Shown piece after piece: positions 1-64,000 of a stretch of DNA of 64,000 nt. Where the stretch lies: positions 180,716 through 244,715 of IMG/VR virus record IMGVR_UViG_3300036766_002181; one strand, written 5' to 3'. Source of the DNA: a virus. How positions within the stretch are numbered: the stretch's first letter is position 1; each line of letters opens with the position of its first letter. Below the pieces are notes generated by a model. The model was not told the DNA's origin. It saw nothing but the letters and a program-made list of their open reading frames with translations, and made no database searches. The position numbers were made by a program, and so were the translations under genes.

Positions 1-627
1 TATCTGATCGCAATTCGCAACAACCTAACCGGCCAGGAATATGACATTAATAGCCCAGAGGGAAGGCTTGAAGGCATTCCTCTTTGTGAAAGTTATTCTC
101 TTGGCAGCCTAAAAGAAATGCTGGACTTCGTTGCCAATCGCAGCCCTTCTGAATATGAGGGAATTGTTGCAATGGATTATCAGTTTAATAGAGTTAAGGT
201 GAAAAATGCCGGTTACCTTGCCCTGTCTCGCATTAAGGAATCGGCCATTCGATCCCCCCGTGCCTTGCTTGAACTTTGCCTTCTGGAGCGTCTAGACGAC
301 GCTCTGCCGCTCTTGCCTGCGCACCTGGTAGCAGAGGCAGGGTTGGTCAAGGAACGTCTAGGATCGTTTATAAATAATTCGAATAAGCTATATTCAGAAT
401 GCTTGGAAACGGCCAAGAATAATTCGCCTGATAAAAAGGATGAAAGGGAATGTCGAAAGCAGATGGCCCTGGCGATTCAGGCAACTGCCGGGGCCTGGAT
501 GCCATATATGATGGCCCTTTATCTTAGGAGGGTTTCTTCCTTTGAAGAATTCATGAATTCGCATAAAAGCGATCGTGGAGAATATAACGATAGCATTCTT
601 GACACTTTAATGAGATTAATTTCATAA
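1..627 (+). CDS. RNA ligase, C-terminal part (gene starts before the window)
   Basis: The frame is open from base 1, so the start lies upstream; 208 codons are visible. EGIVA (visible residues 53-57) matches nucleotidyltransferase motif IV and VKVKN (65-69) matches motif V, followed by a leucine-rich helical C-terminal domain, as in T4 Rnl1-type RNA ligases. Such enzymes seal RNA ends through an adenylated lysine and in T4 repair host-cleaved tRNA. A kinase-like P-loop protein at 6385-6825 could act with it. The catalytic KxDG motif lies outside the window, so activity cannot be judged, and a DNA-ligase-like relative is not fully excluded. Confidence 0.72.
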   Translation, partial: YLIAIRNNLTGQEYDINSPEGRLEGIPLCESYSLGSLKEMLDFVANRSPSEYEGIVAMDYQFNRVKVKNAGYLALSRIKESAIRSPRALLELCLLERLDDALPLLPAHLVAEAGLVKERLGSFINNSNKLYSECLETAKNNSPDKKDERECRKQMALAIQATAGAWMPYMMALYLRRVSSFEEFMNSHKSDRGEYNDSILDTLMRLIS

Positions 628-633
628 ATTTAT

Positions 634-888
634 ATGGGCATTTATATCAGGCTTATTTCTGGAAATCTATATAGGGTTACACTAAGTCCCGAATTTGATG
701 GCTATGCTGCCTTTCATCAGGTTCTTAATAGAGAACCATTTAGGCTTGGCAAAATGCTTAAAATTTGCGATGGACAAATCGCATTGTACTTGGAAAGAAA
801 CTATTTTCTAATTCACGGGCAAATAGTGATTCCTGCTGTTTTTGTTATGCAAAGTAATCCATTTGTACTAGTGGAAGAAAGTGATTGA
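634..888 (+). CDS. PGxLY-family small protein
   Basis: An 84-residue member. SGNLYRV is at residues 9-15, IALYLER forms the central strand, and FLIHGQIVI the C-terminal strand pair. It begins two codons after the RNA ligase stop in the same frame, and is followed in the same frame by two further copies, which suggests tandem duplication. Function unknown. Confidence 0.8.
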   Translation: MGIYIRLISGNLYRVTLSPEFDGYAAFHQVLNREPFRLGKMLKICDGQIALYLERNYFLIHGQIVIPAVFVMQSNPFVLVEESD

Positions 889-894
889 GCCGAT

Positions 895-1155
895 ATGGTG
901 CCATCCCATGCCAAGACATTTATAGAAGGACAATTATATAGAATTGTCGATCACGACGCCAGCCGTGCATGGTTCCATAAAATTATTTCAAACAAACCAT
1001 TGAAAACGAAAATGCTAGAAACCCCTTTGCCTGTTGGCTCCATAGCAATGTGCATTAATGCAAGGACGTTTATATTTTTAGTAAATGGGATCAGGGCAAT
1101 TCCTTCAAAGGGTACTTCGGCATCAGGGCTTCTTCTTCCAATAGAAGAGGATTAA
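895..1155 (+). CDS. PGxLY-family small protein
   Basis: An 86-residue member with EGQLYRI near residue 10, SIAMCI as the central strand and FLVNGIRAIPS at the C-terminal strand pair. It is the closest relative of the next copy (shared HKIIS, KPL, GIR.IPS and PIE), so the two arose by recent duplication. Confidence 0.8.
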   Translation: MVPSHAKTFIEGQLYRIVDHDASRAWFHKIISNKPLKTKMLETPLPVGSIAMCINARTFIFLVNGIRAIPSKGTSASGLLLPIEED

Positions 1156-1416
1156 AGGAACAACAGCGTTGGTTTTATTAATGGAGAACTTTATCGATTG
1201 AATTCAAACGAAGATGCCGGGTTTGGCTTTCTTCATAAAATTATTTCAGACAAGCCCCTGAATACCGCAATGTTTAGTTTGGGAACGGGAGGAATCCTAT
1301 TTTGTATTGACTCAAAAAGGCATATATTTTTATATAAAGGGATTAGAGTTATTCCCTCTGTCGGAACCATACAGCGGGGACTTATTAATCCAATAGAAAA
1401 AGAAGAAGAGAAATAA
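1156..1416 (+). pseudogene. PGxLY-family copy with lost start codon
   Basis: After the TAA at 1153-1155 the same frame continues as AGG AAC AAC AGC and gives a full family protein: NGELYRL, GILFCI and FLYKGIRVIPS. No ATG, GTG or TTG lies upstream of the motif. The TTG at 1198 is downstream of it, and the ATG at 1181 is out of frame and stops after six codons. AGG at 1156 is one base from ATG, and MNN is a usual family start, so the start codon has probably mutated. A rare ATT start (1177) or reading through the TAA are alternatives. Confidence 0.65.
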
Positions 1417-1429
1417 AAAGAATCATTCT

Positions 1430-2629
1430 TTACCAGGGAAGATCGTCAGGATCCACGAATCCGCCAATGTCCCGAATTCGGTTATTGCCGTCTTCATAAT
1501 CCTTGTGTCTTTGGAGATCCTTAACAAAGGTTTCGTCCTCAAACCAGTCTGCCGGTATTTCATTTTCATCCTCTAGATCAAAATCCTTTAGGGCCTCTGC
1601 TTCACTCTCTTCATCGCCAGGATAGACTTCTTCTCCCTTGTCTCCTTCTAGCGGGAAATCTTCAATGCCCTCTTCTCCGTCTTCTTGCGAGGAAGAAACA
1701 TCACTAGCGTCATCATCAAAAGAAATATCCATACCGGATTCCATTGCCGGATCTTCTTCATATTCAGGACCACCACCAGGCATCTTAGCCCGAGGCATTT
1801 TAACTCTGGCACCAGTACCCTGACGATTAGGGCCCTCGTTTGTTGTGTTGCTCATTTCTTCATTAACTCCTTCTTCTGATTCTTGGTGTTTTTTTGTTGT
1901 TGTTGTTGTTGTTGTGGGAATTTCTTTTATGTCAACTCTTCTTGTTCCATAAATTAGCCATCCACGCAGATCAGAAACCTGATCAAGAGCGGCCGTTAGG
2001 GCATCGTCTTCGCTATAAACATCATCTACTGTAACGGTTTCATTCTTTGGTAGACCAAGCTTTTTTGGATCCTGATGGCCCTCGTCTGTTTCCGTATCCC
2101 ACTCAATGCCTCTAAGTGTAACCTTAAATGATTTTCTTTCTTGATTATGTCTTTCGAAGGAAGCCTCTGATTCGGCCGTCCCCAATGATGGACTTGTGGC
2201 AGGATCAAAATCTTCTTTTACCAAATGATTCTTTCTAAATGTTTTTTCTTGGCCCTGTTGTCTGTCTTTATCATCAAAGTCTTCCCATTCCTTGTTTAGT
2301 TCAGACTTCTCTTTATTTGAGGCATTCTCCATATCCCACTTGGCTATATCAGGCCCACCATGACCTGTCAAGGAGGCTTTTTTGTCTTTGCCTTCTTTGC
2401 TTAGACCGCCTGTCGTTCCAGGAGCCGAGGAAGAACCTGGCTTAACATTCTCTGTTTGCATATCAAACAGCATTTTATCATCGTCGTCCTTTTTATCATC
2501 TTTATCTTTATTGGCATCTGCCTCTTTGCAGGTGCAGGGTTCTGATTCATGAATGGCACAAAAGGCCTTATCTTCTGTCTTCAGGGCAAAAACTTCTTTT
2601 AAAGACAGATTGTTATTCTTTTTTATCAT
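1430..2629 (-). CDS. acidic low-complexity protein, probably virion-associated
   Basis: A 399-residue, very acidic protein dominated by D, E, K and S. It starts with a basic/hydrophobic segment (LSLKEVFALK) like other proteins of this operon and 57298-57609. A more ordered stretch around residues 165-235 (VTLRGIEWD ... LRGWLIYGTRRVDI) may be a small fold. A run of seven threonines is encoded by a (GTT)n-type microsatellite near 1891-1915. Acidic, disordered proteins with short N-terminal tags are common as phage scaffold or core proteins, but I recognise no specific family. Confidence 0.7.
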   Translation of the reverse strand: MIKKNNNLSLKEVFALKTEDKAFCAIHESEPCTCKEADANKDKDDKKDDDDKMLFDMQTENVKPGSSSAPGTTGGLSKEGKDKKASLTGHGGPDIAKWDMENASNKEKSELNKEWEDFDDKDRQQGQEKTFRKNHLVKEDFDPATSPSLGTAESEASFERHNQERKSFKVTLRGIEWDTETDEGHQDPKKLGLPKNETVTVDDVYSEDDALTAALDQVSDLRGWLIYGTRRVDIKEIPTTTTTTTKKHQESEEGVNEEMSNTTNEGPNRQGTGARVKMPRAKMPGGGPEYEEDPAMESGMDISFDDDASDVSSSQEDGEEGIEDFPLEGDKGEEVYPGDEESEAEALKDFDLEDENEIPADWFEDETFVKDLQRHKDYEDGNNRIRDIGGFVDPDDLPW

Positions 2630-2634
2630 ATTGG

Positions 2635-2943
2635 TTATTTGCTCTTGGTATTTCTTGGCAGGGTAGCAAATCTACCCACGGCATCAACAACAGACTTTAT
2701 AATGCCCCTTTTCATTTCCTCGGCAATCTCAAAATATCTCTTTTGAAGGGCCGGCTGAAGCTTATCAGGCTCAACAAGGCCTAGTGCCTTTGTTATTTCT
2801 CGCTCAAATTCCATGCTTGCATGCTGAGCCGAATGAACAATTTGTCTTTTTGCAGAAAAGTCGGTGCTTTCATTAAGAGCCAATTTTGCCTTAACCGCCT
2901 CGTCAATTAACTTTTGAAGTTCTTTTTTTGTTATTTTAACCAT
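2635..2943 (-). CDS. small helical protein with KITKKELQKLI tag
   Basis: A 102-residue protein that begins VKITKKELQKLIDEA, a tag repeated almost exactly in the proteins at 43324 and 43599. The rest is predicted alpha-helical (FEREITKALGL, KRGIIKSVVDAVGRF). It sits five bases upstream of the acidic protein gene and is read leftward with it. The tag resembles N-terminal peptides on phage virion proteins; function not known. Confidence 0.7.
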   Translation of the reverse strand: MVKITKKELQKLIDEAVKAKLALNESTDFSAKRQIVHSAQHASMEFEREITKALGLVEPDKLQPALQKRYFEIAEEMKRGIIKSVVDAVGRFATLPRNTKSK

Positions 2944-2983
2944 AGTATATTCAATAAATAGACGGGATTTATGTCTTTTTCTT

Positions 2984-3691
2984 TTATCTTTCTCTTATAA
3001 ACAAAAGAAGTTTTCTGGCCACGGTCTTTAATATAGGATTTTCCGTATCCCATAAATATTGAATAATTGGGGCCGCATCCTCTACATTCCCAAAATTCCT
3101 TTGGATAGAGGCCTTTACGGCATTTAAGACTACCTGATCATCATTGGTCGTGTCAAGCATGCCAGAGGCCATATCAACCGTAGACTGAATCGGGTCGGTA
3201 GGCAAGGCAATGTCTTCTGGTTTTTTTGATGATTTTTTTGCGTCATCAGATGAATCTTTTTCTTTTGGTGCCTTATCCTTTTTGTCACTTCCACCGCCGC
3301 CGCCTAGGCCACCACCGCCAAAACTAAAGCCACCGCCGCTGCTTGAGCCTCCACCCAGAGGCTCGGCCTCAGAAGAATCTTTGTCATCCCCCGTGTCATC
3401 CTTTTCACCACCATCAGAAGGCCCGCCACTACCAAGATCCAGACCTTCGCCCTTGTCGTTGCCGCCATTCTCGGCATCAGATTCTTTTCCTGACTCATCA
3501 GAACCTACCTTGTCTTCTTCTGAGGTATCATCATCTTTTTCTTTTTTGTCGCCACCTTCTCCTCCCCCGTCATCAATCAGGGAATCAAGGCCGTCAAGAT
3601 CTGATGAAGGTTCTGCTTCTGTGAGCAATATAGAGAATTCCTCATTAACGACATTTTCAACAATTCGCTTTAAACTGATTTTTTTTGTCAT
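2984..3691 (-). CDS. Gly/Ser/Asp-rich acidic protein, probably virion-associated
   Basis: I start it at the ATG at 3691 (MTKKISLKRIVENVV), which gives the usual tag; a longer upstream reading lacks it. Of 235 residues, the first 30 carry the tag, roughly 35-150 are D/E/G/S-rich linker with a GGGG run, and the last 80 look folded (QSTVDMASGMLDTT ... APIIQYLW ... VARKLLLFIRER). First gene of the leftward operon. Possible scaffold or core component. Confidence 0.68.
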   Translation of the reverse strand: MTKKISLKRIVENVVNEEFSILLTEAEPSSDLDGLDSLIDDGGGEGGDKKEKDDDTSEEDKVGSDESGKESDAENGGNDKGEGLDLGSGGPSDGGEKDDTGDDKDSSEAEPLGGGSSSGGGFSFGGGGLGGGGGSDKKDKAPKEKDSSDDAKKSSKKPEDIALPTDPIQSTVDMASGMLDTTNDDQVVLNAVKASIQRNFGNVEDAAPIIQYLWDTENPILKTVARKLLLFIRER

Positions 3692-3716
3692 ATAATATAA
3701 GAAACTAACCTTAAAT

Positions 3717-3965
3717 ATGGAAAACAATATGTTAAAATCCGCTGAAGATCAAAATGATGGTTTAAATACTTTGCTTAAGGCCCTTGCAGAAAACAGGAAA
3801 GAAAGCACAGAACAAAGGATGGCAAAAATAGAACAAAAGATTGATGAAATAGCAAAGATCTTATCAGTCTTATTTAAACCTGCTGTCGGAATGTCGAAGC
3901 CATCAAACAAGAAACGTAGGAGCAAACAAAAAAAGAAAAGGCCCCTTTCTATTCTAAAAGGATGA
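3717..3965 (+). CDS. small coiled-coil basic-tail protein
   Basis: 82 residues: a heptad-like helix (LLKALAENRKESTEQRMAKI and onward through IDEIAKILSVLF) followed by a lysine/arginine tail. It is transcribed divergently from the acidic operon with only 25 bases between starts; TATAAT at 3691-3696 may serve it. Function unknown. Confidence 0.6.
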   Translation: MENNMLKSAEDQNDGLNTLLKALAENRKESTEQRMAKIEQKIDEIAKILSVLFKPAVGMSKPSNKKRRSKQKKKRPLSILKG

Positions 3966-3968
3966 ATA

Positions 3969-4394
3969 ATGACTCTTTTGCAATTTAAAAAATCTTCTTT
4001 AGGGCTTGCCTTCTCAGAAGCAAGACTGCAAGAAAGAGAAGAATATCTAAATTTAAAACCATTTAAAAACCAGGTTTATAAAGATTTGCATACTGCATAT
4101 CGAGGAATGGATCTTCCGGGACTTATTTATATGGGTCCAGATCTTGGTACGAACACTTTATATAAAAAACTTGTTTTATTTCATTTAGAAACCAAGATAA
4201 TAGGCCATCCAGACTATAGAGTAACGCAAGAAACCTATTATAAGGTTATGGTGTCTGACTTTTCTAACAAATCGAGTTTCAGGTTTTTTTGGGTAAATGA
4301 AAAATCTGTGGAACCATTTAATGGAGTAGTAGATAAGCATAGGGATCTTTGTAAGACGCTACTAAAAAAATATAAAAAACAAAAACCAACATGA
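3969..4394 (+). CDS. hypothetical protein
   Basis: A 141-residue basic protein without a recognised domain. It contains DLPGLIYMG near residue 48 and FRFFWVNEKSVEPF near residue 103, a layout faintly like the PGxLY proteins, but not enough to place it there. Its stop overlaps the ATG of the deformylase gene (ATGA), so the two are probably translationally coupled. Confidence 0.6.
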   Translation: MTLLQFKKSSLGLAFSEARLQEREEYLNLKPFKNQVYKDLHTAYRGMDLPGLIYMGPDLGTNTLYKKLVLFHLETKIIGHPDYRVTQETYYKVMVSDFSNKSSFRFFWVNEKSVEPFNGVVDKHRDLCKTLLKKYKKQKPT

Positions 4395-4990
4395 AAAAAT
4401 CAGCAAAAAATGTTGACGATATTCTTAAGTTTGATTTTAGAAAAATTCCAGAAGACACAAGGCTTGTTCATGCCATTGACTATAAACAAATAAATGGCAC
4501 GGCCCTTGATGTGGATTTTGTTTCAAATCCCAATGAAGCCTTTGAAGCGATGAAGGCCCTGGCCTGGAAAATGATAAAGACTTGCGATGTAGACGGCGGG
4601 GTTGGATTCGCCCTGCCCCAATATGGAATATCAAAAAAGGCCTTTGTTATGGTTGGCTTTGATGATCCCTTCTATTGGCAATTCAATGGATCCTTTACAC
4701 TTATTATGAATCCAACATTAAAACCAGTGGAGGGAACAGAAATAGTTACAGATATAGAGGGATGCCTCTCTGTTCCCGGAAAACAGTTGCCAATATCCAG
4801 GCCCAGAGAAATTAATGTTTCTTATTTCTCTTTTGATGAAAGTGGCAATGTAAAGAACTATGTAGATAGACTTACAGGTTATCCCTCAAGGATATTCCAG
4901 CACGAAAATCAACATCTTTTTGGAGGCAACATTGTTGATCTTCATGAAAGACAGAATGCTGGAAAAAGACAAAAGAAAAGAACAAGATAA
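4391..4990 (+). CDS. def: peptide deformylase
   Basis: 199 residues with all three deformylase motifs: GVGFALPQ (70-77), EGCLS (123-127, metal-ligand Cys) and QHENQH (170-175, the HExxH metal site). The enzyme removes formyl groups from nascent N-terminal methionine. Phage versions are known, particularly in marine phages, and are thought to act on the surge of newly made proteins. The sequence has an extra N-terminal segment (about 1-40) and a lysine/arginine tail. The start overlaps the previous stop. Confidence 0.9.
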   Translation: MKKSAKNVDDILKFDFRKIPEDTRLVHAIDYKQINGTALDVDFVSNPNEAFEAMKALAWKMIKTCDVDGGVGFALPQYGISKKAFVMVGFDDPFYWQFNGSFTLIMNPTLKPVEGTEIVTDIEGCLSVPGKQLPISRPREINVSYFSFDESGNVKNYVDRLTGYPSRIFQHENQHLFGGNIVDLHERQNAGKRQKKRTR

Positions 4991-4993
4991 GGG

Positions 4994-5419
4994 TTACTTG
5001 ACTTCTATTTCTGTCACGCTGCTTGGCTGCTCTGCTGGCTTGGCAATTTCTGCCGTTACTGTTAAAATGCCATTTTTGCAGGTTGCCTCAAGAGAGGTTT
5101 CCTCAATTTTATAAGGAACAAAAAGCTTGTAGGAATGTCGTGCGGTTGCCTTTTCGTCTTTTGGTATAACCGCCAGTATCCTACTTTTTGACCAGTAGCT
5201 TACCGACAGGTCTTCTTTTGCATGTCCCGGAACTTCAAAGGTTGCAATCATTCTATTGTCCTTAAGTTCCAATTGCTTTGTGTTTGATCTAATTTCAGCA
5301 TATGTCCATTCAAGAGGAGATAGGCGATCCATTGGTGATATTGACACGTTCCAAATCGGTGCAAATAGTCCATCGAAAAAGCCTTCAAAAAGAGATTGAC
5401 CATGATTTTTTGATTTCAT
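4994..5419 (-). CDS. Hsp20/alpha-crystallin small heat-shock protein
   Basis: 141 residues. The alpha-crystallin domain covers about 45-125: FEVPGHAKEDL (61-71) and NGILTV (116-121) match the family's conserved strands. The N-terminal arm is short. The ATG is preceded by AAAGGA, a good ribosome site, and by a likely promoter at 5458-5485. It converges on the deformylase gene with three bases between. ATP-independent holdase chaperones occur in T4-like phages, possibly for virion assembly. Confidence 0.9.
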   Translation of the reverse strand: MKSKNHGQSLFEGFFDGLFAPIWNVSISPMDRLSPLEWTYAEIRSNTKQLELKDNRMIATFEVPGHAKEDLSVSYWSKSRILAVIPKDEKATARHSYKLFVPYKIEETSLEATCKNGILTVTAEIAKPAEQPSSVTEIEVK

Positions 5420-5457
5420 TGTTATATTTCCTTTATTGTTAAATTAAGAATAAGAAT

Positions 5458-5485
5458 AATTTAAATCTGATATTTTTCTTGTCAA
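5458..5485 (-). promoter_or_regulatory. promoter for the Hsp20 gene
   Basis: Read on the minus strand: TTGACA at 5485-5480, a 16-base spacer, and TAAATT at 5463-5458. It overlaps the last codons of the upstream PGxLY gene. Confidence 0.45.
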
Positions 5486-5821
5486 GAGGACATATTAAAC
5501 GGTTCTAAGGCATTTGAAAAATCTATTGAGGCAATTACAATTTTTCCTCTATATAAAAAAGTACAAACCTTAACATGCATTAGAATCTCACCGGCCGGAA
5601 CAGTGATGAGGTCATTAAAAATTCCTCGCCATGCTCTTCGATGATCACTCGTGGGGCATGGTTGGGACACTATTCTTGTTCCCAAGGGAAATACGGGTTC
5701 AGGGGTCTTTATTATATAGGTTACCTGGCACCAAGTCATAACCAGAAATTCTTTTGAAAAACTCTTCATAAGACTCTTCTAAATCAAGCCATTGAGAATC
5801 TGAAAACTTCTTTTTATTCAT
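5482..5821 (-). pseudogene. PGxLY-family copy with single-base frameshift
   Basis: From the ATG at 5821 the frame encodes MNKKKFSDSQWLDLEESYEE then LVPGNLYNKDP and stops. A shift of one base at about 5724-5732 (tatataataaag) restores IKTPEP, ILMHVKV, FLYRGKIVI and ALEPF. The repaired protein aligns over its full length with the neighbour at 5814-6128 (EESYEEFF/KESYEEYF), which locates the lesion. Total length is 3n+1, consistent with one extra base. The start overlaps the previous stop (ATGAATAA). Confidence 0.75.
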
Positions 5822-6128
5822 AGCACAAGGGTTTTATATTTGGCAATAAACCAATTGATGGGACAGAGATCTTGCCCTGGTATAAAAATTGAGCATTGCC
5901 GATATACATTAAAATTCCACTACTAACAAATCGTATTGTTATTGGTCGAATCTCATTAAGAATATGCAACGCATAATCTTCATCATCAACCGCCGCCATT
6001 ATTTTATATAACTCGCCCTTAATCAATTTAAATGAAGAATACTTCTCAAAGTATTCTTCATAAGATTCTTTCTGTTTGTGCCAAGATGAATAGAGAAACG
6101 GATTAGCCTGTCTACTGAGCATACTCAT
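5814..6128 (-). CDS. PGxLY-family small protein
   Basis: 104 residues, with an N-terminal extension of about 35 residues that is shared with the frameshifted copy downstream (KESYEEYFEKY). The core follows as KGELYKI, ILMYI and FLYQGKISV. Its start overlaps the stop of the next gene upstream. Confidence 0.8.
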   Translation of the reverse strand: MSMLSRQANPFLYSSWHKQKESYEEYFEKYSSFKLIKGELYKIMAAVDDEDYALHILNEIRPITIRFVSSGILMYIGNAQFLYQGKISVPSIGLLPNIKPLCYE

Positions 6129-6385
6129 GTTACTTTAATCAACTGACTATCGTACTTGTAATTAAAAATAATTCTCTTTCCATCATAGAGAAAAACAGGT
6201 ATGCCAGACTTAATTTGAGGTATTTCAATATATTCTATAAACAAAATTGGCATCATTTGATTTTTCATATTAAAATGATGTAATAAGCGTGGCCCTTCGC
6301 CACTACCAGCAAGAATATTAAATTGTATACCAATTTCAGGAAGGCTTTGAAATTGATAAAGTTCGCCGGGAATAAATTTAATCAT
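6125..6385 (-). CDS. PGxLY-family small protein
   Basis: 86 residues: FIPGELYQF at 4-12, PILFIEYIEI centrally and PVFLYDGKRIIF near the C-terminus. It overlaps the kinase gene stop by one base, so it is the second gene of a tightly packed leftward operon. Confidence 0.82.
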   Translation of the reverse strand: MIKFIPGELYQFQSLPEIGIQFNILAGSGEGPRLLHHFNMKNQMMPILFIEYIEIPQIKSGIPVFLYDGKRIIFNYKYDSQLIKVT

Positions 6386-6825
6386 TATTCTGTTGAAACG
6401 ATTTGCTCTCCTGGATAGTCGGCAAATCTCTGTTGTATTTTTAATATGTTCTTTAGCGGTACGCCATGAAGATTTCTTGTGGCAGAAGTTTCAGGCGACA
6501 CTTGAAGTCGAACAACCTCAACCTCATAATCATTTGCCTGGGCAAGTTGAATATATGGCTGAAATTCTTTTAGCATAGTGTTTGTGCAATCCACAACAAT
6601 AAGAGGCTCTTTTGTTTTAATGGCCTGCTCAAATTTTCTTCGACAGGCATTGTGAGCATGGCCAATTAATTCTGGCTTAAACTTATATTCGCCAGTTTGC
6701 TTGTTAACAAAGAAGTTGTCGGCAGAACAAACAATTGCGTCAGGAAAATGTTTTTGGGTATAGGTTGACTTGCCTGCGCCTGGAATCCCACGAAGGATGA
6801 CAATTCTCTTTTTCTCCTGGTCCAT
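6385..6825 (-). CDS. P-loop kinase, polynucleotide-kinase-like (AAA_33 type)
   Basis: 146 residues. Walker A GIPGAGKST (13-21), SADNFF (34-39, the SxDxxF motif typical of Pnkp/N4BP2-like kinases) and VVDCTNT (77-83) identify a small nucleic-acid or nucleotide kinase. T4 Pnk pairs kinase and phosphatase domains; only the kinase half is seen here. With the RNA ligase at the left edge it could form an RNA repair pair, which is inference from proximity. Confidence 0.8.
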   Translation of the reverse strand: MDQEKKRIVILRGIPGAGKSTYTQKHFPDAIVCSADNFFVNKQTGEYKFKPELIGHAHNACRRKFEQAIKTKEPLIVVDCTNTMLKEFQPYIQLAQANDYEVEVVRLQVSPETSATRNLHGVPLKNILKIQQRFADYPGEQIVSTE

Positions 6826-6853
6826 ACAGCCGCCAAATAATCCGGCTAGTTAA

Positions 6854-7071
6854 TCAGGAATGTTCTTCCTGCACAACCTTAAGAATATGTTCCTTGAGTC
6901 TTGGATGCACAAGCGGAATGTTGGTTGTTGTTTGGCAAAGAGCACCCCATAGCTCAAGGATTCTTTGTTATTGGTTGCTTCCTTGATAAAAGTAACAACC
7001 TGATCTGCCTCTTCCTGAGAAAGGGTTTGCTTCTTTCCGGCAAGCTCTAGCCATTCTTGATATGTTTTCAT
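6854..7071 (-). pseudogene. MKTYQEW-type small protein, frameshifted
   Basis: The ORF begins MKTYQEWLELAGKK, close to the capsid-targeting peptide of T4 internal proteins (MKTYQEFI.E). As written, translation drifts after NNKES into an unlikely tail. Restoring one base at about 6960 lets it continue as ELWGAL ... IPLVHPRLKEHILKVV and end at TGA 6854-6856, which looks far more protein-like. Length is 3n-1, consistent with one missing base. The uncorrected frame ends at 6850. Confidence 0.5.
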
Positions 7072-7110
7072 GTTTTGTTTTATTCTCCTATTTCATTATT
7101 GTTAGTTGTT

Positions 7111-7341
7111 TTAATCAATCCAAGCGTTTACAAGGGCATCTACCATTTGTGGCGGCTCTACCTCTGCAACTTCGCGCATATCGGTATAATCCTCAAAATC
7201 CAGACCGACAATTGCCACATTGCCATCCTTATTCTTTTCAAACTTATTCTTCAGCTTATGATCTGCGATTAGAGACGTATCCAACAGAAAGTGGTCGGTA
7301 TCACCTGATCCCTCAAAGGATTCTTTTACAGAAATAATCAT
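7111..7341 (-). CDS. hypothetical acidic protein
   Basis: 76 residues, no recognised domain (FLLDTSLIADHK, VAIVGLDFEDY). It lies ten bases downstream of the VWA-metallopeptidase gene and is probably in the same transcript. Confidence 0.6.
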   Translation of the reverse strand: MIISVKESFEGSGDTDHFLLDTSLIADHKLKNKFEKNKDGNVAIVGLDFEDYTDMREVAEVEPPQMVDALVNAWID

Positions 7342-7350
7342 ATTGACCTT

Positions 7351-8790
7351 TTACATTCCATGTTTCTTGAAGGTTTTTTCTGCCTTCATTTTACATATCA
7401 GGTCACCTTCGCGCACGGCATCTGTGGTGCCGTGTTCTGTGATAACCCACAAAACCTTTGCACCATTGATCGCCCCCATTTTAGGAGCATAGCCGTCAGT
7501 TAATACCAAAATTCCGCTCCATTTGCCTCGATTTTCAGCAAGATTGCAGAAGTTGGCAACGCTTTGAAAATCTGTCCCGCCGCAACGTGTGCGCTTGACC
7601 GTGGGAAGCCTGGTTCCCTTCTTCCAAGACATATGTGACTTCTTGTCGATTTCAGTATCAAATACATAAACGTCAATGCCGGTAAGCTTGGCAAGATTTT
7701 CAAGTTCGCCAAACAACAGGGCAATATCTTCATCGCCCATGGAACCAGACTGATCGATAAAGGCGGCAAAGTTTGCTACCATGCGGCGCTTGACGCCAGG
7801 GAACATATAGGGAAGCTTCTTGTTAATCTTTCGAATCGTGCTGTCACGATCTGTGGTCCTACACCGACCAATGAAGTTTCGAACCACCGACCGCCAGTCA
7901 ACCTCGTTAGAAACCATCTTGCGGATTTCTTCCTGAATCTCTTGAGGAACCGTGCCCCATGAGTTGTCTCGGTCGGCTCGAATAACATTCTTTTGGACAA
8001 GGTTACGAATCTTATCACGAATTTCGTTCTGAACATCCTCTGGAAGATCCTTCCATCCGTCATGATCATCAATGGTATCAAGGCCTGAGCCAGTGATGAT
8101 ATCGACGCCACCCTGACCACCGCCTTGCTGTTCCTGAATCCTGCGTAGGCCATCGAAATACCAATCAGACGCCTGAAGCGGAGGAGCATTTGCAATGAAG
8201 TCTGCAACAGGATCAGTAGAAGGCTTCTTTGTCTTTGGATCCATAGGACGGATACCGGGAATAAGTGCCAGGGTTGGAAGATTGGGTGCGCCAATAATAG
8301 AATTTATTGCCAAGTCTGTTGCGACGTTCCAAAGTTTTGACAAAGACTCTTCTGAAACAGAGCGGCTAAGAACGTGCTGGAAAATCAGGTGATAAAGCTC
8401 GTGCTTAAGAATTCCCTGGCGTTCCTTTTCGTTCAGATTGCGGAAAAATTTTGCATTCAAGCCGAGAATCAATTCATACAGCTTGCCATTTGCGCGAACA
8501 CCCATGTAGGCCGTAGGAACCCGATTGTCGATAATCTTGGTAACCTCTGCTGACACGCCAGCAAAGAAAGGCTCAGACTGATAAAGCCTCATGAAGTCGC
8601 CGTTAAACTCTCCTGCCTGATAGACATTCTCGGGATCATGCTTCATTAGCCTGTCATGCTTGTTGGGCTTTTCGGCAATGGCTTCCCCGTTAGTGACCGC
8701 CCCAGCACTGTCTGGTTTGCCTGTCGGAAGTGCCGTATCTGTTGATGTGCCCACTGGAAGCTCGTCTGCCTTTTGACTCTGAATATCCAT
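7351..8790 (-). CDS. VWA-like domain metallopeptidase protein (DUF2201 type)
   Basis: 479 residues from the ATG at 8790, chosen because AGGAG lies at the right distance; reading can extend to 8829. HELYH (130-134) in an NxKxFRNLNEKERQ... context forms a HExxH zinc site. The C-terminal VWA domain has the MIDAS residues DQSGS (346-350), GGTDF (404-408) and LTDGY (430-434). Such proteins are encoded with MoxR AAA+ ATPases, as here with the divergent gene at 9362, and the pair is thought to remodel or activate targets. Codon use is noticeably GC-richer than in the neighbouring small genes. Confidence 0.88.
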   Translation of the reverse strand: MDIQSQKADELPVGTSTDTALPTGKPDSAGAVTNGEAIAEKPNKHDRLMKHDPENVYQAGEFNGDFMRLYQSEPFFAGVSAEVTKIIDNRVPTAYMGVRANGKLYELILGLNAKFFRNLNEKERQGILKHELYHLIFQHVLSRSVSEESLSKLWNVATDLAINSIIGAPNLPTLALIPGIRPMDPKTKKPSTDPVADFIANAPPLQASDWYFDGLRRIQEQQGGGQGGVDIITGSGLDTIDDHDGWKDLPEDVQNEIRDKIRNLVQKNVIRADRDNSWGTVPQEIQEEIRKMVSNEVDWRSVVRNFIGRCRTTDRDSTIRKINKKLPYMFPGVKRRMVANFAAFIDQSGSMGDEDIALLFGELENLAKLTGIDVYVFDTEIDKKSHMSWKKGTRLPTVKRTRCGGTDFQSVANFCNLAENRGKWSGILVLTDGYAPKMGAINGAKVLWVITEHGTTDAVREGDLICKMKAEKTFKKHGM

Positions 8791-8849
8791 TATTCTCCTG
8801 CTGGCTCTTTCTGCCCTTGTTTCGGGCATTCTCAAGTGTTCTGATAAGT

Positions 8850-8878
8850 ATCCTAGCTCATTTGGTTGAGGGTGTCAA
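8850..8878 (-). promoter_or_regulatory. sigma70-like promoter for the VWA gene
   Basis: On the minus strand: TTGACA 8878-8873, 17-base spacer, TAGGAT 8855-8850. Predicted start near 8843, giving a leader of about 50 bases to the ATG at 8790. Confidence 0.7.
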
Positions 8879-8952
8879 GAACCATTTGTCCAGAAAAATC
8901 TGTTGTCCCACATAGCCATACCTTAACATACAATAAATCTTTTGGTATATAC

Positions 8953-8981
8953 TTGACAGAACCAATAGAATGTCGTATTAT
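8953..8981 (+). promoter_or_regulatory. sigma70-like promoter, leaderless type
   Basis: TTGACA 8953-8958, 17-base spacer, TATTAT 8976-8981. The predicted start is at or next to the ATG at 8988. Confidence 0.75.
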
Positions 8982-8987
8982 ATCTTT

Positions 8988-9200
8988 ATGAATGATAACA
9001 ATAACGCAGACGAACGCCGAATCCGCATTCTATATCCAGAGCATAGATTGGTAACGCCAGAACAAATTCTGAGTTGGGCAAATGATTTATATGTAGACGA
9101 CCCAGAAGGTGATCCGCCTGCTACGCTCCAAGATGCAATGGCTCTGTTAGAGGATGAGGGTGTAGTAACCTTCGCCAAGGATCAACACAGGCGGCACTAA
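8988..9200 (+). CDS. hypothetical protein
   Basis: 70 residues (MNDNNNADERRIRIL...). An ATG at 8970 is also in frame but lies inside the promoter, so I use 8988, which makes the mRNA leaderless. The sequence has an HTH-like ring (VTPEQILSWANDLY ... LQDAMALLEDEGVV) but no recognised family. It precedes the MoxR gene. Confidence 0.6.
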   Translation: MNDNNNADERRIRILYPEHRLVTPEQILSWANDLYVDDPEGDPPATLQDAMALLEDEGVVTFAKDQHRRH

Positions 9201-9233
9201 ATGTCCCTTGAGGAAAAATAATAGATTTTAATC

Positions 9234-9262
9234 TTGACAAATCAAATCGCCTGAATTAAGAT
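9234..9262 (+). promoter_or_regulatory. sigma70-like promoter for the MoxR gene
   Basis: TTGACA 9234-9239, 17-base spacer, TAAGAT 9257-9262. The leader to 9362 is about 93 bases and contains the GTA repeat. Confidence 0.7.
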
Positions 9263-9288
9263 ACAGAACATCAAACGAAACACTTTCG

Positions 9289-9310
9289 GTAGTAGTAGTA
9301 GTAGTAGTAG
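9289..9310 (+). repeat. GTA trinucleotide microsatellite in a 5' leader
   Basis: Seven consecutive GTA units plus one base lie in the untranslated leader between promoter and MoxR start. Confidence 0.9.
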
Positions 9311-9361
9311 CAACAAGCAAACCAAACAACAATCAGAAAGAGAAGAAGAGGCAACAAAACA

Positions 9362-10639
9362 ATGTCAGCAGGAATTTCAGCATTGCCAGTAGACATGAAG
9401 GGGTTCAAGAGCCTGGTCTGTTCAATTTCGCCAGATATTTCGATCTGTGTCCGTGGACGACACGCAATCGGAAAGTCAGAAGGCGTTTACCAGGCCGCAG
9501 AGGAAATTCGGTCAGACTTCTACAAGGATCCGAAGAACCAGGCCCGTTATGGTTGGGAATATGACCAAGGCATGCCGGTTATTGAACGCCGCCTGTCTCA
9601 AATGACAGAAGGCGACACCATCGGCATTCCCTTCCAAAAGGGAGAAGACGAGTTCGATGAGGCAACCGGCCGCCGACTGGCCTATGCAAGCACTCAGTTC
9701 CGGGCCTGTGACTGGCTTGTGGAGGCCTGTGTTCGTCCCGTGGTTTTGTTCTTGGACGAGCGCAATCGTGCCCTTGAGGGTGTCAAGCAGGCGGTTTTCC
9801 AGCTTCTTGATTCCAAGGCCTTTTATGGCTATGAGTTGCATCCTGAAACCCGAGTTGTGGTTGCAGAAAACGTTGGTGACGAGTACCAGGTTCAATCCTG
9901 TGACCCGGCCGAAATTTCTCGGTGTGCAACCGTAACCCTTGAGCCTTCTGTCAAGGAATGGCTGGCCTATGCCAGTACCAAGTGCCACCAGGCAACCACG
10001 GAATTCATTCGTCAGAATGAGGCAAAGCTGGAACATCGTGGAGCCTTCCAGCCAAATCAGAAGTATCCTGATCGCCGGTCATGGATTAAGCTGGACGCAG
10101 AGCTTCGTCGTCTCGATCTTTTCGAGGAAACAGAAAATCCTTTGTTCCGGGTTTTCGCAGGCTCAATGCTCGGAGTTGAAGTCGGAACGGCTTTCCATAC
10201 CTTTTGCAAGGAACGGGAACGCCACGTCTCGGCCAAGGACATTATCAAGAATTGGGAAACCGCCAAGAAGCGTCTCAGCAATCCCACGCTTGGTATCAGC
10301 AATGAACAATACGTCGAATGTTCTTCAAAGCTTGGCGAGTTGTTGACCAAGCACGACCTGTCAGAAGATGAGGCCGGCCAGGTTTCTGCCTTCATGCATG
10401 ATGCACCTCCTGAGGTTGCCATGAACACCTTCTCGTTGCTGTCTCGTCACAGCGAAGGAAAGAACCTGATTCGAGTCCACAAGTACACCAAGGACTTGGT
10501 TCTTCGTCTGGCTCAGTGTCAGAATGCCGATGGAAGTTCTGCCGCTACGGCAGACAACAAGGCCCCAGAAGAGGTCGAAGGAAAGCCTTCTTCGCCAGAC
10601 AAGCTGGCGACTGGTACCTCACGAGGAGCACGAAAGTAA
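9362..10639 (+). CDS. MoxR-like AAA+ ATPase
   Basis: 425 residues. Walker A GRHAIGKS (32-39) and Walker B VVLFLDE (127-133), followed by AVFQLLDSK, typical of the MoxR/RavA/CbbQ branch. The C-terminal 60 residues are Ala/Ser/Lys-rich and probably disordered. MoxR ATPases work with VWA proteins; its divergent neighbour at 7351-8790 is one. Codon use is GC-rich and regular compared with the small-gene arrays, suggesting high expression. Confidence 0.85.
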   Translation: MSAGISALPVDMKGFKSLVCSISPDISICVRGRHAIGKSEGVYQAAEEIRSDFYKDPKNQARYGWEYDQGMPVIERRLSQMTEGDTIGIPFQKGEDEFDEATGRRLAYASTQFRACDWLVEACVRPVVLFLDERNRALEGVKQAVFQLLDSKAFYGYELHPETRVVVAENVGDEYQVQSCDPAEISRCATVTLEPSVKEWLAYASTKCHQATTEFIRQNEAKLEHRGAFQPNQKYPDRRSWIKLDAELRRLDLFEETENPLFRVFAGSMLGVEVGTAFHTFCKERERHVSAKDIIKNWETAKKRLSNPTLGISNEQYVECSSKLGELLTKHDLSEDEAGQVSAFMHDAPPEVAMNTFSLLSRHSEGKNLIRVHKYTKDLVLRLAQCQNADGSSAATADNKAPEEVEGKPSSPDKLATGTSRGARK

Positions 10640-10750
10640 AAGAGGAAAAGAACCAGAAAAAACTTCTTATTCTTCTTTTTTAAATCACTTAACATAAAAA
10701 AATTTGCTGCGGTTTAGCAACCTCCCTTCCTGCTGCTGCAAAAAAAGAGA

Positions 10751-10788
10751 CCTGGCAATTGGGCTTAAAAACCTGGTTGCCAGGTTTT
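10751..10788 (+). terminator. terminator/attenuator-like alternative hairpins
   Basis: CCTGGCAA (10751-10758) can pair with TTGCCAGG (10777-10784), which is followed by TTTT. AAACCTGG (10769-10776) can instead pair with CCAGGTTT (10780-10787). The two helices exclude each other, as in attenuators. Confidence 0.5.
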
Positions 10789-10840
10789 GACATTGTTAAT
10801 TCTGTATAAAGTTGAAGTTTATGCCGCCATAATTAAACTT

Positions 10841-11002
10841 ATGAAATTTATTAAAAGAATATTTTTAATATCAATATTTTTAATGTTTTATATAGGAATA
10901 CTATGTTTGGCTTTTGGTCATGTATTACCAAACAAGCAAGACGGCACCTGCAACAACAAGGCTCGTTGCGACTACGTTCCTTCCTATGACTTGACAAGAT
11001 AG
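10841..11002 (+). CDS. small membrane or exported protein
   Basis: 53 residues from the ATG at 10841: a basic start (MKFIKRI), one hydrophobic helix (FLISIFLMFYIGILCLAFG), then a short polar tail with two cysteines (DGTCNNKARCDYV). It could be an inner-membrane or periplasmic peptide. No strong ribosome site is seen. Confidence 0.5.
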   Translation: MKFIKRIFLISIFLMFYIGILCLAFGHVLPNKQDGTCNNKARCDYVPSYDLTR

Positions 11003-11019
11003 GATTTAAAGAACATAAT
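10991..11019 (+). promoter_or_regulatory. sigma70-like promoter
   Basis: TTGACA 10991-10996, 17-base spacer, CATAAT 11014-11019. It ends directly before the in-frame ATG at 11020, so that ATG is not on the transcript; translation should begin at 11071. Confidence 0.65.
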
Positions 11020-11070
11020 ATGTCTGTAGCAACAACAAGAAAGAAGAATGGGAAAGAAGAAACAACAATC

Positions 11071-11367
11071 ATGCATGCCAGTAGAAAGAGTCATAGTAAG
11101 CCGCTTCTAATTGAAGCAGAAGATATTCTGGCAACTGGCCTGAGACGTTTTAAGCTTCGCAGAAACGAGGACGAGTCAAAGGTCAGCGGAGTTGGCTTCG
11201 TGGCAGAAGGTGTACAGTTTTCTGATGGAACCTGCATGATCAAGTGGGTTACTGCCACAAGCAGCATTGGCATTTACCACAGCGCCGTAGAAATGATTCA
11301 CATTCATGGCCATGGTGGAAAGACCACGATTGAATGGATTGATGAAGCGCCAGATGTAATTGTTTAA
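11071..11367 (+). CDS. conserved phage-type hypothetical protein
   Basis: 98 residues from the ATG at 11071, chosen from the promoter position; an ATG at 11020 is in frame. VAEGVQFSDGTCMIKWVTA and IYHSAVEMIHIHGHGGKT make a compact beta domain. I recall similar VAEGVxFSDG proteins in other phages and mobile elements, but know no function. Confidence 0.7.
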   Translation: MHASRKSHSKPLLIEAEDILATGLRRFKLRRNEDESKVSGVGFVAEGVQFSDGTCMIKWVTATSSIGIYHSAVEMIHIHGHGGKTTIEWIDEAPDVIV

Positions 11368-11403
11368 TGGCTAGTGATCTATGAAAAATTAATTTATTTC
11401 TTT

Positions 11404-11477
11404 TCCCAGGTCGTACAACGGCAGTATATCGCTCTGTTAAAGCGAAAGATGGTTAGGTTCGAATCCTCCCCTGGGAG
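11404..11477 (+). tRNA. tRNA-Asn (GTT)
   Basis: Acceptor TCCCAGG (11404-11410) pairs with CCTGGGA (11470-11476). Anticodon stem TCGCT/AGCGA encloses the loop CTGTTAA, anticodon GTT. The T-loop is TTCGAAT, but the outer two T-stem pairs are mismatched. Confidence 0.8.
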
Positions 11478-11566
11478 GACAAACAAAATCAGAATACCTC
11501 CCCGTGGTGTTTGTTGGTAACTTAGAAAATATCTAAGGCTAAATTTTTGATCGTATTTAAAACATT

Positions 11567-11642
11567 GTCCCCATCTTCTAACAGATTAGGAATCCAGGCC
11601 TTCACCCTGGCAATCCGGGTTTGAGCCCCGGTAGGGACGCCA
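11567..11642 (+). tRNA. tRNA-Glu (TTC)
   Basis: Acceptor GTCCCCA pairs with TAGGGAC with one mismatch. Anticodon stem CCAGG/CCTGG and loop CCTTCAC give anticodon TTC. Encoded CCA follows at 11640-11642. Confidence 0.85.
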
Positions 11643-11670
11643 ACTTGAAAATTTCTTTCTTTTTTCTTTG

Positions 11671-11746
11671 GGGCCGATAGCTCAACAGATAGAGTCCCCC
11701 GCTCATAACGGGGTTTGTGTCGGTTTGAATCCGACTCGGCCCACCA
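11671..11746 (+). tRNA. tRNA with CAT anticodon (Met, or Ile2)
   Basis: Acceptor GGGCCGA (11671-11677) pairs with TCGGCCC (11736-11742). Anticodon stem CCCCG/CGGGG and loop CTCATAA. CCA is encoded at 11744-11746. Elongator Met and lysidine-modified Ile cannot be told apart by eye. Confidence 0.85.
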
Positions 11747-11860
11747 TCACTTGTTTTATTAACAGAAATTCAATTTCCTCGCAGAATTTGAATATCTCAT
11801 ATTCCATTATTTGAATATAATAAATTCTGACCAATAACCAGGTTTCCTATTTATAGGGTA

Positions 11861-12538
11861 GTGGCAACCAAAAAGAAAACAAAAAGAACAAAAAGAAAAT
11901 CGATCCCTTCTATGACGAGAGAAGAGTTTGTTTCCTTTGCTCTGAAGAATCTTTTTAAGCACGGCATCAGCGTTGAACTTGATTATGGAAAGATCAATGC
12001 AAAGAAAGAAAATGGCAATCTGTCCTCTTCTGGAGCCAACAAAATTAAATCAAATGGATATTTCTGCGAACAAGACAAGATTCTTTATTGCCGCATAAAC
12101 GACAAGGATGAAAGTTGGTTTGAAATCTTTGTTCACGAATATTGTCATTTTCTTCAACACTTAGACAACAAGTTTACAAACAGTTCCTATTGGGACGACA
12201 TGGACGCCTGGCTGCTTGGCAAGAAAAAGAGGCTTTCCAGGAAAAGGCTTGACCGCTGTTTCAGGGTTGTCATGAATTGCGAACTGGACTGCGAAAAAAG
12301 GGCTGTCAAGCTTATAAAGAGATATAATCTACCAATAAACGTAAAAACCTATACCAAGAAAGCCAATGTTTATATCCTCTTCTATACCATGGTTAGAAAG
12401 TATCGCAAATGGTACAAAAGGCTTCCTACAGCCATACCCGAACTGTATAATATGATGCCTTCTGAGGAATTCTGGAAAACCTGGAATAACCCACCAAAAG
12501 AATTTGAGAGAATTATCTTGCAAAAGTGTTTGGCTTAA
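11861..12538 (+). CDS. zinc-metallopeptidase-like protein
   Basis: 225 residues from a GTG start. VHEYCHFLQH holds a HExxH zinc-binding motif, and the downstream NCELDCEKRAV offers a glutamate at the place of a third ligand, as in gluzincin-like folds. The N-terminus is lysine/arginine-rich. Substrate unknown. An internal ATG (MTREEF) is an alternative start. Confidence 0.65.
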   Translation: MATKKKTKRTKRKSIPSMTREEFVSFALKNLFKHGISVELDYGKINAKKENGNLSSSGANKIKSNGYFCEQDKILYCRINDKDESWFEIFVHEYCHFLQHLDNKFTNSSYWDDMDAWLLGKKKRLSRKRLDRCFRVVMNCELDCEKRAVKLIKRYNLPINVKTYTKKANVYILFYTMVRKYRKWYKRLPTAIPELYNMMPSEEFWKTWNNPPKEFERIILQKCLA

Positions 12539-12546
12539 TGTATAAT
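12518..12546 (+). promoter_or_regulatory. sigma70-like promoter for the amidotransferase gene
   Basis: TTGCAA 12518-12523, 17-base spacer, TATAAT 12541-12546. It overlaps the end of the metallopeptidase gene and leaves a leader of about 40 bases. Confidence 0.7.
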
Positions 12547-12592
12547 AGGGGTATCTCAAAACGAGAGAAAGGCTACCAGGGATAAAAAAACA

Positions 12593-13519
12593 ATGTGTCT
12601 AATCGTATGGAATCCGAAGGGTCGCAAGTTGCATCCACGAATGATTGCTGCGGCAAATGCCAACAACTCTGACGGCTTTGGTATCATGTGGCCAGAGAAT
12701 GGTCGTGTGATGATCCAAAAGACCATGGGAAGTCTCAAGGAGATTCAGGAGATTATCAAGTCACGAGAAGGCAAGCCCTATGCCATGCACTTCCGATTCC
12801 GTACCAGGGGCGAAACGGCGGTCGAGCAGTGCCACCCATATACCGTCATGAGCAAGGACGGCGGTGACGGCATGGACCTCGTGATGATGCACAATGGCAC
12901 CTTTTCAGACGTTGGCTATGATGCCGTAAAGAGCGACTCGGCCCTCTTTGCAGAAAAGCTTCGAAACCATATTTTCGAAAATGGAAATATTGGTTTCTTT
13001 GACCATCTTAAGCACTTTAAGGAAATTATCGGTCATGGCAACAAGCTGGTGTTCATGTCCAGTGAGCTTGATGTTGTAACCGTCAATCAGACTCAGGGCA
13101 CCTGGATGGGTGGAGTTTGGTTCTCAAATACCTATTCTCTGATTCCGCCCCGTCGTTGGTATGCAAGTTCGACCCCATCGACGACAACGGCCGGCTCTTC
13201 ATCTCCCATGGAAGACGAAGACGAGAAGGGCAACTCAGAGACTTCAAGTAGTGTCGTACCAGGCTACAAGCCGCATATCATTGGTCAGAGAAGGTCTATT
13301 TCCTTTAAGTCAGACTTTTCGGCCGGCTCTTCTTCAAAGAAGAATGGCAGGGCAGCAAAGCGTGGCAATGGCCGACACAATGGCGGCGGCAGCAACAATC
13401 GTCCGGTCCAGGGCGACATTCGATTGAAGCGCAAGGTTCTAAGCCGCATGTCGCCAAACGGCAAGCTGGTTCAGGTGATTACCTATGTGCCAGACGACTC
13501 AAGGCCCAAGGGGCGGTAA
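12593..13519 (+). CDS. class II glutamine amidotransferase-like (Ntn hydrolase) protein
   Basis: 308 residues. The chain begins Met-Cys, so Cys2 becomes the N-terminal nucleophile as in GATase type 2 enzymes. NNSDGFG (24-30) and MHFRFRTRG (65-73) fit the family's substrate loops. After about residue 190 the sequence is low-complexity Ser/Gly/Arg-rich and ends in a short ordered segment. Class II amidotransferases release ammonia from glutamine. Three amidoligase genes elsewhere in the window could use amino donors, so a linked pathway is possible but unproved. Confidence 0.8.
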   Translation: MCLIVWNPKGRKLHPRMIAAANANNSDGFGIMWPENGRVMIQKTMGSLKEIQEIIKSREGKPYAMHFRFRTRGETAVEQCHPYTVMSKDGGDGMDLVMMHNGTFSDVGYDAVKSDSALFAEKLRNHIFENGNIGFFDHLKHFKEIIGHGNKLVFMSSELDVVTVNQTQGTWMGGVWFSNTYSLIPPRRWYASSTPSTTTAGSSSPMEDEDEKGNSETSSSVVPGYKPHIIGQRRSISFKSDFSAGSSSKKNGRAAKRGNGRHNGGGSNNRPVQGDIRLKRKVLSRMSPNGKLVQVITYVPDDSRPKGR

Positions 13520-13525
13520 TCAATT

Positions 13526-13711
13526 GTGCCTAGATCTTCAAAAAGAAAGTCAAAAAGACCATACTGGTATTTTATCAGATCAAAGGAATGTGTAGAGTGT
13601 GGCAGAGGAAGTTCAATCTAGCGTGAACGCCGTTATGGAAGGAAACCAAAAGACCCAGCAAAACGTTATGAGTTTGTTCAATATGCCTGTGGCTGTCATT
13701 TCTATTATTAA
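13526..13711 (+). pseudogene. zinc-ribbon protein interrupted by an in-frame TAG
   Basis: From GTG 13526 the frame encodes a basic start, then KECVECGRGSSI, TAG (13619-13621), then RERRYGRKPKDPAKRY and FVQYACGCHFYY, ending TAA 13709-13711. CxxC before and CxC after the TAG make one four-cysteine zinc site, so both halves belong to one 60-residue protein. I recall phage proteins of the form CxxCGR...YRERxY...PEDPxERY, where the TAG position would be a sense codon, probably tyrosine. It is either a nonsense mutation or a readthrough site. Confidence 0.65.
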
Positions 13712-13726
13712 TAGAATTATACCCTT

Positions 13727-13802
13727 GTCCCGATAGCTCAACGGACCAGAGCCATAGCCTTCTAAGCTATAGATGAAAGTTCAATTCTTTCTCGGGATGC
13801 CA
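13727..13802 (+). tRNA. tRNA-Arg (TCT)
   Basis: Acceptor GTCCCGA (13727-13733) pairs with TCGGGAT (13792-13798) with one G-U pair. Anticodon stem ATAGC/GCTAT and loop CTTCTAA give TCT. CCA is encoded at 13800-13802. Confidence 0.85.
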
Positions 13803-13872
13803 ATAGTTGTGATGTCTTAGTCGATGACAATTAGAGCATAAGAGAATGCATTTTGCCAACTAAAAAAACAAC

Positions 13873-14130
13873 ATGACCAATCAGATTAAAATTGGAGAGC
13901 TTTACAGAACAGAGCTTTTTGGTTATTTGTTTGAAGAAGAACCAAACAGAAGGCGGCATACTGATAAAAAATATTTTGATAAGAATGTTATTTTCTGCCT
14001 TATAGATAAAACCAAACTTATTCACAGCACTTATTTTAAATTGCTGTTACCAACAACCGGACAAATTTTATACACACCAACAGGAAAAGAACATTTGTTT
14101 TTAAAACATTTTAAGCTGGTGGAATTATAA
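13873..14130 (+). CDS. PGxLY-family small protein
   Basis: 85 residues: KIGELYRTELF at the start, NVIFCLIDKT centrally, GQILYTPTGKEHLF and HFKLVEL at the end. The proline of the motif is replaced by isoleucine. It lies alone between a tRNA and the exonuclease promoter. Confidence 0.75.
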   Translation: MTNQIKIGELYRTELFGYLFEEEPNRRRHTDKKYFDKNVIFCLIDKTKLIHSTYFKLLLPTTGQILYTPTGKEHLFLKHFKLVEL

Positions 14131-14144
14131 TTTTTTGTTAGTGC

Positions 14145-14173
14145 TTTACAGATCTTAGTAGCTCTGTTATAAT
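14145..14173 (+). promoter_or_regulatory. sigma70-like promoter, leaderless type
   Basis: TTTACA 14145-14150, 17-base spacer, TATAAT 14168-14173; the ATG follows ten bases later at 14183. Confidence 0.75.
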
Positions 14174-14182
14174 ATAGCCATT

Positions 14183-14728
14183 ATGACTTATATAATGGTA
14201 GACGTAGAGGCCGATGGACCCTGCCCAGGAGAATACTCCATGGTTTCTTTTGGGGCCGTTATTGTTGAGCCCGGCCTAAACAGAACGTTTTATGGTCAGC
14301 TAAAGCCTGTTTCAGATTTGTGGATACCTGGTGCTCTGGCTGTTTCGGGTCATTCAAGAGAAGAAACTCTTTTGTTTCCAGAGCCAGAGTTGGCTATGAA
14401 AGACTTTGATCGATGGCTAAGACAGAATCTACAACAAGGCCCTACCGACATATCGGTAAGATTTATTTCAGATAACAACGGATTTGATTGGCAGTTTATA
14501 AACTATTATTTTCATAGGTTCTTAAAACAAAACCCCTTTGGTTTTAGCTCGACCAATCTTGGTTCCCTTTATAAGGGAATGCAAAAAAACATGTTTGTTA
14601 ATTTTAAGAAGCTTAGAAAAACCAAGCATACTCATCATCCTGTTTCTGATGCCATAGGCAATGCAGAGGCCTTTCTTTATATGCAAGAAAAAATGGGCTT
14701 AAGAACAGAAAAGAAGAAGAAGAGATAA
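14183..14728 (+). CDS. DEDD-type 3'-5' exonuclease
   Basis: 181 residues with an RNase H-like exonuclease layout: DVEADG (7-12, motif I D-x-E), SDNNGFDW (motif II) and HHPVSDAIGNAEAF (motif III, H-x(4)-D). Similar to RNase T/DnaQ-type enzymes; whether the substrate is DNA or RNA is unclear. The stop overlaps the next start, so the exonuclease heads an operon of PGxLY genes. Confidence 0.8.
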   Translation: MTYIMVDVEADGPCPGEYSMVSFGAVIVEPGLNRTFYGQLKPVSDLWIPGALAVSGHSREETLLFPEPELAMKDFDRWLRQNLQQGPTDISVRFISDNNGFDWQFINYYFHRFLKQNPFGFSSTNLGSLYKGMQKNMFVNFKKLRKTKHTHHPVSDAIGNAEAFLYMQEKMGLRTEKKKKR

Positions 14729-14967
14729 TGACGGATTTCTTTGTTTCAGGAAACCTGTACAGAATAAAAAACCAGATATATTTTGGTAGCTTTGGGCTTA
14801 TAAACGTACAAGAGATTATCTTTTTGGTTGATGTAAAAAAGAAAAAGAGGCCAGGATATAGCAGATCTTTTAATGAAGTTGTTTTTCTCCATAATGGGAA
14901 ATTAGAAAAAGCAACAATTTCAAATATAGAATTAAACTATATTAGCAGAAGTCTGGAAGAGCTTTAA
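14728..14967 (+). CDS. PGxLY-family small protein
   Basis: 79 residues: VSGNLYRIKNQ, EIIFLVDV, then VVFLHNGKLEKA. Starts on the last base of the exonuclease stop. Confidence 0.82.
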   Translation: MTDFFVSGNLYRIKNQIYFGSFGLINVQEIIFLVDVKKKKRPGYSRSFNEVVFLHNGKLEKATISNIELNYISRSLEEL

Positions 14968-14968
14968 T

Positions 14969-15259
14969 ATGAGAACAGGCCTTAATATGAGAACAGATGG
15001 CAGCGAGATTCTTATACCTGGCTCTCTTTATCGTATAACAAAAAACAAAATGTTATTTTATCAAAGCGAATATGGGGAGTTTAAAGACGATTACATACAC
15101 GAACATGCTCGGATTATAAGCTCAGAGATTAATGACCTTATTATGTTTATTAAAACAAATTCAAAGGACTTTGATTATTTTGTTTTTGATGGAAAAGTGG
15201 TTTGCAACAAAGGCTACAGCCATTCTTATATTGGCTTAAAAAATTATGTTAAATTCTAA
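14969..15259 (+). CDS. PGxLY-family small protein
   Basis: 96 residues: ILIPGSLYRITKN, DLIMFIKTNS, YFVFDGKVVCNKG. Two near-identical starts (MRTGLN, MRTDGS) lie 18 bases apart. Overlaps the next member by 14 bases. Closest relative in the window is 15512-15781 (DLIMFIKT/DIIMFIKT, GK.VCN). Confidence 0.85.
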   Translation: MRTGLNMRTDGSEILIPGSLYRITKNKMLFYQSEYGEFKDDYIHEHARIISSEINDLIMFIKTNSKDFDYFVFDGKVVCNKGYSHSYIGLKNYVKF

Positions 15260-15507
15260 TTGCTATAAACCAGGAAGTTTATATAGGATGCGCCTTCCAC
15301 TTTATAAAATCGAATTTCCAACAACCCTCAATATCGACCATACCGTTGCCCCAAAGAGTATTTTTTTGCATATTAAAACTTCTACAATCGGCCGACCTGA
15401 TTCTGCAACCACATTTTATTATTTTTTTGGTTGAAGGCAAAATTATTTTTTTCTCAAAGTGGCGTCTTGAACGAAAATATTTCGCTCTTGAAGAGATAGT
15501 TTGCTAA
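15246..15507 (+). pseudogene. PGxLY-family copy with T7-tract frameshift
   Basis: The first frame gives YKPGSLYRM, IFLHIKT and then a stop at 15434. Dropping one T from the T7 run at 15422-15428 continues it as FLVEGKIIFFSKW and ALEEIVC to TAA 15505-15507, which is the expected C-terminal strand pair. Length is 3n+1. Either an inactive allele, a phase-variable tract, or a sequencing error. Confidence 0.75.
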
Positions 15508-15511
15508 AAAA

Positions 15512-15781
15512 ATGACAAACACGAATCAACAACAGTGTCGGCAACAATTTGAGCCAGGGAGGCTTTATCGTGTTCTCAAAGAAATCTTTTTTCTTCAAGA
15601 AAAATATAATGAATATAGACCAGAATTCGAGCCGGGTCATCAGACTGAGGCAAAAATAAATGATATTATAATGTTTATAAAAACAAGCCAAACACAATAT
15701 GATTTTTTTGTTTTAAATGGAAAAACGGTCTGTAATAGAAGATGGAGGTTGTTGGAGGAAGGGTTTATTTCGCCAATATGA
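15512..15781 (+). CDS. PGxLY-family small protein
   Basis: 89 residues: FEPGRLYRVLKE, DIIMFIKTS, FFVLNGKTVCNRRW. Begins four bases after the previous gene's repaired stop, and its TGA overlaps the next ATG. Confidence 0.85.
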   Translation: MTNTNQQQCRQQFEPGRLYRVLKEIFFLQEKYNEYRPEFEPGHQTEAKINDIIMFIKTSQTQYDFFVLNGKTVCNRRWRLLEEGFISPI

Positions 15782-16087
15782 TAATGAACAGTTCTGGCTT
15801 AATTCCTGGAAGCCTATACAAGATTGGTTCGATTGAGATGAAGTCAATCTTGACACAAGTCAATGCCATATATTCCCCACGAGGAGACATAAGAGAAGGT
15901 TATAAACATATAATAATTTATCCAAAAGATATTTGTCTGTTTGTTGGTTTGATATTAAAATTTTTTTGGATCGGCCGGCGATTCAAAAACCCTGTGTTCA
16001 TTTTTAGTCAATGGAAAGATTGTTTATATTAGTTCTTGGGTTTTAGACCGTCTTTGTTTTGTTAATGAAATTAAAGAAGAAGGATAG
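15778..16087 (+). pseudogene. PGxLY-family copy with T7-tract frameshift
   Basis: From ATG 15778 (overlapping the upstream TGA) the frame gives LIPGSLYKI and DICLFV, then leaves the family pattern after a T7 run at 15961-15967 and stops at 16032. Dropping one T yields SFLVNGKIVYISSW and FVNEIKEEG to TAG 16085-16087, the expected end. Length is 3n+1. It is the second frameshift at TTTTTTTGG within 540 bases. Confidence 0.75.
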
Positions 16088-16090
16088 TTT

Positions 16091-16354
16091 GTGGCAATGG
16101 AATCGCCTGCCAAATACAATTTATTAATTCCTGGGAATCTTTATAGATGCAAAAACAGACAGGTAGAAATTAAAATTGGTGATATTGTTATGGTTATCAG
16201 GGGTGAAAAAAGAGATTCTGGCATGTATTTTTCTGATTATTTTAATTTGATTTTTTTATATAACGGCAACCTTGTTTGCTCGTCAGGATGGCATAAAACC
16301 GCCGTAGACAAAGATGTTCGTGAGGCGCTTGAACCAATAGGAGATCATATTTAA
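16091..16354 (+). CDS. PGxLY-family small protein
   Basis: 87 residues from GTG 16091 (ATG 16097 also possible): LLIPGNLYRCKN, DIVMVIRGEK, LIFLYNGNLVCSSGW. All three motifs are complete. Confidence 0.85.
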   Translation: MAMESPAKYNLLIPGNLYRCKNRQVEIKIGDIVMVIRGEKRDSGMYFSDYFNLIFLYNGNLVCSSGWHKTAVDKDVREALEPIGDHI

Positions 16355-16361
16355 GAATGTT

Positions 16362-16991
16362 GTGAACAATGTTAATAACATTATTGTTTTAAGGGCCCTG
16401 ATTAAAGAAGAGCTAATATCAGAAAAACTGGCACTTAAAAATTATAAAAATTTTTGTGAGCTTGTGGCTGATGCCTATGACCAGCTTCCTGACCATGACC
16501 CAAAGGCAATTGCCTCTTATAAGTCCTTAATTGCCCATACAGAAAAAATGTACCAAAGAATGCTTTCTAAGATAAAGGTGGAATTTGTTGCCGGACAGCC
16601 TTATTCTTCTCAAAAGGAAATGAAGGAAGATGTAGAAAAAACTGGTATTCTTAAGATATCAACAGACTTTAATGAACATGATGTTTTCTCTCATGAACAG
16701 AATTTAAAGTTTCGAGCCGTTCATGATTATATTGTTCATATTCTTGCCAATGTAGACTTTAGTGATAAGGGAGAAATTGCTGCCTTTAATGCTCATAAGA
16801 AAATGCTTCCTCCTGCTGCCGTGCCTGCTGCCTTTACAGAGATCGTTGGCCAGGCCTGCTATGCAAATGCAAGAGGAAACTTTCCAAAACAAAAGATTGC
16901 CATTATGACCGGATTTGATTATGACAATCTTGGTAGTATCAAAGGCTACAACATAACCCCTCAAAAAGAGCTAGAAAAAAAGGCTCAATAA
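16362..16991 (+). CDS. conserved phage hypothetical protein
   Basis: 209 residues from a GTG start, mostly helical. A compact segment around 127-170 (FRAVHDYIVHI, GEIAAFNAHKKMLP, FTEIVGQACY) looks like a conserved core I have seen in phage genomes, without a known role. Not a PGxLY protein although it follows that array directly. Confidence 0.65.
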   Translation: MNNVNNIIVLRALIKEELISEKLALKNYKNFCELVADAYDQLPDHDPKAIASYKSLIAHTEKMYQRMLSKIKVEFVAGQPYSSQKEMKEDVEKTGILKISTDFNEHDVFSHEQNLKFRAVHDYIVHILANVDFSDKGEIAAFNAHKKMLPPAAVPAAFTEIVGQACYANARGNFPKQKIAIMTGFDYDNLGSIKGYNITPQKELEKKAQ

Positions 16992-17008
16992 TTCAATATA
17001 ATATCTTA

Positions 17009-17036
17009 TTGACATTATAAGAAATTGTGGTAGAAT
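17009..17036 (+). promoter_or_regulatory. sigma70-like promoter for tRNA-Lys and DNA ligase
   Basis: TTGACA 17009-17014, 16-base spacer, TAGAAT 17031-17036; the tRNA begins about 15 bases after the predicted start. Confidence 0.75.
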
Positions 17037-17057
17037 CATACTCATGCAAGATACGAA

Positions 17058-17129
17058 GGGTTCGTAGTGTAATGGTAGCACATCAACCTTTTAAGTTGCT
17101 CAGTGCGGGTCCGACTCCCGCCGAACCCA
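17058..17129 (+). tRNA. tRNA-Lys (TTT)
   Basis: Acceptor GGGTTCG (17058-17064) pairs with CGAACCC (17122-17128). The loop CTTTTAA gives anticodon TTT. The base run after the discriminator is CCC, so CCA is not encoded. Confidence 0.85.
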
Positions 17130-17177
17130 CCCACCCACCTAACTAGATGAAATCATTGATTATTTGAGCAAGGTAAT

Positions 17178-18335
17178 ATGTCAACAAAAGCCAAAAAGAC
17201 CACTTTTCCTACTCTCTACCACAAGACTGCCAAGGGAGCCACAAATATCTGGACGGTTTGGGCAGAGGGAAGTTGTGTTTATACTGAATGGGGGCAGCTA
17301 GAAGGCCTACTACAGACCTCCTGTAAGGAGGTTGTTCAAAAGAACCTCGGCCGTGCAAACGAAACCTCGGTAGGGGAACAGGCCATTCTAGAGGCCGAGT
17401 CTATGTGGCTATATAAGAAAGAAAGAAAGTACAGCGAAACCATTGAAGAGACAGAGGAAAGAATTTTCCTCCCCATGCTTGCTAAGAAGTTTGAAGATAG
17501 AAAACGATTTATTGGCCTGACCGAAGATGATTTTGAGGCCTATATTCAAGCAAAGCTAAACGGCACAAGGGCCCTTGCTTCCTGGATTGGTCATGGTAAG
17601 AACCGCAAAATTAAACTCACCAGTCGAGGCGGAAAAGAATATTTTCTTCCTCATGTCTGTAGGGAAATTGAAAATTCTGATTTACCAGAAAGCGACGTTC
17701 TTGATGGAGAGCTTTATGTCCATGGAACAGGACTACAAGAAATCAATACTCTTGTCCGCCCCACAAAGAACTTTAATCCCGAATCCGTTAAAATGGAATA
17801 TCATGTTTATGACTATATCCATGCCAATGAAAACAATGATGGCGGACTCTGGTCTGAGCGCAATAAGAATCTAAAGGATTTTTTTAAGAGAAACTCTTCT
17901 GTTCTAAATAAGGTTGTAATGGTTTCTGGAAAAACTGTTCGATCCGAAAAAGAAATCTATGCCTTTCATGATGAATGCGTTGCAGACGGATACGAGGGAG
18001 CCATTGTAAGGCTCTTGGATGGCGTCTACAAGTTTGGTTATAGAAGCGACAAGCTTCTTAAGGTCAAGGCTTTCATGGATGATGAATTTGAAATTATTGA
18101 TTTTACCAATGGTGACGGAAAGTTTTCGGAATGTATTATCTTCAAATGCAAGACCAAAGAGGGCGGAACCTTTAAGGTTGTACCAAAGGGCACATTTGAA
18201 AAGCGTGCCAAATGGCTAAAGCATGGCAAGTCCTTTATTGGAAAGAAGCTAACAGTTCAATACTTTGGATTTACCGAAGATGGCTTGCCCTATATTCCAA
18301 TTGGCTTGGCGGTCAGACTTGAAGAGGATATGTGA
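17178..18335 (+). CDS. ATP-dependent DNA ligase with N-terminal WGR-like domain
   Basis: 385 residues. Nucleotidyltransferase motifs are complete: KLNG (126-129, adenylated Lys126), LDGEL (175-179), EGAIVR (273-278) and LKVK (294-297), followed by an OB-fold region. Residues about 10-90 (NIWTVWAEGS, TEWGQLEG) resemble a WGR nucleic-acid-binding domain, as in some phage and bacterial ligases. It seals nicks in phage DNA. AAGGTAAT precedes the ATG. Confidence 0.88.
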   Translation: MSTKAKKTTFPTLYHKTAKGATNIWTVWAEGSCVYTEWGQLEGLLQTSCKEVVQKNLGRANETSVGEQAILEAESMWLYKKERKYSETIEETEERIFLPMLAKKFEDRKRFIGLTEDDFEAYIQAKLNGTRALASWIGHGKNRKIKLTSRGGKEYFLPHVCREIENSDLPESDVLDGELYVHGTGLQEINTLVRPTKNFNPESVKMEYHVYDYIHANENNDGGLWSERNKNLKDFFKRNSSVLNKVVMVSGKTVRSEKEIYAFHDECVADGYEGAIVRLLDGVYKFGYRSDKLLKVKAFMDDEFEIIDFTNGDGKFSECIIFKCKTKEGGTFKVVPKGTFEKRAKWLKHGKSFIGKKLTVQYFGFTEDGLPYIPIGLAVRLEEDM

Positions 18336-18619
18336 AAATTCTACGCAAAGGTCTGGTCAAAAGAATTCATGTGGACCAGCATCGAATTAAAAAGAATCAC
18401 AAGGAAGGCACGAGTCTTCCCGTGTTAACCGTACAGGTTCGTGGAGGCCCTTACAAGACACAGGGAATCTATATAGATGGCCCGTCTAGGCTGGTTTACA
18501 GGCCAGAGAAGCCTCTCTCTTGTGGCGCAAAGGTTTGGATTGAAACGTTATCAGCCGTAAGACTATACAGACCAGATGCTCGTATTAAGATTAATATCTG
18601 TCAAATTAAAAGGACATAG
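18332..18619 (+). CDS. conserved phage hypothetical protein
   Basis: 95 residues from GTG 18332, overlapping the ligase stop (ATGTGA). The core VLTVQVRGGPYKTQGIYIDG then SRLVYRPEKPLSCGAKVWIE is a beta domain I recall from phages and plasmids (QHxIKxNxK...GPSRLVYxPxKPLSCGA); its function is unknown to me. Coupling suggests a link to DNA metabolism. Confidence 0.7.
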   Translation: MKILRKGLVKRIHVDQHRIKKNHKEGTSLPVLTVQVRGGPYKTQGIYIDGPSRLVYRPEKPLSCGAKVWIETLSAVRLYRPDARIKINICQIKRT

Positions 18620-18623
18620 GCCA

Positions 18624-18995
18624 ATGGACAAACAAGAAGAAAACAAAGAAGTCTCGCCACGACAGCCAGATTCCTCTTCTCCTGCTTTGCCGCCAAGAGT
18701 TAAAATTCATGCGGTCAAACCAGATAAGTTTGATTTTATCTTTGCTCCACTAAATCGATGGTGGATTCACTATGTAAACGGAATCGTTACAGCCTATTGG
18801 ATTATCCTGGGTACAAAATTGGCCTATTCAGCCTGGCTTATTGCCATTCCCATTGTAATTCTTGTAATTCTTTCTCTTGTTATTCAAACCTCCGGGCACG
18901 TAGTTGACATTTTTGAATTTATTTTAAAGGCAGAAGTGCCGAAGGACGACAGTGGCTCTACTCCTCCTGTCGAAAAGAAGAACACAGAAGAATAG
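18624..18995 (+). CDS. small integral membrane protein
   Basis: 123 residues from ATG 18624; a longer reading from 18576 is unlikely. Two hydrophobic helices (GIVTAYWIILGTKLAYSAW and LIAIPIVILVILSLVIQ) lie between a polar Pro/Ser-rich N-terminus and an acidic tail. Function unknown. Confidence 0.65.
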   Translation: MDKQEENKEVSPRQPDSSSPALPPRVKIHAVKPDKFDFIFAPLNRWWIHYVNGIVTAYWIILGTKLAYSAWLIAIPIVILVILSLVIQTSGHVVDIFEFILKAEVPKDDSGSTPPVEKKNTEE

Positions 18996-19022
18996 CTTCC
19001 TTTTTGCTATTTATCCTTATTC

Positions 19023-19298
19023 ATGATTAAAGATGAAGAAAAGAAGGAAACCGATGCCCAGATTATTGATCGTTTAATTAATGAGCAAAATCAAACAAGA
19101 GAAGTTTTAAACCAGGTTAGGCAAGAACTTTATAACGATTCTGAGTTTGATGGATTATCTTTAATTGGTGGTATAAAAACTCTTAAAAGAAGATATTATG
19201 AAGAAAGAGCCAAAGTAGAAAGGCTTAATAAAGAATTGGACAAAATGTTAAAAGACCATTTAAAGGAACAGAAAAGAATTTCATTGGACAATCGTTAG
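19023..19298 (+). CDS. small coiled-coil protein
   Basis: 91 charged residues with heptad-like spacing in two helices (IIDRLINEQNQTREVLNQV and VERLNKELDKMLKDHLKEQ). No domain recognised. Confidence 0.6.
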   Translation: MIKDEEKKETDAQIIDRLINEQNQTREVLNQVRQELYNDSEFDGLSLIGGIKTLKRRYYEERAKVERLNKELDKMLKDHLKEQKRISLDNR

Positions 19299-19314
19299 AC
19301 CTGAATAAAAACTC

Positions 19315-19343
19315 TTGCTTTCCTAACAAAGAGAGGCTATAAT
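19315..19343 (+). promoter_or_regulatory. sigma70-like promoter, leaderless type
   Basis: TTGCTT 19315-19320, 17-base spacer, TATAAT 19338-19343; ATG follows ten bases later at 19353. Confidence 0.75.
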
Positions 19344-19352
19344 AGATTCATT

Positions 19353-19640
19353 ATGAGAAAACGATTTGGAATTTGTGGTCACAATGGAAATGGTACCTAC
19401 TGCCACAGGTGCAGGCAGGCAGAAGAGTTTGCTGCCCTTGCAAAGGAGAACAAAACATATTCTCTCTTTAAAAAGCGAACCAAGGAAAATGGCGGGCCTG
19501 TTGTTTGGAAGAAAAATGAACTTTTGGCCGAGTCCAAAAGACTTAAGGGCCCACAAAAGGCTACTAGTCGCAGAGCCCTCTTGGCTGCATCGGTAGAGGC
19601 AGAGACTTCTACCTCAAATGAAGATTCGTCCAGAGAATAA
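19353..19640 (+). CDS. small zinc-finger-like protein
   Basis: 95 residues. FGICGHNGNGTYCHRCRQ near the start has a C-x-H ... C-x-x-C arrangement that could bind one zinc; the rest is basic and Ala/Ser-rich. First gene of a rightward operon driven by the promoter just upstream. Confidence 0.65.
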   Translation: MRKRFGICGHNGNGTYCHRCRQAEEFAALAKENKTYSLFKKRTKENGGPVVWKKNELLAESKRLKGPQKATSRRALLAASVEAETSTSNEDSSRE

Positions 19641-19644
19641 GAAT

Positions 19645-20076
19645 ATGTCAAAAGGTATATCTTACAACATTCAGCCACGGATTAAACTTTCCTTTCCGTT
19701 TGTCGAGGGAAATCTTTTTAAGACAAAAGAAGAATTTATGGGAACGGATGCTGTTGGAATCCTAAAGGACGACGAAGAAAGAGCCTATGGCCAAGAGGAG
19801 ATTGCTGTTCCTGTAGATACGGTTTGTATGTATGTAGAAAATGAACAGTTTATTGCTCCTGGCGAAATGACTCCTGTCTCTGCCTGGGTAAGACTTAAGT
19901 TTCTCTTAGATAGTGAAAGAGTTGTTTGGTTTACTGCCTGTAGTATTCCTCTTAAGATTTGGAATTTTGAAACCTATCTTGGCAGAAAAAAACTTATTGA
20001 ACAGACAATTAACAATACTTTCACCTCATTTGGTAAGCCCGAGGAAGCGACAAAAAAGAAAGTCTTGGCAGCATAA
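19645..20076 (+). CDS. divergent PGxLY-like protein
   Basis: 143 residues from ATG 19645. FVEGNLFKTKEEF has the shape of the family motif, VDTVCMYVENEQF the central strand, and FLLDSERVVWFTA the C-terminal strands, with longer loops and a helical tail. I place it at the edge of the family. Confidence 0.55.
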   Translation: MSKGISYNIQPRIKLSFPFVEGNLFKTKEEFMGTDAVGILKDDEERAYGQEEIAVPVDTVCMYVENEQFIAPGEMTPVSAWVRLKFLLDSERVVWFTACSIPLKIWNFETYLGRKKLIEQTINNTFTSFGKPEEATKKKVLAA

Positions 20077-20078
20077 AA

Positions 20079-20402
20079 ATGTTTTCATTTAGTGGCAGCG
20101 GCGATGGAAATCAAAGTGGCAACGGCCAGGGCTCCTTGCCTATTCTCTCTTTAGAAGAGGCCATTTTTCAGCAAATGGAAAAGCTAGATAAGGATCTGGC
20201 TATAATGATTGCCATATCAGGAGTGTCGCTGGATGTAAAAAAGGTAGTTGAAACCGTTTCTGTGATTAATCAGGTTTCCTTAGAAAGGAAGCTTCTAGAT
20301 CCAAAGTTTAAGGATCTTACAAAAACAGAACAGGAACATGTTGATTATATGAGAGAATTGTTTTTATCAACCCGCTTTCAAAAAGGAAAAACTTTAAACT
20401 AA
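20079..20402 (+). CDS. hypothetical helical protein
   Basis: 107 residues: Gly/Ser/Asn-rich start (about 20 residues), then helices (SLEEAIFQQMEKLDKDLAIM, VVETVSVINQV). Starts two bases after the previous stop. No family recognised. Confidence 0.6.
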   Translation: MFSFSGSGDGNQSGNGQGSLPILSLEEAIFQQMEKLDKDLAIMIAISGVSLDVKKVVETVSVINQVSLERKLLDPKFKDLTKTEQEHVDYMRELFLSTRFQKGKTLN

Positions 20403-20428
20403 ATTTTGGCAACAACACAACCAATTCA

Positions 20429-20522
20429 CGGCTCGGGGCGGAAGATTCGCGGGAAGATTTATAATCTTCGTAATGCATCAGATTGGTGCGCAAAGCTGGT
20501 TTGAGTCCAGACGAGCCGACCA
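20429..20522 (+). tRNA. unusual type II (long variable arm) tRNA, apparent anticodon TAT
   Basis: Acceptor CGGCTCG (20429-20435) pairs fully with CGAGCCG (20512-20518), and CCA is encoded at 20520-20522. GAAGA/TCTTC closes the loop TTTATAA, anticodon TAT. A five-pair variable arm (GCATC/GGTGC) and T-arm CTGG/CCAG with loop TTTGAGT follow. The D-arm (GCG/CGC) is short and lacks the usual GG. Long variable arms belong to Leu, Ser and Tyr tRNAs, which do not use TAT, so identity is uncertain. Confidence 0.6.
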
Positions 20523-20544
20523 AATTTAATAAAGAAACAAATTT

Positions 20545-21912
20545 ATGGAAAATCCTATATCAACAGCAGCAGCAGTAGAGACAAAAATGGTAATGACGGA
20601 CACGATTCGGGGCAAGCTTCTTCCTGGCTGGCTAAAAAGCAATTTTGTTGAACTTGGTCAGTTTGGTACCCATGGAGTTTTTGATTGGTTCCAGGCCATG
20701 GTTTTTAGATTGTTTTTTGCAGAGAGCTTTAAACAACAAAAGGTAATCTATGATAAAGTCTTTTCAGGTTTTTTTGATGTAACAAAGACTTCTCTTATTC
20801 TTGACTTTATTCAAAAGTCAAGAAATGGAAACCTGCTTGCCCTGGAAGATAATGTGATAGAAACATTTCATATGTTTGTAGGCGACGACTTTGTTGCCTA
20901 TGTTTCTTGTGAAAGAAACTTTATCAGCGTTAAGTTTGGCATATCCGTAGATCTCCAATCAGACACGAGAGATCCCTTGTTACTTTTTAAGAATGAAATT
21001 GAATTCTTTGCAAAGGAATTGTCGCCAAGAGAAAAGACAAATGAGGGAAATGTGTATGTGCTTGCCACAGACTATGAGGGTCTTGACGTAAAGAAGCTCG
21101 GGTTTGCCGCCTCTAGATTTGAGAAAGAAAACTATGCTCCTGACGTGCAGGTTGGCATGGAAGCCATTCTTTCTGATCTTAAATCAGCAAACCCAAAGGG
21201 AAAGTTAACCATTATTGAGGGCGATCCAGGATCTGGAAAAACGTTTTTTGTTCGAAGCCTTGTTTCAGAAACGCCAAATGCATGCTTTATTGTAATTCCC
21301 CCAAACATGGTTGAAAGAATTAGCGACCCTGCAATCATTCCTGTCTTTTTAAGACTAAAATCAGGAGATCAGCCACAGGAGTCCTATGGACCATCGGGAC
21401 AGCCTGTATCTAAAACAGATATTGTTCTTCCTCTTATTTCTGAATCTGAGAAAAAGGAAGCCTTTATAAATCCCATTATTCTTATCGTCGAGGATGCAGA
21501 CGAATGCTTGGTTAGACGCAATGGTGGAAACATGCCGGCAATTAGTGCCGTGTTAAATCTTACTTCAGGCATTCTTGGAGACTTGTTAGACATAAGAGTT
21601 GTTGCAACAACCAACGCAAAGAAAACAGACATGGACGAGGCTCTATTAAGAGACGGCAGACTTTCTTATAATCTTGAGGTTGGTAGACTTCCTCCTGAAC
21701 AGGCAACAAAAATTTATCGCAGACTAATGAACAACGACTCTGCTGAATATCCTCATAAAAACGAACCTGTTCTTCTTGCAAGTATTTATGCCCAAGCTAA
21801 AGTCTCGCTACAAAAAGAAAAACAATTAAATGCCGGCGAAGAAGTAGAGAAGACAGTAGAAACCACAAACAAGTCCTCTACTTCTCCATCAAGAAAAATT
21901 GGCTTTGGTTGA
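20545..21912 (+). CDS. AAA+ ATPase
   Basis: 455 residues. The N-terminal 200 residues are a specific domain of unknown type. The AAA core has GDPGSGKT (226-233), ILIVEDADE (312-320), VVATTN (352-357, sensor 1) and LLRDGRLS (arginine finger region), closest in layout to BCS1/Cdc48-like ATPases. The tail is polar. Its partner is not evident; the next genes are a lipoprotein and membrane proteins. Confidence 0.82.
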   Translation: MENPISTAAAVETKMVMTDTIRGKLLPGWLKSNFVELGQFGTHGVFDWFQAMVFRLFFAESFKQQKVIYDKVFSGFFDVTKTSLILDFIQKSRNGNLLALEDNVIETFHMFVGDDFVAYVSCERNFISVKFGISVDLQSDTRDPLLLFKNEIEFFAKELSPREKTNEGNVYVLATDYEGLDVKKLGFAASRFEKENYAPDVQVGMEAILSDLKSANPKGKLTIIEGDPGSGKTFFVRSLVSETPNACFIVIPPNMVERISDPAIIPVFLRLKSGDQPQESYGPSGQPVSKTDIVLPLISESEKKEAFINPIILIVEDADECLVRRNGGNMPAISAVLNLTSGILGDLLDIRVVATTNAKKTDMDEALLRDGRLSYNLEVGRLPPEQATKIYRRLMNNDSAEYPHKNEPVLLASIYAQAKVSLQKEKQLNAGEEVEKTVETTNKSSTSPSRKIGFG

Positions 21913-21913
21913 T

Positions 21914-22174
21914 ATGAAAAGATTTTTGGTGATTTTGTTTTTCATATTGGCATGTTCTTCTTCCTCTGCTTCCGGTAGCAGCAATGATCATAGTCAAACT
22001 GGTAATAATGAAAATACCACGGCGGCATTAACAGAATGTGAACAGCATAATGCAAAAGGTGTTCTTTGCCATTATGAAGAATCCATGGCAACAGAATGTT
22101 TGTGTCAATCAAACAAAACCAAAAAATTATTTTGGTTAAACTTTAAACATAAAAAAGAGGTTGCGCCATGGTGA
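21914..22174 (+). CDS. small lipoprotein
   Basis: 86 residues from ATG 21914: MKRF then a hydrophobic stretch and the lipobox ILAC, so lipidation at Cys is likely. The mature part is Ser/Asn-rich with four further cysteines. It overlaps the next gene by seven bases. Possibly a superinfection-exclusion or lysis-related lipoprotein, which is only a guess. Confidence 0.65.
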   Translation: MKRFLVILFFILACSSSSASGSSNDHSQTGNNENTTAALTECEQHNAKGVLCHYEESMATECLCQSNKTKKLFWLNFKHKKEVAPW

Positions 22175-22530
22175 CAATGACAAGCTGGATACTTTTTGCC
22201 ATCTTGCTGTTAAATTCTCTTTTCTCTTTTGCTGTTGGTTATATTCTTTGTAGAGAGATAAATGATCTTAAAAGAAAGAACCTACAGGCAATTTTATCAA
22301 AAGACATTTATAATCTAACCATAGTTGCCGTTGAAAATGTTCTTAAGGCATTTAAGATTGCCCTGTTGCAGGAAGTAAATGCAACTCAAAATGAAATAAT
22401 GCAGGCCACAGAGGAGGCAATGCAACAGGTCAGAAAGGCAGAAGAGGGAGCAGTTGACAAAGAAAAAGAAGAATCTGACGATGAAGGTGGCTTGCCTTTT
22501 GAAAAAAAGAAAAAGACTTATTTAAATTAA
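22168..22530 (+). CDS. membrane-anchored coiled-coil protein
   Basis: 120 residues: one N-terminal membrane helix (WILFAILLLNSLFSFAVGYI), then a long amphipathic helix (ILSKDIYNLTIVAVENVL ... NEIMQATEEAMQQVRKAEE) and a charged tail. Function unknown. Confidence 0.65.
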   Translation: MVTMTSWILFAILLLNSLFSFAVGYILCREINDLKRKNLQAILSKDIYNLTIVAVENVLKAFKIALLQEVNATQNEIMQATEEAMQQVRKAEEGAVDKEKEESDDEGGLPFEKKKKTYLN

Positions 22531-22562
22531 ACAACAAAAGAAATATTATCTATGATGGTGAT

Positions 22563-23042
22563 ATGAAGAATAAGCTATTTCTTTTGTTGATTTTACTTTT
22601 TGTCCTGCTGAATGGTTGTGTTAAGCCTTTAAGCCATATTAATTACCAGCCAGTTGATCCGACCTCATTGAAGCCAGAATATAATTCTGATCAGCTTAGA
22701 GCAAGAATTGGTGAACTAACCCCTGTAGTTTATGACATAATTGGAAAAAGAGTTAGTTTTGATTGTAGCGTCAAAATAGATCATGTTTTGTGTTTTAATG
22801 AAACTGCGCTGTATGAATATTATCTTCAAACAACAGCAGTAACACAAAATGATTTTGTTATTTCCGAAACAGCAGAGGTAGTGCCAGGAGAGCGACTAAG
22901 AAGAACAACCTATGCTGTTGATTTTTTAAAAGAATATGAAAGATTGGTTTTTCTTTATTTAACTGAAATAAACAAGGCAAACGAAAAATTTGTTTGCGTG
23001 CAAAACAGTTATATATCCAACAGCACTTTCTATTGCCTGTAA
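22563..23042 (+). CDS. lipoprotein
   Basis: 159 residues: signal peptide with the lipobox LLNGC at residues 15-19, then a folded domain with two cysteine pairs (FDCSVKIDHVLCF, FVCVQNSYI ... FYCL). Likely periplasmic or outer-membrane in a Gram-negative host. Confidence 0.7.
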   Translation: MKNKLFLLLILLFVLLNGCVKPLSHINYQPVDPTSLKPEYNSDQLRARIGELTPVVYDIIGKRVSFDCSVKIDHVLCFNETALYEYYLQTTAVTQNDFVISETAEVVPGERLRRTTYAVDFLKEYERLVFLYLTEINKANEKFVCVQNSYISNSTFYCL

Positions 23043-23051
23043 TGCATTAAT

Positions 23052-23086
23052 TTGACATATTCAAATTGGTGATTACCTTGAATATG
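23052..23086 (+). promoter_or_regulatory. inverted repeat upstream of the sigma gene
   Basis: CATATTCAA (23056-23064) and TTGAATATG (23078-23086) are perfect inverted copies 13 bases apart. The 13-mer TTGACATATTCAA (23052-23064) recurs exactly at 37217-37229. Candidate operator in the 153-base gap before the sigma factor. Confidence 0.5.
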
Positions 23087-23195
23087 AATTAATTCAAACT
23101 GTGTCTATGATGAATGTGGTATAAAACACAAGCATCAGATGATATATTTTTGATTAACACCAATACTGCTTCTGCTTGTTGCATAATGGCAATGG

Positions 23196-24242
23196 TTGCC
23201 TCTTAAGACAAGCAAGATAGGAAAGATAGCGAAAAAGAGAAACTTATTTGTGAAAAAAGAAGAACAGAAAAAGAACAAGCTTACAACAAAATCAGAGGCT
23301 CACGAAAATAATAAAGAGCTATTTGAGCTTTATATAAAGGGTGGGAGAAAAGACATAAAGCTTAGAAATGAAATTGTAATTAAAAATCAGGCCCTAATCA
23401 GTTACATATTAACCAAATATTTTCCGTCAGGACCAACCTCTCATACCTTTGGATACGGATACATTTCAGAGGATCTTCGCAAGGAACTATTTCAGGAGGG
23501 CACTCTCGGCCTTCTGGCGGCCATTGAAGGATATAATCCTGCTCTTGGATACAAATTCAGCACCTACTCCGGGTGGTGGCTTAGACAGGCTATAAACAAT
23601 TATCTTACCAACATAAATCCTATTATAAAAATACCAAGTCATATTAGAGCGGCTCAAAGCAAACTCTTTAAAGAACTTAAGCTTCAAAAGAAAGACGTTG
23701 CCTCTATCTTATTTTTTAATGAGGACGAATATAATCAAAACTATGATTATGATACCGACGAAAATAATAAGACTTCAAAAAAGACAGGTGGGACAAACGA
23801 CAACAACGGCAAGAAGAAAAAAAGCAAAAAGAAGGAAAGAAAATACGGGGTCACAGAAAAAATGCTAAGTTCTATTGGCAGCGCCCTGAAATCAAAACAG
23901 ATTATATCCCTAAGTGCCCCAAGTGTTTCTCCTGGTGCAGATCCTTCTGATGGCAATTATTGTCTTGAGGATATCCTGTTTAAGACAGAACAAGGAGCCA
24001 TTCATCTTGGTGGTAGCTCTGGTGGGGGCAGGGTCGGCACCGCCGGCAGCGGGCGAACAGCAATAGGAGGAGAATCTTCTTCTTCCTCTTCTTCTGTATT
24101 CCATAAAATGGACAAAGAACAATTAACTGCAATTGTTGGAGGAGTTCTTGAGAACATGTCAGAGAAAAAGAAAATGATTCTTCTTCTCAGATATGGAATT
24201 TTAGAAGAAAAAGACCTAATTGGAAAGAAGGCGCAGGCATAG
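23196..24242 (+). CDS. sigma70-family factor, N-terminal part (regions 2 to 4.1)
   Basis: 348 residues from TTG 23196; GTG 23250 is an alternative start. Region 2 is clear at about 60-150 (ELFQEGTLGLLAAIEGYNP, FSTYSGWWLRQAINNYL), covering core binding and -10 recognition. A low-complexity insert (about 175-215, and a Gly/Ser stretch near 270-300) replaces the usual region 3. VLENMSEKKKMILLLRYGI matches region 4.1, and the frame then hits TAG at 24240-24242. The missing helix-turn-helix is encoded in the same frame immediately downstream. Confidence 0.82.
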   Translation: MPLKTSKIGKIAKKRNLFVKKEEQKKNKLTTKSEAHENNKELFELYIKGGRKDIKLRNEIVIKNQALISYILTKYFPSGPTSHTFGYGYISEDLRKELFQEGTLGLLAAIEGYNPALGYKFSTYSGWWLRQAINNYLTNINPIIKIPSHIRAAQSKLFKELKLQKKDVASILFFNEDEYNQNYDYDTDENNKTSKKTGGTNDNNGKKKKSKKKERKYGVTEKMLSSIGSALKSKQIISLSAPSVSPGADPSDGNYCLEDILFKTEQGAIHLGGSSGGGRVGTAGSGRTAIGGESSSSSSSVFHKMDKEQLTAIVGGVLENMSEKKKMILLLRYGILEEKDLIGKKAQA

Positions 24243-24245
24243 GAT

Positions 24246-24554
24246 ATGAAAAGCGATAATAAAAAAACATATGTTACCCTTGGAGAAGGAATTGGCGGGT
24301 GTGACTTTAGAAGCCTGGCCAGGATTATGACCAAATTTGGCTATAAAATGAATCATGCCACGGCAAGAAATCAGCTTATTCTTGCTACCGAATCCCTGCT
24401 GCAACAAACGGCAATAAGACTCAAGGTAAAGCTTGCACAAGAGGATATAAGGGAAATGCTTGAAAGCGAAGACATTCAGGAAAGTATTGCAGACATGTTG
24501 TATTTAGCATATAGTAAGAACCGGCAGATGAAACAGAAACAACAAACAACATGA
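24246..24554 (+). CDS. sigma factor region 4.2-like HTH protein, in frame with the upstream gene
   Basis: 102 residues. FRSLARIMTKFGYKMNHATA is a helix-turn-helix segment of the type expected right after region 4.1, and the rest is helical. The ATG lies one codon after the upstream TAG, in the same frame, and there is no clear ribosome site. Readthrough would give a 451-codon complete sigma factor; otherwise the cell makes a split one. Confidence 0.65.
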   Translation: MKSDNKKTYVTLGEGIGGCDFRSLARIMTKFGYKMNHATARNQLILATESLLQQTAIRLKVKLAQEDIREMLESEDIQESIADMLYLAYSKNRQMKQKQQTT

Positions 24555-25330
24555 CCACCGTGCCAACAAATTCTCCATATATGATCACCTATAAAAGTAA
24601 TCAAGTTTCTCCATGGAACAATCCGGTCAAGAACGCATACGACTGGCAACTTAAGGCCGGTCCCTATTGCACAACTCCTGAAGAAAATTTGCCAAAACAA
24701 AAGACAAAGATAAAAAAGGATTATCCCATAGGAAGCCTATGGAGAGTAAAAAGCGAGTTTCCACTTATAATTGCCAAAAAGGATGATTATGACTTTGTTT
24801 ATCTTAATGAGAAAAAGTCTGCATTTTTTCTCCTTGAGCATATATGGACAAAAAACTTACACCTAAACTATGATTGGAATAGTAATGAAATATCAAACAA
24901 CAAATATTATTTTAATCAGCAATATCTGATGCCTGAAATCAAATATACTTCGTATACCACCACTGTATATGTGCCTCAAAAACAACAGCCCGCAGAAGAC
25001 AACTCTGGTTGCTCCTGGCCGGCATATGAAGAACCATTTACATATAAACAATCTGACTACAATGAATACTGGAAAAATAACCTTCCTCTAAAAAAGGAGA
25101 GTCGGCAACAATGGGGCAACCAAAAAGATCTTCTGCCAGTGGATTATTATAAAAATCCTTGGGAAAAGTATTCAGATAATTACGGAAAAGAACAAGGGCA
25201 GTTTGTAGGATATACAAATGAAACAGTAAAAGAGATCACCTATAACTGTACATTAAAGATTTTGATTGAGGGTAGATCACTTATCATAGATGCTGATGAT
25301 ATGATCTATATGGAAAAACTTGCTGCCTAG
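24551..25330 (+). CDS. large divergent PGxLY-like protein
   Basis: 259 residues. YPIGSLWRVKSEFPL near residue 58 matches the motif with W for Y; AFFLLEHIW could be the central strand; TLKILIEGRSLIIDAD near the C-terminus matches the last strands. Between lies an inserted region of about 120 Tyr/Asn/Pro-rich residues. Overlaps the HTH gene by four bases. Confidence 0.6.
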   Translation: MTTVPTNSPYMITYKSNQVSPWNNPVKNAYDWQLKAGPYCTTPEENLPKQKTKIKKDYPIGSLWRVKSEFPLIIAKKDDYDFVYLNEKKSAFFLLEHIWTKNLHLNYDWNSNEISNNKYYFNQQYLMPEIKYTSYTTTVYVPQKQQPAEDNSGCSWPAYEEPFTYKQSDYNEYWKNNLPLKKESRQQWGNQKDLLPVDYYKNPWEKYSDNYGKEQGQFVGYTNETVKEITYNCTLKILIEGRSLIIDADDMIYMEKLAA

Positions 25331-25745
25331 AAAAAACAGCCGGATATCCACAGTGGCAAGCAATAAAAAAAGGAGGACGCAACACAATTCTCATATAGAC
25401 GAATTGGCAGCAAAGCACTATGGCCCGATATCAAACCTATTAAAGGAATTTGATGCCAAGAAGGGAGAGCCAGAACTTGAGCTTGGAACCCTTTGGAGAA
25501 CAAGAAAAAAACTTGTCGGTTATAATGATATTACCTATGAGCAAACAATCCTTTCTTTTAATTCAATTTTCATGTTAATTGATCATATTAAAACCATTGA
25601 AAGAGAAAACAATCAGGATCATATAAAGCTTCTTTATCAGGGCAAGGTTTGCTACATCATAAATGTAGACATACACCATGACATAAAACCAGAAGAAAAT
25701 GATGATGATGATGATGATGACAAGAAAAAGAAGAAGGGTGCCTAG
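25320..25745 (+). CDS. PGxLY-family protein with Asp-rich tail
   Basis: 141 residues (TTG 25320; GTG 25353 also possible): a basic N-terminal extension, then LELGTLWRTRK, SIFMLIDHI, KLLYQGKVCYI, and an Asp7-Lys tail encoded by a GAT repeat. Closest to the preceding protein (GSLWRV/GTLWRT). Converges on the next gene with overlapping ends. Confidence 0.7.
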   Translation: MLPRKNSRISTVASNKKRRTQHNSHIDELAAKHYGPISNLLKEFDAKKGEPELELGTLWRTRKKLVGYNDITYEQTILSFNSIFMLIDHIKTIERENNQDHIKLLYQGKVCYIINVDIHHDIKPEENDDDDDDDKKKKKGA

Positions 25746-26116
25746 ACCTTTTTCAGCGACAATAATTTATATCGATGTTGGCACACCACTATAAGTCTTC
25801 CTATTTTTGGATTAAAGAAAAGAACATCACTTCCACAGGATGTTTCAGCAACCTCTTGGCCAGTACCAGGCTCTGGGGCGAACAGCTTTTCTCCTGGGTT
25901 TAGATTTCTAATAAAAATCAATAAATCATTCCTTGCCAAAGAAGTATAGGATTCAGGAGAGGAATATGGAGACATATAAATTGCAACTCCCTCTATTGAA
26001 TCAAGGGAGGAATAGAGGGCACCCGGCACCCCTAACAGGTATAGGGTTTCCTGGCTCTGTGAGCCTTTCTGGGGAGTTCTGATCCCTTGTGGGTAGCTGG
26101 AGGCCGGCATGAACAA
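25742..26116 (-). CDS. PGxLY-family small protein
   Basis: 124 residues: GVPGALYSSLD near 29, DLLIFIRNLNPGEK, VLFFNPKIGRLIV. The DxLxFIRxxxPxE part is shared with 26636-26914 (DILMFIRKIRPHEQ). First of the long leftward array. Confidence 0.8.
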   Translation of the reverse strand: MFMPASSYPQGIRTPQKGSQSQETLYLLGVPGALYSSLDSIEGVAIYMSPYSSPESYTSLARNDLLIFIRNLNPGEKLFAPEPGTGQEVAETSCGSDVLFFNPKIGRLIVVCQHRYKLLSLKKV

Positions 26117-26127
26117 TTTGTCTTTAA

Positions 26128-26172
26128 ATGGCCTTTAAATTGATTCTTCCCGGAAGTCTTTATGCAATATAA
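26128..26172 (+). pseudogene. truncated PGxLY-family N-terminus
   Basis: ATG 26128 opens a 14-codon frame ending TAA 26170-26172 that reads LILPGSLYAI, a perfect family motif, between two leftward copies. No central or C-terminal motif follows. It looks like a vestige of a deleted copy. Confidence 0.55.
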
Positions 26173-26202
26173 TAGATAAATTTGGCTTATTCATAATATC
26201 GT

Positions 26203-26541
26203 TTAATTAACGGGTATATATCTTGTATATTCAATTGCATCAAAAACATGCCGGGTTCCAACTCTTCTGTGCGAGGGAATAAAAAACCATAGACGTTCGG
26301 TGTTGGTGGTAATAGCCAAAGAAGGAGTTGCCTCATAATCCTTTTTGATTATATCTTTTTTTATAAAGATAATGATTTCATTCTTTTGACAGTGTAATTC
26401 ATTTCTGTTGCTGTTGCCTCCGGGCTCGCCGGTAAACCAAACTTCGCCTCCATTGCCCAGGGGGTTTACTCTATAAAGACTTCCAGGATTAAGGGAGACG
26501 GAAGGAGAAGAAGAAGAAGAAGAAGGAGAGAGGGAGGACAT
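26203..26541 (-). CDS. PGxLY-family small protein
   Basis: 112 residues: Ser-rich start encoded by a TTC-type microsatellite, then LNPGSLYRVNP, EIIIFIKKD, and LWFFIPSHRRVG. Last strand pair is weaker than usual. Confidence 0.75.
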   Translation of the reverse strand: MSSLSPSSSSSSPSVSLNPGSLYRVNPLGNGGEVWFTGEPGGNSNRNELHCQKNEIIIFIKKDIIKKDYEATPSLAITTNTERLWFFIPSHRRVGTRHVFDAIEYTRYIPVN

Positions 26542-26635
26542 GATGTGTGTGTTTTTTTATTGAGGTTCTTTTTCTGTTGCCAGTTTTTCAAGACAAGAGA
26601 AGTGGCCAGAAAGCATTTCCTCTCCGTTTCCTTCC

Positions 26636-26914
26636 CTAAGATTTAGACAAAAAAACAATCAATTTTGCATGCTGGGGATCAAAGAATAGGTGATCCCCAG
26701 GACAGTCATAGGTTTTGTCTTTTTCTGCATATATCTGCTCATGGGGCCTTATCTTTCTGATAAACATCAGAATATCATTCTTTATTAAAGGAATATTCAT
26801 GTCGGTTTCTGGGGCAAGATATTGGTGGCAAGATTCTTTGGTGGTGGTTTTTATTCTGTAGAGATGCCCAGGACGAAACCGCATCTGCTGTTGTTGCTGT
26901 TGATAGGAGATCAT
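26636..26914 (-). CDS. PGxLY-family small protein with Gln run
   Basis: 92 residues from ATG 26914 (the ORF is open to 27136 but only this start gives the family N-terminus): Gln6 run, FRPGHLYRIKT, DILMFIRKIRP, LFFDPQHAKLIVF. The Gln run is encoded by a TTG/TGC-type microsatellite. Confidence 0.78.
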   Translation of the reverse strand: MISYQQQQQQMRFRPGHLYRIKTTTKESCHQYLAPETDMNIPLIKNDILMFIRKIRPHEQIYAEKDKTYDCPGDHLFFDPQHAKLIVFLSKS

Positions 26915-27071
26915 GGTATTTTCACAAACAAGAATAGCAGGGTTTGGACTCTTTGGCAAGGGAGGATGGAGGGAAAGATGGAATGGGATGGAATCAAGAA
27001 AGATACTATTTCTTTTTCTTCCCTCCTCCACCACCACCAGCACTTGAATTTGCACACAAATTGTGCTATAG

Positions 27072-27533
27072 ATGGGTATTGAAGAAAGAAGACAAAAATA
27101 TATGATATTTGTTCCAGGAAATTTATATAAAGTCAAGAAAAAAGAACAAAAATCAAATCTGGCTTATTATTATTATGTAAGAATTGTTACCATAAATAAG
27201 CATGGTTGCTGTTTTGAACAAATACCTCTATCTCTAAATGTAGAACACATGGAAAAAGGGTTGAGGATGATGGCGGTTGCCATGATTCCCTATACCAATA
27301 AACATGGTGTTATTAGTTCAAGTGTTTATCCTATATTTTTGTATGAGGGAAGATTAATTTATTGGGTTGATTATTTTAGGGGTCTAGAAGAAGAAGAAGA
27401 AGAAGAAAAGGGGGAAGAAGAAAAAAAGACTAGGGAGCCGGCAATTAACAATATGTTTAATAAGGCCTTTATAGAAAACAAAAGGAAGGAAGGAAGGAAG
27501 GTTGGTTCCTATCTTGATTTTTCTTTGCATTAG
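27072..27533 (+). CDS. PGxLY-family protein with Glu-rich C-terminal tail
   Basis: 153 residues (ATG 27102 is an alternative start): FVPGNLYKVKK, MMAVAMIPYT, PIFLYEGRLIYW, then a tail with a Glu7 run from a GAA microsatellite and a basic end. Runs against its neighbours, head to head with 26636-26914. Confidence 0.75.
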   Translation: MGIEERRQKYMIFVPGNLYKVKKKEQKSNLAYYYYVRIVTINKHGCCFEQIPLSLNVEHMEKGLRMMAVAMIPYTNKHGVISSSVYPIFLYEGRLIYWVDYFRGLEEEEEEEKGEEEKKTREPAINNMFNKAFIENKRKEGRKVGSYLDFSLH

Positions 27534-27953
27534 CCAGTCAGTGAAAGTTAATTGCCTTTTGTCCCCTATATGATTCATAATGGTCTGCTTCTCTCCAATT
27601 GTGATTGATTTTCCCCACCTCCCCCCTTTTTTTTTTGATGGCCAAAAATCCCAGAAAAATTTTTTCAAAAATGGGGTCTGATATGAGACATTGTTTTGAT
27701 TTTGGAAAATATCAAAAATTATTTTTTTCAAATCTCCTTTCTCCCTCTGTCTGTGGTTTTGGAAATATTTTTAAATCTGGATTTTTTCTGAAAGTGTGCA
27801 GAGGGGCCTAACCCCCTGTTTTTGCCCCTGAATGACCGTCACATCCTGGACGTGGGGGGGCCCTGGTTAATAGACCTACCTCCCCTACCCCTTCAAGGGG
27901 TACCCCTACACTACCCGGTGTGTATAGGAGGCCCTTTTGATTGATTGATGGAT

Positions 27954-28029
27954 GGCTATTAAAAAAAGATAAGGGCAAATCCCTTAATTTGCTATTAAAA
28001 CTTAATTGGCTATTAAAAAAAGATAAGGG
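27954..28029 (+). repeat. exact 22-bp direct repeat
   Basis: The same 22 bases (GGCTATT, seven A, GATAAGGG) occur at 27954-27975 and 28008-28029, 54 bases apart, with a partial third copy (GCTATTAAAA) between. Confidence 0.85.
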
Positions 28030-28207
28030 TTATAGGGGAGTTAGGGGAATTTGGTAATATCCATAAACTTTATAAACTCTATATAAATCTCCGAAAATTA
28101 ACAAACCTTATAAACTTTTCCTCCGCCGGCTGGAGAGATAAACTTCACACCAACACCAAGACAAGGGGGGAATATCATTAATTGGCAGTGATCGCTGACA
28201 GTTGATT

Positions 28208-28391
28208 GAATATGAGAAATTGGGCATATCTGGCCAAAATGAATATGAGAAATGGGCTTGATGAATATGAGAAATTGGGCCGAACCCCTATCCCCACTAT
28301 TTGTTAATATTTATTATGGGTTAACTCCATGTTTTTATTAAGAATACAAGAATGTTTGTCTCTCTGTTGGCCTGATTGGAATATGAGAAAC
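28208..28391 (+). repeat. GAATATGAG direct repeats
   Basis: GAATATGAGAAATTGGGC at 28208-28225 and 28263-28280; a copy lacking one T at 28241-28257; and GAATATGAGAAAC near 28379-28391. The inverse (CTCATATTC) lies in the non-coding gap near 11797. Confidence 0.8.
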
Positions 28392-28439
28392 TCTAATATG
28401 TGAAAATACATGTCCCCACCCTTTCTCCAACATCACTTA

Positions 28440-28853
28440 TCAAGTAACAACAAGCGGGACAAATCGTTCCCCCTCGGACTCGGATAGAGGAGAATTAAAA
28501 TACATCCAACAACAACAAATGGGAATTGCCCTGCCGACTCTCACACCAACCTCTTCTTCTTCTTCTTCTTCTTCGCTTGCTGTTAGACTTAAAAAGTGAT
28601 ATTCAATAAGGCCTCCATTAGGCCAGTCTATCTCCCTCGGTAACTCAATAAGCATTAATATACTATTTGATTTAAGTTTTATGGAATTCTTAAACAAATT
28701 ATTGTCTGGCTTAATAAAGTCATAGGTATGTTTCCAAGCCCAAAGAGAAGTTTCTCCTTCTTTCATGTGTAGTCTATATAAAGCGCCAGGAATTAATATT
28801 CTTCTTTCTTCTTCTTCTTCTTCTTCTTCTTCTGATGATTTTTTGTTAATCAT
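28440..28853 (-). CDS. PGxLY-family protein with two Glu runs
   Basis: 137 residues from ATG 28853, with the ORF open further upstream without family similarity. Glu run, then ILIPGALYRLHMKEG, SILMLIELP, a second Glu8 run, and a divergent tail with CCC. Both Glu runs come from (TTC)n microsatellites, which could expand or contract in frame. Confidence 0.75.
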   Translation of the reverse strand: MINKKSSEEEEEEEEERRILIPGALYRLHMKEGETSLWAWKHTYDFIKPDNNLFKNSIKLKSNSILMLIELPREIDWPNGGLIEYHFLSLTASEEEEEEEEVGVRVGRAIPICCCWMYFNSPLSESEGERFVPLVVT

Positions 28854-29163
28854 GTGGAACAAGCATTTTATTAAGAAGGCATAATGGATCTGTATAATAT
28901 ATTTTTCCATTATAAAGAAAGGAATAGTATTGCAATTCTGGCGCATAGTTGCCAAAAGCCGGCGTGCCTTCTTTAATACAAAAAAGAATGCCACCTCTGT
29001 TGGGATGCAATATTCTATAATGAACCCTCCCGGTTGACGGCTTACCTGCTCCTCCTGGTGAACAAATCGGATAATTATAAAGATATAGGCCAAAATTATC
29101 AATGATTTTATAAAGATTGCCTGGAATAAACTGCCAGTCCTTGACTCCATTGTTATTCATCAT
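28846..29163 (-). CDS. PGxLY-family small protein
   Basis: 105 residues from ATG 29163 (or 29160), overlapping the upstream gene's stop: FIPGNLYKIID, GGILFCIKEG, YSFLYNGKIYYTD. A textbook member. Confidence 0.85.
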   Translation of the reverse strand: MMNNNGVKDWQFIPGNLYKIIDNFGLYLYNYPICSPGGAGKPSTGRVHYRILHPNRGGILFCIKEGTPAFGNYAPELQYYSFLYNGKIYYTDPLCLLNKMLVPHD

Positions 29164-29755
29164 TTGTTTGAACCTCTTCTTCTTCTGCCGCCATTTCATG
29201 ATCCCTATTGACACCACCACCTCTACCATCATCAATCAACTCTATGTTTCTTAAAAAGTCATATTTGTCCTGTCTAGAATAAACATTGGCAGAATATAGA
29301 GTTTTATTTAATTGTGGGCACCAAAAAACATATTCATGAATTGGCTTTGCCCTTGCATACTCAGGAGACTGATATTCAATCTCGTGACTGTCTTTTCTTA
29401 AAAAGATTAATACTTGGTCTTTTGATTTCTCTAAAATAAGAGATGGTTGAAGAATAATAGGAGGGGCTTTAAAGACGCCATATGGTTTAAGTGAAAAGCC
29501 AACAGCAAATCTTTTTGGCCCATAAGGCACCAGGTTAAAAAATTGATATTCGTGTGTAATTCTATATAACTGTCCTGGAACCGGATCTTTGAGAAAAAGG
29601 AACCGAAACCAGCAGAAGGAGGATCGGTCCAAACCGTCCTCGACAATTTCCTTTAACTCTCCAAAAAGGCTGACAATCCACCAAAAGATATAGGTTATTC
29701 CATCTAGGAATTCCTCCTCCAACAACAGCAATAGACCATTTTTATTGTTATTCAT
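29153..29755 (-). CDS. PGxLY-family protein with long N-terminal extension
   Basis: 200 residues from ATG 29755. About 55 hydrophobic and charged residues, including a possible membrane-like helix (GITYIFWWIVSLFG), precede VPGQLYRITHEY. Then VLIFLRKDSHE, YVFWCPQLNKTLYS and an acidic tail. Possibly membrane-tethered. Confidence 0.75.
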   Translation of the reverse strand: MNNNKNGLLLLLEEEFLDGITYIFWWIVSLFGELKEIVEDGLDRSSFCWFRFLFLKDPVPGQLYRITHEYQFFNLVPYGPKRFAVGFSLKPYGVFKAPPIILQPSLILEKSKDQVLIFLRKDSHEIEYQSPEYARAKPIHEYVFWCPQLNKTLYSANVYSRQDKYDFLRNIELIDDGRGGGVNRDHEMAAEEEEVQTNDE

Positions 29756-30017
29756 GAAAAATGATTGGTCCTTCAAGTTTGTCATAAATTGTGCGTTGAA
29801 GACCGGCTTCCCTCATGGCATTCATTATAAGAGCACCATTCTTATCCAAGAAGACGACAGAGGCCAAATCATGGTATAAAAAATCTCCCCAACTCAGTTT
29901 AATAAAAACCAGAAGTTCTCCTGGATTATTATCTGGGCAGAGTTTATGATTGTGTTGAAACATAAACAACATAGTTTCCTTTACTCTATACAATTCTCCT
30001 GGTATTAGCTTATTCAT
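29748..30017 (-). CDS. PGxLY-family small protein
   Basis: 89 residues: KLIPGELYRVKE at 3-14, ELLVFIKLS, VVFLDKNGALIMNAMR. Shares I.NAMR/ITNVMR with the next gene upstream, so the pair is a recent duplication. Confidence 0.85.
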   Translation of the reverse strand: MNKLIPGELYRVKETMLFMFQHNHKLCPDNNPGELLVFIKLSWGDFLYHDLASVVFLDKNGALIMNAMREAGLQRTIYDKLEGPIIFHE

Positions 30018-30023
30018 ATGGAA

Positions 30024-30299
30024 TCAGTTTGTTATAAACAATGGGATCAAAAATAGACTCCCCCTCATGACGTTTGTTATAAGACAGTTTTCCCTGGGAT
30101 CCAGGAAAATGAATTTGTTCAAGTCAGGTCTTTCTTTTAGGCCAACGAATGGTATTGGGATTAATTCAAGGAACATTAACAAGTCTCCGGGCACAAAAGT
30201 CTTAAAGTTACCGCCTCCTATTTGCAGGGGATGGCAACGAAGAAAGAGAATTTGCCTTTCGACCATATACAAGTTACCAGGAATCAATCTATCGATCAT
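30024..30299 (-). CDS. PGxLY-family small protein
   Basis: 91 residues: RLIPGNLYMVER, DLLMFLELIP, FIFLDPRENCLITNVMR. Stop of the upstream gene overlaps its start by one base. Confidence 0.85.
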   Translation of the reverse strand: MIDRLIPGNLYMVERQILFLRCHPLQIGGGNFKTFVPGDLLMFLELIPIPFVGLKERPDLNKFIFLDPRENCLITNVMRGSLFLIPLFITN

Positions 30300-30784
30300 T
30301 ATTTGATTTCCTCTAGCCTATTAAAGACCTCTGCAAAAACATCTTCTTTTGTGTGGACATAGGTAAAATAAGATCTGCCCAGCATGGGAATATAAAATTC
30401 AAATTCATATCGAATCTCCTTCTTCTCAGGAGCAATAAGAGATCTCTCGCCCATGTAAAGCAGAACCGAGTTATAAAAAACTGCTCCTCTATTGGAAATA
30501 AGAATATTTGGATTTTTCTTTATATAATCGCTGGAAAAAATTGTAATGAATGCCCTGTTATTATACATTCCCATCATTGTTGCTGGACCAACAAGACTTG
30601 GTGCCTTGTTAGTTGTAACGACAGAATTATCATCATCATTTTTCTTTTTAAGAAACGGCGTACGAAACAGAGTTATGCAATAAAAGGATTTGTCATCCTC
30701 CGAAGGAGACAAATGAGGGCTTCCCTGGTCTGATCTTACTTTAAACAGGGTTCCTGCGGCAGGATAGGAAGAAATATAAGACAT
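30299..30784 (-). CDS. PGxLY-family protein, long form
   Basis: 161 residues: AAGTLFKVRSD, a long inserted loop, RAFITIFSSDYI, VLLYMGERSLIAPE, and a helical end. The longer spacing between motifs is its own variation. Confidence 0.7.
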   Translation of the reverse strand: MSYISSYPAAGTLFKVRSDQGSPHLSPSEDDKSFYCITLFRTPFLKKKNDDDNSVVTTNKAPSLVGPATMMGMYNNRAFITIFSSDYIKKNPNILISNRGAVFYNSVLLYMGERSLIAPEKKEIRYEFEFYIPMLGRSYFTYVHTKEDVFAEVFNRLEEIK

Positions 30785-30801
30785 TTGTAATATGACTTAT
30801 T

Positions 30802-31125
30802 TTAACACATTTCCTCAAGTGAGTCAAGAAGGCACTGAATGGCAGCATTATGGTCATAATGGTAGTAAATTGTAGGATAATATACATTCATGTTTTTCTT
30901 GGGATCATAAAAAGTATATTCACGAGAACAAGAGACAGAATCTCTGATCCTGTCTTCTATCCTTAGCAATATTAAGATATCGCCTGAATCATAGGAAAGT
31001 AGCTCCGTCCAGCTTGGTTGAAGAAAGTAGTGATTGGGTTGTTTTACCTCTATATAAAATTCTGCATATCTTCTTGTTTTATATAATTTTCCAGGAACCA
31101 AGGCATCAAGACTTTTATTGGTCAT
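30802..31125 (-). CDS. PGxLY-family small protein
   Basis: 107 residues from ATG 31125: LVPGKLYKTRR, DILILLRIED, YTFYDPKKNMNVYYP, then a helical tail ending LDSLEEMC. Resembles the next copy (YVFYD, FDCLKQI), so both share the FYDxxxN variant of the last motif. Confidence 0.82.
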   Translation of the reverse strand: MTNKSLDALVPGKLYKTRRYAEFYIEVKQPNHYFLQPSWTELLSYDSGDILILLRIEDRIRDSVSCSREYTFYDPKKNMNVYYPTIYYHYDHNAAIQCLLDSLEEMC

Positions 31126-31453
31126 GGGATATTTGTTTAAGGCAATCAAAAAATTCTCCTACCTCTGTCTCTTGTCCAGCACCGCAAAAAAGTTGAGAAT
31201 GGTAGACTGTTGTGTTTTCCATTAGATCATAAAAAACATATTCTTCAAGTTCGTTTAGTTTACTTTCTGGTACAAACTTAAGGATGCCCTGTTTGTATAT
31301 ATTTCTTTTTAAAAAGATTAAAATAGAATCCTGATCACGAGATGTAACCTTGTTATCTGATTCATAGGTTTTTGTTATTGGGCTATAATAAAAGTACATG
31401 GTCTTAGTTGGTCTGTAAGCCTCGCCCTCGATTAATAATAACTTATTTGCCAT
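31115..31453 (-). CDS. PGxLY-family small protein
   Basis: 112 residues from ATG 31453: LIEGEAYRPTK, SILIFLKRNIY, YVFYDLMENTTVYHS. Proline and leucine of the motif are Glu and Ala here. Confidence 0.8.
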   Translation of the reverse strand: MANKLLLIEGEAYRPTKTMYFYYSPITKTYESDNKVTSRDQDSILIFLKRNIYKQGILKFVPESKLNELEEYVFYDLMENTTVYHSQLFCGAGQETEVGEFFDCLKQISHDQ

Positions 31454-31890
31454 ACTGGCCAACAGTCCCAGCGAGCAGTGTTAGGGATTCGATAAAATCT
31501 ATTTCATATAAATCGCTTGACAAAAGGATAGAAAATAGCCTTGTGTTTAGGGCTGGAGAATAAAAAACATATTCAACAATCATGTTTCTTTTAAACTTTT
31601 TCTTCTCTGCGTGCGAATAAAACTCATATTCTATCATCTTCTCTAGAGTATATTCGTTTATACTAAGAAACACAAGAATGTCACTGGCATGGAGAAGATG
31701 ACTTGGAACTTTGCTATCAACCATTTTATCTCGCCTCTTTCCATCTTCTTCTGCTGAGCAATAAAAGAAATCTGATATACCTCTTTCCATCTTCTTCTGC
31801 TGAGCAATAAAAGAAATCTGATATACCTTTTTCTGCCCTATAAAGACTTCCTGGCACAGGAATAGGAATCATATTATCATTGCTATTCAT
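31443..31890 (-). pseudogene. PGxLY-family gene broken by a 46-bp tandem duplication
   Basis: From ATG 31890 the frame reads PVPGSLYRAEKGISDFF then a 46-bp segment (31741-31786) and its near-copy (31787-31832) shift the frame. Removing one unit gives a continuous 133-codon protein: SLYRAEK, DILVFLSINEY, EYVFYSPALNTRLFS. Without it only a 115-codon 3' part is open, lacking the N-terminal motif. Confidence 0.75.
31741..31832 (-). repeat. 46-bp tandem duplication inside a coding region
   Basis: Two adjacent 46-base units that differ at one position. Forty-six is not a multiple of three, so copy number decides the frame. Confidence 0.9.
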
Positions 31891-31892
31891 GG

Positions 31893-32236
31893 TTAATCTG
31901 TTATTTTTTCTAGGCGGCTTTTAAAAAGACTATCATGCGAATATGGCCCTCCATTATCAACATAGTGCTGAGAATAAATTTTTGCATTCTTTATAGGCAA
32001 ATAAAAACAGTGTTGTCTGTAGTTTATATTACGAATATTTTTTATTCTGGTTGACAAATAAATCAGAGGACTTTCATCGGAAACACAGCAGGCGTCAAGA
32101 CCAAATCGAGGAGAATCTAAATGGGGCCGAAGATAAAAAATAATCTGTTGCATTCATCAAAGGCCTGAGTTTTTTTAATAATAAACAAGGAGCCAGGAGC
32201 AAGATCATTCTCTTTGGCTTCTTTAATTTTTAGCAT
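31893..32236 (-). pseudogene. PGxLY-family copy with A6-tract frameshift
   Basis: From ATG 32236 (overlapping the upstream stop) the frame gives DLAPGSLFIIKKTQ then leaves the pattern at an A6 run on the plus strand (32135-32140). One extra base there joins it to FYLRPHLDSPRFG, LIYLSTRI, CFYLPIKNAKIYS. Length is 3n-1, consistent with a one-base loss. The remaining 86-codon ORF lacks the N-terminal motif. Confidence 0.75.
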
Positions 32237-32589
32237 ATTCTTATCATGTTCTTATTTTTTAACAGATTTTCTTCAAACAAGTAATCATTATAACCATAAT
32301 GATAGCTGTATATCCACTGATTTGTGGATAGATTTAAAAACGTATATCTACAAAGAATAGACTTTGATTCACTCGGCCTAGATGTTTGTTGAAAGAATTC
32401 AGAGTCATTGGCATATATAAGCTTTTCAACAAATAAAAAGATGCTATTTTTAGAATTGATGGAACTAAAACTAACTGGTATATTTTTGTCAGAGGAAGGG
32501 ATATAAGGCGCAGACAAACCACCAAGATGGCCAAGGATTATGAGAGAATATAAACAACCTGGAATAAATTTGTCTTTTTGGTCTAGCAT
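32230..32589 (-). CDS. PGxLY-family small protein
   Basis: 119 residues: FIPGCLYSLII, SIFLFVEKLIY, YTFLNLSTNQWIYSY, ending KNMIRIC. Sister of the next gene upstream (FFNISTRASLYVY, KRMVKIC). Confidence 0.82.
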   Translation of the reverse strand: MLDQKDKFIPGCLYSLIILGHLGGLSAPYIPSSDKNIPVSFSSINSKNSIFLFVEKLIYANDSEFFQQTSRPSESKSILCRYTFLNLSTNQWIYSYHYGYNDYLFEENLLKNKNMIRIC

Positions 32590-32930
32590 ATTTTTACCAT
32601 TCTTTTAGAAAAAAGATAGTTTTCAAGACTAGAGATATTTCCTGTATAAACATACAGAGAAGCCCTGGTTGATATATTAAAAAAAGAATATTTCCATAGC
32701 ATAAAACCCTGATGATTTGTCATGTCATCTGGACCTTTATTTAAAAACATTACAGTTTCGCCCTGGTATAAACCAATGGTTTGTTTGCTGCTGGTCGGCG
32801 TATATGGAAACCTCCATCCATACAGTTCGGATTGTCCTGTAAACATATACAGAGATCCCGGAACAAAAGTGAGAGGTTTAGGTTCTGTGCAATTATCAGT
32901 GTCCAACATTATATTGGCCCTCTTAAACAT
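32583..32930 (-). CDS. PGxLY-family small protein
   Basis: 115 residues: FVPGSLYMFTG, ETVMFLNKGPD, YSFFNISTRASLYVY. The start overlaps the previous gene by about 20 bases; an internal ATG (MLDTDN) could be used instead. Confidence 0.82.
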   Translation of the reverse strand: MFKRANIMLDTDNCTEPKPLTFVPGSLYMFTGQSELYGWRFPYTPTSSKQTIGLYQGETVMFLNKGPDDMTNHQGFMLWKYSFFNISTRASLYVYTGNISSLENYLFSKRMVKIC

Positions 32931-33289
32931 GACAAAAGTCTTTTTTCAATCTCTTCAAACTCTCCAAACAATTCAGACCAAATATAGGGCCTGACAAGAT
33001 TTTCCTTTAGAGTGCCCACACTTCCCAACAAAAAACGATATTCCACGCATAGCTGTCCATCATATACGATATCAACGGTTCTTACGTCCAATGGAATAAG
33101 AAGAGATTTCATGGGAAGAACAAATCCATTGCCTAAAGATTCTGACAGGTAGGGAGTTGCGAAAAAGTGTTTCATCTGGACTTTCTTGCCTGGATCTTTT
33201 TCTTCTTCACCATTCTCCTTTGCGGTCCATAGATACAATTCTCCTGGAATCAGGCCATCTTCCCTATCATCAAAAAGAGAAACTTTCAT
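32909..33289 (-). CDS. PGxLY-family small protein
   Basis: 126 residues: LIPGELYLWTA, SLLIPLDVRT, DIVYDGQLCVEY, then a long helical tail. Overlaps both neighbours by a few bases. Confidence 0.8.
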   Translation of the reverse strand: MKVSLFDDREDGLIPGELYLWTAKENGEEEKDPGKKVQMKHFFATPYLSESLGNGFVLPMKSLLIPLDVRTVDIVYDGQLCVEYRFLLGSVGTLKENLVRPYIWSELFGEFEEIEKRLLSCLRGPI

Positions 33290-33585
33290 AGCAATGAAAC
33301 CTTCTGTATACCAAGCATTCCATTTGTAATGCCCCTTTCAAGCACAATTAATTTTCCATCGAAAATAAAAACAGGTTCTAGACTCTCGTTTCTTTTTTCA
33401 TATTCATGATAAAGGGAGTATCCAAGAAACATACCAACCTGATCGTCGTCTCGAATAATTCTCCAATTAGCACTAAGATCCTTATGTAGTTCTGTGGTTA
33501 TTCTTTGAATTGGTCTGTAGTTGATACCAAGTGGCAACTCATACAGTTCCCCAGGAATGAAAGGACTATTTGTTGCAAGGGTCAT
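33286..33585 (-). CDS. PGxLY-family small protein
   Basis: 99 residues: FIPGELYELPL, QVGMFLGYSLY, PVFIFDGKLIVLERG. Shares NYRPIQR/IYKPSQW and EPxFIxxGKL with the next copy, so they are sisters. Confidence 0.85.
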   Translation of the reverse strand: MTLATNSPFIPGELYELPLGINYRPIQRITTELHKDLSANWRIIRDDDQVGMFLGYSLYHEYEKRNESLEPVFIFDGKLIVLERGITNGMLGIQKVSLL

Positions 33586-33926
33586 AATGGACCAATCGTA
33601 ATTTTCGCAAATTCTTCTGTTTCCGAGTAGGATATAAAGGGCATTGCGACCAATTTGCCATTAAGAATAAAGATTGGCTCCATAGAACCATAAGGCAAAT
33701 AACTAGAAATTGTTATAAACATGGCCGTTTCAAGCTTTCTTGTTTCAAACCAATCAGAATCTACCGGGGCCTTTCCATCAGACTTGTCTGTGTGGCTTGG
33801 ATGTTGGTTGTTTGAGGTTTTTGCCCACTGGCTAGGTTTATAGATAATACCAGGAGGAATTTTGTAAAGACTTCCAGCAATAAAAAGATGCTGCTGATAA
33901 CCTTTTCCATCTGCCAGATCAGTCAC
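33582..33926 (-). CDS. PGxLY-family small protein
   Basis: 114 residues: FIAGSLYKIPPG, ETAMFITISSY, PIFILNGKLVAMPF. Overlaps both neighbours by four bases (ATGA). Confidence 0.85.
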   Translation of the reverse strand: MTDLADGKGYQQHLFIAGSLYKIPPGIIYKPSQWAKTSNNQHPSHTDKSDGKAPVDSDWFETRKLETAMFITISSYLPYGSMEPIFILNGKLVAMPFISYSETEEFAKITIGPL

Positions 33927-34228
33927 AAGGATGCCCTTCTTCTTACTTTTTCAGAATCTATTAAAGTAAGACATGCAAAGTTGTCTCTATATCTGTTTCT
34001 CGGATATGACAAGGAATATATTACTTTTCCATTTGCTGTATTAAAAAATCTGTGTTGCAGGCTTCCAATCGATTGATTTATATAAATCAAAACGTGGTCC
34101 TCTTCTACCCAGGTTTTATCGTCTAAAAAAATATTACCTGCGGGATTTAAAAACATCAAAATTCTTTTATACTCGGGCTTAATTTTATATAATTCACCGG
34201 GAGTAAAAAAATTATTGTTTGTTTTCAT
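33923..34228 (-). CDS. PGxLY-family small protein
   Basis: 101 residues: FTPGELYKIKPEY, HVLIYINQSIG, FFNTANGKVIYSL. Basic tail. Confidence 0.85.
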   Translation of the reverse strand: MKTNNNFFTPGELYKIKPEYKRILMFLNPAGNIFLDDKTWVEEDHVLIYINQSIGSLQHRFFNTANGKVIYSLSYPRNRYRDNFACLTLIDSEKVRRRASL

Positions 34229-34586
34229 TGTTAACCTCTATCATCTCTATCATCTCTATCATCTCTATCATCTCTATCCAAAAATCAAGGTTCCTTCTTG
34301 GAAACGTGCCAGTATACCCAAATCGACCATGCTCAATATCAAAAACAAAAAGTTCCATAACCGATGAATCTGAAGATGAATCGGAAGATAAAAAAAGAAG
34401 ACTAACAAATACAAAAATAGAGCCGGGCTTACAGTCCCAGGATTTATTTTTGTTCCTTATGAAATTCAACGGATAGACAGGTTGTTCTATAGAACAATTA
34501 AAGATTCGAAAATTTGTTTTAAATCTATATAGATTTCCAGGAACAAGTCCTAACAAGGGTGCATACTTTTTGGCAGGAGCATTCAT
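34212..34586 (-). CDS. PGxLY-family protein with EMI repeat tail
   Basis: 124 residues from ATG 34586: LVPGNLYRFKT, SIFVFVSLLFL, ELFVFDIEHGRFGY. The tail is four to five EMI triplets encoded by a 9-bp tandem repeat at about 34229-34270. Confidence 0.8.
   Translation of the reverse strand: MNAPAKKYAPLLGLVPGNLYRFKTNFRIFNCSIEQPVYPLNFIRNKNKSWDCKPGSIFVFVSLLFLSSDSSSDSSVMELFVFDIEHGRFGYTGTFPRRNLDFWIEMIEMIEMIEMIEVNNENKQ
34229..34270 (-). repeat. 9-bp in-frame tandem repeat
   Basis: CTCTATCAT repeated more than four times. Unit is three codons, so changes in copy number would keep the frame and lengthen the EMI tail. Confidence 0.9.
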
Positions 34587-34632
34587 TATTGTTAACAATC
34601 CAGTCTTTTAAGATGCCTCTTCTAGAAGGACG

Positions 34633-35199
34633 TTAATCAAAGACAGAATCCTGTTGATTCTTAACATCGTCAGCATGTTGCCCAAATAGGGGCAAATACT
34701 TTTCTCTGGTTTCCTTGATTTGTTTTTCCTGAAATGCCTTTGGGCATTCGTGAAGGGATCTAAGGTTATCCAACCTATCACAGGCCTTGATAAGAACAAC
34801 CTGCCATGGAGCCGAGAATAACTTGTCAATATAACTTGGCTGTCCTAGCTTGTCAGTTGTCTTGGTTAGAAGCTGGACATATTGGGCAACGCCACGACCA
34901 AAGAAGAGTTCAATAATCTCGGCGTTAATGTCATCTGTATCCTCTATGGAATCATGAAGCAGGGCAGCACAGATTAGGCTTGGTTCAAAACAGCTTGCCT
35001 CGTCCATAAGAATAAGGGCAACTCGACGGACGTGTTCGAAATATCTTAGCTGCTTTCCGGTAACAGCATCCCTTTCCTGTCTCAGTTGAGCCCTGTGACC
35101 GTATTTTGCCAGATAATAGGCACCACGGATCACTGTGAGTTCAGAAGGACTTAGCCTGGATTCTAGGCGGGCAAAAAAGGTTGCCTTGTTTTCTAGCAT
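34633..35199 (-). CDS. HD-domain (p)ppGpp hydrolase-like protein (SpoT/MESH1 type)
   Basis: 188 residues. YGHRAQ (33-38), FEHVRRV with His56, LLHDSIEDT (81-88, with the HD pair and the ED) and KACDRLDNL (Asp141, Asp144) match the metal and nucleotide site of the SpoT hydrolase domain; no synthetase domain is present. Small enzymes of this kind cleave the alarmone ppGpp. A phage version could keep host growth and transcription going during infection. Confidence 0.8.
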   Translation of the reverse strand: MLENKATFFARLESRLSPSELTVIRGAYYLAKYGHRAQLRQERDAVTGKQLRYFEHVRRVALILMDEASCFEPSLICAALLHDSIEDTDDINAEIIELFFGRGVAQYVQLLTKTTDKLGQPSYIDKLFSAPWQVVLIKACDRLDNLRSLHECPKAFQEKQIKETREKYLPLFGQHADDVKNQQDSVFD

Positions 35200-35290
35200 G
35201 ATTTAACCATATCACAGTTATAGACAAATTGCCAGTCATGTGACTAAGATTTTGGTAGACTTGTCAAGATAGGATCACAAATGATACCTG

Positions 35291-35318
35291 TTGTTTTTGT
35301 GGAGAATTGATATATAAT
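35291..35318 (+). promoter_or_regulatory. sigma70-like promoter, leaderless type
   Basis: TTGTTT 35291-35296, 16-base spacer, TATAAT 35313-35318; ATG at 35329. Confidence 0.6.
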
Positions 35319-35328
35319 TGATGCAACT

Positions 35329-35643
35329 ATGAATGCGCTAAGTCAATCCTATTTACAAACAGACGATTTTAAATTTAAGCTCGGAAATTTATATCGGTTA
35401 AATCTAATAGGAAAAGACACCGCATACAGACGGGTCTTTCCACTTACTACTAAAAACGAAATTTCACTGTTGTACAAGGAAGGATTTTCTATTTTAGATG
35501 GAGAAACTTTAATGGTAGTGGATTTTTTTACATCAGAAAGTAATATTCCAATTTTTCTTTGTCATGGAAAAAGGGTTTATGTGGATTTCCAGGCAAGAAG
35601 AAATCTGTTGTTTGAGATTTCTACAGAAGACAAGGAATTGTGA
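35329..35643 (+). CDS. PGxLY-family small protein
   Basis: 104 residues: FKLGNLYRLNLIG, ETLMVVDFFTS, PIFLCHGKRVYVD. Has its own promoter directly at the start. Confidence 0.82.
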   Translation: MNALSQSYLQTDDFKFKLGNLYRLNLIGKDTAYRRVFPLTTKNEISLLYKEGFSILDGETLMVVDFFTSESNIPIFLCHGKRVYVDFQARRNLLFEISTEDKEL

Positions 35644-35656
35644 GGCCTTTTGGTAT

Positions 35657-35980
35657 ATGAAAACAAAAAAGAAAAAAGACGCCTTCTTAAAGCCAGGAAG
35701 CCTTTATCGGCCGAGCAAAAAATCATGGGCCTTTATGCAATCAATATATTGTGGTGCAATTGATCCGGTTGCTTCCTTTAAATACAATGAATACAGAGAT
35801 TTTTTTAGAGCATCTTACTGGGCAAATATAGATTCTATCGGTATATTGATGTTTATTAAAAAGCTTCGCTTGAGGGAAGATGGGAATATCTACCCAATTT
35901 TTCTCGATCAGAAAGGACGGTATATTTGTCTTGGCGGGGTTTATGATGATTCCTGTTTTGACGAAGTAAGAGAAGAATAA
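35657..35980 (+). CDS. PGxLY-family small protein
   Basis: 107 residues from ATG 35657: FLKPGSLYRPSKK, GILMFIKKLRL, PIFLDQKGRYICLGG. Confidence 0.85.
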   Translation: MKTKKKKDAFLKPGSLYRPSKKSWAFMQSIYCGAIDPVASFKYNEYRDFFRASYWANIDSIGILMFIKKLRLREDGNIYPIFLDQKGRYICLGGVYDDSCFDEVREE

Positions 35981-35989
35981 AAAAGAGAT

Positions 35990-36283
35990 TTATAGTACAA
36001 AGAGTTTGAAGGTATTAAAAAGCCTTTTTTCTGTTGATTTATTTGCAAGCCAAGAATAAACAATTCTTTGTTTATCAGGAGAATAAAATTCAATTTCTTT
36101 TAAGTTATTGCCTTCTACAAGAGAAGAAGAAACTTTTTTTATGCTGATAAAAATTAATAGAGTTCCTTCTGGCAGGGCGATTGTGGGCTCATGAGATGGA
36201 GATATAGAATAGGACACATAATAGAAATTATCGATTTCTGTAGTTTTATACAGACTTCCCCTAACAAACTTATTATCATTCAT
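35990..36283 (-). CDS. PGxLY-family small protein
   Basis: 97 residues from ATG 36283: FVRGSLYKTTE, TLLIFISIKK, IEFYSPDKQRIVYS. Converges on the previous gene. Confidence 0.82.
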   Translation of the reverse strand: MNDNKFVRGSLYKTTEIDNFYYVSYSISPSHEPTIALPEGTLLIFISIKKVSSSLVEGNNLKEIEFYSPDKQRIVYSWLANKSTEKRLFNTFKLFVL

Positions 36284-36319
36284 ATAGAGCCAACCTGTAT
36301 TCCTCAACTGCGGCACTTT

Positions 36320-36451
36320 CTAGTGCTGATTTTTATAAAGGCTCGTGACATGGGTTCTGATTACAGGCATACATTGACCACACGTTGGAGAATCTTCTTC
36401 GTCTAAACCACTTGCATCATCAGTACAATAAGCACATTGCAGAGTTTTCAT
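36320..36451 (-). CDS. 43-residue zinc-binding protein
   Basis: MKTLQCAYC ... CGQC gives a CxxC-x(14)-CxxC knuckle in a very short protein. Its ATG overlaps nothing but lies one base past the stop of the gene at 36453, in the same transcript. Confidence 0.6.
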   Translation of the reverse strand: MKTLQCAYCTDDASGLDEEDSPTCGQCMPVIRTHVTSLYKNQH

Positions 36452-36452
36452 T

Positions 36453-36662
36453 TTAAACCTTCTTTAGAAAGAAGATCCTTGTTGTTGGCTTGTCAGACTC
36501 ATAATAACAACTGCCATAGTCCGTTTCCGTGCGAACATGTGTCGTTCCCGCAGGAGCCTCGATTGTTTGATCACAATTCTCGAAATGAGAATCCTCTCCC
36601 AAGATTTCAAATCCAGGAAAGCGTGGCACAACTGGTTCTCTATGTTGGCGATATCTTGGCAT
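36453..36662 (-). CDS. hypothetical protein
   Basis: 69 residues with a compact beta-rich look (PRFPGFEILGEDSHF, PAGTTHVRTETDYGSCYYE). AAAGAGAG precedes the ATG. Probably the first coding gene of the transcript that starts near 37175. Confidence 0.55.
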   Translation of the reverse strand: MPRYRQHREPVVPRFPGFEILGEDSHFENCDQTIEAPAGTTHVRTETDYGSCYYESDKPTTRIFFLKKV

Positions 36663-37386
36663 TAAAATTGTCTCTCTTTCTTTTCTTCTATTTGATCGAG
36701 ACTCAGAGGGCAGCTTGGACTCGCAACTTAGGTTGTTACCAAGATCTACAGGCTAATGGCCTATTGCTCTTTAACTCGGTGCAGAAACTCCGGTAGACTC
36801 TGTTTCCAGGAAAAAATTCTAGACTCCCTTCCTGGCTTTTCTGAGTTAATGCATTTGCTGCTTGAACTACAACCCTCTCAATCTCGATTAAAATTTCTAT
36901 TTTGTTGTTTTGTTTCTATTCAAAGTCTGTTACCCAAAAAAGGAGTCGAACCTTTTATTTTTCAGCAACCCTTCTTTTCATTCTACGAAAAATTACACGG
37001 AAGAGAAGTCGTATCTGAAAAACGCCACCACACTCGGGCATAAAAAGAAAAAACATATTGGCGGAAATATTAACGACCTTTCCTCTTGTCACTGGTACGG
37101 TCAGGCAGGGACCAATCTGTTTTTTCTATTCTCTCTCTGTCTGTCTTTGCCTGTGTCGGTTCCCTTTGTTTTGATAAGTCGAATATAACATATTCAAGCC
37201 TGGTGTCAAGAATCTTTTGACATATTCAATAAAATAATAAGGGCGTATCAAGCAGGATACCTCCCATAGTAACCAAAGGTAGGAGATTGTCCTACATGCA
37301 AATACAGGCCGGCTTTCCGCACTTTTCAGGCCTTCTGGCCCTTCCAGACTTTCCAGATTTATTTTCATCAATTTGTTAAAAAGAAC
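36663..37386. other. non-coding leader region with RNA-like features
   Basis: No convincing protein gene. A minus-strand promoter at 37182-37209 would transcribe about 500 bases of this region before the gene at 36662. On that strand a T-arm-like helix (AAAGG/CCTTT around TTCGACT, 36938-36956) is flanked by TTGGGTA/TGCCCGA, but the 110-base span and lack of a sound anticodon arm stop me from calling a tRNA. A CCAGGAA/TTCCTGG hairpin lies near 36808-36838. Confidence 0.45.
37182..37209 (-). promoter_or_regulatory. sigma70-like promoter (leftward)
   Basis: On the minus strand: TTGACA 37209-37204, 16-base spacer, TATATT 37187-37182. Two CATATTCAA motifs (37189-37197, 37221-37229) overlap or flank it. 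Confidence 0.6.
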
Positions 37387-37414
37387 TTGTTTTTGAATTA
37401 GTTTAGATTATAAT
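37387..37414 (+). promoter_or_regulatory. sigma70-like promoter for amidoligase 1
   Basis: TTGTTT 37387-37392, 16-base spacer, TATAAT 37409-37414; the first usable ATG is at 37434. Confidence 0.65.
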
Positions 37415-37433
37415 GATATTCATCCAATCAAGG

Positions 37434-38591
37434 ATGCCAGGGAGAAACGACAAGATGCCAACCCTTCCGACCGCCGCCAGTGTTCGCCAGTGTTCGATTT
37501 GCCAGGTTATTGGCCACAACAGCCGCACCTGTCCTTCAGAGGCTGCCGTTGCTCTTCGTGGTGTCGTTCCTGCCGAGCTTGTTGCCTCAATCCGCTCTAA
37601 CCGTACCTTTGGCATCGAAGTCGAGTTTATCGGTTCCATGCAACGTGCTGCCGATGCCCTGAACCAGGCCGGGATTCCTTGCAGCGTCCAGGGCCACAAC
37701 CACTCGGTTTGTACGGCTTGGAAGGTCGTCACGGATGGTTCGGTGTCTGCCGGGGGTGAGCTTGTCTCCCCAATTCTCTCAGGCGCAGAAGGCCTTACAA
37801 CGGCTTACAAGGCCGTTCGTGCTCTTGCCGCCGCAGGTCTGTCGGCCAATCGTTCATGCGGCCTGCATGTTCATGTTGGGGCTGTCGATACGACTTCTGA
37901 GAAGCGTCTTTCGATTGCCCGGCGCTATGCCAAGTTTGAATCCCAGATTGATTCTTGGATGGCTCCTTCACGCCGGGCCAATGCCAGCCGATGGTGCCAG
38001 TCGATTATCGGTAGGACAGAGGGAACCAATCCTTCGATTCTTAATGATCGCTATTTCAAGGTCAACCTGACCGCCTTTAGCCGTCACCAGACCATTGAAT
38101 TCCGTCAGCATCAGGGTACGGTCAATGCCAAGAAGGTCTGCAACTGGGTCAAGTTCTGCGTGAACTTCGTGGAAGAGTCGCTTAATCGTTTGGTGTCTCC
38201 TGTCCAGCAGGAAACCCCTGTTTCGACCTGCCGTGTCGATAATGACATTCGTCTTACCCGCAGCCTTAACCGCATGGTTCAATACTTGGAGAGCCGTGGA
38301 ATTGCTTGCACCTCTGCGGACGTGCTTGCTCGTGACTGCAACGTTGGTTCCACGACGGTTGCGGTCATGATTTCTAACCTTCGCACCCGTTACGGCTACC
38401 AGATTTCACATCGTCGTGGCCAGGGCTACAGGCTGGTTAGCTCGCCTCTTGCTACTCGCCAGACGCTTGTCCCTGTCGTTGCTCCTGTTGCGCCCATGGC
38501 CGACGATTCCAGCCCCCTGGTTGGCCTGGACTTGGAGGCGACTCGCTTCTTCGCCGGCCGAGTGCAAGGCGTTGCAGTGACGGCAATTTAA
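37434..38591 (+). CDS. zinc knuckle-amidoligase-winged helix protein 1
   Basis: 385 residues (ATG 37455 also possible). A CCHC zinc knuckle (CSICQVIGHNSRTC, about 20-33) precedes an amidoligase_2-type domain: FGIEVEFIGS, GGELVSPILSG, CGLHVHVGA, IEFRQHQGTVNAKKVCNW. The last 100 residues hold a winged-helix-like segment (TTVAVMISNLRTRYGYQI, GQGYRLV). Amidoligases of the GCS/glutamine-synthetase-like fold join an amine to a carboxylate using ATP. GC-rich codon use contrasts with flanking PGxLY genes. Confidence 0.82.
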   Translation: MPGRNDKMPTLPTAASVRQCSICQVIGHNSRTCPSEAAVALRGVVPAELVASIRSNRTFGIEVEFIGSMQRAADALNQAGIPCSVQGHNHSVCTAWKVVTDGSVSAGGELVSPILSGAEGLTTAYKAVRALAAAGLSANRSCGLHVHVGAVDTTSEKRLSIARRYAKFESQIDSWMAPSRRANASRWCQSIIGRTEGTNPSILNDRYFKVNLTAFSRHQTIEFRQHQGTVNAKKVCNWVKFCVNFVEESLNRLVSPVQQETPVSTCRVDNDIRLTRSLNRMVQYLESRGIACTSADVLARDCNVGSTTVAVMISNLRTRYGYQISHRRGQGYRLVSSPLATRQTLVPVVAPVAPMADDSSPLVGLDLEATRFFAGRVQGVAVTAI

Positions 38592-38603
38592 CGAGAAGAA
38601 ACA

Positions 38604-38906
38604 ATGCCCATGGTGACAAATAAGAAAACAAGCAAACGTGCGAGAACGGAGCTTGTTAAGAAAGCAAGGCCAGGATCACCGTGGAAGGCAGCATGGCCTT
38701 TAAAGGTCTATGATGATAGCGAATCCAGCAAGTTCAAAACCTGCACCTTAAATGAAGGTGAAATTTTTATGATTATAGGTGTTCTAAACTTGCCAGGGAC
38801 ACAGGTACCGGCCTTGAAGATTCTTATACCAAAAACAGGCCAAATTTATTTAGACTGTTTTCGTAAAGATGAAATTATAGAGGTTTGCAGCAATGGCAAC
38901 AAGTAA
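38604..38906 (+). CDS. divergent PGxLY-family protein
   Basis: 100 residues: ARPGSPWKAAWPL, EIFMIIGVLN, ALKILIPKTGQIYLD. The motif reads PGSPW. Starts twelve bases after the amidoligase and overlaps the next gene by 14 bases. Confidence 0.65.
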   Translation: MPMVTNKKTSKRARTELVKKARPGSPWKAAWPLKVYDDSESSKFKTCTLNEGEIFMIIGVLNLPGTQVPALKILIPKTGQIYLDCFRKDEIIEVCSNGNK

Positions 38907-39156
38907 TAACAAGTTAATTCCAGGAGAATTATACAGATTAGATCCAGAATTTCATAGTAACCTGGAAGTACATTTTGAATTTCGTGTCTGTCCAGTTGAT
39001 CCTAGATCATATGAGGATTTTGTTCTTGGCTATATACTCTTGGATAGCGATATTCTTATGGCCCTATCTAGCATTGATGGAGGAATGTTTTTATATGAAG
39101 GCGAAAAAGTTAAAATCGGCGGCCAATGGCTGAATAGGCTTGAAAGAATCTCATGA
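38893..39156 (+). CDS. PGxLY-family small protein
   Basis: 87 residues: LIPGELYRLDPEF, DILMALSSIDG, MFLYEGEKVKIGG, LERIS. The LERIS ending is shared by the next gene. Confidence 0.85.
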   Translation: MATSNNKLIPGELYRLDPEFHSNLEVHFEFRVCPVDPRSYEDFVLGYILLDSDILMALSSIDGGMFLYEGEKVKIGGQWLNRLERIS

Positions 39157-39473
39157 CAAAGAAGCTCGTTATTAACGATTGGTATCTAGAGGAGGCCAAC
39201 AGACTTTTAGACATACTAAAGATAGGAAAGTTGTATTGCTATAAACCAAACGCCACAACAAGTGCTAATTCCCCATGGAATCCTCTTAACCCAGACGGCC
39301 TACCAACTTTGGGAATAATCTATTATCCTGTGGGACAAGAAATATTATTGTTGGTAAGATTTGTGGAGAAAAACTCCTGGATTAATAGAAGTTATCCCAT
39401 GTTTCTTCATAATGGCCAACTTTTTTATATTAGCGTTATCCACCAAAGTATGCTTGAAAGAATCTCGGCATGA
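39153..39473 (+). CDS. PGxLY-family small protein
   Basis: 106 residues: LKIGKLYCYKPN after a 20-residue helix, EILLLVRFVEK, PMFLHNGQLFYIS, MLERISA. Overlaps both neighbours by four bases. Confidence 0.83.
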   Translation: MTKKLVINDWYLEEANRLLDILKIGKLYCYKPNATTSANSPWNPLNPDGLPTLGIIYYPVGQEILLLVRFVEKNSWINRSYPMFLHNGQLFYISVIHQSMLERISA

Positions 39474-39493
39474 AAGATAGAAAAATAAGGTTA

Positions 39494-39757
39494 ATGAACA
39501 ATAACAAAATTGTTCCAGGAGAATTGTATTGTTATACTACTCTTGAAAATGACCAGGATTATTATGTTTGGCCCATCGATATACAATTCAAATTTAACAA
39601 GACCGCCTACTTTGGCGGATTTAAAGTTTCAAACAAAACAATTCTGTTGGCCTTGGCAATGCATATCGGCATATCCAGACTAAACGTATTTTTGTATCAG
39701 AATACAAAGGTTGTTACTAACCATTTTTATCAGGACCAACTTAAAAAGATTTCTTAA
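39494..39757 (+). CDS. PGxLY-family small protein
   Basis: 87 residues from ATG 39494 (a start at 39470 overlaps the previous stop): IVPGELYCYTTLE, TILLALAMHIG, NVFLYQNTKVV. Confidence 0.83.
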   Translation: MNNNKIVPGELYCYTTLENDQDYYVWPIDIQFKFNKTAYFGGFKVSNKTILLALAMHIGISRLNVFLYQNTKVVTNHFYQDQLKKIS

Positions 39758-39765
39758 CACTTAAA

Positions 39766-40044
39766 ATGTCAACAGCGCCATTATTATTGTCCAGCAAGAA
39801 CCCTATTCCAGGAAGTTTATATAGACTTGATAGACGCTATGATTATGCGCATTGCATTTATGTTTACAACCCAGCAACGAGAACGGCCAAGACTGAAACT
39901 TATCTCGATTATAAAGGGGCCGATTTTATTCTGCATATTTGCCATATTGGTAAACCATGGAATGAACTATGGTTATATAACAATCAATTGGTTGTATTGG
40001 TATTGTTTTGCGAACAGAAGCTAATCGAGGCTTCATGTCTATAA
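39766..40044 (+). CDS. PGxLY-family small protein
   Basis: 92 residues: PIPGSLYRLDRRY, DFILHICHIGK, LWLYNNQLVVLVL. Confidence 0.83.
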   Translation: MSTAPLLLSSKNPIPGSLYRLDRRYDYAHCIYVYNPATRTAKTETYLDYKGADFILHICHIGKPWNELWLYNNQLVVLVLFCEQKLIEASCL

Positions 40045-40271
40045 AACACAAAAATAGAGAAGGTACCATTTGGAGACTTATGCAAAGTCATAATCTTTAT
40101 TATTCACATGAAAGCGTGGTTGGGCAAATGGATGAGGCCTTTATTATTTTAAATAAATCAGTTTATTCTTCATATGAAGATAATATTTGGTGGCATGTCT
40201 ACTTGATAGAAAGCAAAAAAGTCGGAGAGATCTCAGAAAGAAGCCTGTTAATCGTCGGCAGAGAATTATAG
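40035..40271 (+). CDS. PGxLY-family small protein
   Basis: 78 residues from ATG 40035: NREGTIWRLMQSH, EAFIILNKSVY, VYLIESKKVGEI. Degenerate first motif (EGTIW). Confidence 0.72.
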   Translation: MSIKHKNREGTIWRLMQSHNLYYSHESVVGQMDEAFIILNKSVYSSYEDNIWWHVYLIESKKVGEISERSLLIVGREL

Positions 40272-40274
40272 ATT

Positions 40275-40517
40275 ATGATTTCTCCATGGTGGATTAGATT
40301 TGGCGGACTTTATGCTTTAAAACATTCTGGATATCTTCTAAAAGAAGAGGACGACAACACGTCTGCCCATGAAGCCTTTAAAGGGAAAACCATTTTTATT
40401 CCCTTGTGTGAATGGCCGCATCATCAACGATATATTTCTTGTTTTTGCTTATATAATGGGAAAAAATATCTGATAGACAGACTTTATTTTTATGATACTT
40501 TTCATTTTATCTCCTAA
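40275..40517 (+). CDS. PGxLY-family small protein
   Basis: 80 residues: RFGGLYALKHSG, KTIFIPLCEWP, FCLYNGKKYLIDR. Last gene of the rightward run; meets the tail-chaperone gene tail to tail. Confidence 0.78.
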   Translation: MISPWWIRFGGLYALKHSGYLLKEEDDNTSAHEAFKGKTIFIPLCEWPHHQRYISCFCLYNGKKYLIDRLYFYDTFHFIS

Positions 40518-40710
40518 GCTTTGGTGGAGCAAAAACATGGTGCTTTCCTAGCATTGCCCTTAATGAAGGATCATTGTGATGCGCCGCATGGGTAGGAACA
40601 TCTGAATTGCCGCCCCCCTGTTCCTGGCTCTTCTTAATCTCGTCGTTAAGACGCTTCATCGTCCAACGTCTATAGGCAATCGGGAAGTTATAATAGGTTT
40701 CCCAAGACAT
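40507..40710 (-). CDS. tail chaperone 3' part (frameshift extension) or separate small protein
   Basis: 67 residues from ATG 40710 (ETYYNFPIAYRRWTMKRLND). The frame is open upstream to 40777, into the end of the gp26-like gene, and encodes EPFFNLAYYFG just before the ATG, so it continues a protein rather than starting one. In tail assembly chaperones this kind of W/R-rich segment is added by ribosomal frameshift. Confidence 0.65.
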   Translation of the reverse strand: MSWETYYNFPIAYRRWTMKRLNDEIKKSQEQGGGNSDVPTHAAHHNDPSLRAMLGKHHVFAPPKLRR

Positions 40711-40759
40711 TCCAAAATAATATGCCAGATTAAAGAATGGTTCTAAAAGAATCTCTTCT

Positions 40760-41671
40760 CTATGCTCGTTTTTTAGGCCAAAAGAAATCCGAAGACATTG
40801 GCAATTGGATCTTTTCGGAATGATCGCAACTTGCGCAAATGAATTCTACCTCCATGTCTACGCCTGGCTCATTGGCGTCAATATATTCTCTAAGAGCCCG
40901 GCTATCCTGGGCCCTTAGATAATTAACAAACTTTGCAACATGACCCGGACTTGAGTTTCCATTAACAGAAAGAATTTGCGAAGAAAGGCGAGTTGTAACA
41001 ATGTTTGTGTTGGCCTGGCCTCTCTTTCTTTTTGTTTCAAGTTCCTTAATAATCTTTTCTTCTTCCTCGCCGGTTAAAAACTTAAATTCAACTCTTAGCT
41101 TTGAAACAGGTAAATCAAAACCAAAGACATTCTGTCCTGGAACAGACGGCTCAAGTTCTAGTGGTTTGACCGCAAGGTTTGCAAGATCAATATTCATTTC
41201 ATTCTTGTGCTCGCACTGAGGGCAGTCAAAGGTTGGCTGATATTCTCTGCCATAGCCTGAAATTCTTATACCGACCATTAGGGCATTTCTATCTCCTGAA
41301 AGAAGAGATGAAACGTTAATGCTTTTATCAATTAGACTTGACTTAATAAGTTCTGTAATAACCGTGCCCTTTTTAATAAGGCCCTGACTCATAAGAATGT
41401 CTTCTTCTCGGGCTGTCATTGCCCTATACTCAACCTGCGCAGCACCATGCAAAGGATGACCTTCAGGATATACCTTGCCGGACGAGGGAAGCGGAACCGC
41501 ATCTACAGGAATATCAAAGCCAAACTCTTTTTTGGCATAGTCTTCTCTTGAAACCGAAGCCATTCCTCCACCACCAGATAGGGCAGAAAATACTTCATTT
41601 CCTTTTCTTACCTCTGTTGCTGCTGTGGTCTGTTGTTCGCTATCTTGTTGTTCTGAGGATGATGATGCCAT
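40760..41671 (-). CDS. T4 gp26-like baseplate/tail assembly protein
   Basis: 303 residues. A Ser/Gln/Gly-rich start (1-45) leads to LPSSGKVYPEGHPLHGAAQV (62-81) and ISGYGREYQPTFDCPQC (137-153); a second pair, CASC (279-282), completes a four-cysteine zinc site. This pattern fits the T4 baseplate hub gp26-type family. It ends FFWPKKRA just at an A6 slippery run, where a +1 (or -2) shift would join it to the gene at 40507-40710. Long helices around 205-215 (EEEEKIIKELETKRKRG) are charged. Confidence 0.78.
   Translation of the reverse strand: MASSSSEQQDSEQQTTAATEVRKGNEVFSALSGGGGMASVSREDYAKKEFGFDIPVDAVPLPSSGKVYPEGHPLHGAAQVEYRAMTAREEDILMSQGLIKKGTVITELIKSSLIDKSINVSSLLSGDRNALMVGIRISGYGREYQPTFDCPQCEHKNEMNIDLANLAVKPLELEPSVPGQNVFGFDLPVSKLRVEFKFLTGEEEEKIIKELETKRKRGQANTNIVTTRLSSQILSVNGNSSPGHVAKFVNYLRAQDSRALREYIDANEPGVDMEVEFICASCDHSEKIQLPMSSDFFWPKKRA
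40769..40774 (-). promoter_or_regulatory. candidate programmed frameshift site
   Basis: CCT AAA AAA CGA GCA TAG: a +1 slip on AAA continues as AAC GAG CAT AGA with no stop through to 40507. Confidence 0.6.
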
Positions 41672-41779
41672 AGTTCTTTTACTTTAATCCTTACTGCTAT
41701 TTTATCTCTCTGCAAAAGATATGTATAGCAAGCCCTAGGTTTTGAGTTTGCCCACAAAAGAATAAGAGTAATATTCTGA

Positions 41780-42391
41780 TTATTTTTTGTAATGTTGCTG
41801 AAAAACTTCACGAGAAAGACCATAATCAACAAGGACGGCAAACTGCCTACCATTTCTTGTGACTTTACCCCAGGAGCTTAATCTATCAAGATCTCCTGGT
41901 TGCTGACCAAAATCCCTTATAAAGGAAACCATCTTTTCTAACAAGGGAGAATCATAAATTTCTCTAGCAAGACCAGGATCAACAGACATGGTAGGTCTTT
42001 TGCTAATTTCGTTAATTAAAACAGAACCAAAGGTATCAAAATCAAAGCCGGTTAATTTCCTAAAATCTGCCTTTGTTATTTTGTCGGCCCGCTCAACCTC
42101 TAGCCAAAAGTAGTTTTCCTGATCATAGGCCTTTACCATGGCAATGATTTCTGAATAACCAGAAGACAAATCAGATATTTCTGCCTCAACCTCATTCTGG
42201 GCAAGTCCCTTTTTGTTTTTGGCCAGCTTCAAAACAGAAATGCCTCCATCGCCGGAACTGTCGTCTTTAACGGGAAATACAACCCTTGCACTTCCTGCAC
42301 CAAGCTTGCTTCCAAGTTGTTTGGTTGCATATTCGACCCTTGCCCTAAAAGAGGGCAATTGCTTAAAGTGCTCTAAATCCCAGGGTATCAT
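41780..42391 (-). CDS. protein kinase-fold-like phage protein
   Basis: 203 residues. GAGSARVVF (31-39) resembles a glycine-rich loop, VLKLAKNKKGLAQNEVEAE the strand-3 lysine and helix C, and VDYGL near the C-terminus a DFG-like site. The HRD catalytic loop is not evident, so it may be a pseudokinase or a remote relative. Found next to virion genes; substrate unknown. Confidence 0.62.
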   Translation of the reverse strand: MIPWDLEHFKQLPSFRARVEYATKQLGSKLGAGSARVVFPVKDDSSGDGGISVLKLAKNKKGLAQNEVEAEISDLSSGYSEIIAMVKAYDQENYFWLEVERADKITKADFRKLTGFDFDTFGSVLINEISKRPTMSVDPGLAREIYDSPLLEKMVSFIRDFGQQPGDLDRLSSWGKVTRNGRQFAVLVDYGLSREVFQQHYKK

Positions 42392-42424
42392 ATGGCCAGA
42401 TATCCTTAACTATACCCAATAATT

Positions 42425-42430
42425 TATAAT
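42425..42430 (+). promoter_or_regulatory. -10 box of a putative sRNA/leader
   Basis: TATAAT with no good -35 box; the predicted start falls in the 5' arm of the structured element. Confidence 0.4.
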
Positions 42431-42431
42431 C

Positions 42432-42574
42432 GATTTGAGGCCCTTTCTGAGTTGTCTGTGTCCTGATGGCCGTCAGGAATACCAAGGGCTCAGAACGGCT
42501 CCCAGAGGCCTTGGAGGGGCAAGGTTTAAGGCTCTTGTCTCGACAGTAGAAGGTTTGTTTTGGTCCCTCAAATC
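42432..42574 (+). ncRNA. structured RNA element (sRNA or amidase leader)
   Basis: A 9-bp perfect terminal stem, GATTTGAGG (42432-42440) with CCTCAAATC (42566-42574), closes 143 bases. Inside, TTCTGAG pairs with CTCAGAA around the hairpin TCCTGA/TCAGGA, CCAAGG can pair with CCTTGG, and TGTC/GACA forms a further small hairpin. No ORF covers it. A single long rod-like RNA with hairpins is reminiscent of 6S-like RNAs or of a cis leader for the endolysin gene 25 bases downstream. Confidence 0.6.
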
Positions 42575-42598
42575 AAAGGAGAAAAGGAGTCACTATTT

Positions 42599-43303
42599 AT
42601 GATTAATCATATTATGAAAATAATAAATTATAAACTTTATAATGACGACGATTCTGCGGTGCAGTTTATAAACAGTCCAAATCAGTCTGTTGGAATTGCC
42701 CACAAATATCTCATAATGCATTACACCGCAGCCAATTCGTTAAATGGAGCAATTCAAACTCTTACGAACAAGGCAGCCAAGGCATCTGCTCATCTTATTA
42801 TAGATAAAGATGGAAAGACCGTGCAGCTTGTTGACTTTAATCACAAGGCCTGGCACGCCGGATCGTCTACCTGGAAAGATTTGGTTGGCATGAATGCCTA
42901 TAGCCTTGGTATAGAGTTGGTTAACTCTGGCCCTCTTCGTCAAGATCAATCGGGCCAGTTTAAAACATGGTATGGAGAGGTCATTCCAAAGGACCAGGTT
43001 CAAATGGTAGAATTTAAAGGAAAAATATCTGCCTGGCAAGAGTATCCAGAGGCACAGTTAATGAAAGCCATAGAAATTGGACATCTATTGTTTGAAGAAT
43101 ATAAGCTTATTGATGTTTTGGCACATTCGGATATTGCACCCAACCGAAAACAAGACACAGGCCCTGCCTTTCCCATGGACTCTTTTCGTTCTAAAATGTT
43201 GGGTAGAGAGTCAGACACTCTTGATACTGGCCCCATTACGCACATAGAGGTTCCAAAATTTGTTTATTGGCAACAACAACCATCACCATCGCCAATAAAG
43301 TAA
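42599..43303 (+). CDS. N-acetylmuramoyl-L-alanine amidase (endolysin)
   Basis: 234 residues from ATG 42599, behind AAGGAG at about 42575-42580 and AAAAGGAG at 42581-42588. Amidase_2/AmpD fold: LIMHYTA (first zinc His), AHLIIDKDGKTVQLVD, KAWHAG, YSLGIELVN and VLAHSDIAPNRKQDTGP (second His and Lys/Asp site). It cleaves the peptide from MurNAc in peptidoglycan. No signal peptide or cell-wall domain is seen, so a holin is needed. Confidence 0.85.
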   Translation: MINHIMKIINYKLYNDDDSAVQFINSPNQSVGIAHKYLIMHYTAANSLNGAIQTLTNKAAKASAHLIIDKDGKTVQLVDFNHKAWHAGSSTWKDLVGMNAYSLGIELVNSGPLRQDQSGQFKTWYGEVIPKDQVQMVEFKGKISAWQEYPEAQLMKAIEIGHLLFEEYKLIDVLAHSDIAPNRKQDTGPAFPMDSFRSKMLGRESDTLDTGPITHIEVPKFVYWQQQPSPSPIK

Positions 43304-43323
43304 TAAGATAAGAAGGCACCAAA

Positions 43324-43593
43324 ATGAAAATAACAAAACAAGAATTAAAGCGATTAATCAAAGAAGAATTTTTAAAGGAAGCGCCAAAAAAATCAAAAAA
43401 GCTAAAACCAATTGCTTGGGTAAGTTATAAAATACATATTCCTGTTTATTTGCACGAACTTCCTCCTGGAGCCGATCCACGGGACGCTTTAGACGAATCT
43501 ATCGAAAATGCGGCAGAAGAAAAATTAAAAGTTGCTTGCCCAAATATCAAAAGTCAATTTGATCTTGAATATGAAGAAACACACCAGAGATAA
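43324..43593 (+). CDS. KITKQELK-tagged small protein
   Basis: 89 residues: the tag MKITKQELKRLIKEEFLKE, then a beta-alpha domain (PIAWVSYKIHIPVYLHE). Next gene has nearly the same tag. Both follow the endolysin. Confidence 0.65.
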   Translation: MKITKQELKRLIKEEFLKEAPKKSKKLKPIAWVSYKIHIPVYLHELPPGADPRDALDESIENAAEEKLKVACPNIKSQFDLEYEETHQR

Positions 43594-43598
43594 ACAAC

Positions 43599-44060
43599 AT
43601 GAAAATAACAAAACAAGAACTTAAGAAGATTATAAGAGAAGCGTTGGCTGAAGAAAAGATTCCTTTTGGTGGATCCATAAGTGCAGATCTCAGCAATGCA
43701 GAACAGCAGGCAAGACAATCTCCACACTACAACAAGTGGAAAAGAGAATATGTTAAAGCCAGAAAGACTCAGAATATAACAAATTCAATAAAGGCAGCAA
43801 ATAAGGTTCTTAACATGAGTGAGGGCATCGGCATAAGTCACAAAGCAAAAGAATTGTCAGAGCACCGCACCGATGCCGAACGAGACGAGGATAGAGGAGA
43901 ATCGGTTGCAACTGTAGAAGAATTTAAAAAAATCTTAAAGCATCTAAGAGACAATAATGCAGGCAATTTCTCTGATTATTCCATCGGCTATAAGAGGGCA
44001 ATCGAAGATGTGGCAGAAGCATTTATGCCGTGGGACAGAGGAAATTTTCTTGAAGAATAA
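43599..44060 (+). CDS. KITKQELK-tagged hypothetical protein
   Basis: 153 residues: tag MKITKQELKKIIREALAEE, then polar helices. The tag is shared with 2635-2943 and 43324-43593 while the bodies differ, so the tag is a portable element. Confidence 0.65.
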   Translation: MKITKQELKKIIREALAEEKIPFGGSISADLSNAEQQARQSPHYNKWKREYVKARKTQNITNSIKAANKVLNMSEGIGISHKAKELSEHRTDAERDEDRGESVATVEEFKKILKHLRDNNAGNFSDYSIGYKRAIEDVAEAFMPWDRGNFLEE

Positions 44061-44068
44061 TATAACCC

Positions 44069-44389
44069 ATGGCCATCTCTCTAGCGTCTCTTATAACTCC
44101 TGAAATAAAATCCCTTATTGAACAAGGAAAATCCAGGCACGTAGAGATTTATCTTACCACTTCTTTTGAAAGCAACAACAAGTGGTATATTCATTATCCT
44201 GAAAGAGAATTTGGACATGCAGGAGAATCAGATACCTATGGTCCTTTTGATTCTGAGGAGTTGGCAAGGAACTTTTTAAGAGAAAGATTTGCCGTTGGCA
44301 ATTTTAAGAAAGTAATTATAGATAATTCAGGACAAAGAGAAGTGCCAAAAAGAAGTCCAAGTGGAAAGAGAATAGAGAGAGGAGTTTAA
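44069..44389 (+). CDS. hypothetical protein
   Basis: 106 residues with a small alpha/beta fold (HVEIYLTTSFESNNKWYIHY, TYGPFDSEELARNFLRERF) and a basic tail. No family recognised. Confidence 0.6.
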   Translation: MAISLASLITPEIKSLIEQGKSRHVEIYLTTSFESNNKWYIHYPEREFGHAGESDTYGPFDSEELARNFLRERFAVGNFKKVIIDNSGQREVPKRSPSGKRIERGV

Positions 44390-44393
44390 TGGT

Positions 44394-44738
44394 ATGATAA
44401 AATTAAGCAAAAATACAAAGGTAACCCTTTCTCTTGAAACCATTATAAGTCTGGCCGTGACCATCGTTATGGGTGCCAGTCTTTATTATAATATGGCCAC
44501 GAAGGATTATGTTGACAATAGAATTAAGGATGCAACAGAACAGAGAATAGAAAAAATTGAATCAAAGGCAGATTCAACAAATGAACAAATACATAAAATT
44601 GACACAGCAATTGAACTTCTTTCCAAGTCTGTAAGCAACCACGACAAGAACATGGAAGCCTTTACGACGGCCCTAGAGAAGCTCAGAGACTCTTTGGTGT
44701 CTTCCTCTTCTGGCCGCCGATCTTCCGGCGATCGTTAA
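44394..44738 (+). CDS. single-helix membrane protein with coiled coil, possible holin/spanin
   Basis: 114 residues: one N-terminal membrane helix (TIISLAVTIVMGASLYYNMA) and a long coiled coil (EQRIEKIESKADSTNEQIHK). Place near the endolysin suggests a lysis role, but hole formation is not shown. Overlaps the convergent gene at its 3' end. Confidence 0.6.
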   Translation: MIKLSKNTKVTLSLETIISLAVTIVMGASLYYNMATKDYVDNRIKDATEQRIEKIESKADSTNEQIHKIDTAIELLSKSVSNHDKNMEAFTTALEKLRDSLVSSSSGRRSSGDR

Positions 44739-45192
44739 AAGAATAGTCTTTAAGATTCCTGGTCATCAATACGGGTATAACCTCTAATATATCAAGGGAA
44801 TGAATCCACCAGGACTTTCCTTCTGATAAAATTTTAATTCCATGAATTAGCTTTGGAAAAAAGCTATAGGTTTGTACCTCTAGAACCATTAGGGTTTCAT
44901 CTGAAATTCTGTTTTTGTTAAGTTGCAGATATCTTATTGAGCTTCTATATGGATCTGTTTTTAAACTATCAAAGGTCTTATAAAGACCAACATCATCATT
45001 TTCATATTTATCAAAGGCTCTTATTTTTATAAGGTCACCAACATATAGGGTCATTATTTTTCCTTCTAGGAAAGGAAGAAAGGGAGCGTCGGTGGAATTA
45101 GAAACGATGGCTGTCGTAGTAGCGACCGCCATTTGTTTTGCTTTTCTTTTCCGGCCTGTTGCTATTGTTTTTCTTATTCTTTTTGCTACCAT
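44683..45192 (-). CDS. divergent PGxLY-like protein with basic N-terminus
   Basis: 169 residues from ATG 45192: Lys/Arg-rich start, then YVGDLIKIRAFDKY, ETLMVLEVQTY, IKILSEGKSWWIHS and DILEVI. The layout and the KxLxxGKSWWI end fit the family, the first motif reads VGDLIKI. Confidence 0.58.
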   Translation of the reverse strand: MVAKRIRKTIATGRKRKAKQMAVATTTAIVSNSTDAPFLPFLEGKIMTLYVGDLIKIRAFDKYENDDVGLYKTFDSLKTDPYRSSIRYLQLNKNRISDETLMVLEVQTYSFFPKLIHGIKILSEGKSWWIHSLDILEVIPVLMTRNLKDYSFNDRRKIGGQKRKTPKSL

Positions 45193-45196
45193 GTTA

Positions 45197-45646
45197 TTAT
45201 GGTGCCTTTTTCTTCTCTTTATTGACTTCAAAGAATTCATGAGTTAACAAAGAAACATCAGAGGCAGGAAACCACAGGGGTCTTGCTACTTCTCTTTTTA
45301 CGTCAGGAATTAGAACCTTGTAAAATCTAGAAATATTAAAAGTAGCATATGGTTTTTCTAGCTTCCAATCATCAAAATCCAAGACCATTCCTGATATTGG
45401 AGTTTCATCTCCTCGATCATTGTCTATGCCCTGGGCAATAAAACCTAATTCATAGAAAAAGTGATTAATCTTAGCATAACCATAGGCCTGCCATTTTTCT
45501 GTAAAAGACTTGATCTGAACCGGAGCAAGCTGATTTCCATTTGGGCCACATAAAAGAGTGGCCGGCCAAACCTTAACCAAAACAAGCGAGCCCTTTTTGA
45601 TAAGGGCTTCATTGGATTTAAGAAGAAATGGTTCTTCGGTTCTCAT
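45197..45646 (-). CDS. hypothetical protein, remote PGxLY similarity
   Basis: 149 residues. KKGSLVLVKVWPATLL could be the first strand, but the central and last motifs are unclear (YKVLIPDV, RPLWFPASDVSLL). Its stop overlaps the next gene region, so the pair is one transcript. Confidence 0.55.
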   Translation of the reverse strand: MRTEEPFLLKSNEALIKKGSLVLVKVWPATLLCGPNGNQLAPVQIKSFTEKWQAYGYAKINHFFYELGFIAQGIDNDRGDETPISGMVLDFDDWKLEKPYATFNISRFYKVLIPDVKREVARPLWFPASDVSLLTHEFFEVNKEKKKAP

Positions 45647-45696
45647 AATATCTATAAATAGGCTTCTACTTAATCGTTTAGAACGATTGCATTTGT

Positions 45697-46671
45697 GTGC
45701 AAAACAATAAACGAAAAAAGTATGTCCTTGCCTCTGTTGCTATAACGGCCTTTTATCTTATTTTTGCATTTGCCTCTTATATTTATAACTCCGTTACTTC
45801 TGACAATCTTGGCATTAGTACAATCGTACAACAATCATCGCCGGGCTCTCACATAAAATCAGGCACGCCAACAACCATTAAGGTTTTAACCTTTAATGTT
45901 CACGGGCTACCAAACACCAAGGATGTTTCTTGTGATAATCTTATTAAGATTGGTCTGGCCCTAAGAGATCTAAGAAAAAAGAATCTTGCACCAGACATAG
46001 TTGCAATTCAAGAAGGCTTTCACATAAAGACCAGAAAATTAATCGAGCTTTCTGGCTATCCCTATGCAATGGAAGGACCAACAGGAGACAAGGGAGAAGT
46101 CGTTTCGGGTTTATGGATTTTAAGTGAATATCCTATCGTTCTAAATAAAACAAGCATTTTCAATGTTTGCATTTCCTGGGATTGTTTGGTAAACAAGGGA
46201 ATTCAACTTGCTGCAATAAAACTATCTGGCGATATTGAACTACAAATTTTTAATACTCACATGAATTCCTTTCCTGACTCAGACCCAATTACTTCTAGAA
46301 AGGCAACAGTGGGGATAAAAGAAAATCAAATAAATCAATTTTTTAGCTGGTTTGCTTCTACGATAAATGACAAATTGCCGGCAATTGTTTTAGGAGATTT
46401 TAATTTTAAGGCAAGGGATCCGCTTTATAGAAAATTTGAAGGGTTAATTTCAAAACACGTTCCAATAAACAACGTCTTTGAAGAATTTCTGGGAAAAACC
46501 TTAAAGGCTGTACCAGGAACAGTGGATCATCAGTTTTTAATTAAAACTAAGAATACAAATGTTAAACTTGTGCCAGTTCGTTATGAAAGAATGTTTACAG
46601 ATAGAACAATGTCAGATCATAGAGGCGTACTTGTCGAGTATAGGATTATCAAAGTTCTTCAAAATATGTAA
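45697..46671 (+). CDS. membrane-anchored EEP-family phosphodiesterase/nuclease
   Basis: 324 residues from GTG 45697. An N-terminal membrane helix (YVLASVAITAFYLIFAFASY) precedes an endonuclease/exonuclease/phosphatase domain: LTFNVHGLP, VAIQEG (metal Glu), FNTHMNS, VLGDFNFKA and SDHRGVLVEY (final His-Asp). Family members include DNase I-like nucleases, sphingomyelinase-like and phosphoinositide phosphatases. The membrane anchor and periplasm-facing orientation suggest action on membrane lipid head groups or on incoming DNA; which one is open. Confidence 0.78.
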   Translation: MQNNKRKKYVLASVAITAFYLIFAFASYIYNSVTSDNLGISTIVQQSSPGSHIKSGTPTTIKVLTFNVHGLPNTKDVSCDNLIKIGLALRDLRKKNLAPDIVAIQEGFHIKTRKLIELSGYPYAMEGPTGDKGEVVSGLWILSEYPIVLNKTSIFNVCISWDCLVNKGIQLAAIKLSGDIELQIFNTHMNSFPDSDPITSRKATVGIKENQINQFFSWFASTINDKLPAIVLGDFNFKARDPLYRKFEGLISKHVPINNVFEEFLGKTLKAVPGTVDHQFLIKTKNTNVKLVPVRYERMFTDRTMSDHRGVLVEYRIIKVLQNM

Positions 46672-46960
46672 CGATAAATCTTGTGTGATAAAAGTCGTCA
46701 GGAAGATTTTTTCCGCCTTCTATCGTAGATACGGTTCCATGGCCCTTTCGACCGTGCTTTAAATAAGAAACAACTATAATGGCACCTTCTTTTTTTGCCT
46801 TCTCAAAGTTTTTATGAGGCCTTAAATCAAAAGTCTTGGGCCAATCCTGCACTAAAGGATAAAAAACGTATTCTAAAAACATCACAATGGCAGAAGACCT
46901 GTCTTCTTCATAGTTTATTCTTACCAGAGATCCAGGTTCTAACTCTCTTATATTTAACAC
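46649..46960 (-). CDS. PGxLY-family small protein
   Basis: 103 residues: LEPGSLVRINYEE, SAIVMFLEYVFYPL close behind, then GAIIVVSYLKHGR and FIVTYFEEL. Order of the later strands is altered compared with most copies. Confidence 0.7.
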   Translation of the reverse strand: MLNIRELEPGSLVRINYEEDRSSAIVMFLEYVFYPLVQDWPKTFDLRPHKNFEKAKKEGAIIVVSYLKHGRKGHGTVSTIEGGKNLPDDFYHTRFIVTYFEEL

Positions 46961-46986
46961 TTATTTAAAGAATAAATATGAATAAA

Positions 46987-47511
46987 CTATTTGTTATTTT
47001 CATTTGAAGAACTGTTATTTTCAATTTTTGAATAGGACTGATGAAAGTATTCACAAATAACAGATTCAGGAGTAAAATACCAAATCTTGTCCTGAAAGAG
47101 CATTTTTGCTCTTTGTCTTTTCTTCTTAATTTCTTCGTCTGTAAATGTTTCTATGCCAAGAAACATTACGATGCTTCGGGGCTCAATCTTACAGCGAACG
47201 TGGTTTGCAGTCCAAATAGTATTTTCTTTTATTGCTCTATATAAGGTACCTGGCAACCCAAAGATTTCTTTATGAGCATTTGAAAAGAAGCGTCTTCTTT
47301 TCTTCTTTTCTTTCTTTATAAGAATTGGTCTACGTCTTTTCAGACCACCACTGGAAGAACTATTGGCAGCTACAAGTCTTTCCCAGGTATAGTTTAGGTT
47401 TTCCTTGTTCGGAAAATAATCAACATTTTCTTTATGAAGACTATCCTTGCTGGCACTAATAGTGGGATTGGCCCTGTTGTTGCTGTTGCTTGATTTTTTT
47501 ATCATTGCCAT
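46987..47511 (-). CDS. PGxLY-family protein with long basic N-terminal extension
   Basis: 174 residues: about 85 Asn/Ser- and Lys/Arg-rich residues, then FGLPGTLYRAIKEN, SIVMFLGIETF, KMLFQDKIWYFT and a polar tail. Confidence 0.75.
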   Translation of the reverse strand: MAMIKKSSNSNNRANPTISASKDSLHKENVDYFPNKENLNYTWERLVAANSSSSGGLKRRRPILIKKEKKKRRRFFSNAHKEIFGLPGTLYRAIKENTIWTANHVRCKIEPRSIVMFLGIETFTDEEIKKKRQRAKMLFQDKIWYFTPESVICEYFHQSYSKIENNSSSNENNK

Positions 47512-47554
47512 AGCAATTTACACCAATTTGATGTTAAATTAAACCAAATTTATG

Positions 47555-47704
47555 TTATTGGGCTTCTTCTGCTGTGGCCGCCTGTTTCTTTTTTCTTTTT
47601 CTGCGTTCATTGCAAAGTTTACAATTTTCTTTTGGCTCACACCAGAACTCTTCTTCCTCAAAGGGCTCGTCAATGGTTTTTAGATGTTTCCAGTTGGGCG
47701 ACAT
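47555..47704 (-). CDS. 49-residue CxxC protein
   Basis: Acidic first half, then FWCEPKENCKLCNERRKRKK, with three cysteines (one CxxC) that could bind zinc, and a basic tail. Lies between a PGxLY gene and amidoligase 2. Confidence 0.5.
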   Translation of the reverse strand: MSPNWKHLKTIDEPFEEEEFWCEPKENCKLCNERRKRKKKQAATAEEAQ

Positions 47705-47722
47705 AAAAATGTTTTTTCTTGC

Positions 47723-49402
47723 TTATGTCAATCGAGCCAATCGGGCACGCTCTGTTCGACAAGAAAAACAATTGCAGGGCAGATCATTTACACCCACAAC
47801 ACTTGCCTCAATATTACTAATATCATTATTTAGGTTTCTATCGGCCCTAATAGACAGGTTGGTTTGAGCCATGTTCGGCACGGTGGTATTGATATAAACG
47901 CTAGGAGAGGCAACAGGCGGTCTTGCTCGGCCTGGCCGACGAAATAGCTCGGGCGGGGGAATAAATCCAAAATTCATGCCATCTTCTCCATTGTCGGGAG
48001 GAGCAAGAGGAGGAGGAGGAGGAGGAGGAGGAGGAGGATCGACATAGTTTATAGTAATGCCACTTGCCGGACGATTCATAGGAGCGGCAACTTCGCCGGC
48101 AGCGACAAGGGAGTTAACTCGATCATTGCTGTTTAGTTCTAGATCTTCATTATCAAAGTCTGGGGAAGGAGCATCAGGCGATTCTCTCTGATTTCCTCGT
48201 GCAAGAGAGGCAAGCATTCTACGATTATAAAAGTCTGCCGAGTCAGAATCTAGGCCTCTCCAATATCTGTCTGACTCGGCAGTAATGGCAAGACCTTCGG
48301 TATCAGTACCTGTTGTGGCCAGTGCAACAGGTACTGTTGCAACTTGGCCCCTTCTTCTACGAGGAGGTCTAGGAATATATGGAACTGCCGGCAGCATCAT
48401 ATTGCCAAATCTATAGACATAGTATTCTCTGTTCCTGTATCTTGCCTCAATATCAAATCCAAACTGATTGACAAGCCTTTTTATCGTAGTAATAAGCACA
48501 CGAGAAGACATGCCTGTAGTTGTCGAGGCTCTTTGAATGTTGAGTAAGACGTGTCCTCTGGGTGGACAATGGTGGTAGTATGTGTTCATTGTTAGAGCAG
48601 AAGGCCTTCTGCTCGGAGGAAGCTGGCTGTTATCTTCTTGTTCAATATCAAGACAATATTGAATAAGTTTGTTAAAGTTTTGCATTCCTCTTGTGCCAAT
48701 TGGATAAAATGGCGTAACATAGGTGTCTCTGCCACGCCTTCTCTGTGCCCTCTCGGCACCTGTAAAGGGAAACTCTTCTGTATAAAGCGAACAATTTTTG
48801 CCGGCCTCGACAAAGTTAACACAAAACTTAATCCAGTTAGAAATCTTTTTAATGTTCAGGGTTCCATGATGGTGTCGAAATTCAATTGTCCTGTGTCTCT
48901 GATAGGCGGCAAGATTAATCTTAAAATAACGATTATTATAAATGTTAGAATTTCTAATAGGAGAGAGAGATCTACAATAGGTGTTTAATTCTCCTCTTCT
49001 TGAGGGAGCCATAAGATTGTCAATTTGAGATTCAAAGTGTCCATAACGCCGGGCAATGTTTAGGCGTTCGATGGGAGACAGATCTCCTGCGTCTACGTGA
49101 ACATGTAGACCACAGGTAGAATTAACTCTTGCTCCTGCTGCCACAAGGGCCGCAACGGCAATTTTAACCTGCTCTAGACCAGCCTCGCCGGACAGGGGAG
49201 GAGAAACAAGCTCTCCACCATGGCCATTGTTGCTTCTAACCGAACCATCTGTGGTAATTTTCCAGGTCGTAGAGGTTCGATGATTATAGTCCTGAACGTC
49301 ACAAAAAATATTTCTGGCATTTAAGGCCTCTGCCGCCGTGTGTAGAGAAATCCAGGTAAATTCAATTTCTACACCAAATCTTCGGTCGCTAGCAATTGCC
49401 AT
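47723..49402 (-). CDS. amidoligase-winged helix protein 2, long form
   Basis: 559 residues. Amidoligase_2-type motifs start at the N-terminus: FGVEIEFTW, GGELVSPPLSG, CGLHVHVDA, PSRRGE, IEFRHHHGTLNIKKISNW. The N-terminal zinc knuckle of the other two is missing; instead CNCFSC lies near the C-terminus. A winged-helix-like region (ASTTTGMSSRVLITTIKRLV) is followed by a 200-residue disordered part with a run of ten prolines from a (GGA)n-type microsatellite at about 48003-48037. Confidence 0.8.
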   Translation of the reverse strand: MAIASDRRFGVEIEFTWISLHTAAEALNARNIFCDVQDYNHRTSTTWKITTDGSVRSNNGHGGELVSPPLSGEAGLEQVKIAVAALVAAGARVNSTCGLHVHVDAGDLSPIERLNIARRYGHFESQIDNLMAPSRRGELNTYCRSLSPIRNSNIYNNRYFKINLAAYQRHRTIEFRHHHGTLNIKKISNWIKFCVNFVEAGKNCSLYTEEFPFTGAERAQRRRGRDTYVTPFYPIGTRGMQNFNKLIQYCLDIEQEDNSQLPPSRRPSALTMNTYYHHCPPRGHVLLNIQRASTTTGMSSRVLITTIKRLVNQFGFDIEARYRNREYYVYRFGNMMLPAVPYIPRPPRRRRGQVATVPVALATTGTDTEGLAITAESDRYWRGLDSDSADFYNRRMLASLARGNQRESPDAPSPDFDNEDLELNSNDRVNSLVAAGEVAAPMNRPASGITINYVDPPPPPPPPPPLAPPDNGEDGMNFGFIPPPELFRRPGRARPPVASPSVYINTTVPNMAQTNLSIRADRNLNNDISNIEASVVGVNDLPCNCFSCRTERARLARLT

Positions 49403-49520
49403 GAATGAAATATTCCTTTGTTGTGGGACTTTGTTTATTGTGGTGGAATTTCTAGATTATTGCAATAGGAAATGAATTTCTCATAAAAGATATATTCTTT
49501 TTATTTCAGACTTTTCAGAT

Positions 49521-49739
49521 TTATGCCAAATTCCGCTGTGTCAAGTTTGTGTATTGAAGAAATTTAAGCTGAATTACGGTTCTGTCTAAATTAACAAGTC
49601 TTTTTTCTTTTATTGAATATGCTGTAAAGAAATTGCCTTGGCGACTAGAGCTCATGCATACAAAATAGTAGGGTCTTAATGGTTTGCGGTCTGTTTTTGC
49701 GAGACTAAATAAGTCACCAATTTTGGGAAATTCAAGCAT
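49521..49739 (-). CDS. small protein of the divergent GDL subgroup
   Basis: 72 residues: PKIGDLFSLAKTD, PYYFVCMSS, FFTAYSIKEKRLVNL. Shares the order of strands with the PGxLY family but with IGDL in place of PGxL. Groups with the three genes that follow upstream. Confidence 0.65.
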   Translation of the reverse strand: MLEFPKIGDLFSLAKTDRKPLRPYYFVCMSSSRQGNFFTAYSIKEKRLVNLDRTVIQLKFLQYTNLTQRNLA

Positions 49740-49947
49740 AAATTGTCATAGTATTGAGATATTCTGGGCTCATAATCAGATATTTATGAGTTTGCAGTGA
49801 GTATACCTGAAACCAAATTGCTCCGTTGGAGTTTTTAATAGGTTTTAAAAATAGAAAATAAAACAATCTACCTCGAAACTCTCTGAAAAATATATTTCCA
49901 GACACCAAATTATTGGCCACTTCCCATAAGTCAATAGAATTAGACAT
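49732..49947 (-). CDS. small protein of the divergent GDL subgroup
   Basis: 71 residues: VSGNIFFREFRGR, FYFLFLKPI, WFQVYSLQTHKYLIMSPEY. The VYSLxxxK element recurs in its neighbours (AYSIKEK, VYSLEEK). Confidence 0.65.
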   Translation of the reverse strand: MSNSIDLWEVANNLVSGNIFFREFRGRLFYFLFLKPIKNSNGAIWFQVYSLQTHKYLIMSPEYLNTMTIYA

Positions 49948-49954
49948 TTTATCT

Positions 49955-50131
49955 TTAGAATGGGAGTGTTAAGTTTTGAAGATTGTGCCAACTTGTTTCT
50001 CCTAAAACATAGACGGCTTTTTCTTCTAACGAATATACAAAAAACCAAAATTCTGCATATGGACCCAAGTATATCATGTGCCGGCCGTTTTGATCTATCA
50101 ACAAATCTCCAGCGTTTACCGATTTAGACAT
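49955..50131 (-). CDS. small protein of the divergent GDL subgroup
   Basis: 58 residues from ATG 50131: VNAGDLLIDQNG, MIYLGPYAEFWFFVYSLEEKAVYV. Confidence 0.62.
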   Translation of the reverse strand: MSKSVNAGDLLIDQNGRHMIYLGPYAEFWFFVYSLEEKAVYVLGETSWHNLQNLTLPF

Positions 50132-50138
50132 CTTTCTT

Positions 50139-50378
50139 TTAATCTGGCGAAGAAATAACCTCAAAATTATCAAGATGTTCCATTAGAAAAAATCTGGTTG
50201 CATTGGATCTGCACGAATAGGCTGAGAAATAATCTAGGTCACTTGAGGTATGAGAAATATATATAAAGATTCCTTGTGTCCATTTAAATCCCCCAAGATA
50301 AGAGTTTTTATTAATCTGAATTAAATCTCCCTTTCTAGGCGGGCATTCACTAAGAGGAAGTACATTCTGAATGGCCAT
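50139..50378 (-). CDS. small protein of the divergent GDL subgroup
   Basis: 79 residues from ATG 50378: PRKGDLIQINKNS, GIFIYISHTS, YFSAYSCRSNATRFF. Confidence 0.65.
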   Translation of the reverse strand: MAIQNVLPLSECPPRKGDLIQINKNSYLGGFKWTQGIFIYISHTSSDLDYFSAYSCRSNATRFFLMEHLDNFEVISSPD

Positions 50379-50662
50379 CACAGTTTTTGAAATTCTAGAA
50401 TATGATTAACTGAAACAAAAGTAAACTTCTTCTCAGAAACGTGCAGGGCAACCATAAAGGTGTTGGTAATATACAGACACATAAATATACCACGATATTC
50501 AACGTATTTATCAAGCCAAGAATCTTTATGCAATTTAAACAGGCATCCCGGCTTAAAGGACTTGATGTGACATTGCTGATTGACCACCTCGTTCATACTC
50601 GCAAGCTTTGGGTTGTGGGGCCAGGAAGTATTTGTCCAGGCAGATGGATTGTTACCAGTCAC
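50378..50662 (-). CDS. PGxLY-family small protein, intermediate form
   Basis: 94 residues: FKPGCLFKLHKDS, GIFMCLYITN, VALHVSEKKFTFVSV. It has the classical PGxL motif but the IFMxxYI centre of the GDL subgroup, which links the two. Confidence 0.7.
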   Translation of the reverse strand: MTGNNPSAWTNTSWPHNPKLASMNEVVNQQCHIKSFKPGCLFKLHKDSWLDKYVEYRGIFMCLYITNTFMVALHVSEKKFTFVSVNHILEFQKL

Positions 50663-50852
50663 ATTCTTTTTCTCTTTCTCTCTGCCGCCTTATGCGTCTA
50701 CGCTCTTCGTGCTTATGCTTTTTGTGTTGCATGCGCTCATATTTGTTTGGAGGGACAGGCGAACCTTCATCAGAAGAGGAAGACGCTTCTTCTTCGCCGC
50801 CCTCTTCGTCGTCGGTGCCTTCAAAGAAAAAGAATTTATTTGAAAAAGTCAT
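50652..50852 (-). CDS. acidic-basic low-complexity protein
   Basis: 66 residues: FFFFEGTDDEEGG, acidic and Ser-rich middle, Arg/Glu/Lys-rich end. Overlaps the next gene by eleven bases. Real but uninformative. Confidence 0.5.
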   Translation of the reverse strand: MTFSNKFFFFEGTDDEEGGEEEASSSSDEGSPVPPNKYERMQHKKHKHEERRRIRRQREREKECDW

Positions 50853-51011
50853 TTTATGACCTATTTTTTTGAGGGAGAGAGTGAGGGAGATTAACAGTAA
50901 TAGACAGAATCGGAAATAAGTCGCACGTCACGCATGAAATATTCTGCGCCCATCCAAAGTATAGACAAATCAAATAGAATTTGCATTTTGTAGATGTTTT
51001 CCCTTTATTTG

Positions 51012-51254
51012 TTACGGAGCGGTTGGAGTCTTATACTTTCCATCTGGAAAACGTTCCTTGTCTCCCATTGGTTTTCGTGCAACCTTTTGTTTAAGGCCGT
51101 GGGCTCCATGACTGCCGCCTGTGCTTCTCTGAAGCAGCTTGCTGATGGTTCTTCCGCCCTGATTGCCAGCACAAGAACACGAGCGCAAGACTCGCTTGCA
51201 CCAATCACACCATGGAATTTTCTCGGTCTTTGTTGCTACTACAATATCGCCCAT
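51012..51254 (-). CDS. small CxxC protein
   Basis: 80 residues: PWCDWCKRVLRSCSCAG holds four cysteines in a tight cluster, followed by a Gly/Arg/Lys-rich tail (KPMGDKERFPDGKYKTP). A zinc-binding, possibly nucleic-acid-binding peptide. Confidence 0.55.
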   Translation of the reverse strand: MGDIVVATKTEKIPWCDWCKRVLRSCSCAGNQGGRTISKLLQRSTGGSHGAHGLKQKVARKPMGDKERFPDGKYKTPTAP

Positions 51255-51322
51255 TTTAGAATCCTCTGCTTTCCAGTTCTTTCAAAGTGTTAAGTATAAT
51301 ATCGCATATTTTTTTACAAATG

Positions 51323-51598
51323 TCAATAAGAAATCAATTCAAAAAAATACATAAAATCCTCTTTTATAACAACATTGCCAAAATATTTCTTATTATCTTT
51401 TGGACAATACAAAAGAAAGCCCTTTAGATCCTTTGTCGTTTCAATACAAACAAATTTTTCGCCAGCCTCAAAGTGCCTATAAACCGTTATAGCAGGATTT
51501 GGCTTTAGAGAATCACTCTGCCAAAATCCTGTACAGCCTATTAGTTTAATCAGGGATCCTGGCTTAAGACCTCTATTATCTTGAATGGTCACAGACAA
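51323..51598 (-). CDS. PGxLY-family small protein
   Basis: 91 residues: LKPGSLIKLIGCTG, EKFVCIETTK, GFLLYCPKDNKKYFG. Sister of the next gene (GFxLYCPKxNKKYxx, GEKFxx). Confidence 0.75.
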   Translation of the reverse strand: MSVTIQDNRGLKPGSLIKLIGCTGFWQSDSLKPNPAITVYRHFEAGEKFVCIETTKDLKGFLLYCPKDNKKYFGNVVIKEDFMYFFELISY

Positions 51599-51849
51599 GA
51601 AAAGACCCTGAAAAACCTATCGATCCGCGCATAATATTTTTTGTTAGTTTTGGGGCAGTATAGAATAAAGCCGCGCTTATCTATACCCTTGTTATTTGCA
51701 AGTAAAATAAATTTTTCGCCTGATTTAAAATTCTCGCAAGTGGGAAAATTAAAATTTGTTAACGGATCTTCCAGCCAAAATCCTGCATCTTGATTTAAAC
51801 AAATCAGGCTTCCTTCTTGTGCCGAATTTCTATTCTTTAGCATTTGCAT
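51589..51849 (-). CDS. PGxLY-family small protein
   Basis: 86 residues: AQEGSLICLNQDAG, EKFILLANNKG, GFILYCPKTNKKYYAR. Overlaps its sister by ten bases. Confidence 0.75.
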   Translation of the reverse strand: MQMLKNRNSAQEGSLICLNQDAGFWLEDPLTNFNFPTCENFKSGEKFILLANNKGIDKRGFILYCPKTNKKYYARIDRFFRVFSCL

Positions 51850-51919
51850 TTTCTATTTAATTTCTTTGGCGGACATCGATCCTTGGTAACGATAGCAGAC
51901 ACCTTTCTTTCGCTCTTTT

Positions 51920-53134
51920 TTATGTTCTTTCCGCAGCAGCACCCCGACGAGAAGCAAAGGCAGTTACCCTTCGAGCAAACCATCCAACTGTGGGAGCATC
52001 AAGGCCGATATAGGGATTATCGTTTTCACGAGCGACAAGAACGGGCGCTTGATCAAGTCTCCTGCGCCCATCCAGTTCCAGGACAGCATAATGGCTGCCA
52101 CCACGAGCATAAACAGAGGAAGGTGTAGTGTTTTCAGGCAAAACCAGCACACGATAACCCTGAAGTCGAGAAGTAATTCTATAGCCATGGACATGGCGAA
52201 GCCTAGAAACCATCGTGGAAATTGTCGTGGGCGCAAGACCCATGCTTCTGGCTGCGCGCTGCAATCCCATACCAGGGAAATTTTGAAGATTTTCAACAAG
52301 TTCGGTCATACGACCTTCTGTCGCAGGCCATTGATTATGACCAACATTATTTGAAACTGCCGGCACTTCAATGGCGGCGATATTTCCACTCCCTCCGCTC
52401 AGAGTTTCCTCTACAAAGTTAACACAAAACTTAATCCAGTTGCAAACCTTTCGAGCATTCACGGTTCCCTGGTGGTGCCGAAACTCTACGGTTCCATGCC
52501 GCTCAAAGGCAGAAATGTTAACCTTATAATATCGTTCATGGCGAAGACTTTCCATGCTGGCTCCACGATTGGAGCAACAAAAATAATTTTCGCTGCTACG
52601 GCGAGAGGGAGCAACAACCCGATCAATCTCGGCTTCAAGCTGTCCGTACCTATGGGCAATGGCATATCTTTGTTGGGGTGTAGAATTACGCATATCAACA
52701 TGGACATGCAGGCCACAGGAACGGTTGGCAGACATACCAGCAGTACGCATTGCCTTTAAAGCCCTATAGGCAGTTCTAAGCCCCTCTGAACCTGAAAGAA
52801 TGGGAGATACAAGTTCTCCACCAGCAGACACAGAGCCGTCTGTAACCACTCGCCAAGACCTTGAGACGCCATGGCCATATCCTTGGGTGTTGCAAGGAAT
52901 GCCAGCACGAGAAACAGCCCGTGCAGCAGATGCCATGGAACCAATAAATTCAATTTCAACACCAAAGCTACGATTTGAACGAATGGTGTTGAGATATTCA
53001 GGAAACTCAAGGTTACCAAGGGCCGCAGTTGCCTGGGGACAGGTGCGAGAGTTATGACCAGGTTCATGACAGGTTCCACAGTTGACCTGTCTGCGCGAGG
53101 ATCGTCGTGATTGGCGTCTAATGGCGGCTGGCAT
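51920..53134 (-). CDS. zinc knuckle-amidoligase-winged helix protein 3
   Basis: 404 residues, the closest paralog of the protein at 37434. CCHC knuckle CGTCHEPGHNSRTC (20-33); amidoligase motifs FGVEIEFIGS, GGELVSPILSG, CGLHVHVDM, VEFRHHQGTVNARKVCNW; winged-helix-like LAPTTISTMVSRLRHVHGYR ... LQGYRVL; a short C-terminal region. GC-rich codon use as in copy 1. Its own promoter lies at 53158-53185. Confidence 0.83.
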   Translation of the reverse strand: MPAAIRRQSRRSSRRQVNCGTCHEPGHNSRTCPQATAALGNLEFPEYLNTIRSNRSFGVEIEFIGSMASAARAVSRAGIPCNTQGYGHGVSRSWRVVTDGSVSAGGELVSPILSGSEGLRTAYRALKAMRTAGMSANRSCGLHVHVDMRNSTPQQRYAIAHRYGQLEAEIDRVVAPSRRSSENYFCCSNRGASMESLRHERYYKVNISAFERHGTVEFRHHQGTVNARKVCNWIKFCVNFVEETLSGGSGNIAAIEVPAVSNNVGHNQWPATEGRMTELVENLQNFPGMGLQRAARSMGLAPTTISTMVSRLRHVHGYRITSRLQGYRVLVLPENTTPSSVYARGGSHYAVLELDGRRRLDQAPVLVARENDNPYIGLDAPTVGWFARRVTAFASRRGAAAERT

Positions 53135-53157
53135 GATAGTGTTTCCCTGTGCCTCTG

Positions 53158-53185
53158 ATTATACCCAAAAGATTTCACTTGGCAA
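53158..53185 (-). promoter_or_regulatory. sigma70-like promoter for amidoligase 3
   Basis: On the minus strand: TTGCCA 53185-53180, 16-base spacer, TATAAT 53163-53158. ATG at 53134, with AGGGA in the leader. Confidence 0.65.
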
Positions 53186-53291
53186 GTAACAAGTGAAAGA
53201 AAGATAAAAATAAGTCTGGAAAATAGGGATATTCCCACCATATCTTACCTTGTCCCACATACCAAAATAATGAATTATTCATAAAAAGAGG

Positions 53292-53327
53292 TTATACACT
53301 CTTGACTTATCTACTTATAGTGTATAA
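53292..53327 (+). promoter_or_regulatory. operator-like inverted repeats over the NAD module promoter
   Basis: TTATACACT (53292-53300) and AGTGTATAA (53319-53327) are perfect inverted copies that bracket the -35 box. The right site is itself a palindrome, CTTATAGTGTATAAG (53314-53328), covering the -10 box. Fits repression by a dimer. Confidence 0.7.
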
Positions 53328-53330
53328 GAT
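53302..53330 (+). promoter_or_regulatory. promoter of the NAD salvage module, leaderless type
   Basis: TTGACT 53302-53307, 17-base spacer, TAAGAT 53325-53330 (or TATAAG 53323-53328). ATG at 53338. Confidence 0.7.
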
Positions 53331-53337
53331 GGTAAAT

Positions 53338-54114
53338 ATGAATCAGCAGAAGAACAAGCCCCATTCTTATGAATATCCCCGTCCATCCGTTACGGTCGAT
53401 GGTTTGGTTTTTGGTTTTGATCCTGAAAAGCTAACCTTGGAAGTCTTGTTGATGAGGCGTGCAAGCGATACCTTTGACGGCTTCTGGGCCCTTCCAGGAG
53501 GCTTTGTTGAGGTATCAGATGGGGGTAGCCAGGGCGAGTCTCTTGATACCGCCGTAAGGCGTGAGATTCAAGAGGAAACTGGTGCCAATATCGAATATCT
53601 AGAGCAACTCTATACCTTTGGAGATACGGGACGAGATCCCCGTGGCCGAGTGATCTCAATTGCCTATTTTGGTCTGGTTAGAACCAAGAGTCTTTCGATT
53701 AAAAGCGGTTCAGATGCCTCTGAGGCTGCCTGGTTCTCCATTGAAGAAGCCCTGCAAAAGACCCTGGCATTTGACCATAATAAGATTTTGACAATGGGAA
53801 TTCAAAGGCTACAGGCAAAGATTCGTTACTCTCCAATCGGCATTGATCTTTTGCCAACCAGATTTAGTCTTTGGGATTTGCAGAAGCTTTATGAGGCCAT
53901 TTTGTTGGGCCCCCTAAACAAGAATGCCTTTAGGAAGCAGGTACTTTTTTATCTTGATGGCATTCTTGATAAGGCCGGTACTGAAATGGGTCCGGTTTCT
54001 CGCCGACCTGCTCAACTTTATTCCTTTAACAAAGATGCATATTCAAAGGCCATTGAAAATGGTGGATTAAATTTTGAGATTTCACAAACGATAGTAGTAA
54101 CAAAAAAGATATAA
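53338..54114 (+). CDS. Nudix-winged helix protein, NrtR-like regulator of NAD metabolism
   Basis: 258 residues from ATG 53338, set by the promoter. Residues about 10-150 are a Nudix domain with RREIQEETG and a six-residue insertion between GG and the following glutamate (GGFVEVSDGGSQGES). The C-terminal 90 residues (FSLWDLQKLYEAIL, NAFRKQVLFYLDGIL, RRPAQLYSF) match the winged-helix part of NrtR-type regulators, which sense ADP-ribose and repress NAD genes. It leads the NAMPT gene by 27 bases and sits under a palindromic operator, so autoregulation is likely. Confidence 0.8.
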   Translation: MNQQKNKPHSYEYPRPSVTVDGLVFGFDPEKLTLEVLLMRRASDTFDGFWALPGGFVEVSDGGSQGESLDTAVRREIQEETGANIEYLEQLYTFGDTGRDPRGRVISIAYFGLVRTKSLSIKSGSDASEAAWFSIEEALQKTLAFDHNKILTMGIQRLQAKIRYSPIGIDLLPTRFSLWDLQKLYEAILLGPLNKNAFRKQVLFYLDGILDKAGTEMGPVSRRPAQLYSFNKDAYSKAIENGGLNFEISQTIVVTKKI

Positions 54115-54141
54115 AAGAAAGAAAGAAAAGAGGATATCAAT

Positions 54142-55590
54142 ATGACATGGAGCGACAAGGTAACTGAGAGGCCGGCAGTATCGGCAAATAGGGTTTTAGA
54201 ATTTAATCCCTGTTTAGCCACAGACTCATATAAGGCTACTCATGCCAGACAATACCCCAAGGGAACAACCAAGATCTATTCCTATTTTGAAAGTCGAGGA
54301 AAGCCTGATTCTTGGTCAGATGAAGTAGTTTTCTTTGGCTTGCAATACATGCTATCCCGGTTGGTTGGCAGCATTGTTACAAAGCAGCATGTTCAAGAAG
54401 CCAAAGAAATTTGGGCAATGCACTTTGGAAACGACGAACTATTCAATTATGATGGATGGATGCACATTGTTAATTCCCATGGTGGAAAACTTCCGGTTTC
54501 AATTAAGGCCATACCAGAAGGAACAGTCGTTCCTACACGAAATGTTTTAATGACGATCGAAAATACAGATCCCCGTTGTTTTTGGTTAACCAACTGGCTA
54601 GAAACCTATTTGGTTCAAGCCTGGTATCCTTCAACCGTAGCCACACAGTCCAGAGAAATGAAAAAGATTTTGTTGCAAGGATTAAATCTGACAGGAGATC
54701 CTTCCGGTTTACCATTTAAGCTACACGATTTTGGTTTTCGTGGCGTTACAAGCTACGAACAGGCCGGAATCGGCGGTGCAGCACACTTGGTAAACTTCCA
54801 GGGAACAGATACTATGGCCGGGATCGTTTTGGCTCGTCAATTTTATGAAGCTAAAATGCCCGGATATTCCATTCCGGCGTCTGAACATAGCACAATTACC
54901 TCATGGGGCAAAGAAAACGAAGTTGAAGCCTTTAGAAATATGCTTGATATCTATCCCAAAGGTTTGGTTGCCTGCGTATCTGATTCTTTTGATATTATTA
55001 AAGCTTGTAAGCTACTATGGGGTGGAGCCTTAAAAGAAAAGGTTCTTGCCAGAGACGGAACCCTGGTTGTAAGACCTGATTCGGGCGAACCAGTTGAAAC
55101 GGTTTTGGCAGTTATCGAAGCTCTGGGCTCGGCATTTGGTTTTACCAAAAATGCAAAAGGTTTTAAGGTTTTGCCTTCACAGATTAGAATGATACAGGGT
55201 GATGGAATTGATTTTGAAACAATGAAAAAGGTTGTAGAAAATTTGGCCAACAATGGCTGGTCTATTGACAACATTGCCTTCGGTTCCGGTGGAGGACTTT
55301 TGCAGAAAGTAAACAGAGATACCCTACAGTTTGCTTTTAAGTGTTCTGCTATTGATGGAGAATATGAAGGTGAAACTTTTTCACGAGAAGTTTTTAAAGA
55401 TCCAATTACAAGCTCCGCCAAAAAATCAAAACACGGGCGGCTTGCTCTGATTAGAGATAATAATGGAAAATTTCAAACCGTGTCTGAGTTGGTGGCTCAG
55501 GGCCGAGACGAACTAAGAGAAGTCTTTAGAGATGGAGAGTTGCTCGAAAAATCTACTTTTGACGAAATTAAAACAAGGGCTATTTTATAG
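54142..55590 (+). CDS. nadV: nicotinamide phosphoribosyltransferase (NAMPT)
   Basis: 482 residues, full length for the family. N-terminal LATDSYKATHARQYP, HDFGFRGVTSYEQAG, EHSTITSWG, VSDSFDI, LVVRPDSGEP and FGSGGGLLQKVNRDT are the conserved NAMPT active-site segments. It converts nicotinamide and PRPP to NMN. AAGAGG precedes the ATG. Phages with NAMPT plus an adenylyltransferase rebuild NAD+ after host defences have destroyed it (the NARP2 pathway). Confidence 0.92.
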   Translation: MTWSDKVTERPAVSANRVLEFNPCLATDSYKATHARQYPKGTTKIYSYFESRGKPDSWSDEVVFFGLQYMLSRLVGSIVTKQHVQEAKEIWAMHFGNDELFNYDGWMHIVNSHGGKLPVSIKAIPEGTVVPTRNVLMTIENTDPRCFWLTNWLETYLVQAWYPSTVATQSREMKKILLQGLNLTGDPSGLPFKLHDFGFRGVTSYEQAGIGGAAHLVNFQGTDTMAGIVLARQFYEAKMPGYSIPASEHSTITSWGKENEVEAFRNMLDIYPKGLVACVSDSFDIIKACKLLWGGALKEKVLARDGTLVVRPDSGEPVETVLAVIEALGSAFGFTKNAKGFKVLPSQIRMIQGDGIDFETMKKVVENLANNGWSIDNIAFGSGGGLLQKVNRDTLQFAFKCSAIDGEYEGETFSREVFKDPITSSAKKSKHGRLALIRDNNGKFQTVSELVAQGRDELREVFRDGELLEKSTFDEIKTRAIL

Positions 55591-55631
55591 TGTCAGAACA
55601 TGGATAGAAAAAACTTATAAATATATTTTCC

Positions 55632-56735
55632 ATGCCAACAACAAACCTACAACATCTGTTGAATAATCATTTTAGACTCTATGTTGTTGCAACAGGGGCA
55701 GGAGCAGGGATTCAACAGGCTCTTTGGTCTGTTCCTGGATGCTCTTCTTTTCTTGTTGGCGCATCCTTTCCTTATGATCCAAGGCAGACAGAGGAGTTTT
55801 TGGGCTTTAAACCAGAGAAGAGCTTCTGTTCTGCTGAAACTGCCATCGATCTTTCCATGGCCGCCTATATGAGGGCCTGTGGAGAGGATCTCTTGTTGGA
55901 TAAACAGTCCATTGGTCTTGGCCTTACTGCCTCTGTGGCCACTCTTAAGTCACACAGGGGCGAGCATAGGGTTTATGCGTCGGTTACAACAAAAGACAAA
56001 GTATGGTTGTCTGAGTTGATTCTGCCGAAGCCATCAACAGATGAACAGGATATTAGTGCTATTAGAATTAGGGATGGAAATCTGGCAGATGAACTTGGCC
56101 TAAATCTTCTTTATTCTGTACTTGATATTCAAACCGATTCCAATAAAGAAGATGTAACAGACCTGGCAAGAACCAGATTTTTTATGCATCCATTTTTCGA
56201 TAATGATGGTGGAAGGCGTTATGAGGGGGCACCAAAGGGTCACAAGATTTTGTTTCCCGGAGCCTTCAATCCTCCGCATGCAGGACACTTCTTTAATGCA
56301 AAGAATGCTGGTGGAAATGATACGATCTTTAATATCACGGCAAATCCGCCGCACAAGGAAGAATTAACTCTAGGAGAAATGCTACAAAGGGCATGTTTTC
56401 TTAAGGGACACAAGGTTCTCTTTACAAGGGACGATCCCTATTATCTGGACAAGGCCAAGAATTTTCCTGGTTGTAATTTTGTAATTGGGGCAGATGCCCT
56501 GATCAGATTGCTTGATCAAAAGTGGTATGACCGCCCGGTTAGGGATATCTTGGTAGAATTTAATCGCCTTGGAACAATATTTTTGGTTGGCGAACGAAAT
56601 GGAGAAGGTTTAGAGAAGATTATTATGGATGGAAGGCTGCCAAGATATCATTCCAATATATTCTCCTCTCTTCCTACTTCTCCCTATTCAAATCTTAGTT
56701 CAACTCAAATTAGAGAAGAGCGATTAATCAAGTAG
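55632..56735 (+). CDS. bifunctional CinA/PncC-like and NMN adenylyltransferase
   Basis: 367 residues. The N-terminal half (about 10-185) resembles the CinA C-terminal/PncC NMN-deamidase-like domain (GAGAGIQQALWSVPG, FCSAETAIDLSMAAYM, GLGLTASVAT, HRVYASVTT). The C-terminal half (205-367) is a nucleotidyltransferase with GAFNPPHAGHF (210-220) and SSTQIR (356-361), the two adenylyl-transfer motifs of NadD/NadR-type NMNATs. It makes NAD+ from NMN supplied by the upstream NAMPT. The fusion of an NMN-handling fold to NMNAT is notable. Confidence 0.85.
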   Translation: MPTTNLQHLLNNHFRLYVVATGAGAGIQQALWSVPGCSSFLVGASFPYDPRQTEEFLGFKPEKSFCSAETAIDLSMAAYMRACGEDLLLDKQSIGLGLTASVATLKSHRGEHRVYASVTTKDKVWLSELILPKPSTDEQDISAIRIRDGNLADELGLNLLYSVLDIQTDSNKEDVTDLARTRFFMHPFFDNDGGRRYEGAPKGHKILFPGAFNPPHAGHFFNAKNAGGNDTIFNITANPPHKEELTLGEMLQRACFLKGHKVLFTRDDPYYLDKAKNFPGCNFVIGADALIRLLDQKWYDRPVRDILVEFNRLGTIFLVGERNGEGLEKIIMDGRLPRYHSNIFSSLPTSPYSNLSSTQIREERLIK

Positions 56736-57278
56736 GTTTAATCTATCAAGAGCAAGATAGGCAAGATCAAATCCTCTGACCTGTCCTGTTTTTAATAGTT
56801 TTTCTTTAAAGTCATTTAAATCCCAAACAACAACCTCTAGGAATTCATTGGGATCCAGGTCTAGCCTGGCCACTTTTTTACATCCTGTGGCCAGAAACAT
56901 ATGTCTAATTCCGCTTGAATAGGGAGAATAGTTTAAGGAAGAAATGTGAAGCATCTCCTCGGCATCTAAACCAGTTTCCTCTTTTAACTCACGTCGAGCA
57001 GCACCTTCCAAGTCTTCTCCGTCTGATAGACCACCACCAGGAAGTTCAATCTGTTCTTTTTCCAAACCAGGCCGCCACTGTTTAACCGTATAAACTTTGT
57101 GGTCTGATGTAATCGGAAAAATCTGAACAGAACTTTTATCCTGGTCGGTGAAGAAGTTCTCAATCATTCCGTTTTCAAGTCTAAACTGTTTAACGTTTAT
57201 TCTTTTTTCAAAGCCAGAACTTTTATCACGAAGCTTTACAATGAATTCTCTTTGCTTTTTGTTTCGTTTCTTTTTCAC
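56724..57278 (-). CDS. Nudix hydrolase, ADP-ribose pyrophosphatase type
   Basis: 184 residues. Nudix box with intact REL.EETG (GGGLSDGEDLEGAARRELKE then ETGL) inside a NudF-like fold: VYTVKQWRPGLEKEQIELPGG upstream. Such enzymes split ADP-ribose into AMP and ribose-5-phosphate. Convergent with, and overlapping by twelve bases, the NMNAT gene; it may recycle the ADP-ribose made when NAD is degraded. Confidence 0.85.
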   Translation of the reverse strand: MKKKRNKKQREFIVKLRDKSSGFEKRINVKQFRLENGMIENFFTDQDKSSVQIFPITSDHKVYTVKQWRPGLEKEQIELPGGGLSDGEDLEGAARRELKEETGLDAEEMLHISSLNYSPYSSGIRHMFLATGCKKVARLDLDPNEFLEVVVWDLNDFKEKLLKTGQVRGFDLAYLALDRLNLLD

Positions 57279-57297
57279 AATATAATTGTGGTTCCCC

Positions 57298-57609
57298 CTA
57301 AGAAACAGAGACTGTCTTACTCTTTTTTATTTGATTTTCAACTTCTTCGATTCTTTTTGAAAAGGCATTATGAATAACCTTCTTTATTACAGTCTCAGAA
57401 ATTCCCTGTTCTCTTGCCTCTTCTACGGCATCGCCTGCCAGGGGCCAATCTGCGTCTATAATTGCCTCTTCAAGAACCTTTAAGAAGCCGCTAAGATCCT
57501 CTTCTCTGGCAGAATTATCATAGGGGGCCTTATAGGGGCTTGATGATGAGGGTATGGCGAATTTGTTTTTCTTTTTGTTGAAAAAAACTTCTTTAAGAGT
57601 TAATGTCAT
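57298..57609 (-). CDS. hypothetical virion-type protein
   Basis: 103 residues from ATG 57609. LTLKEVFFNKKK at the start resembles LSLKEVFALK of the protein at 1430-2629; the rest is helical (FLKVLEEAIIDADWPLAGDA, ETVIKKVIHNAF). Likely a virion or assembly protein because it borders tail genes. Confidence 0.62.
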   Translation of the reverse strand: MTLTLKEVFFNKKKNKFAIPSSSSPYKAPYDNSAREEDLSGFLKVLEEAIIDADWPLAGDAVEEAREQGISETVIKKVIHNAFSKRIEEVENQIKKSKTVSVS

Positions 57610-57630
57610 AATGACCAACAATAAATTCGT

Positions 57631-57993
57631 CTATAAGGGCCAAATTTTCCCAGTTCGCTTCAAAAAGTCATTCTTTGCCATATTTCTTTGCTTTAACTTT
57701 TCAAGGACTCCCTCAATGGTTGCGCCTTCTCTGGTAATTTCATCCTGATATTCTTTTGAGGTAACAATGGCATTGGTTATTGCCTGAATTTGTTCAGGGG
57801 TTCCCTTTACCTTAATTGGGATACTAGGAATCTTGGTACCTGTATCACTTGTATTATCACCAATATCTTCATTATTAAGTTTTTTTACTGCCTTATAGGC
57901 CTTTCCAGCCAAATAGGCTGCCACGCCGGCAAAAAAAATCTGCCCAGCCCATGACATACGAATTTCATTTAATTGTTTCTTTGTATCTGTCAT
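57631..57993 (-). CDS. hypothetical protein with one membrane-like helix
   Basis: 120 residues: MTDTKKQLNEI, then SWAGQIFFAGVAAYLAGKAY (hydrophobic), a Thr/Pro-rich linker and a helical end (IQAITNAIVTSKEYQDEI). Divergent from the tape-measure gene. Confidence 0.62.
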   Translation of the reverse strand: MTDTKKQLNEIRMSWAGQIFFAGVAAYLAGKAYKAVKKLNNEDIGDNTSDTGTKIPSIPIKVKGTPEQIQAITNAIVTSKEYQDEITREGATIEGVLEKLKQRNMAKNDFLKRTGKIWPL

Positions 57994-58054
57994 TTGTTAT
58001 ATCCGCTTTTCTTAAAAACCGTTGCTTATTCTAATTATTGATCAGTTATCCAAG

Positions 58055-61000
58055 ATGGCAACCAATATAGATTCGGCAATTCAATTAAATAAATTATTGA
58101 AGGAACAAAATCAACTTATATTAACCCAGGCAAAAGTTGGCAAGGGCCAGCTTGAAACCATGAAGGCCATGGTTCAAATTATGGCCAAACTCTCTGCTGA
58201 TCCGGCCCTTGAATCCTTTCAGAAAATGGATGAGGCAATTAAGTCTGCTGATGAGGCCCTAGAGGAATTTGGCAAAAACGGGCAGGCCAGACTTGAGGAA
58301 ATGAATGAGAGTGTAAAGAAGGGTTCTGATGGCATAAAAGATTTTGGGGATCAGGCACTTATATTTTCGAAGAAGTCAACATTAATTGCAGCCTTCCTGG
58401 TTCCCTTTAATGCAATCAACTCTGCAACAAGATTAGGAATTGGCGTATTTAGTTCCCTAATTTCTGTAGTTGCCACTCTTGGCGAAACATTTCTTTCACT
58501 GGGAGTTTCCATTATAGCCGTGCCGTTTAAAATGCTTAATGCCCTAATGCAGCAGGCACAATCATTTACAGGCACGGCACTTTGGCAGGCAATTGAGGAT
58601 ACAAGAAAAGCCTTTGGCAATTTGGCCAAGAATGAGGGCCAAGCAATTATAAAGGGATTTAGAAATATTCAAGGAGAATTGGCCAATACCGGCCTGTCTA
58701 CCAGAAGAGTTCTTGGAAACATGGCAGAGCGTCTAACCTTTGTTAGAGAAACAGCAGAGGCCCTTGGAAGGACTTTCTCTGCCTTAAAGCTTGACATAAG
58801 AGACAACATAGAGGTTGCTGCTGCCTATGTTAAGGGTCTTGGTCTGGCAAACGAAGGAACCAAGGCTCTTGGCAAGATTTCAATTGCCCTTGGTCAGAAG
58901 TTTACTGAAACCGGCAGACAGATTACAACCATGGCCTATGGAATGGGAGAAACCTTTGGCATTAGCGGCAAATTAATTTCAAGAGATGTTTCTGAGATGG
59001 TTGGCGATTTTGAGAATTTTGGTTCTGTTGGTATTAAGACAATGACCCAGGTTTCTGTGTTTACAAGAAAACTTGGAATTGAACTTAAAGACCTATTGGG
59101 CGTTGTTGGTAAATTTGATGATTTTGAAACGGCGGCCCAATCAGCCGCACAACTAAGCCAGGCCTTTGGCATTCAGGTTGATGCCCTTGAAATGATGAAG
59201 GAACAAGATCCTGCTGCCAGATTTGAGAACCTACGCAAGGCATTTCTTGCAACAGGTAGATCAGTAGAGGGGCTTTCAAGGCAGGAGAGATCCCTGCTGG
59301 CCCAACAAACAGGTTTAACTGCCGATGCAATATCTCTTGGGTTTGCTCAAAGCAACGTTGGAATGAGTTATGATGAAATTCAAAAGAAGGCTGGCCTAAC
59401 AGAAAAGAAACAACTTTCTCAGGCAGAGGCCATGGAAAAACTTTCAAAATCAATTGAACGTCTTGTTAAACAGGGACCACAATTAACCGGCGGATTCTTT
59501 GATATCTTTGTTCAGGGATTTGTTCGTGGAGTTAAGTGGACAAGAGAGTTCTGGGGCTTGATGATGGCTCTTAGCAGGGCAATGAGAATCACCTATTGGG
59601 AAGGTATTCGAGTTGGTCAAATGTTTGTTAAGAATTTCCCTGGCGTATCAGATGTGTTTGAGGGTTTAAGAGAATTGTTTCAGCCACAGGCCTGGCGGAC
59701 AATGATGAGAGGAATAGGAAGAATCTTTGAAGATTTCTTTAAATCGCTTAAGTCAGGCGGCGAGTTTTCTTTTACAAAAATGTTAGAGGCCTTTAGACAG
59801 AATTTCTTCAATTGGTTTGATTCAAGATCCCCTGCTGGCAAAAAAGTATTAGATGGATTTAGAAACTTCTTTTTGGCAATGAGAAGAATTGGAGTAGAGG
59901 CACTAAGATTTGTTGTTGAAAATCTAACAAGCGGAGTTAAGATTGTTACAGGTCTAATCAGGGACATGCTGGATCCCAAGAAGTCTTTTGGCTCTAGCAT
60001 GTCAGGAACAGGCTCTAAGCTAGTGCGGTTCATTAAAGATGAAGTTTTTGGTCCCTTTATACCAGTTATTAAAGAACAATGGCCGGCACTAAAGAGTGCC
60101 TTTGGTGATTTGTTTGAACTATTAAAGAATTTCTTTGTTACGACAATTTGGCCAAAAGCCAAGGCCATGATTTGGGATATATTCATAAAGGCAATAGAAT
60201 GGACCGTACTGGGCCAAGTTATAAGCTTTACAGCCATGACCGTGTTTAAGAAAATTGCAGGATCTATTGTTGAGGCAGGAATTCCTTTGTTAGGAAACGC
60301 ATTTAAGAAACTAGGCTCAGGCATACCAAAGGCGGCAGTCGAAGGATCCGAAGCCACCAAAAAGGCCATTGAAGGCGCGACAGGACTTGGTTCAAGTTTT
60401 ACAAAATTTGCAAATGTTCCTTGGTCTTCAATTGGGAAGGCCGTTGGTCGAGGCGTAGTTGGATTGGTCGTCCTTGCCGGGGTTACGGTTGTTATGGCTG
60501 GCAATTTCTTGTTATTAAGAAAAATTCTAAGTGGAGTTAAGATTGAAGATGCCAAGATGATAGCCATGTCTCTTTCTGCCATGACCGCGGCTTATATAGA
60601 GGCAGCAGGAGTTGCGGTCCTTGCGGCAGGACTAGGGATTTTGACTAACCCGACAACAATAGGTCTTGTTGGCATTGGTCTTGCTGCCCTTGCGACAATT
60701 GTTACAGGCTTGGCAACGCATTCAATTGTCATAATCCAACAAATACAGGCTGCCGGATTTTCTTCAGACGTTAAAGATAAGGTTGATATTTTTATAAACG
60801 TCGCAAGAGTAATGATTGATTTTGCAAAATCAATTGGAAACATTATCTCTCTTGCAACGCCCTCCTTTAAAACGTTCTTTACAGGAAACCCAGATAAAGA
60901 ATTTCGAAAAAATCTTGGCAAGATTAAGGATATTATTCAGGCAATTGCCTGGCAAGTCAAAGACATAATCACAATTGTTGTTTCAGACGTGATGCTTCTC

Positions 61001-62053
61001 TCCCCGCAAGATCTTGAGGCTGCCAAGGTTCTTGGCCCCCTACTAAGTACGATAGGAGAGCTGGCAACCGCAATGACTCCACCCCCAGAGCTTACAGGAA
61101 ACTGGTTCGATAAGCTTATCGGGGTAGACACTCTGGGTGCAGTTTCTTCATATATGCTTAGAACGGCAGATGTTATGAAGACGCTTATAGCCAATGTAAA
61201 GCCAATTTTTGATTCTCTTGCCGGAGAAAGTGCCCTGTTTTTAAACAGCGAAAGAATAGCCTCCTTCTCAGGATTTATGCAGGGAGTTGCTGGCCTACTC
61301 AAGTCATTAACGCCAACCTCTGATATTTTAAATGCATTTCAACCAGCCAAGGAAACCCCTTCTGTCTTTGGTCTGTTTAAGGGCGAGGTCGAGACTAGCC
61401 CTGACCAAGGAATTAAGTCAGTTACAGATTTCATGGGCAAAATGATAGATGCTATGACAGGGCCAGATGGTGCCCTTAATAAAATAAAAGATTTCACCTC
61501 TGGTTTAATAGGAAGCATAGGCAAACTTGGAACACCAGAACAAATCAAGGCAGCCCAGGACGTGTTTCAAGGCTCTCTAGCCTCTGTGGTAACTATTACT
61601 GATATGTTTTCTCCTGACAAGGTTAAAAATCTCGAAGCTACCTCGGCAAAAAATATTCAACCAATTCTTCAAGGGCTTGTTACGAATGTATTTGATCCGC
61701 TTAAGGGCAATCTTCCTGCTCTTCTTACCGGGTTTGATGGCGTTGCCCAGGATACAAAGCTTTTAAACAAAGTATACAAGGGAAAAATATCTTCTGGTCT
61801 TTCTGATTTGATTTTAGAAATTAATTTGATTTCAATGCAAATTGAAAAGCTTGGCCCAATTGATATAAAAACACAGCTTAAACAAACCTCAGACAAGCTT
61901 GGGCTTAAGGGTGACAGTGAATTAAAGATTGATAGAAACGATTTAAAGATTCTTGTTAATGTAAATGTTACAATGGATGCAGATGATCTTGAGATGGCCC
62001 TTCACACAAGACCACGAGGTAGCAATTTTGCCTGGACTGGTAGGAAAGGCTAA
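58055..62053 (+). CDS. tape measure protein
   Basis: 1332 residues from ATG 58055. N-terminal coiled coil (20-110), then long helical stretches broken by hydrophobic segments (FLVPFNAINSATRLGIGVFS, GVVGLVVLAGVTVVMAGNFL, EAAGVAVLAAGLGILTNP) typical of tail length-determining proteins, and Lys/Glu-rich repeats. It spans the tail tube and sets its length, then may help DNA entry. The size implies a long tail. The intact 4-kb frame argues against widespread indel errors in this sequence. Confidence 0.85.
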   Translation: MATNIDSAIQLNKLLKEQNQLILTQAKVGKGQLETMKAMVQIMAKLSADPALESFQKMDEAIKSADEALEEFGKNGQARLEEMNESVKKGSDGIKDFGDQALIFSKKSTLIAAFLVPFNAINSATRLGIGVFSSLISVVATLGETFLSLGVSIIAVPFKMLNALMQQAQSFTGTALWQAIEDTRKAFGNLAKNEGQAIIKGFRNIQGELANTGLSTRRVLGNMAERLTFVRETAEALGRTFSALKLDIRDNIEVAAAYVKGLGLANEGTKALGKISIALGQKFTETGRQITTMAYGMGETFGISGKLISRDVSEMVGDFENFGSVGIKTMTQVSVFTRKLGIELKDLLGVVGKFDDFETAAQSAAQLSQAFGIQVDALEMMKEQDPAARFENLRKAFLATGRSVEGLSRQERSLLAQQTGLTADAISLGFAQSNVGMSYDEIQKKAGLTEKKQLSQAEAMEKLSKSIERLVKQGPQLTGGFFDIFVQGFVRGVKWTREFWGLMMALSRAMRITYWEGIRVGQMFVKNFPGVSDVFEGLRELFQPQAWRTMMRGIGRIFEDFFKSLKSGGEFSFTKMLEAFRQNFFNWFDSRSPAGKKVLDGFRNFFLAMRRIGVEALRFVVENLTSGVKIVTGLIRDMLDPKKSFGSSMSGTGSKLVRFIKDEVFGPFIPVIKEQWPALKSAFGDLFELLKNFFVTTIWPKAKAMIWDIFIKAIEWTVLGQVISFTAMTVFKKIAGSIVEAGIPLLGNAFKKLGSGIPKAAVEGSEATKKAIEGATGLGSSFTKFANVPWSSIGKAVGRGVVGLVVLAGVTVVMAGNFLLLRKILSGVKIEDAKMIAMSLSAMTAAYIEAAGVAVLAAGLGILTNPTTIGLVGIGLAALATIVTGLATHSIVIIQQIQAAGFSSDVKDKVDIFINVARVMIDFAKSIGNIISLATPSFKTFFTGNPDKEFRKNLGKIKDIIQAIAWQVKDIITIVVSDVMLLSPQDLEAAKVLGPLLSTIGELATAMTPPPELTGNWFDKLIGVDTLGAVSSYMLRTADVMKTLIANVKPIFDSLAGESALFLNSERIASFSGFMQGVAGLLKSLTPTSDILNAFQPAKETPSVFGLFKGEVETSPDQGIKSVTDFMGKMIDAMTGPDGALNKIKDFTSGLIGSIGKLGTPEQIKAAQDVFQGSLASVVTITDMFSPDKVKNLEATSAKNIQPILQGLVTNVFDPLKGNLPALLTGFDGVAQDTKLLNKVYKGKISSGLSDLILEINLISMQIEKLGPIDIKTQLKQTSDKLGLKGDSELKIDRNDLKILVNVNVTMDADDLEMALHTRPRGSNFAWTGRKG

Positions 62054-62064
62054 TAATAAATTCA

Positions 62065-62238
62065 ATGTCTATATTTGATGAAATGTTAAAAAATAAAGAA
62101 TATCAGAGTCTTTTAAATAAGCTACCAGAAGATGAAAAAAAGGCAATAATGGAATCTCTTCGCAGGGTTGCAGAGGATTTCGAAAATCAAATAATCAAGC
62201 CTATTAAACGACACGGTTTGACAAAGAAAAACAGTTAA
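62065..62238 (+). CDS. 57-residue helical protein
   Basis: Charged helices (IFDEMLKNKEYQSLLNKLPE, AIMESLRRVAEDFENQIIK). Lies between the tape measure and a large tail protein, twelve bases after the former. Possibly a small tail component or chaperone. Confidence 0.6.
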   Translation: MSIFDEMLKNKEYQSLLNKLPEDEKKAIMESLRRVAEDFENQIIKPIKRHGLTKKNS

Positions 62239-62252
62239 TAAAGAATAGTATT

Positions 62253-64000
62253 ATGGCAGATTCAAAAAAAATCTATGAACTAGAAACCTCTAGAAAAATT
62301 CAACCAATTACAATAACGCTTGAAAATTCTGGAAAGGATAATACGGTTGCCTTTGATCAAGACGACATTACAGAGGATGTTTTAGATAAAATCGGAGACT
62401 ACGTTTCCACAATAACAAAAGAGGCACATAATGATCCTGTTTTACAAAATGAATCTTCTTCTGTTGAAAAGGTTTCACAACAAACCTCTCTGGGAAATCC
62501 TGCTGCCCTAACAACAGACAAGGGTAGTGCCAATTATAGATTTATTGATAGCATCGGCTCAGGAAATGCAAAGGCCATATTTGATCAGTCTTCCAATAGT
62601 GGATTTTTGCCAATAACGATTAGAAAAGGAAAGACTGATGATAAAAGCCAAGATAGCGGCCAAAATCTATTAACAGAGGTTAATGTTATTGGTAAGAATT
62701 CAAAACTGGTAAGGGCCATAGGTGAAGCCCTCACAAAAAACAACAGATATTCTTCTGAAGAAAATACCTATATAGATCCCAACATCAGATTGTCTGAAGA
62801 AAATTCAGACAACAGGGTTGGACATGCCATTCTTCAAAAAGAGCTTGGTATACATACTCCTGGTGCGCTTCCTTCCATTGCCGGTGACGGCAGCAACACA
62901 ATTTTTAGAATATCCAACTTAAAAAATCTTGGTCTACAAACCCTGCTAGAGGCAAGCGGAGAATACTTTGTTCCCGATGATACTGAAGACTTTGCAAGCG
63001 TCGTTGCAGCCAAGGCCGCCTCTTCTGCTCCTGGTCTATCAAGGCTTGGCCTAAAGGTTCCTGTTTCTAGATTTTCTGCGGCCACAATAGCAGCGCAGGT
63101 TAATCCAGAGTTTAAAAAAGATAGCAGATTTCCTAGCCTAAATGCACCAAGGCAATGGTCATATGGCAACCCAAACAATCCTCTTGTTCCCTTTGATGCA
63201 ATAAGCTCAACCTCTGCCGGAATTGCGGCTGTTCTTTTAACCATTACCATTACCCTGTTAATCAAGGCCCTGGCAGAAGTAATTGGTCCTGATCCTATTG
63301 ATATAGATCTCCCAAGCATAAATCTTGGCGGAGCAAAGGACAGACCAACGCAAACAAGCCACGAAGTAAGAGTAAAACGACTTGGAAGTTATCTGGGCGA
63401 AGATAACGTGCAAGAGGGCAAATCAAATTCTTTAGGTGGTCTTGTTGGTTCGTTTGGTAGGAATTTTTTCTTATTAAAGCACACAGAGGCAGAATATTCC
63501 AAGGCAGTACAGAGGGGTTCAGAAATCTTTTTTGGTGCCGATCCATCCGGTGGAGTTCTTGGCGGAATTGTCGGCGTAGCAAAAGCCTCTTTTGGCTTTG
63601 GAGATACTTTTAAGAATGTTTCCCAAAATCCCGGCTACTTTAATGTTCTTCTAAGAATGCTGGTAAGATCTGTTGCCGAATCAATCGGAAGCGCAGTAGA
63701 CACGATTGGTGGCCTAACCTCCAGCATTATGGGCACCGTCAATCCTGTTGAACAATCAAGCCTCATGGGGCCACTTGATATTGATAGAAGTATTGGTCTA
63801 GATGCAGATCCAACAAATGCCCTAAATGCCCTTAATTCAATTAAAGAATCAAAGATTTTAAGATTCATGGATATTCTGGCCACCATTGGAGATATAAGTC
63901 TTGCAATAGAAGAAAATTCAAAACAAAACTTTATCTCTTCAATAGATGCGGTCGATGATGAGGATCTTGAATCCAAGTTTCCAAATCCTGCATCTCTTAT
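62253..64000 (+). CDS. large tail/baseplate-type structural protein, 5' part
   Basis: The frame is open from ATG 62253 to the window end (582 codons seen). Early part polar (YELETSRKIQPITITLENSG); a hydrophobic helix at about 322-341 (STSAGIAAVLLTITITLLIK), then Gly/Ala-rich and amphipathic segments (GGVLGGIVGVAKASFGFGD). Its position right after the tape measure suggests a tail or baseplate protein; no specific family recognised. Confidence 0.65.
   Translation, partial: MADSKKIYELETSRKIQPITITLENSGKDNTVAFDQDDITEDVLDKIGDYVSTITKEAHNDPVLQNESSSVEKVSQQTSLGNPAALTTDKGSANYRFIDSIGSGNAKAIFDQSSNSGFLPITIRKGKTDDKSQDSGQNLLTEVNVIGKNSKLVRAIGEALTKNNRYSSEENTYIDPNIRLSEENSDNRVGHAILQKELGIHTPGALPSIAGDGSNTIFRISNLKNLGLQTLLEASGEYFVPDDTEDFASVVAAKAASSAPGLSRLGLKVPVSRFSAATIAAQVNPEFKKDSRFPSLNAPRQWSYGNPNNPLVPFDAISSTSAGIAAVLLTITITLLIKALAEVIGPDPIDIDLPSINLGGAKDRPTQTSHEVRVKRLGSYLGEDNVQEGKSNSLGGLVGSFGRNFFLLKHTEAEYSKAVQRGSEIFFGADPSGGVLGGIVGVAKASFGFGDTFKNVSQNPGYFNVLLRMLVRSVAESIGSAVDTIGGLTSSIMGTVNPVEQSSLMGPLDIDRSIGLDADPTNALNALNSIKESKILRFMDILATIGDISLAIEENSKQNFISSIDAVDDEDLESKFPNPASL

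Follow-up and report, generated by a model that had tools for sequence, protein, structure and literature searches.

The stretch of DNA analyzed here (the window; 64,000 nt) comes from one end of a jumbo myovirus record of 244,715 bp and carries arrays of short genes whose products have three motifs in a fixed order: an xGxLY strand, a central hydrophobic strand (ILMFI) and an FLYxGK hairpin. This order had been proposed in a first-pass annotation and is supported by alignment column counts, with G present in 57, L in 56 and Y in 51 of 58 members of this PGxLY family, and F of the FLY motif in 50/56. Iterative HMM searches, for which all 1466 ORFs of ≥40 aa in the whole record were the input, converged with 63 ORFs retained at E<0.05 (best reversed decoy, E ~0.2), and a separate six-frame profile search gave 58 PGxLY places in the record. 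In leave-one-out (LOO) searches, where each member was removed from its own training alignment beforehand, the profile still detected 57 of the 58 members at E<0.01, including 39 inside the window, and 51 at E<1e-3. Profile recovery thus demonstrates common ancestry of the PGxLY copies. The genes are listed below by window position, strand, identity (xGxLY motif in parentheses) and LOO E-value, unless other evidence is named.

634-888, +, PGxLY member (SGNLYR), 2e-5
895-1155, +, PGxLY member (EGQLYR), 2e-4
1162-1416, +, PGxLY member (NGELYR), profile E 1.4e-7
5482-5833, -, frame-broken PGxLY member, PGNLY in 5702-5833 and FLYRGK in 5482-5769
5814-6128, -, PGxLY member (KGELYK), 5e-6
6125-6385, -, PGxLY member (PGELYQ), 7e-7
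13873-14130, +, PGxLY member (IGELYR) directly past tRNA-Arg, 2e-5
14728-14967, +, PGxLY member (SGNLYR), 2e-5
14969-15259, +, PGxLY member (PGSLYR), modelled with AlphaFold2, 5e-11
15240-15507, +, frame-broken PGxLY member, frame shifts within T7 run
15512-15781, +, PGxLY member (PGRLYR), 43% identity to 14969-15259, 7e-11
15742-16084, +, frame-broken PGxLY member, frame shifts within T7 run, E 1.5e-7
16091-16354, +, PGxLY member (PGNLYR), 2e-10
19618-20076, +, PGxLY member (EGNLFK), 4e-4
25320-25745, +, PGxLY member (LGTLWR), 8e-4
25742-26116, -, PGxLY member (PGALYS), 0.004
26203-26541, -, PGxLY member (PGSLYR), 3e-6
26636-26896, -, PGxLY member (PGHLYR), 3e-8
27072-27533, +, PGxLY member (PGNLYK), 5e-9
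28440-28814, -, PGxLY member (PGALYR), 2e-6
28846-29235, -, PGxLY member (PGNLYK), 3e-11
29153-29602, -, PGxLY member (PGQLYR), 1e-5
29748-30017, -, PGxLY member (PGELYR), 8e-8
30024-30299, -, PGxLY member (PGNLYM), 3e-4
30299-30784, -, possible very diverged member (AGTLFK), motif and position only, missed by profile
30802-31149, -, PGxLY member (PGKLYK), 3e-9
31115-31462, -, PGxLY member (EGEAYR), 5e-6
31443-31920, -, PGxLY member broken by exact 46-bp tandem duplication at 31734-31833
31893-32251, -, frame-broken PGxLY member (PGSLF, then frame change)
32230-32589, -, PGxLY member (PGCLYS), 6e-7
32583-32930, -, PGxLY member (PGSLYM), 7e-6
32909-33289, -, PGxLY member (PGELYL), 2e-5
33286-33585, -, PGxLY member (PGELYE), 1e-5
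33582-33926, -, PGxLY member (AGSLYK), 9e-5
33923-34228, -, PGxLY member (PGELYK), 5e-7
34212-34598, -, PGxLY member (PGNLYR), 9-bp microsatellite close to 3′ end, 4e-7
35329-35643, +, PGxLY member (LGNLYR), 3e-10
35564-35980, +, PGxLY member (PGSLYR), 2e-8
35990-36316, -, PGxLY member (RGSLYK), 4e-9
38604-38906, +, possible, very diverged member (PGSPWK), profile E 0.34
38893-39156, +, PGxLY member (PGELYR), 8e-7
39153-39473, +, PGxLY member (IGKLYC), 6e-7
39470-39757, +, PGxLY member (PGELYC), 2e-8
39766-40044, +, PGxLY member (PGSLYR), 2e-4
40275-40517, +, possible, very diverged member (FGGLYA, CLYNGKKYL), profile E 1.8 and alignment
44683-45240, -, GDLV-type gene, sister set, GDLV profile
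45197-45646, -, GDLV-type gene (KKGSLVLV), GDLV profile
46649-46960, -, possible GDLV-type gene (EPGSLVRI), GDLV profile E 0.09
46987-47277, -, PGxLY member (PGTLYR), longest ORF reaches 47511, 4e-4
49521-50173, -, three small GDLV-like genes (49521-49739, 49732-49947, 49955-50173), alignment
50139-50381, -, GDLV-type gene (RKGDLIQI), GDLV profile
50378-50662, -, weak PGxLY member (PGCLFK), 0.07
51323-51598, -, PGxLY member of intermediate type (KPGSLIKL), 0.007
51589-51849, -, weak member (QEGSLICL), profile E 0.027

In the gene at 1162-1416, in-frame ATG, GTG and TTG are absent 5′ of the motif, and the listed ORF begins at 1198, past it.

The first-pass annotation had counted at least 50 genes of one family in the window. 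The family is real, but strictly the window holds ~46 PGxLY copies, weaker ones and at least five frame-broken ones included; 10-12 of the genes counted belong to a separate, GDLV SH3-like type or are very diverged. The arrays were placed correctly at 0.6-1.4, 5.5-6.4, 13.9-16.4, 25-36.3 and 38.9-40.0 kb, whereas those at 44.7-46.9 and 49.5-50.4 kb mostly consist of the GDLV-type set; in the 44.7-51.8 kb arrays only 46987-47277 and 51323-51598 pass LOO. Outside the window, 14-18 further copies were found at 3.5-13, 66-76, 99 and 172 kb (record coordinates). The ~15 kb thought to be spent on the family compares with a computed 18,971 bp, spanned by the 58 training ORFs in the whole record. Overlaps of 1-14 bases between copies had also been described; among 35 adjacent pairs, 11 share exactly 4 nt (ATGA) and a few share 7-38 nt.

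To known families the members could not be assigned. No Pfam family matched more than one of 48 members, none of the PHROGs was common to members (11 PHROGs with one member each, best E 0.003), and PADLOC, a library of defence and not anti-defence models, gave a single weak one-member match. This agrees with the earlier view of the family as unrecognized. Nor was there a match among members to known anti-defence or inhibitor families. In named phages, tblastn with five PGxLY members and with one GDLV query returned nothing credible, and profile searches covering the complete records of six named phages yielded no PGxLY member (best E 0.02), while GDLV matches there were limited to two weak ones. 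IMG/VR motif scans returned 24 contigs, none with a real PGxLY member; the weak matches were the bare motif within long ORFs. Two neighbor genes used as bait found no relatives, and our literature search found no report of the family.

AlphaFold2 predicts the core member 14969-15259 as a five-stranded SH3-like barrel (pLDDT 82), in which LYR, ILMFI, FVFDG and VVCNKG form strands and a turn precedes the last strand. The GDLV-type gene 49955-50173 is likewise predicted as a five-stranded SH3-like barrel (pLDDT 90.5). Both models agree with the small SH3-like beta barrel guessed earlier. Their top PDB matches in Foldseek were mostly SH3, at best E-values of 0.05-0.2 and none ≤0.001; the SH3-like assignment is supported by topology and by the consensus of these matches. 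Pfam SH3 models matched no family member above the curated cut-off. A beta-propeller identity, raised by a PDB sequence match, was rejected: the best stretch was weak (E 0.024) and the fold differs.

Searches of three large relatives, records of 235-257 kb that share the tail sheath of this phage, did not recover the PGxLY family, although 70 of the phage's genes have counterparts in one or more of these records. The relatives have GDLV-type small genes of their own, which form tandem arrays in at least two of the three, with at most 21 GDLV profile matches per record vs. 58 PGxLY places here. GDLV proteins of related jumbo phage records resemble PGxLY proteins in layout: they begin with G-x-L-hydrophobic, continue with a central hydrophobic strand and a V/F..(D/N)G hairpin, and are encoded in tandem arrays in accessory regions; the window representative also has an SH3-like model. 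They differ in having GD rather than Gx and LV rather than LY, in lacking FLYxGK and in being often shorter (55-75 aa). In hhalign the two profiles are linked only weakly, at P 0.0009 in one direction and 0.017 in the opposite one, against 0.05-0.45 for reversed controls; another comparison had one sequence on both sides and is not independent.

The best match of a member was its array neighbor in 14 of 57 cases, far above chance (mean 1.2, maximum 7 in 2000 shuffles), which demonstrates by sequence comparison that PGxLY copies spread through local tandem duplication. Alignment further demonstrates that their divergence is concentrated in loops: mean pairwise identity is 54% in PGxLYR but falls to 10% and 7.5% in the two loops, which are 11-49 and 3-30 residues long. 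Strong diversifying selection, proposed previously, is not supported by dN/dS values of 0.40-0.50 in the two closest measurable pairs, nor by pooled values of 0.31 for the core and 0.66 for loops, all with dS near saturation. These ratios indicate that the loops are under relaxed rather than positive selection.

About 90% of copies have an intact frame. Sequencing error is unlikely to lie behind all broken copies, since runs of 7-8 identical bases remain unbroken 85 times in long ORFs, which are themselves chosen for intactness, and 17 times in intact family members. The 46-bp duplication at 31734-31833 could be an assembly fault.

We tentatively favor, at slightly below even confidence, a lineage-specific, birth-and-death repertoire of non-enzymatic binders for host takeover or counter-defence. 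Each PGxLY gene would encode a stand-alone SH3-like beta barrel of ~75-110 residues, with its framework (PGxLY strand, ILMFI strand, FLYxGK hairpin) kept and two long loops almost unconstrained, that may serve as a non-enzymatic binding module. Local tandem duplication would yield new copies, loops would then diverge in sequence and length, and frame-breaking mutation would remove copies. During host takeover the copies would most likely bind or inhibit different host proteins, defence components included; the phage would thus hold a repertoire and not one dose of a single protein. An enzyme role is disfavored because alignment column counts reveal no catalytic-type residue conserved across members. 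The binding role, host targets and early expression are what we infer; as sigma-70-like sites in the arrays are barely above shuffles (55 vs. 42±7 and 62 vs. 56±8), early expression stays a proposal. An NAD salvage set (NrtR-type Nudix, NAMPT, nucleotidyltransferase, Nudix) lies at 53.3-57.3 kb, and a pathway of this type has been linked to countering NAD-depleting defence (PMC12774641). Somewhat less probable is the fuller version of the binder reading, in which ~60 copies share an SH3-like scaffold with two hypervariable loops for different host targets and sister phages underwent parallel radiations of the same fold.

It is unlikely, though worth weighing, that the copies are regulators binding nucleic acid, ribosome or RNA polymerase, as KOW/Tudor-like SH3 barrels that would each tune transcription or translation, in a way comparable to the ~35 zinc ribbons of Bacillus phage G. 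The Foldseek list of the GDLV model includes PWWP-ssDNA and ribosomal chains, and the phage G expansion was proposed to comprise specific transcription factors or DNA-binding proteins (PMC7824862). R/K follows LY in 41/58 members and, with K/R/Q after G, is the only conserved polar position; yet the members have no common basic character (net charge ~0, mean +0.3, sd 3.2; pI <5.5 in 8 and >8.5 in 22) and their loops share no motif. A DNA-mimic role was rejected, as members are not uniformly acidic.

We consider less likely still a mostly non-adaptive proliferation, in which copies at a duplication-prone locus persist or decay with no copy-specific benefit. The frame-broken copies, the exact 46-bp duplication, the many short repeats, and the lack of copies in the relatives searched would fit it, but purifying selection (dN/dS 0.4-0.5) disfavors junk status and, with the mostly intact frames, indicates that most copies are maintained, and the GDLV radiations that relatives have undergone in parallel hint at a recurrent benefit. 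Small-molecule sponges, with barrels sequestering nucleotide immune signals or other ligands and copies tuned to different signals, appear improbable: small sponge proteins are known from phages (Tad1, Tad2, Acb2, Acb4; PMC11722364, PMC12043709), but pocket-type residues are not conserved across members, which also share no PADLOC, Pfam or PHROG family. Very improbable are virion accessory or decoration proteins; tail and capsid proteins can contain SH3-like domains, but the arrays are mostly distant from shared structural genes, and PGxLY was not found in the three relatives, which have this structural core too.

Compared with known systems, the modelled PGxLY barrel has the strand order of eukaryotic and bacterial SH3 domains and their short turn ahead of the last strand, and differs in being a free-standing single domain with no Pfam SH3 match. 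Tad1, Tad2, Acb2 and Acb4 are likewise small phage proteins of host-conflict type, but are defined families binding specific immune signals, whereas PGxLY proteins have neither a family match nor shared pocket-type residues. Another known system is the zinc-ribbon expansion of Bacillus phage G (~35 copies), for which roles in transcription control or as structural DNA-binding proteins were proposed (PMC7824862): also a lineage-specific small-domain expansion in a jumbo phage, it has another fold and fewer copies. The 58 places in a 245-kb record exceed this sole comparable case in the literature searched, and suggest that, within a clade of jumbo phages, small SH3-like barrels have been expanded again and again in accessory regions. 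Should the copies bind different host proteins, the arrays would be a ready library of natural inhibitors and would mark counter-defence loci with no prior knowledge of targets.

The PGxLY genes, small proteins with three motifs, form one real family, as the first-pass annotation had proposed from sequence alone. Iterated profiles started from 26 hand-picked seeds and searched against the ORFs of the whole record (244,715 bp, the window being its bases 180,716-244,715) retrieved 63 ORFs at E<0.05, with the best reversed decoy finally at ~0.2. Leave-one-out training recovered 57 of 58 members at E<0.01, and an independent six-frame search found 58 places in the record. About 46 copies lie inside the window; the others, in record coordinates, are at 3.5-13, 66-76, 99 and 172 kb. 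As mean column identity is 14%, pairwise BLAST of small ORFs detects only fragments of the family (4 genes in the largest cluster). The databases searched, Pfam, PHROG and PADLOC among them, gave no family name. Most of the genes originally grouped together belong here, but the following window genes are of the GDLV type, a separate set of small SH3-like genes:

44683-45240, GDLV type
45197-45646, GDLV type
50139-50381, GDLV type

The conserved PGxLY columns read, in order, L/F-x-I/V-P-G-x-L-Y-R/K; I-L-M-x-F-I; and F-L-Y with N-G-K-L/I-x-V/I. In pairwise comparison, members are on average 54% identical across the first motif and 27-29% across the second and third, as against 10% and 7.5% across the two loops that separate the motifs, the one 11-49 and the other 3-30 residues long. 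The mean net charge is +0.3 (sd 3.2). Acidic, histidine and cysteine residues are not conserved at any alignment column, which disfavours a common enzyme activity. Many short trinucleotide and 9-bp repeats occur within coding sequence (window 25.7, 26.5, 27.4, 28.55, 28.8, 34.25 and 48.0 kb), encoding Glu, Asp, Ser and Gln runs, often close to the ends of members.

The SH3-like fold guessed earlier was borne out as a prediction by two models. AlphaFold2 with the family alignment gave an SH3-like strand order for member 14993-15256 (pLDDT 82); SH3 domains predominated among its Foldseek matches in the PDB, though at E 0.2-1.4 no individual match was significant. The model of gene 49958-50134, from the 49.5-51.8 kb group (pLDDT 90.5), also matched SH3 domains, along with further SH3-like chains of PWWP and ribosomal type.

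In 14 of 57 cases the best BLAST partner was a neighbouring array gene, vs. 1.2 expected (2000 shuffles, maximum 7), and the closest pairs (43% and 39% identical) are neighbours or near-neighbours. In 11 of 35 adjacent pairs the genes overlap by exactly 4 nt, as is usual for translationally coupled genes. Five or more copies have a broken reading frame, among them:

5482-5833, frame-broken copy
15240-15507, frame-broken copy, shift in a T7 run
15742-16084, frame-broken copy, shift in a T7 run
31893-32251, frame-broken copy

The fifth is interrupted by an exact 46-bp tandem duplication at 31734-31833, either a real mutation or an assembly fault. In the closest measurable pairs dN/dS was 0.50 and 0.40 and, pooled across three pairs, 0.31 in the core and 0.66 in the loops (dS >1); selection on the copies is thus purifying and acts less strongly on the loops. 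No positive selection was detected by dN/dS in the closest pairs, where at dS >1 it could escape notice.

The record is a jumbo myovirus, as shown by its large tail-sheath genes, head maturation protease, head-tail adaptor, GroEL and DNA polymerase III alpha. The DNA polymerase III alpha at L012:2821-7389 contains an inserted segment that matches HNH endonuclease (residues about 961-1183), probably an intein or similar element. No close named phage was found (top sheath matches ~28% identical); IMG/VR relatives have sheaths 39-54% identical and include records of 235, 254 and 257 kb (G029, G032, G035). The PGxLY profile had no convincing match in 38 sheath-relative records, these three included, nor in 11 more relatives or six named phages; run without prefilters on the ORFs of the three, its best E was 0.016, again not convincing. 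Of the phage's 366 predicted genes, 70 are nevertheless matched in one or more of the three, so the expansion is lineage-specific within the collections searched, where many of the relatives are fragments and near-identical records may be missing.

GDLV proteins of the relatives share the PGxLY layout: a G-D-L-V motif, then a hydrophobic strand in the centre and, at the end, a V-x-W/N-G hairpin. Up to seven such genes occur in the phage under study; in G029 and G035 they form tandem arrays:

G029, 29.4-32 (a tandem array), 58-64 and 81-85 kb, 19-21 GDLV genes
G035, 204-205, 218-221 and 235-241 kb, 8-14 GDLV genes, many at 204-205 and 235-240 kb
G032, 16-20 and 224-246 kb, 5-6 GDLV genes

The two profiles are weakly linked (hhalign P 0.0009 and 0.017; reversed controls 0.05-0.45); another comparison scored stronger and was discounted, since one sequence was common to both sides. 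Common descent of the two types is likely but unproven. The region of the G035 small-gene arrays also holds an 11-copy family of ~160-208-aa proteins (203954-227000), several with alanine-rich ends.

An NAD salvage cluster (window 53302-57278: NrtR-type Nudix regulator, NAMPT, CTP-transferase-like protein, second Nudix) suggests that the record end holding the arrays carries host-conflict-type genes. Three Amidoligase_2 genes adjoin the arrays (37413-38591, 47723-49402, 51920-53134), two with an N-terminal GHNSRTCP zinc-knuckle-like motif. Otherwise unrelated proteins share a tag like MKITKxxLxxIIxEE at the N terminus (window 2635-2943, 43324-43593, 43599-44060; G029 77.5-80.9 kb, where about eight genes in a row have it); it may serve as a signal for targeting or processing.

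A set of binders with separate targets suits the PGxLY evidence better than an enzyme, DNA mimic or structural part, because the core is kept while the loops are free, no chemistry is common to the members, copies arise in tandem and are lost, and the genes sit in accessory DNA under purifying selection. We tentatively regard the proteins as putative host-takeover or counter-defence binders, at a little under an even chance. Sigma-70-like sites in the arrays are slightly above shuffles and no more, and do not establish early expression. That the proteins are nucleic-acid or RNA-polymerase regulators is unlikely, as is, by a small margin more so, a largely non-adaptive proliferation of copies; ligand sponges are improbable, and virion proteins very improbable.

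For a ~60-copy SH3-like family with parallel GDLV radiations in relatives, no precedent was present in the databases or literature searched. Lineage-specific expansions of small domains are already known from jumbo phages: phage G has ~35 zinc ribbons, which, like PGxLY, represent a small domain expanded in one lineage (PMC7824862).

Follow-up and report, generated by a model that had tools for sequence, protein, structure and literature searches.

Three paralogous PF12224 amidoligases with nucleic-acid-binding-type modules in a jumbo-phage record

In a jumbo-phage record of IMG/VR (IMGVR_UViG_3300036766_002181; 244,715 bases, possibly incomplete), three paralogous amidoligases of the family PF12224 were identified from the ORF list and a profile search. 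All of them lie inside the stretch analysed here, a window of 64,000 nt (positions 180,716-244,715 of the record), and the profile search found no fourth PF12224 amidoligase in the whole 244,715 bases. From their domains and conserved residues, together with the partner enzymes and the linkage of these in relatives, we infer a reaction, its reversibility, a substrate and its tethering: the genes may represent a three-writer variant of a phage toolkit, which would reversibly attach a gamma-glutamyl-type amide to a substrate that is held at nucleic acid. This reading is possible and is put forward tentatively. The three genes are as follows.

37413..38591, plus strand: ORF of amidoligase copy 1, 392 aa from the first ATG, PF12224 E 1.9e-30; order knuckle, amidoligase core, winged helix, C-terminal helix
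47723..49402, minus strand: ORF of amidoligase copy 2, 559 aa; no knuckle, a winged helix, and a Pro-rich tail with C-terminal CxCx2C
51920..53134, minus strand: ORF of amidoligase copy 3, 404 aa; order knuckle, amidoligase core, winged helix, C-terminal helix

Copy 1 could equally start from the ATG at 37434 or from that at 37455, the latter being preceded by GGGAGA; all three ATGs stand before the knuckle. Copies 1, 2 and 3 score 107, 130 and 95.5 bits against PF12224, all over the Pfam cut-off of 22. In the tree they form one clade (98/89), and copies 1 and 3 group at 100/99. The amidoligase cores were placed as given below.

37599..38180, plus strand: core of copy 1; PF12224 profile, invariant residues
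48785..49387, minus strand: core of copy 2; PF12224 profile, invariant residues, predicted model with glutamine-synthetase fold
52397..52975, minus strand: core of copy 3; predicted model with pLDDT >93 in most blocks, glutamine-synthetase fold

Eighteen columns are invariant in 78/78 aligned relatives, and all 18 are kept in copies 1, 2 and 3. The conserved metal/ATP-site-type residues of PF12224 (GxExE, D, E, HxH, R..N and ExR), on which an earlier, sequence-only reading had staked its proposal, are present in the three copies, the acidic, His and Arg residues being invariant. It could still be supposed that these proteins are transcription regulators with a catalytically idle, glutamine-synthetase-like sensor domain, as a winged helix is fused to a domain of the ligand-binding type and host glutamine synthetase has a regulatory role too. 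An idle domain, however, would tend to lose its catalytic-type residues, every invariant one of which is kept here, and such a role is regarded as very unlikely.

Structure prediction, which had been suggested earlier, was run for copies 2 and 3 and gave a glutamine-synthetase fold and a winged helix in both. The model of copy 3 matches glutamine synthetase with Z 12.8 (rmsd 5.5, 238 aligned) and that of copy 2 the glutamine synthetase fold with Z 12.7 (rmsd 3.1, 178 aligned); whole domains were used in these searches, which are thus uninformative on the winged helix by itself. No PDB sequence matched the profile of the 78 amidoligases at E 1. The PDB fold neighbours include the gamma-glutamylmethylamide synthetase GmaS and YbdK. 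Together with the fact that the cyclotransferase family works on small gamma-glutamyl amines, this favours the idea that a small gamma-glutamyl or amide metabolite is made (e.g. a polyamine or amino-acid conjugate), the nucleic-acid modules serving for localisation or regulation. Nevertheless, GmaS and ordinary glutamine synthetase are not separated by the Z-values, and three paralogues with different flanking modules would suggest different targets and not one small product. A metabolite is, on balance, rather unlikely.

The winged helices lie C-terminal to the cores.

38262..38441, plus strand: winged helix of copy 1; found with an iterated DUF3489 profile that leaves out the C-terminal helix, and weakly with HTH_36 (0.058)
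48404..48694, minus strand: winged helix of copy 2; predicted model, residues 237-333, order helix-strand-helix-helix-strand-strand
52142..52321, minus strand: winged helix of copy 3; predicted model, residues 272-331, profile E 1.4e-4 before inclusion

A C-terminal winged helix is indicated in all three copies, least firmly in copy 2. Pfam reports no DUF3489 (PF11994) in any of them; an iterated profile built from a Pfam-positive relative reaches copies 3 and 1 and not copy 2, for which a profile match exists with the full C-terminus and is lost once the C-terminal helix is removed. In the predicted models of copies 3 and 2, three helices are followed by a beta wing. Among the amidoligase ORFs, about 98 of 230 carry an HTH-like domain or a winged helix by profile. 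Pfam DUF3489 is present in 11 of 78 amidoligase representatives, and two N-terminal HTH-like families comprise 70 and 11 ORFs. Pfam support for these N-terminal families is weak (best E 0.0003), and their profiles found nothing convincing in the PDB: the best match of one (A6) was a repeat protein at 0.0012, and the other (A7) matched a CAP repeat and the repeats of BurrH best; its matches to Cre and LexA stood at about 0.2-1.

The sequence-only reading took the nucleic-acid-binding modules to suggest either a nucleic-acid-bound substrate or a modified phage DNA base. A substrate near nucleic acid can fairly be supposed, because the modules are real and such fusions recur across the family, although a DNA-binding module is for the same reason not exceptional. 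Hypermodification of a base by amide bond formation would agree with predicted DNA-binding domains on the enzyme, and amino-acid-bearing thymines occur in other phages. Yet neither the thymidylate-synthase-superfamily hydroxymethylase PF00303 nor the 5-hydroxymethyluracil DNA kinase helical domain PF18723 had a match in the record, which may be incomplete, in a search that covered the hydroxymethyl-pyrimidine route, 7-deazaguanine being an example of another. This half of the earlier suggestion is hardly credible.

The winged helices could also serve autoregulation only. Against this, the upstream regions of the three genes yielded no operator in common: they share 4 8-mers (two motifs, each with its complement) and no 9-mer, nothing usable, and in 100 mononucleotide shuffles the shared 8-mers numbered 0.36 on average and 4 at most.

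The cysteine motifs are located as follows.

37491..37532, plus strand: N-terminal CX2CX4HX4C zinc-knuckle motif of copy 1
53039..53080, minus strand: N-terminal CX2CX4HX4C zinc-knuckle motif of copy 3
47759..47776, minus strand: C-terminal cysteines of copy 2 (C543, C545, C548), at the end of the Pro-rich tail

Copy 2 is without the CX2CX4HX4C motif, and its three C-terminal cysteines alone would not suffice for a complete zinc site. A six-frame set of 23,490 ORFs, with 2.46 million residues in all, has the motif 3 times, and with Gly before His exactly twice. The knuckle motif is not a matter of chance, because this Gly-His form occurs in copies 1 and 3 alone; these are also the only 2 of the 230 amidoligase ORFs with a knuckle. 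With the Pfam knuckle model zf-CCHC_6, copy 1 scores 13.2 bits, below the cut-off of 22, and copy 3 has no match. A 26-residue query from the knuckle of copy 1 has its best PDB matches in the knuckles of TUT4/TUT7 and of a nucleocapsid protein (E 0.002-0.02). Motif, PF12224 and winged-helix evidence thus bear out the order of CCHC knuckle, amidoligase and winged helix read earlier in copies 1 and 3, as well as the missing N-terminal knuckle, C-terminal cysteines and Pro-rich tail of copy 2. The broader heading of that reading, in which all three copies were joined to zinc knuckles and winged helices, holds for the winged helices and for the knuckles of two copies, but not for a knuckle in copy 2.

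The first partner enzyme lies in the window.

12593..13519, plus strand: class II glutamine amidotransferase (Ntn) domain protein of the amidoligase-linked type; held-out profile E 5.8e-21

This GATase, earlier suggested to belong to the pathway, scores 75.5 bits with a profile that was built from 28 GATases standing beside amidoligases in other phages and genomes, and from which it was left out. Pfam GATase_4 gives it 18.4 bits, below the cut-off of 23; Cys2, H66-x-R68, N101-G102 and D115 are invariant across 20 aligned sequences. A gamma-glutamyl cyclotransferase (GGACT) gene, which was absent from the sequence-only reading, is present in the same record 4.2 kb left of the window (PF06094 65.2 bits, cut-off 22.8; E 2.2e-20 against a profile of amidoligase-linked relatives built without it; phrog_2520). 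As judged from these profile matches, the known phage toolkit of amidoligase, GATase and cyclotransferase is complete in this record, yet scattered and with three ligases. The genes are not in one operon; they are spread over about 58 kb, with the GATase 24 kb from the ligases.

The relatives were retrieved by alignment-based searches; scanning viral contigs with one protein at a time, copy 3 or copy 2, had given none. All GATases found among them with the first GATase profile (40/40) lie <1 kb downstream of the amidoligase on the same strand, the 1-kb flanks being 13.8% of the flank searched. Of 50 whole records, 30 have a cyclotransferase, which lies <1 kb from the amidoligase in 21 of these 30, against 1.9 expected at random. 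At 154 of 222 other amidoligase loci, neither partner is found within the flanks covered, and so the toolkit in relatives is often incomplete or out of reach of the flanks. The 50 whole records, which were chosen, mostly as long contigs, out of 150 viral and phage loci, have one amidoligase gene each (50/50). Several copies per record are rare and not unique: a 9,982-base contig filed as Omnitrophota (L226) has three separate amidoligase ORFs. In three further candidates (L040, L224 and L231), a single gene seems to have been split.

A cell-wall role has been advocated for similar genes. In RIO-1/phiEco32-type podoviruses, a 'peptidoglycan modification cassette' is described with an amidoligase, a cyclotransferase and a GATase, all three shared with this record, and with a second amidoligase and an ATP-grasp protein (PMC5498523). 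The amidoligase cassettes of such phages are placed at the cell wall in two papers (PMC5498523, PMC10580990); proposals on PF12224 in the literature, as far as it was accessible, concern the cell wall or metabolites, and no demonstrated function was found there. Applied to the present phage, the ligases would act on the side chains of peptidoglycan and alter them, the cyclotransferase and GATase would recycle these, the HTH/winged helix would do no more than repress its own ligase gene, and the modified wall or surface would block superinfection. However, the second ligase family of the podovirus cassette (COOH-NH2_lig, PF14395) and the RimK-type ATP-grasp PF08443, the only ATP-grasp family searched, had 0 matches in the record, and a podovirus-type wall cassette was rejected for this reason. 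Furthermore, the three upstream regions are without a common operator, and a nucleocapsid-type zinc knuckle would be hard to account for in a wall enzyme. Wall modification is unlikely, though it is to be taken seriously.

In the favoured reading of tagging on nucleic acid, each amidoligase would link an amine to a carboxyl group at the expense of ATP, most likely as a gamma-glutamyl-type amide. The substrate would be a protein or peptide at nucleic acid, held through the winged helix of the ligase; in copies 1 and 3, the putative zinc knuckle, of the single-strand/RNA-binding kind, would give an extra hold. The cyclotransferase would take the tag off again as 5-oxoproline; the Ntn GATase would provide ammonia or cleave an amide. 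The three copies would share one chemistry with different addresses: copies 1 and 3 would be directed by knuckle and winged helix, copy 2 by winged helix and a long Pro-rich tail. Partners away from the ligases, a toolkit often partial in relatives, the published cell-wall placement of the cassettes and the weak Pfam support for the HTH families count against it. The more specific version, in which the phage marks DNA- or single-strand-bound proteins with a gamma-glutamyl-type tag through three differently addressed writers and one cyclotransferase eraser, is doubtful.

PF12224 enzymes are widespread in phages; the founding paper on amidoligases is reportedly that of Iyer et al., 2009. The DNA-binding-type modules of so many relatives, along with a knuckle on a triplicated set, point to a nucleic-acid-bound substrate. 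If such tagging holds true, a large part of the phage amidoligases that are at present assigned to the cell wall would instead modify proteins of the nucleoid, of transcription or bound to RNA.

The same amidoligase, GATase and cyclotransferase families are found in Arthrobacter phage Kovu (genes 96-98), Ottawa, phage C75C1 and Geobacillus phage GR1. The GATase of the present record is 31% identical over 137 columns (E 4e-15) to the GATase half of a GATase-cyclotransferase fusion in C75C1. In those four phages the genes are adjacent or near and there is one ligase per genome, whereas here the genes are scattered and the ligases are three; moreover, their amidoligases are without the knuckle of copies 1 and 3. 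Amidoligase-DUF3489 fusions of other phages and of Defluviicoccus/Desulfovibrio contigs (L019, L021, L161 and L163) follow the domain order seen here (amidoligase core, then winged helix, then C-terminal helix), but have no zinc knuckle, and the L019 record is single-copy. The knuckles of nucleocapsid proteins, TUT4/7 and LIN28 have the same CX2CX4HX4C with GH as copies 1 and 3, over a short match with E 0.002 or weaker; this likeness is likely to be convergent, or the match too short to tell. On this comparison of sequences, what appears new in the amidoligases of this phage is the knuckle only, the DNA-binding module as such being already common in the family.

Three paralogous amidoligases, two of them headed by a zinc knuckle, are encoded by the phage. 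The record is viral, linear and 244,715 bases long, and the window forms its closing 64 kb (180716-244715). The phage is tailed; its genes include one for a baseplate hub protein of T4 type and one for a lysin that is an N-acetylmuramoyl-L-alanine amidase. All three copies score above the 22-bit cut-off of PF12224 (window positions):

37413-38591, plus strand: amidoligase copy 1, PF12224 Amidoligase_2, 107 bits
47723-49402, minus strand: amidoligase copy 2, PF12224 Amidoligase_2, 130 bits
51920-53134, minus strand: amidoligase copy 3, PF12224 Amidoligase_2, 95.5 bits

No fourth PF12224 amidoligase is present in the whole 244,715-base record. Copy 1 may start at 37455 instead of 37413, and the knuckle is retained with both starts. 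The 18 residues that are invariant across all 78 aligned representatives are all kept in copies 1, 2 and 3. Glutamine synthetases were the best fold matches for the models of copy 3 (Z 12.8, rmsd 5.5, 238 aligned) and copy 2 (Z 12.7, rmsd 3.1, 178 aligned).

In the tree of the 78 representatives, where the bootstrap is not fully settled, the three copies form one clade (support 98/89) within which copies 1 and 3 are grouped (100/99); the neighbours of the clade are loci L065, L099, L114, L127 and L159. Duplication inside this lineage is the simplest reading of the triplication. A single amidoligase gene per record was the rule in all 50 whole virus or phage records, which were selected by us out of 150 viral and phage loci; in three of the 50, that gene is reported in two pieces. 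Among the loci, one exception is L226 (1-9982, a contig catalogued with an Omnitrophota genome and possibly viral), with three separate amidoligase ORFs, two of them in tandem.

Several other genes were also observed. A family of small paralogous ORFs, most of them 80-140 residues long, has at least 31 members with the N-terminal motif (I/V)PG(S/E/N)LY; 30 lie at window 6125-47511, some of them near copies 1 and 2, and one at locus L017 (11081-11398). The family was found in none of 222 other loci, and the three members scanned had no PHROG match. An N-terminus of MKITK(E/Q)xL followed by LI(R/K)E-type residues is common to three otherwise dissimilar ORFs (window 43324-43593 and 43599-44060; L017 5715-6455). 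In L017, a DNA polymerase III alpha-like ORF (222-4793) is split by an intein-like insert matching HNH endonuclease. An endonuclease/exonuclease/phosphatase-family protein at window 45697-46671 has an N-terminal hydrophobic stretch and is possibly secreted or membrane-bound. Adjoining copy 3, an NAD+ salvage or rebuilding module (window 53302-56735) comprises an NrtR-like NUDIX/winged-helix protein, a nicotinamide phosphoribosyltransferase and a nucleotidyltransferase-like protein.

The N-termini of copies 1 and 3 carry the knuckle motif CX2CX4HX4C, with Gly preceding His. Across 23,490 six-frame ORFs (2.46 million residues), taken from 222 relative loci, the window and two more stretches of its record, the motif occurs three times and its GH form twice, in copies 1 and 3. 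These are also the only two knuckle carriers among 230 amidoligase ORFs from 223 loci (window counted, near-identical copies left in). With a 26-residue query from copy 1, the PDB matches were knuckles of RNA- or single-strand-binding proteins (TUT4, nucleocapsid protein, TUT7, 5'-3' exoribonuclease, AIR2 and LIN28; E 0.002 to ~0.5), and the Pfam knuckle model scores under its cut-off. Since the structural model has low confidence over the first 40 residues, the knuckle is supported solely by its sequence. The BFVD entry A0A6J7X2B6 (rank 43), a phage protein from outside the window whose name refers to a LIM (zinc) domain, matches the amidoligase model and is perhaps a further zinc-module fusion.

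Past the amidoligase core, the models predict a winged helix: copy 3 has helices at 272-285, 291-298 and 302-314, followed by strands at 318-323 and 326-331, and copy 2 has a like order of elements at 237-333. Locus L019 bears a Pfam-positive DUF3489 winged helix at the equivalent place (E 1.6e-15). A profile iterated from L019, made without the shared C-terminal helix, reached copy 3 at E 1.4e-4 prior to inclusion and copy 1 afterwards; it did not recover copy 2, and reversed sequences gave no matches. Pfam DUF3489 was found in 11 of the 78 representatives, PaaX in three and other HTH models in a few. Two N-terminal HTH-like families, with weak Pfam support, account for 70 and 11 of the 230 ORFs; with the 17 winged helices recovered by the L019 profile, and no overlap between the lists, about 98 carry an HTH-like or winged-helix module. 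Such DNA-binding-type modules are therefore common among PF12224 amidoligases, and the knuckle, rather than these, is the unusual part.

Some amidoligases of other loci keep company with class II GATases and gamma-glutamyl cyclotransferases (PF06094). All 40 GATases found with the first profile lie less than 1 kb downstream of the amidoligase on the same strand, although no more than 13.8% of the flank searched falls within 1 kb. A wider GATase alignment matched in 17 of the 50 whole records and the cyclotransferase in 30, in 21 of which it lies less than 1 kb from the amidoligase, against 1.9 expected. In the flanks covered of the 222 loci, a GATase is present in 48, a cyclotransferase in 36 and either in 68. 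The phage's own partners are:

window 12593-13519, plus strand: GATase, matched at E 5.8e-21 by a profile built from 28 amidoligase-linked GATases other than itself
record 176202-176543: cyclotransferase, E 2.2e-20, held-out profile

Cys2, HxR, NG and D are all present in the GATase. The cyclotransferase, the sole one of the record, is found 4.2 kb to the left of the window, as part of an acidic-tailed ORF of 367 residues. Thus, the toolkit is complete in the record, scattered across ~58 kb.

For an intact ligase that bears both a knuckle of the single-strand type and a winged helix, a substrate held on nucleic acid and tagged with an amide, the tag being reversible by the cyclotransferase, fits best; we infer its chemistry, reversibility and target. 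PF14395 and RimK were absent from the record in profile searches, as were the DNA-hypermodification enzymes tested for.

In the accessible parts of the open-licence PMC literature, the founding 2009 paper being outside the search, we did not meet a zinc-knuckle fusion to an amidoligase, a triplication with different address domains, or the extent of the DNA-binding fusions. The combination of amidoligase, GATase and cyclotransferase as a phage set is already known. Passages of the papers cited here contained no experiment. Amidoligase and GATase are listed for LUZ24-like phages (PMC3890496, PMC3517423), amidoligase and cyclotransferase for Clostridium prophages (PMC11318856), and the latter pair is counted among the atypical genes of Arthrobacter phages (PMC5513430). 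Wall modification or secondary metabolites are cited in PMC10580990, with the functions said still to be explored. PMC5498523 applies the name peptidoglycan modification cassette, with a possible role in preventing superinfection, to such enzyme sets in phages.

Follow-up and report, generated by a model that had tools for sequence, protein, structure and literature searches.

Tail assembly chaperones (TACs) produced by frameshifting have been reviewed, and the shift is -1, -2 or +1 depending on the phage (PMC5009743). P2 uses -1, Mu uses -2, and HSTV-2 very likely uses +1, and the lambda gpG/gpGT pair belongs to the same set (PMC5009743). In SPP1, the TAC gene has a putative -1 shift and the tube gene a +1 shift (PMC6316719). 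The +1 site of the bacterial release factor RF2 is CUU_U, with UUU_U in a minority (PMC5009743). The T4 proteins gp26 and gp51 appear in PMC3004832 as chaperones of hub assembly, and the T4-like gp26/gp51 proteins are treated as TACs (TAC-N / TAC-NC) by Vladimirov, Gautam and Davidson 2022, as cited in PMC10885494 and PMC12846349. According to these two citing accounts, some T4-like phages have two TAC genes, with polyT sites in use elsewhere. Sullivan 2010 (PMC3037559) noted that the first 200 residues are missing from cyanophage gp51. The T4-type gp26/gp51 pair had been presented as an exception and its frameshifting relatives as users of polyT -1 sites. A chaperone made in two forms by frameshifting is already known, and a +1 shift at UUU-UGG looks little described; a literature search of partial coverage found no published YUU_UGG +1 site and no +1 TAC clade.

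The putative chaperone gene and its +1 extension

We analyzed a 64,000-nucleotide stretch (the window) of the virus record IMGVR_UViG_3300036766_002181. A frame-0 open reading frame at 40760..41671 (-) encodes a protein of 303 amino acids ending in DFFWPKKRA. It matches PF12322 (1.2e-18, above the Pfam cut-off) and phrog_150 (baseplate hub; 7.3e-23), which bears out the first-pass annotation of the gene as gp26-like and of tail-chaperone type, with an N domain of the gp26/gp51 kind. This PF12322/phrog_150 protein would be a gp26-type TAC and the short form (TAC-N), and it presumably acts as a chaperone in the window phage. The N domain and the extension described below were modeled apart with AlphaFold. 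The N domain model has a pLDDT of 86, and its best matches among solved structures are weak: Bacillus subtilis YqbN (3klu; Z 5.6, 90 aligned, 8.3 Å) and the HK97 tail assembly chaperone (2ob9; Z 5.5, 84 aligned, 4.3 Å). No solved structure was found for this domain by sequence.

The 3' end of the frame-0 gene reads GAT TTC TTT TGG CCT AAA AAA CGA GCA TAG, with the stop at 40762-40760; CGA lies 3 bases before this stop and not 6, as had been stated. Open sequence in the +1 frame stretches from behind TAG 40848 to TAA 40509 and continues for 84 codons past the frame-0 stop. The extension proper, here called the T domain, covers 90 codons at 40510..40779 (-), from GGC to the codon before TAA 40509-40507, and is supported by the open frame, a family consensus and a predicted three-helix fold (helices at residues 5-23, 27-31 and 35-55; core pLDDT 85-91). 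No solved structure resembling it was found by sequence or by fold. The predicted long form has about 387 amino acids. The first ATG, GTG or TTG of the +1 frame in the window is ATG 40710, which corresponds to T-domain residue 25 and follows predicted helix 1, so that the mid-domain position initially noted for this codon holds. The reading frame that it opens (40507..40710, -) is probably not a separate gene, and the ATG is not conserved as a start.

Other genes were noted in the window. An amidase-type endolysin gene (42560-43303, +) lies near the chaperone gene. Three amidoligase-like genes occur within 16 kb, two matching phrog_2443 (37413-38591, +; 47723-49402, -) and one matching PF12224 (51920-53134, -). 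About 20 small open reading frames of 80 to 130 amino acids (29748-34598, -; 35329-40517, +; 49521-51849, -), seem to have arisen by tandem expansion of one family, and many share a PGELY/PGSLYK-like motif close to their start; no family match came from the few that were tested.

Conservation in relatives

Taken from one genome alone, the open +1 frame would be only moderately surprising. It is not a chance feature, since the same architecture recurs in relatives from metagenomes and in isolated phages. An initial IMG/VR scan returned 40 relatives, and the architecture was read in L001-L038 (L009 is cut at a contig end). In all of these the frame-0 stop lies shortly 3' of a TGG CCT and the T domain is in the +1 frame. 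Among 126 readable loci from later scans, the T domain is in the +1 frame in 122, in the -1 frame in 3 and in neither in 1. The proposal of a shift into the +1 frame is supported. The isolates with a +1 T domain include the Microcystis phage Mel-JY01, Flavobacterium phage immuto, Bacillus phage SP-15, Listeria phage LIS04, Streptococcus phage SagM-GXN1, and the Streptomyces phages Alone3, BRock, GiJojo and pSt2308.

Scan relatives, the window and phage records were dereplicated into 117 +1 clusters, which are set apart by a shared-word threshold that does not imply independence of descent. The +1 members taken together were too divergent for their alignment to serve as the seed of a scan. The T-domain consensus is FGLxP...ExxFxLxY..YNMPVxxR, and the conserved +1 peptide begins with FGL-x-P directly at the proposed slip site. 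For the Flavobacterium phage immuto, the predicted junction is VSFL-GLTPEYR for a +1 shift and VSFLFGLTPEYR for a -2 shift. The joined gene was absent from the annotation tables examined; in many phage genomes the long form would be misannotated as a separate small gene or missed.

The proposed slip site

The proposed +1 slip site is UUU_UGG_CCU at 40775..40783 (-), where the P-site codon UUU (40783-40781) would re-pair with the overlapping UUU (40782-40780). The motif YTT TGG CC(T/C) is carried by 99 of the 117 clusters, with TTT in 90, CTT in 9 and TTC in none. The phenylalanine codon in the P site of this group is therefore TTT in 90/90 cases (log10 p of -14.8 as a product of per-ORF TTT frequencies, over clusters defined by the shared-word threshold). 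The proline codon after TGG is CCT in 98/99; its fixed T can be attributed to dual coding, since the conserved FGL-x-P peptide begins at the site. The remaining 18 clusters mostly have TTT followed by C (Streptomyces phages, SP-15 and SagM-GXN1). The deviants among them are LIS04, LR756508 and L154; LIS04 (TTT TTT AGT) and LR756508 (TTT CTA TTC) re-pair only if the slip occurs one codon earlier.

All nine bases of the site are invariant among near relatives, and the substitution periodicity changes from that of frame 0 to that of the +1 frame at YTT TGG CCT (40783-40775 in the window). Upstream of the site, the frame-0 wobble position shows 0.42 to 0.55 differences per pair, compared to 0.08 to 0.34 at the other positions. 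Downstream, the +1 wobble position shows 0.36 to 0.54 differences per pair, compared to 0.08 to 0.26 elsewhere.

Programmed +1 sites usually, though not always, come with a stimulator, for example a Shine-Dalgarno-like element, a stop codon or a rare codon in the A site. No Shine-Dalgarno-like stimulator was found, with few GGAG/AGGA sites upstream of the slip site. Downstream RNA folding is weak and unconvincing (mean z of -0.8 against base shuffles), and the A-site codon UGG is not rare here (12 per 1,000 codons). The first-pass annotation had placed the slip on the A6 run at 40769..40774 (-). The overlap architecture that it proposed is kept in relatives, but the A6 tract is not; YTT TGG CCT just upstream is conserved instead. 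Transcriptional slippage on a T run was considered and rejected, as the run has only four T in the window and only three in the CTT members.

Direction of the proposed shift and alternative readings

The overlapping architecture, its conservation, the motif and the frame switch are all read directly in the sequences. From them we infer that the chaperone gene makes a short and a long form by a programmed +1 slip at UUU_UGG, a reading to which we assign a probability of about 0.85; the efficiency of slippage and the exact slip codon are likewise deduced from sequence. In a +1 shift, UUU re-pairs with UUU or UUC, and CUU re-pairs with UUU as in RF2. The initial proposal had left the direction as +1 or -2. 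A -2 shift on a TTTTTT run, as in phage Mu, would yield a product with one extra residue, and the TTT TTT TGG found in most members permits perfect -2 re-pairing. However, where the preceding codon differs, only the +1 shift re-pairs. In the TTC TTT members (the window, L008, L075, L077, L102, L117 and most of L181-L195) and in the CTG/CTA TTT members of the Streptomyces clade, the -2 landing codon (TCT, TGT or TAT) mispairs in the middle, whereas +1 lands on TTT or TTC. The CTT members do not discriminate between the two directions. The +1 half of the initial proposal is therefore favored, and a -2 shift is improbable, the window included.

A slip at another codon of the overlap, with YTT TGG CCT kept for a reason such as dual coding, is also unlikely, though slightly less so than the -2 shift. 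CCT is nearly invariant (98/99) and A6 would be a plausible local slip sequence, but CCU mispairs on CUN and A6 is not conserved. Moreover, the G-L residues conserved in the +1 frame come no later than the CCT and A6 positions, so that the constancy of CCT is explained by dual coding. It is more doubtful still that the second reading frame has a start of its own and is a distinct gene, translationally coupled to the first. Annotators do list small separate open reading frames, cyanophage gp51 being annotated likewise. In L190 and L196, both derived, an ATG sits right behind the stop; no other relative showed the two-gene arrangement with independent starts. Against such a gene, conservation starts at the slip site, the window ATG is mid-domain, and many clusters lack a common start codon: when the +1 frame is followed to 12 codons beyond the stop, ATG, GTG and TTG are all absent in 33/117 clusters and ATG is absent in 71/117. 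The window is known from a single contig, as a sequencing or assembly error or a decayed gene would allow, but the relatives refute this explanation, which we regard as having next to no chance of being right; the frame relation is the same in 117 clusters, and substitutions among near relatives are of the coding type in both frames.

Gene order and proposed function

In sequenced relatives the gene order is sheath, tube, chaperone gene, extension and tape measure, which is the TAC position and the place of the lambda G/GT genes. Unlike the contiguous cluster of the relatives, the sole gp19-like tube match on the window contig (G000:C1:101208-101513, below the cut-off) is some 120 kb away from the chaperone gene.

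Under the favored +1 reading, this large T4-related myovirus would make its chaperone in two forms. Most ribosomes would stop at TAG 40762 and release the short form. In a fraction of them, the peptidyl-tRNA-Phe on UUU (40783-40781), with UGG in the A site, would slip +1 onto the overlapping UUU. Reading would then continue as ..FF-GLKNEHREE.., adding a helical C-terminal domain to give a long form like lambda GT or T4 gp51. If the roles are those of lambda, coating of the tape measure would fall to the short form and recruitment of tube subunits to the long form.

Probable switches of direction within the family

The T domain behind gp26 is encoded in the -1 frame in Sf-FS3, a cyanophage, and in a dozen further phages that include several jumbo phages; among these -1 members are phiAS5, RaK2, PBECO4, BF, PA5oct and Atu_ph07. 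T_TTT_TTC/T/G is present in the overlap of 12/14 -1 members. The +1 and -1 T-domain profiles match each other (hhalign 95.6%, E of 1.1e-8, in a single comparison); the direct match of the +1 profile to T4 gp51 was not significant. An N-domain tree with long branches requires several changes of direction. Within the +1 clade, L129 uses -1 on A_AAT_TTC, where TTT TGG became TTC TGG, and in L190 and L196 the ATG described above has replaced the frameshift.

On balance, we favor the view that T4-type chaperones of a large clade shift +1 at an RF2-like site whose A-site codon is a sense codon (YUU_UGG). On this view, the homologous family has also changed repeatedly how it produces the long form, by +1 shift, -1 shift, gene split or gene duplication, each time at the same FF codons; the +1 to -1 change in L129 on A_AAT_TTC would be a recent case. 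This would be a family in which the slip direction changed during evolution. Its more than 100 natural variants of the RF2-like +1 motif without a stop codon offer material on what makes ribosomes slip forward.

Comparison with known systems

T4 gp26 (208 amino acids; PF12322, 8.8e-64) and gp51 (249 amino acids; PF12322, 3.9e-52) share the N-domain family of the window protein and likewise form a short and long pair. However, T4 uses two genes for the two forms, whereas the window clade has one gene and a predicted +1 shift. The C-terminal extension of T4 gp51 is related to phrog_634 (1.2e-23), a family also matched by the short gp51 of cyanophages (4.7e-25), and it is the -1 and cyanophage T domains that connect the T domain of the window clade to T4 gp51. 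The -1 members (Sf-FS3, RaK2, PA5oct and others) have a homologous N domain and an alignable T domain, and their slip is in the FF codons that end the N domain, as in the +1 clade. They slip on T_TTT_TTC/T (compare the polyT -1 sites in PMC12846349), whereas the +1 clade would slip on YTT_TGG or TTT_C. Lambda gpG/gpGT and its analogues also yield a short and a long form through a frameshift before the tape measure gene, but with other slip sites and directions and no apparent sequence homology to the window gene. The bacterial RF2 gene (prfB; CUU_UGA_C) shares with the window motif a P-site CUU (UUU in a minority) that moves +1 onto UUU, a U as the next base, and a C after the A-site codon. 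In contrast to RF2, where a UGA stop occupies the A site, a Shine-Dalgarno sequence acts as stimulator and the shift is autoregulatory, the window clade has the sense codon UGG, no Shine-Dalgarno sequence found and a predicted shift that is not autoregulatory.
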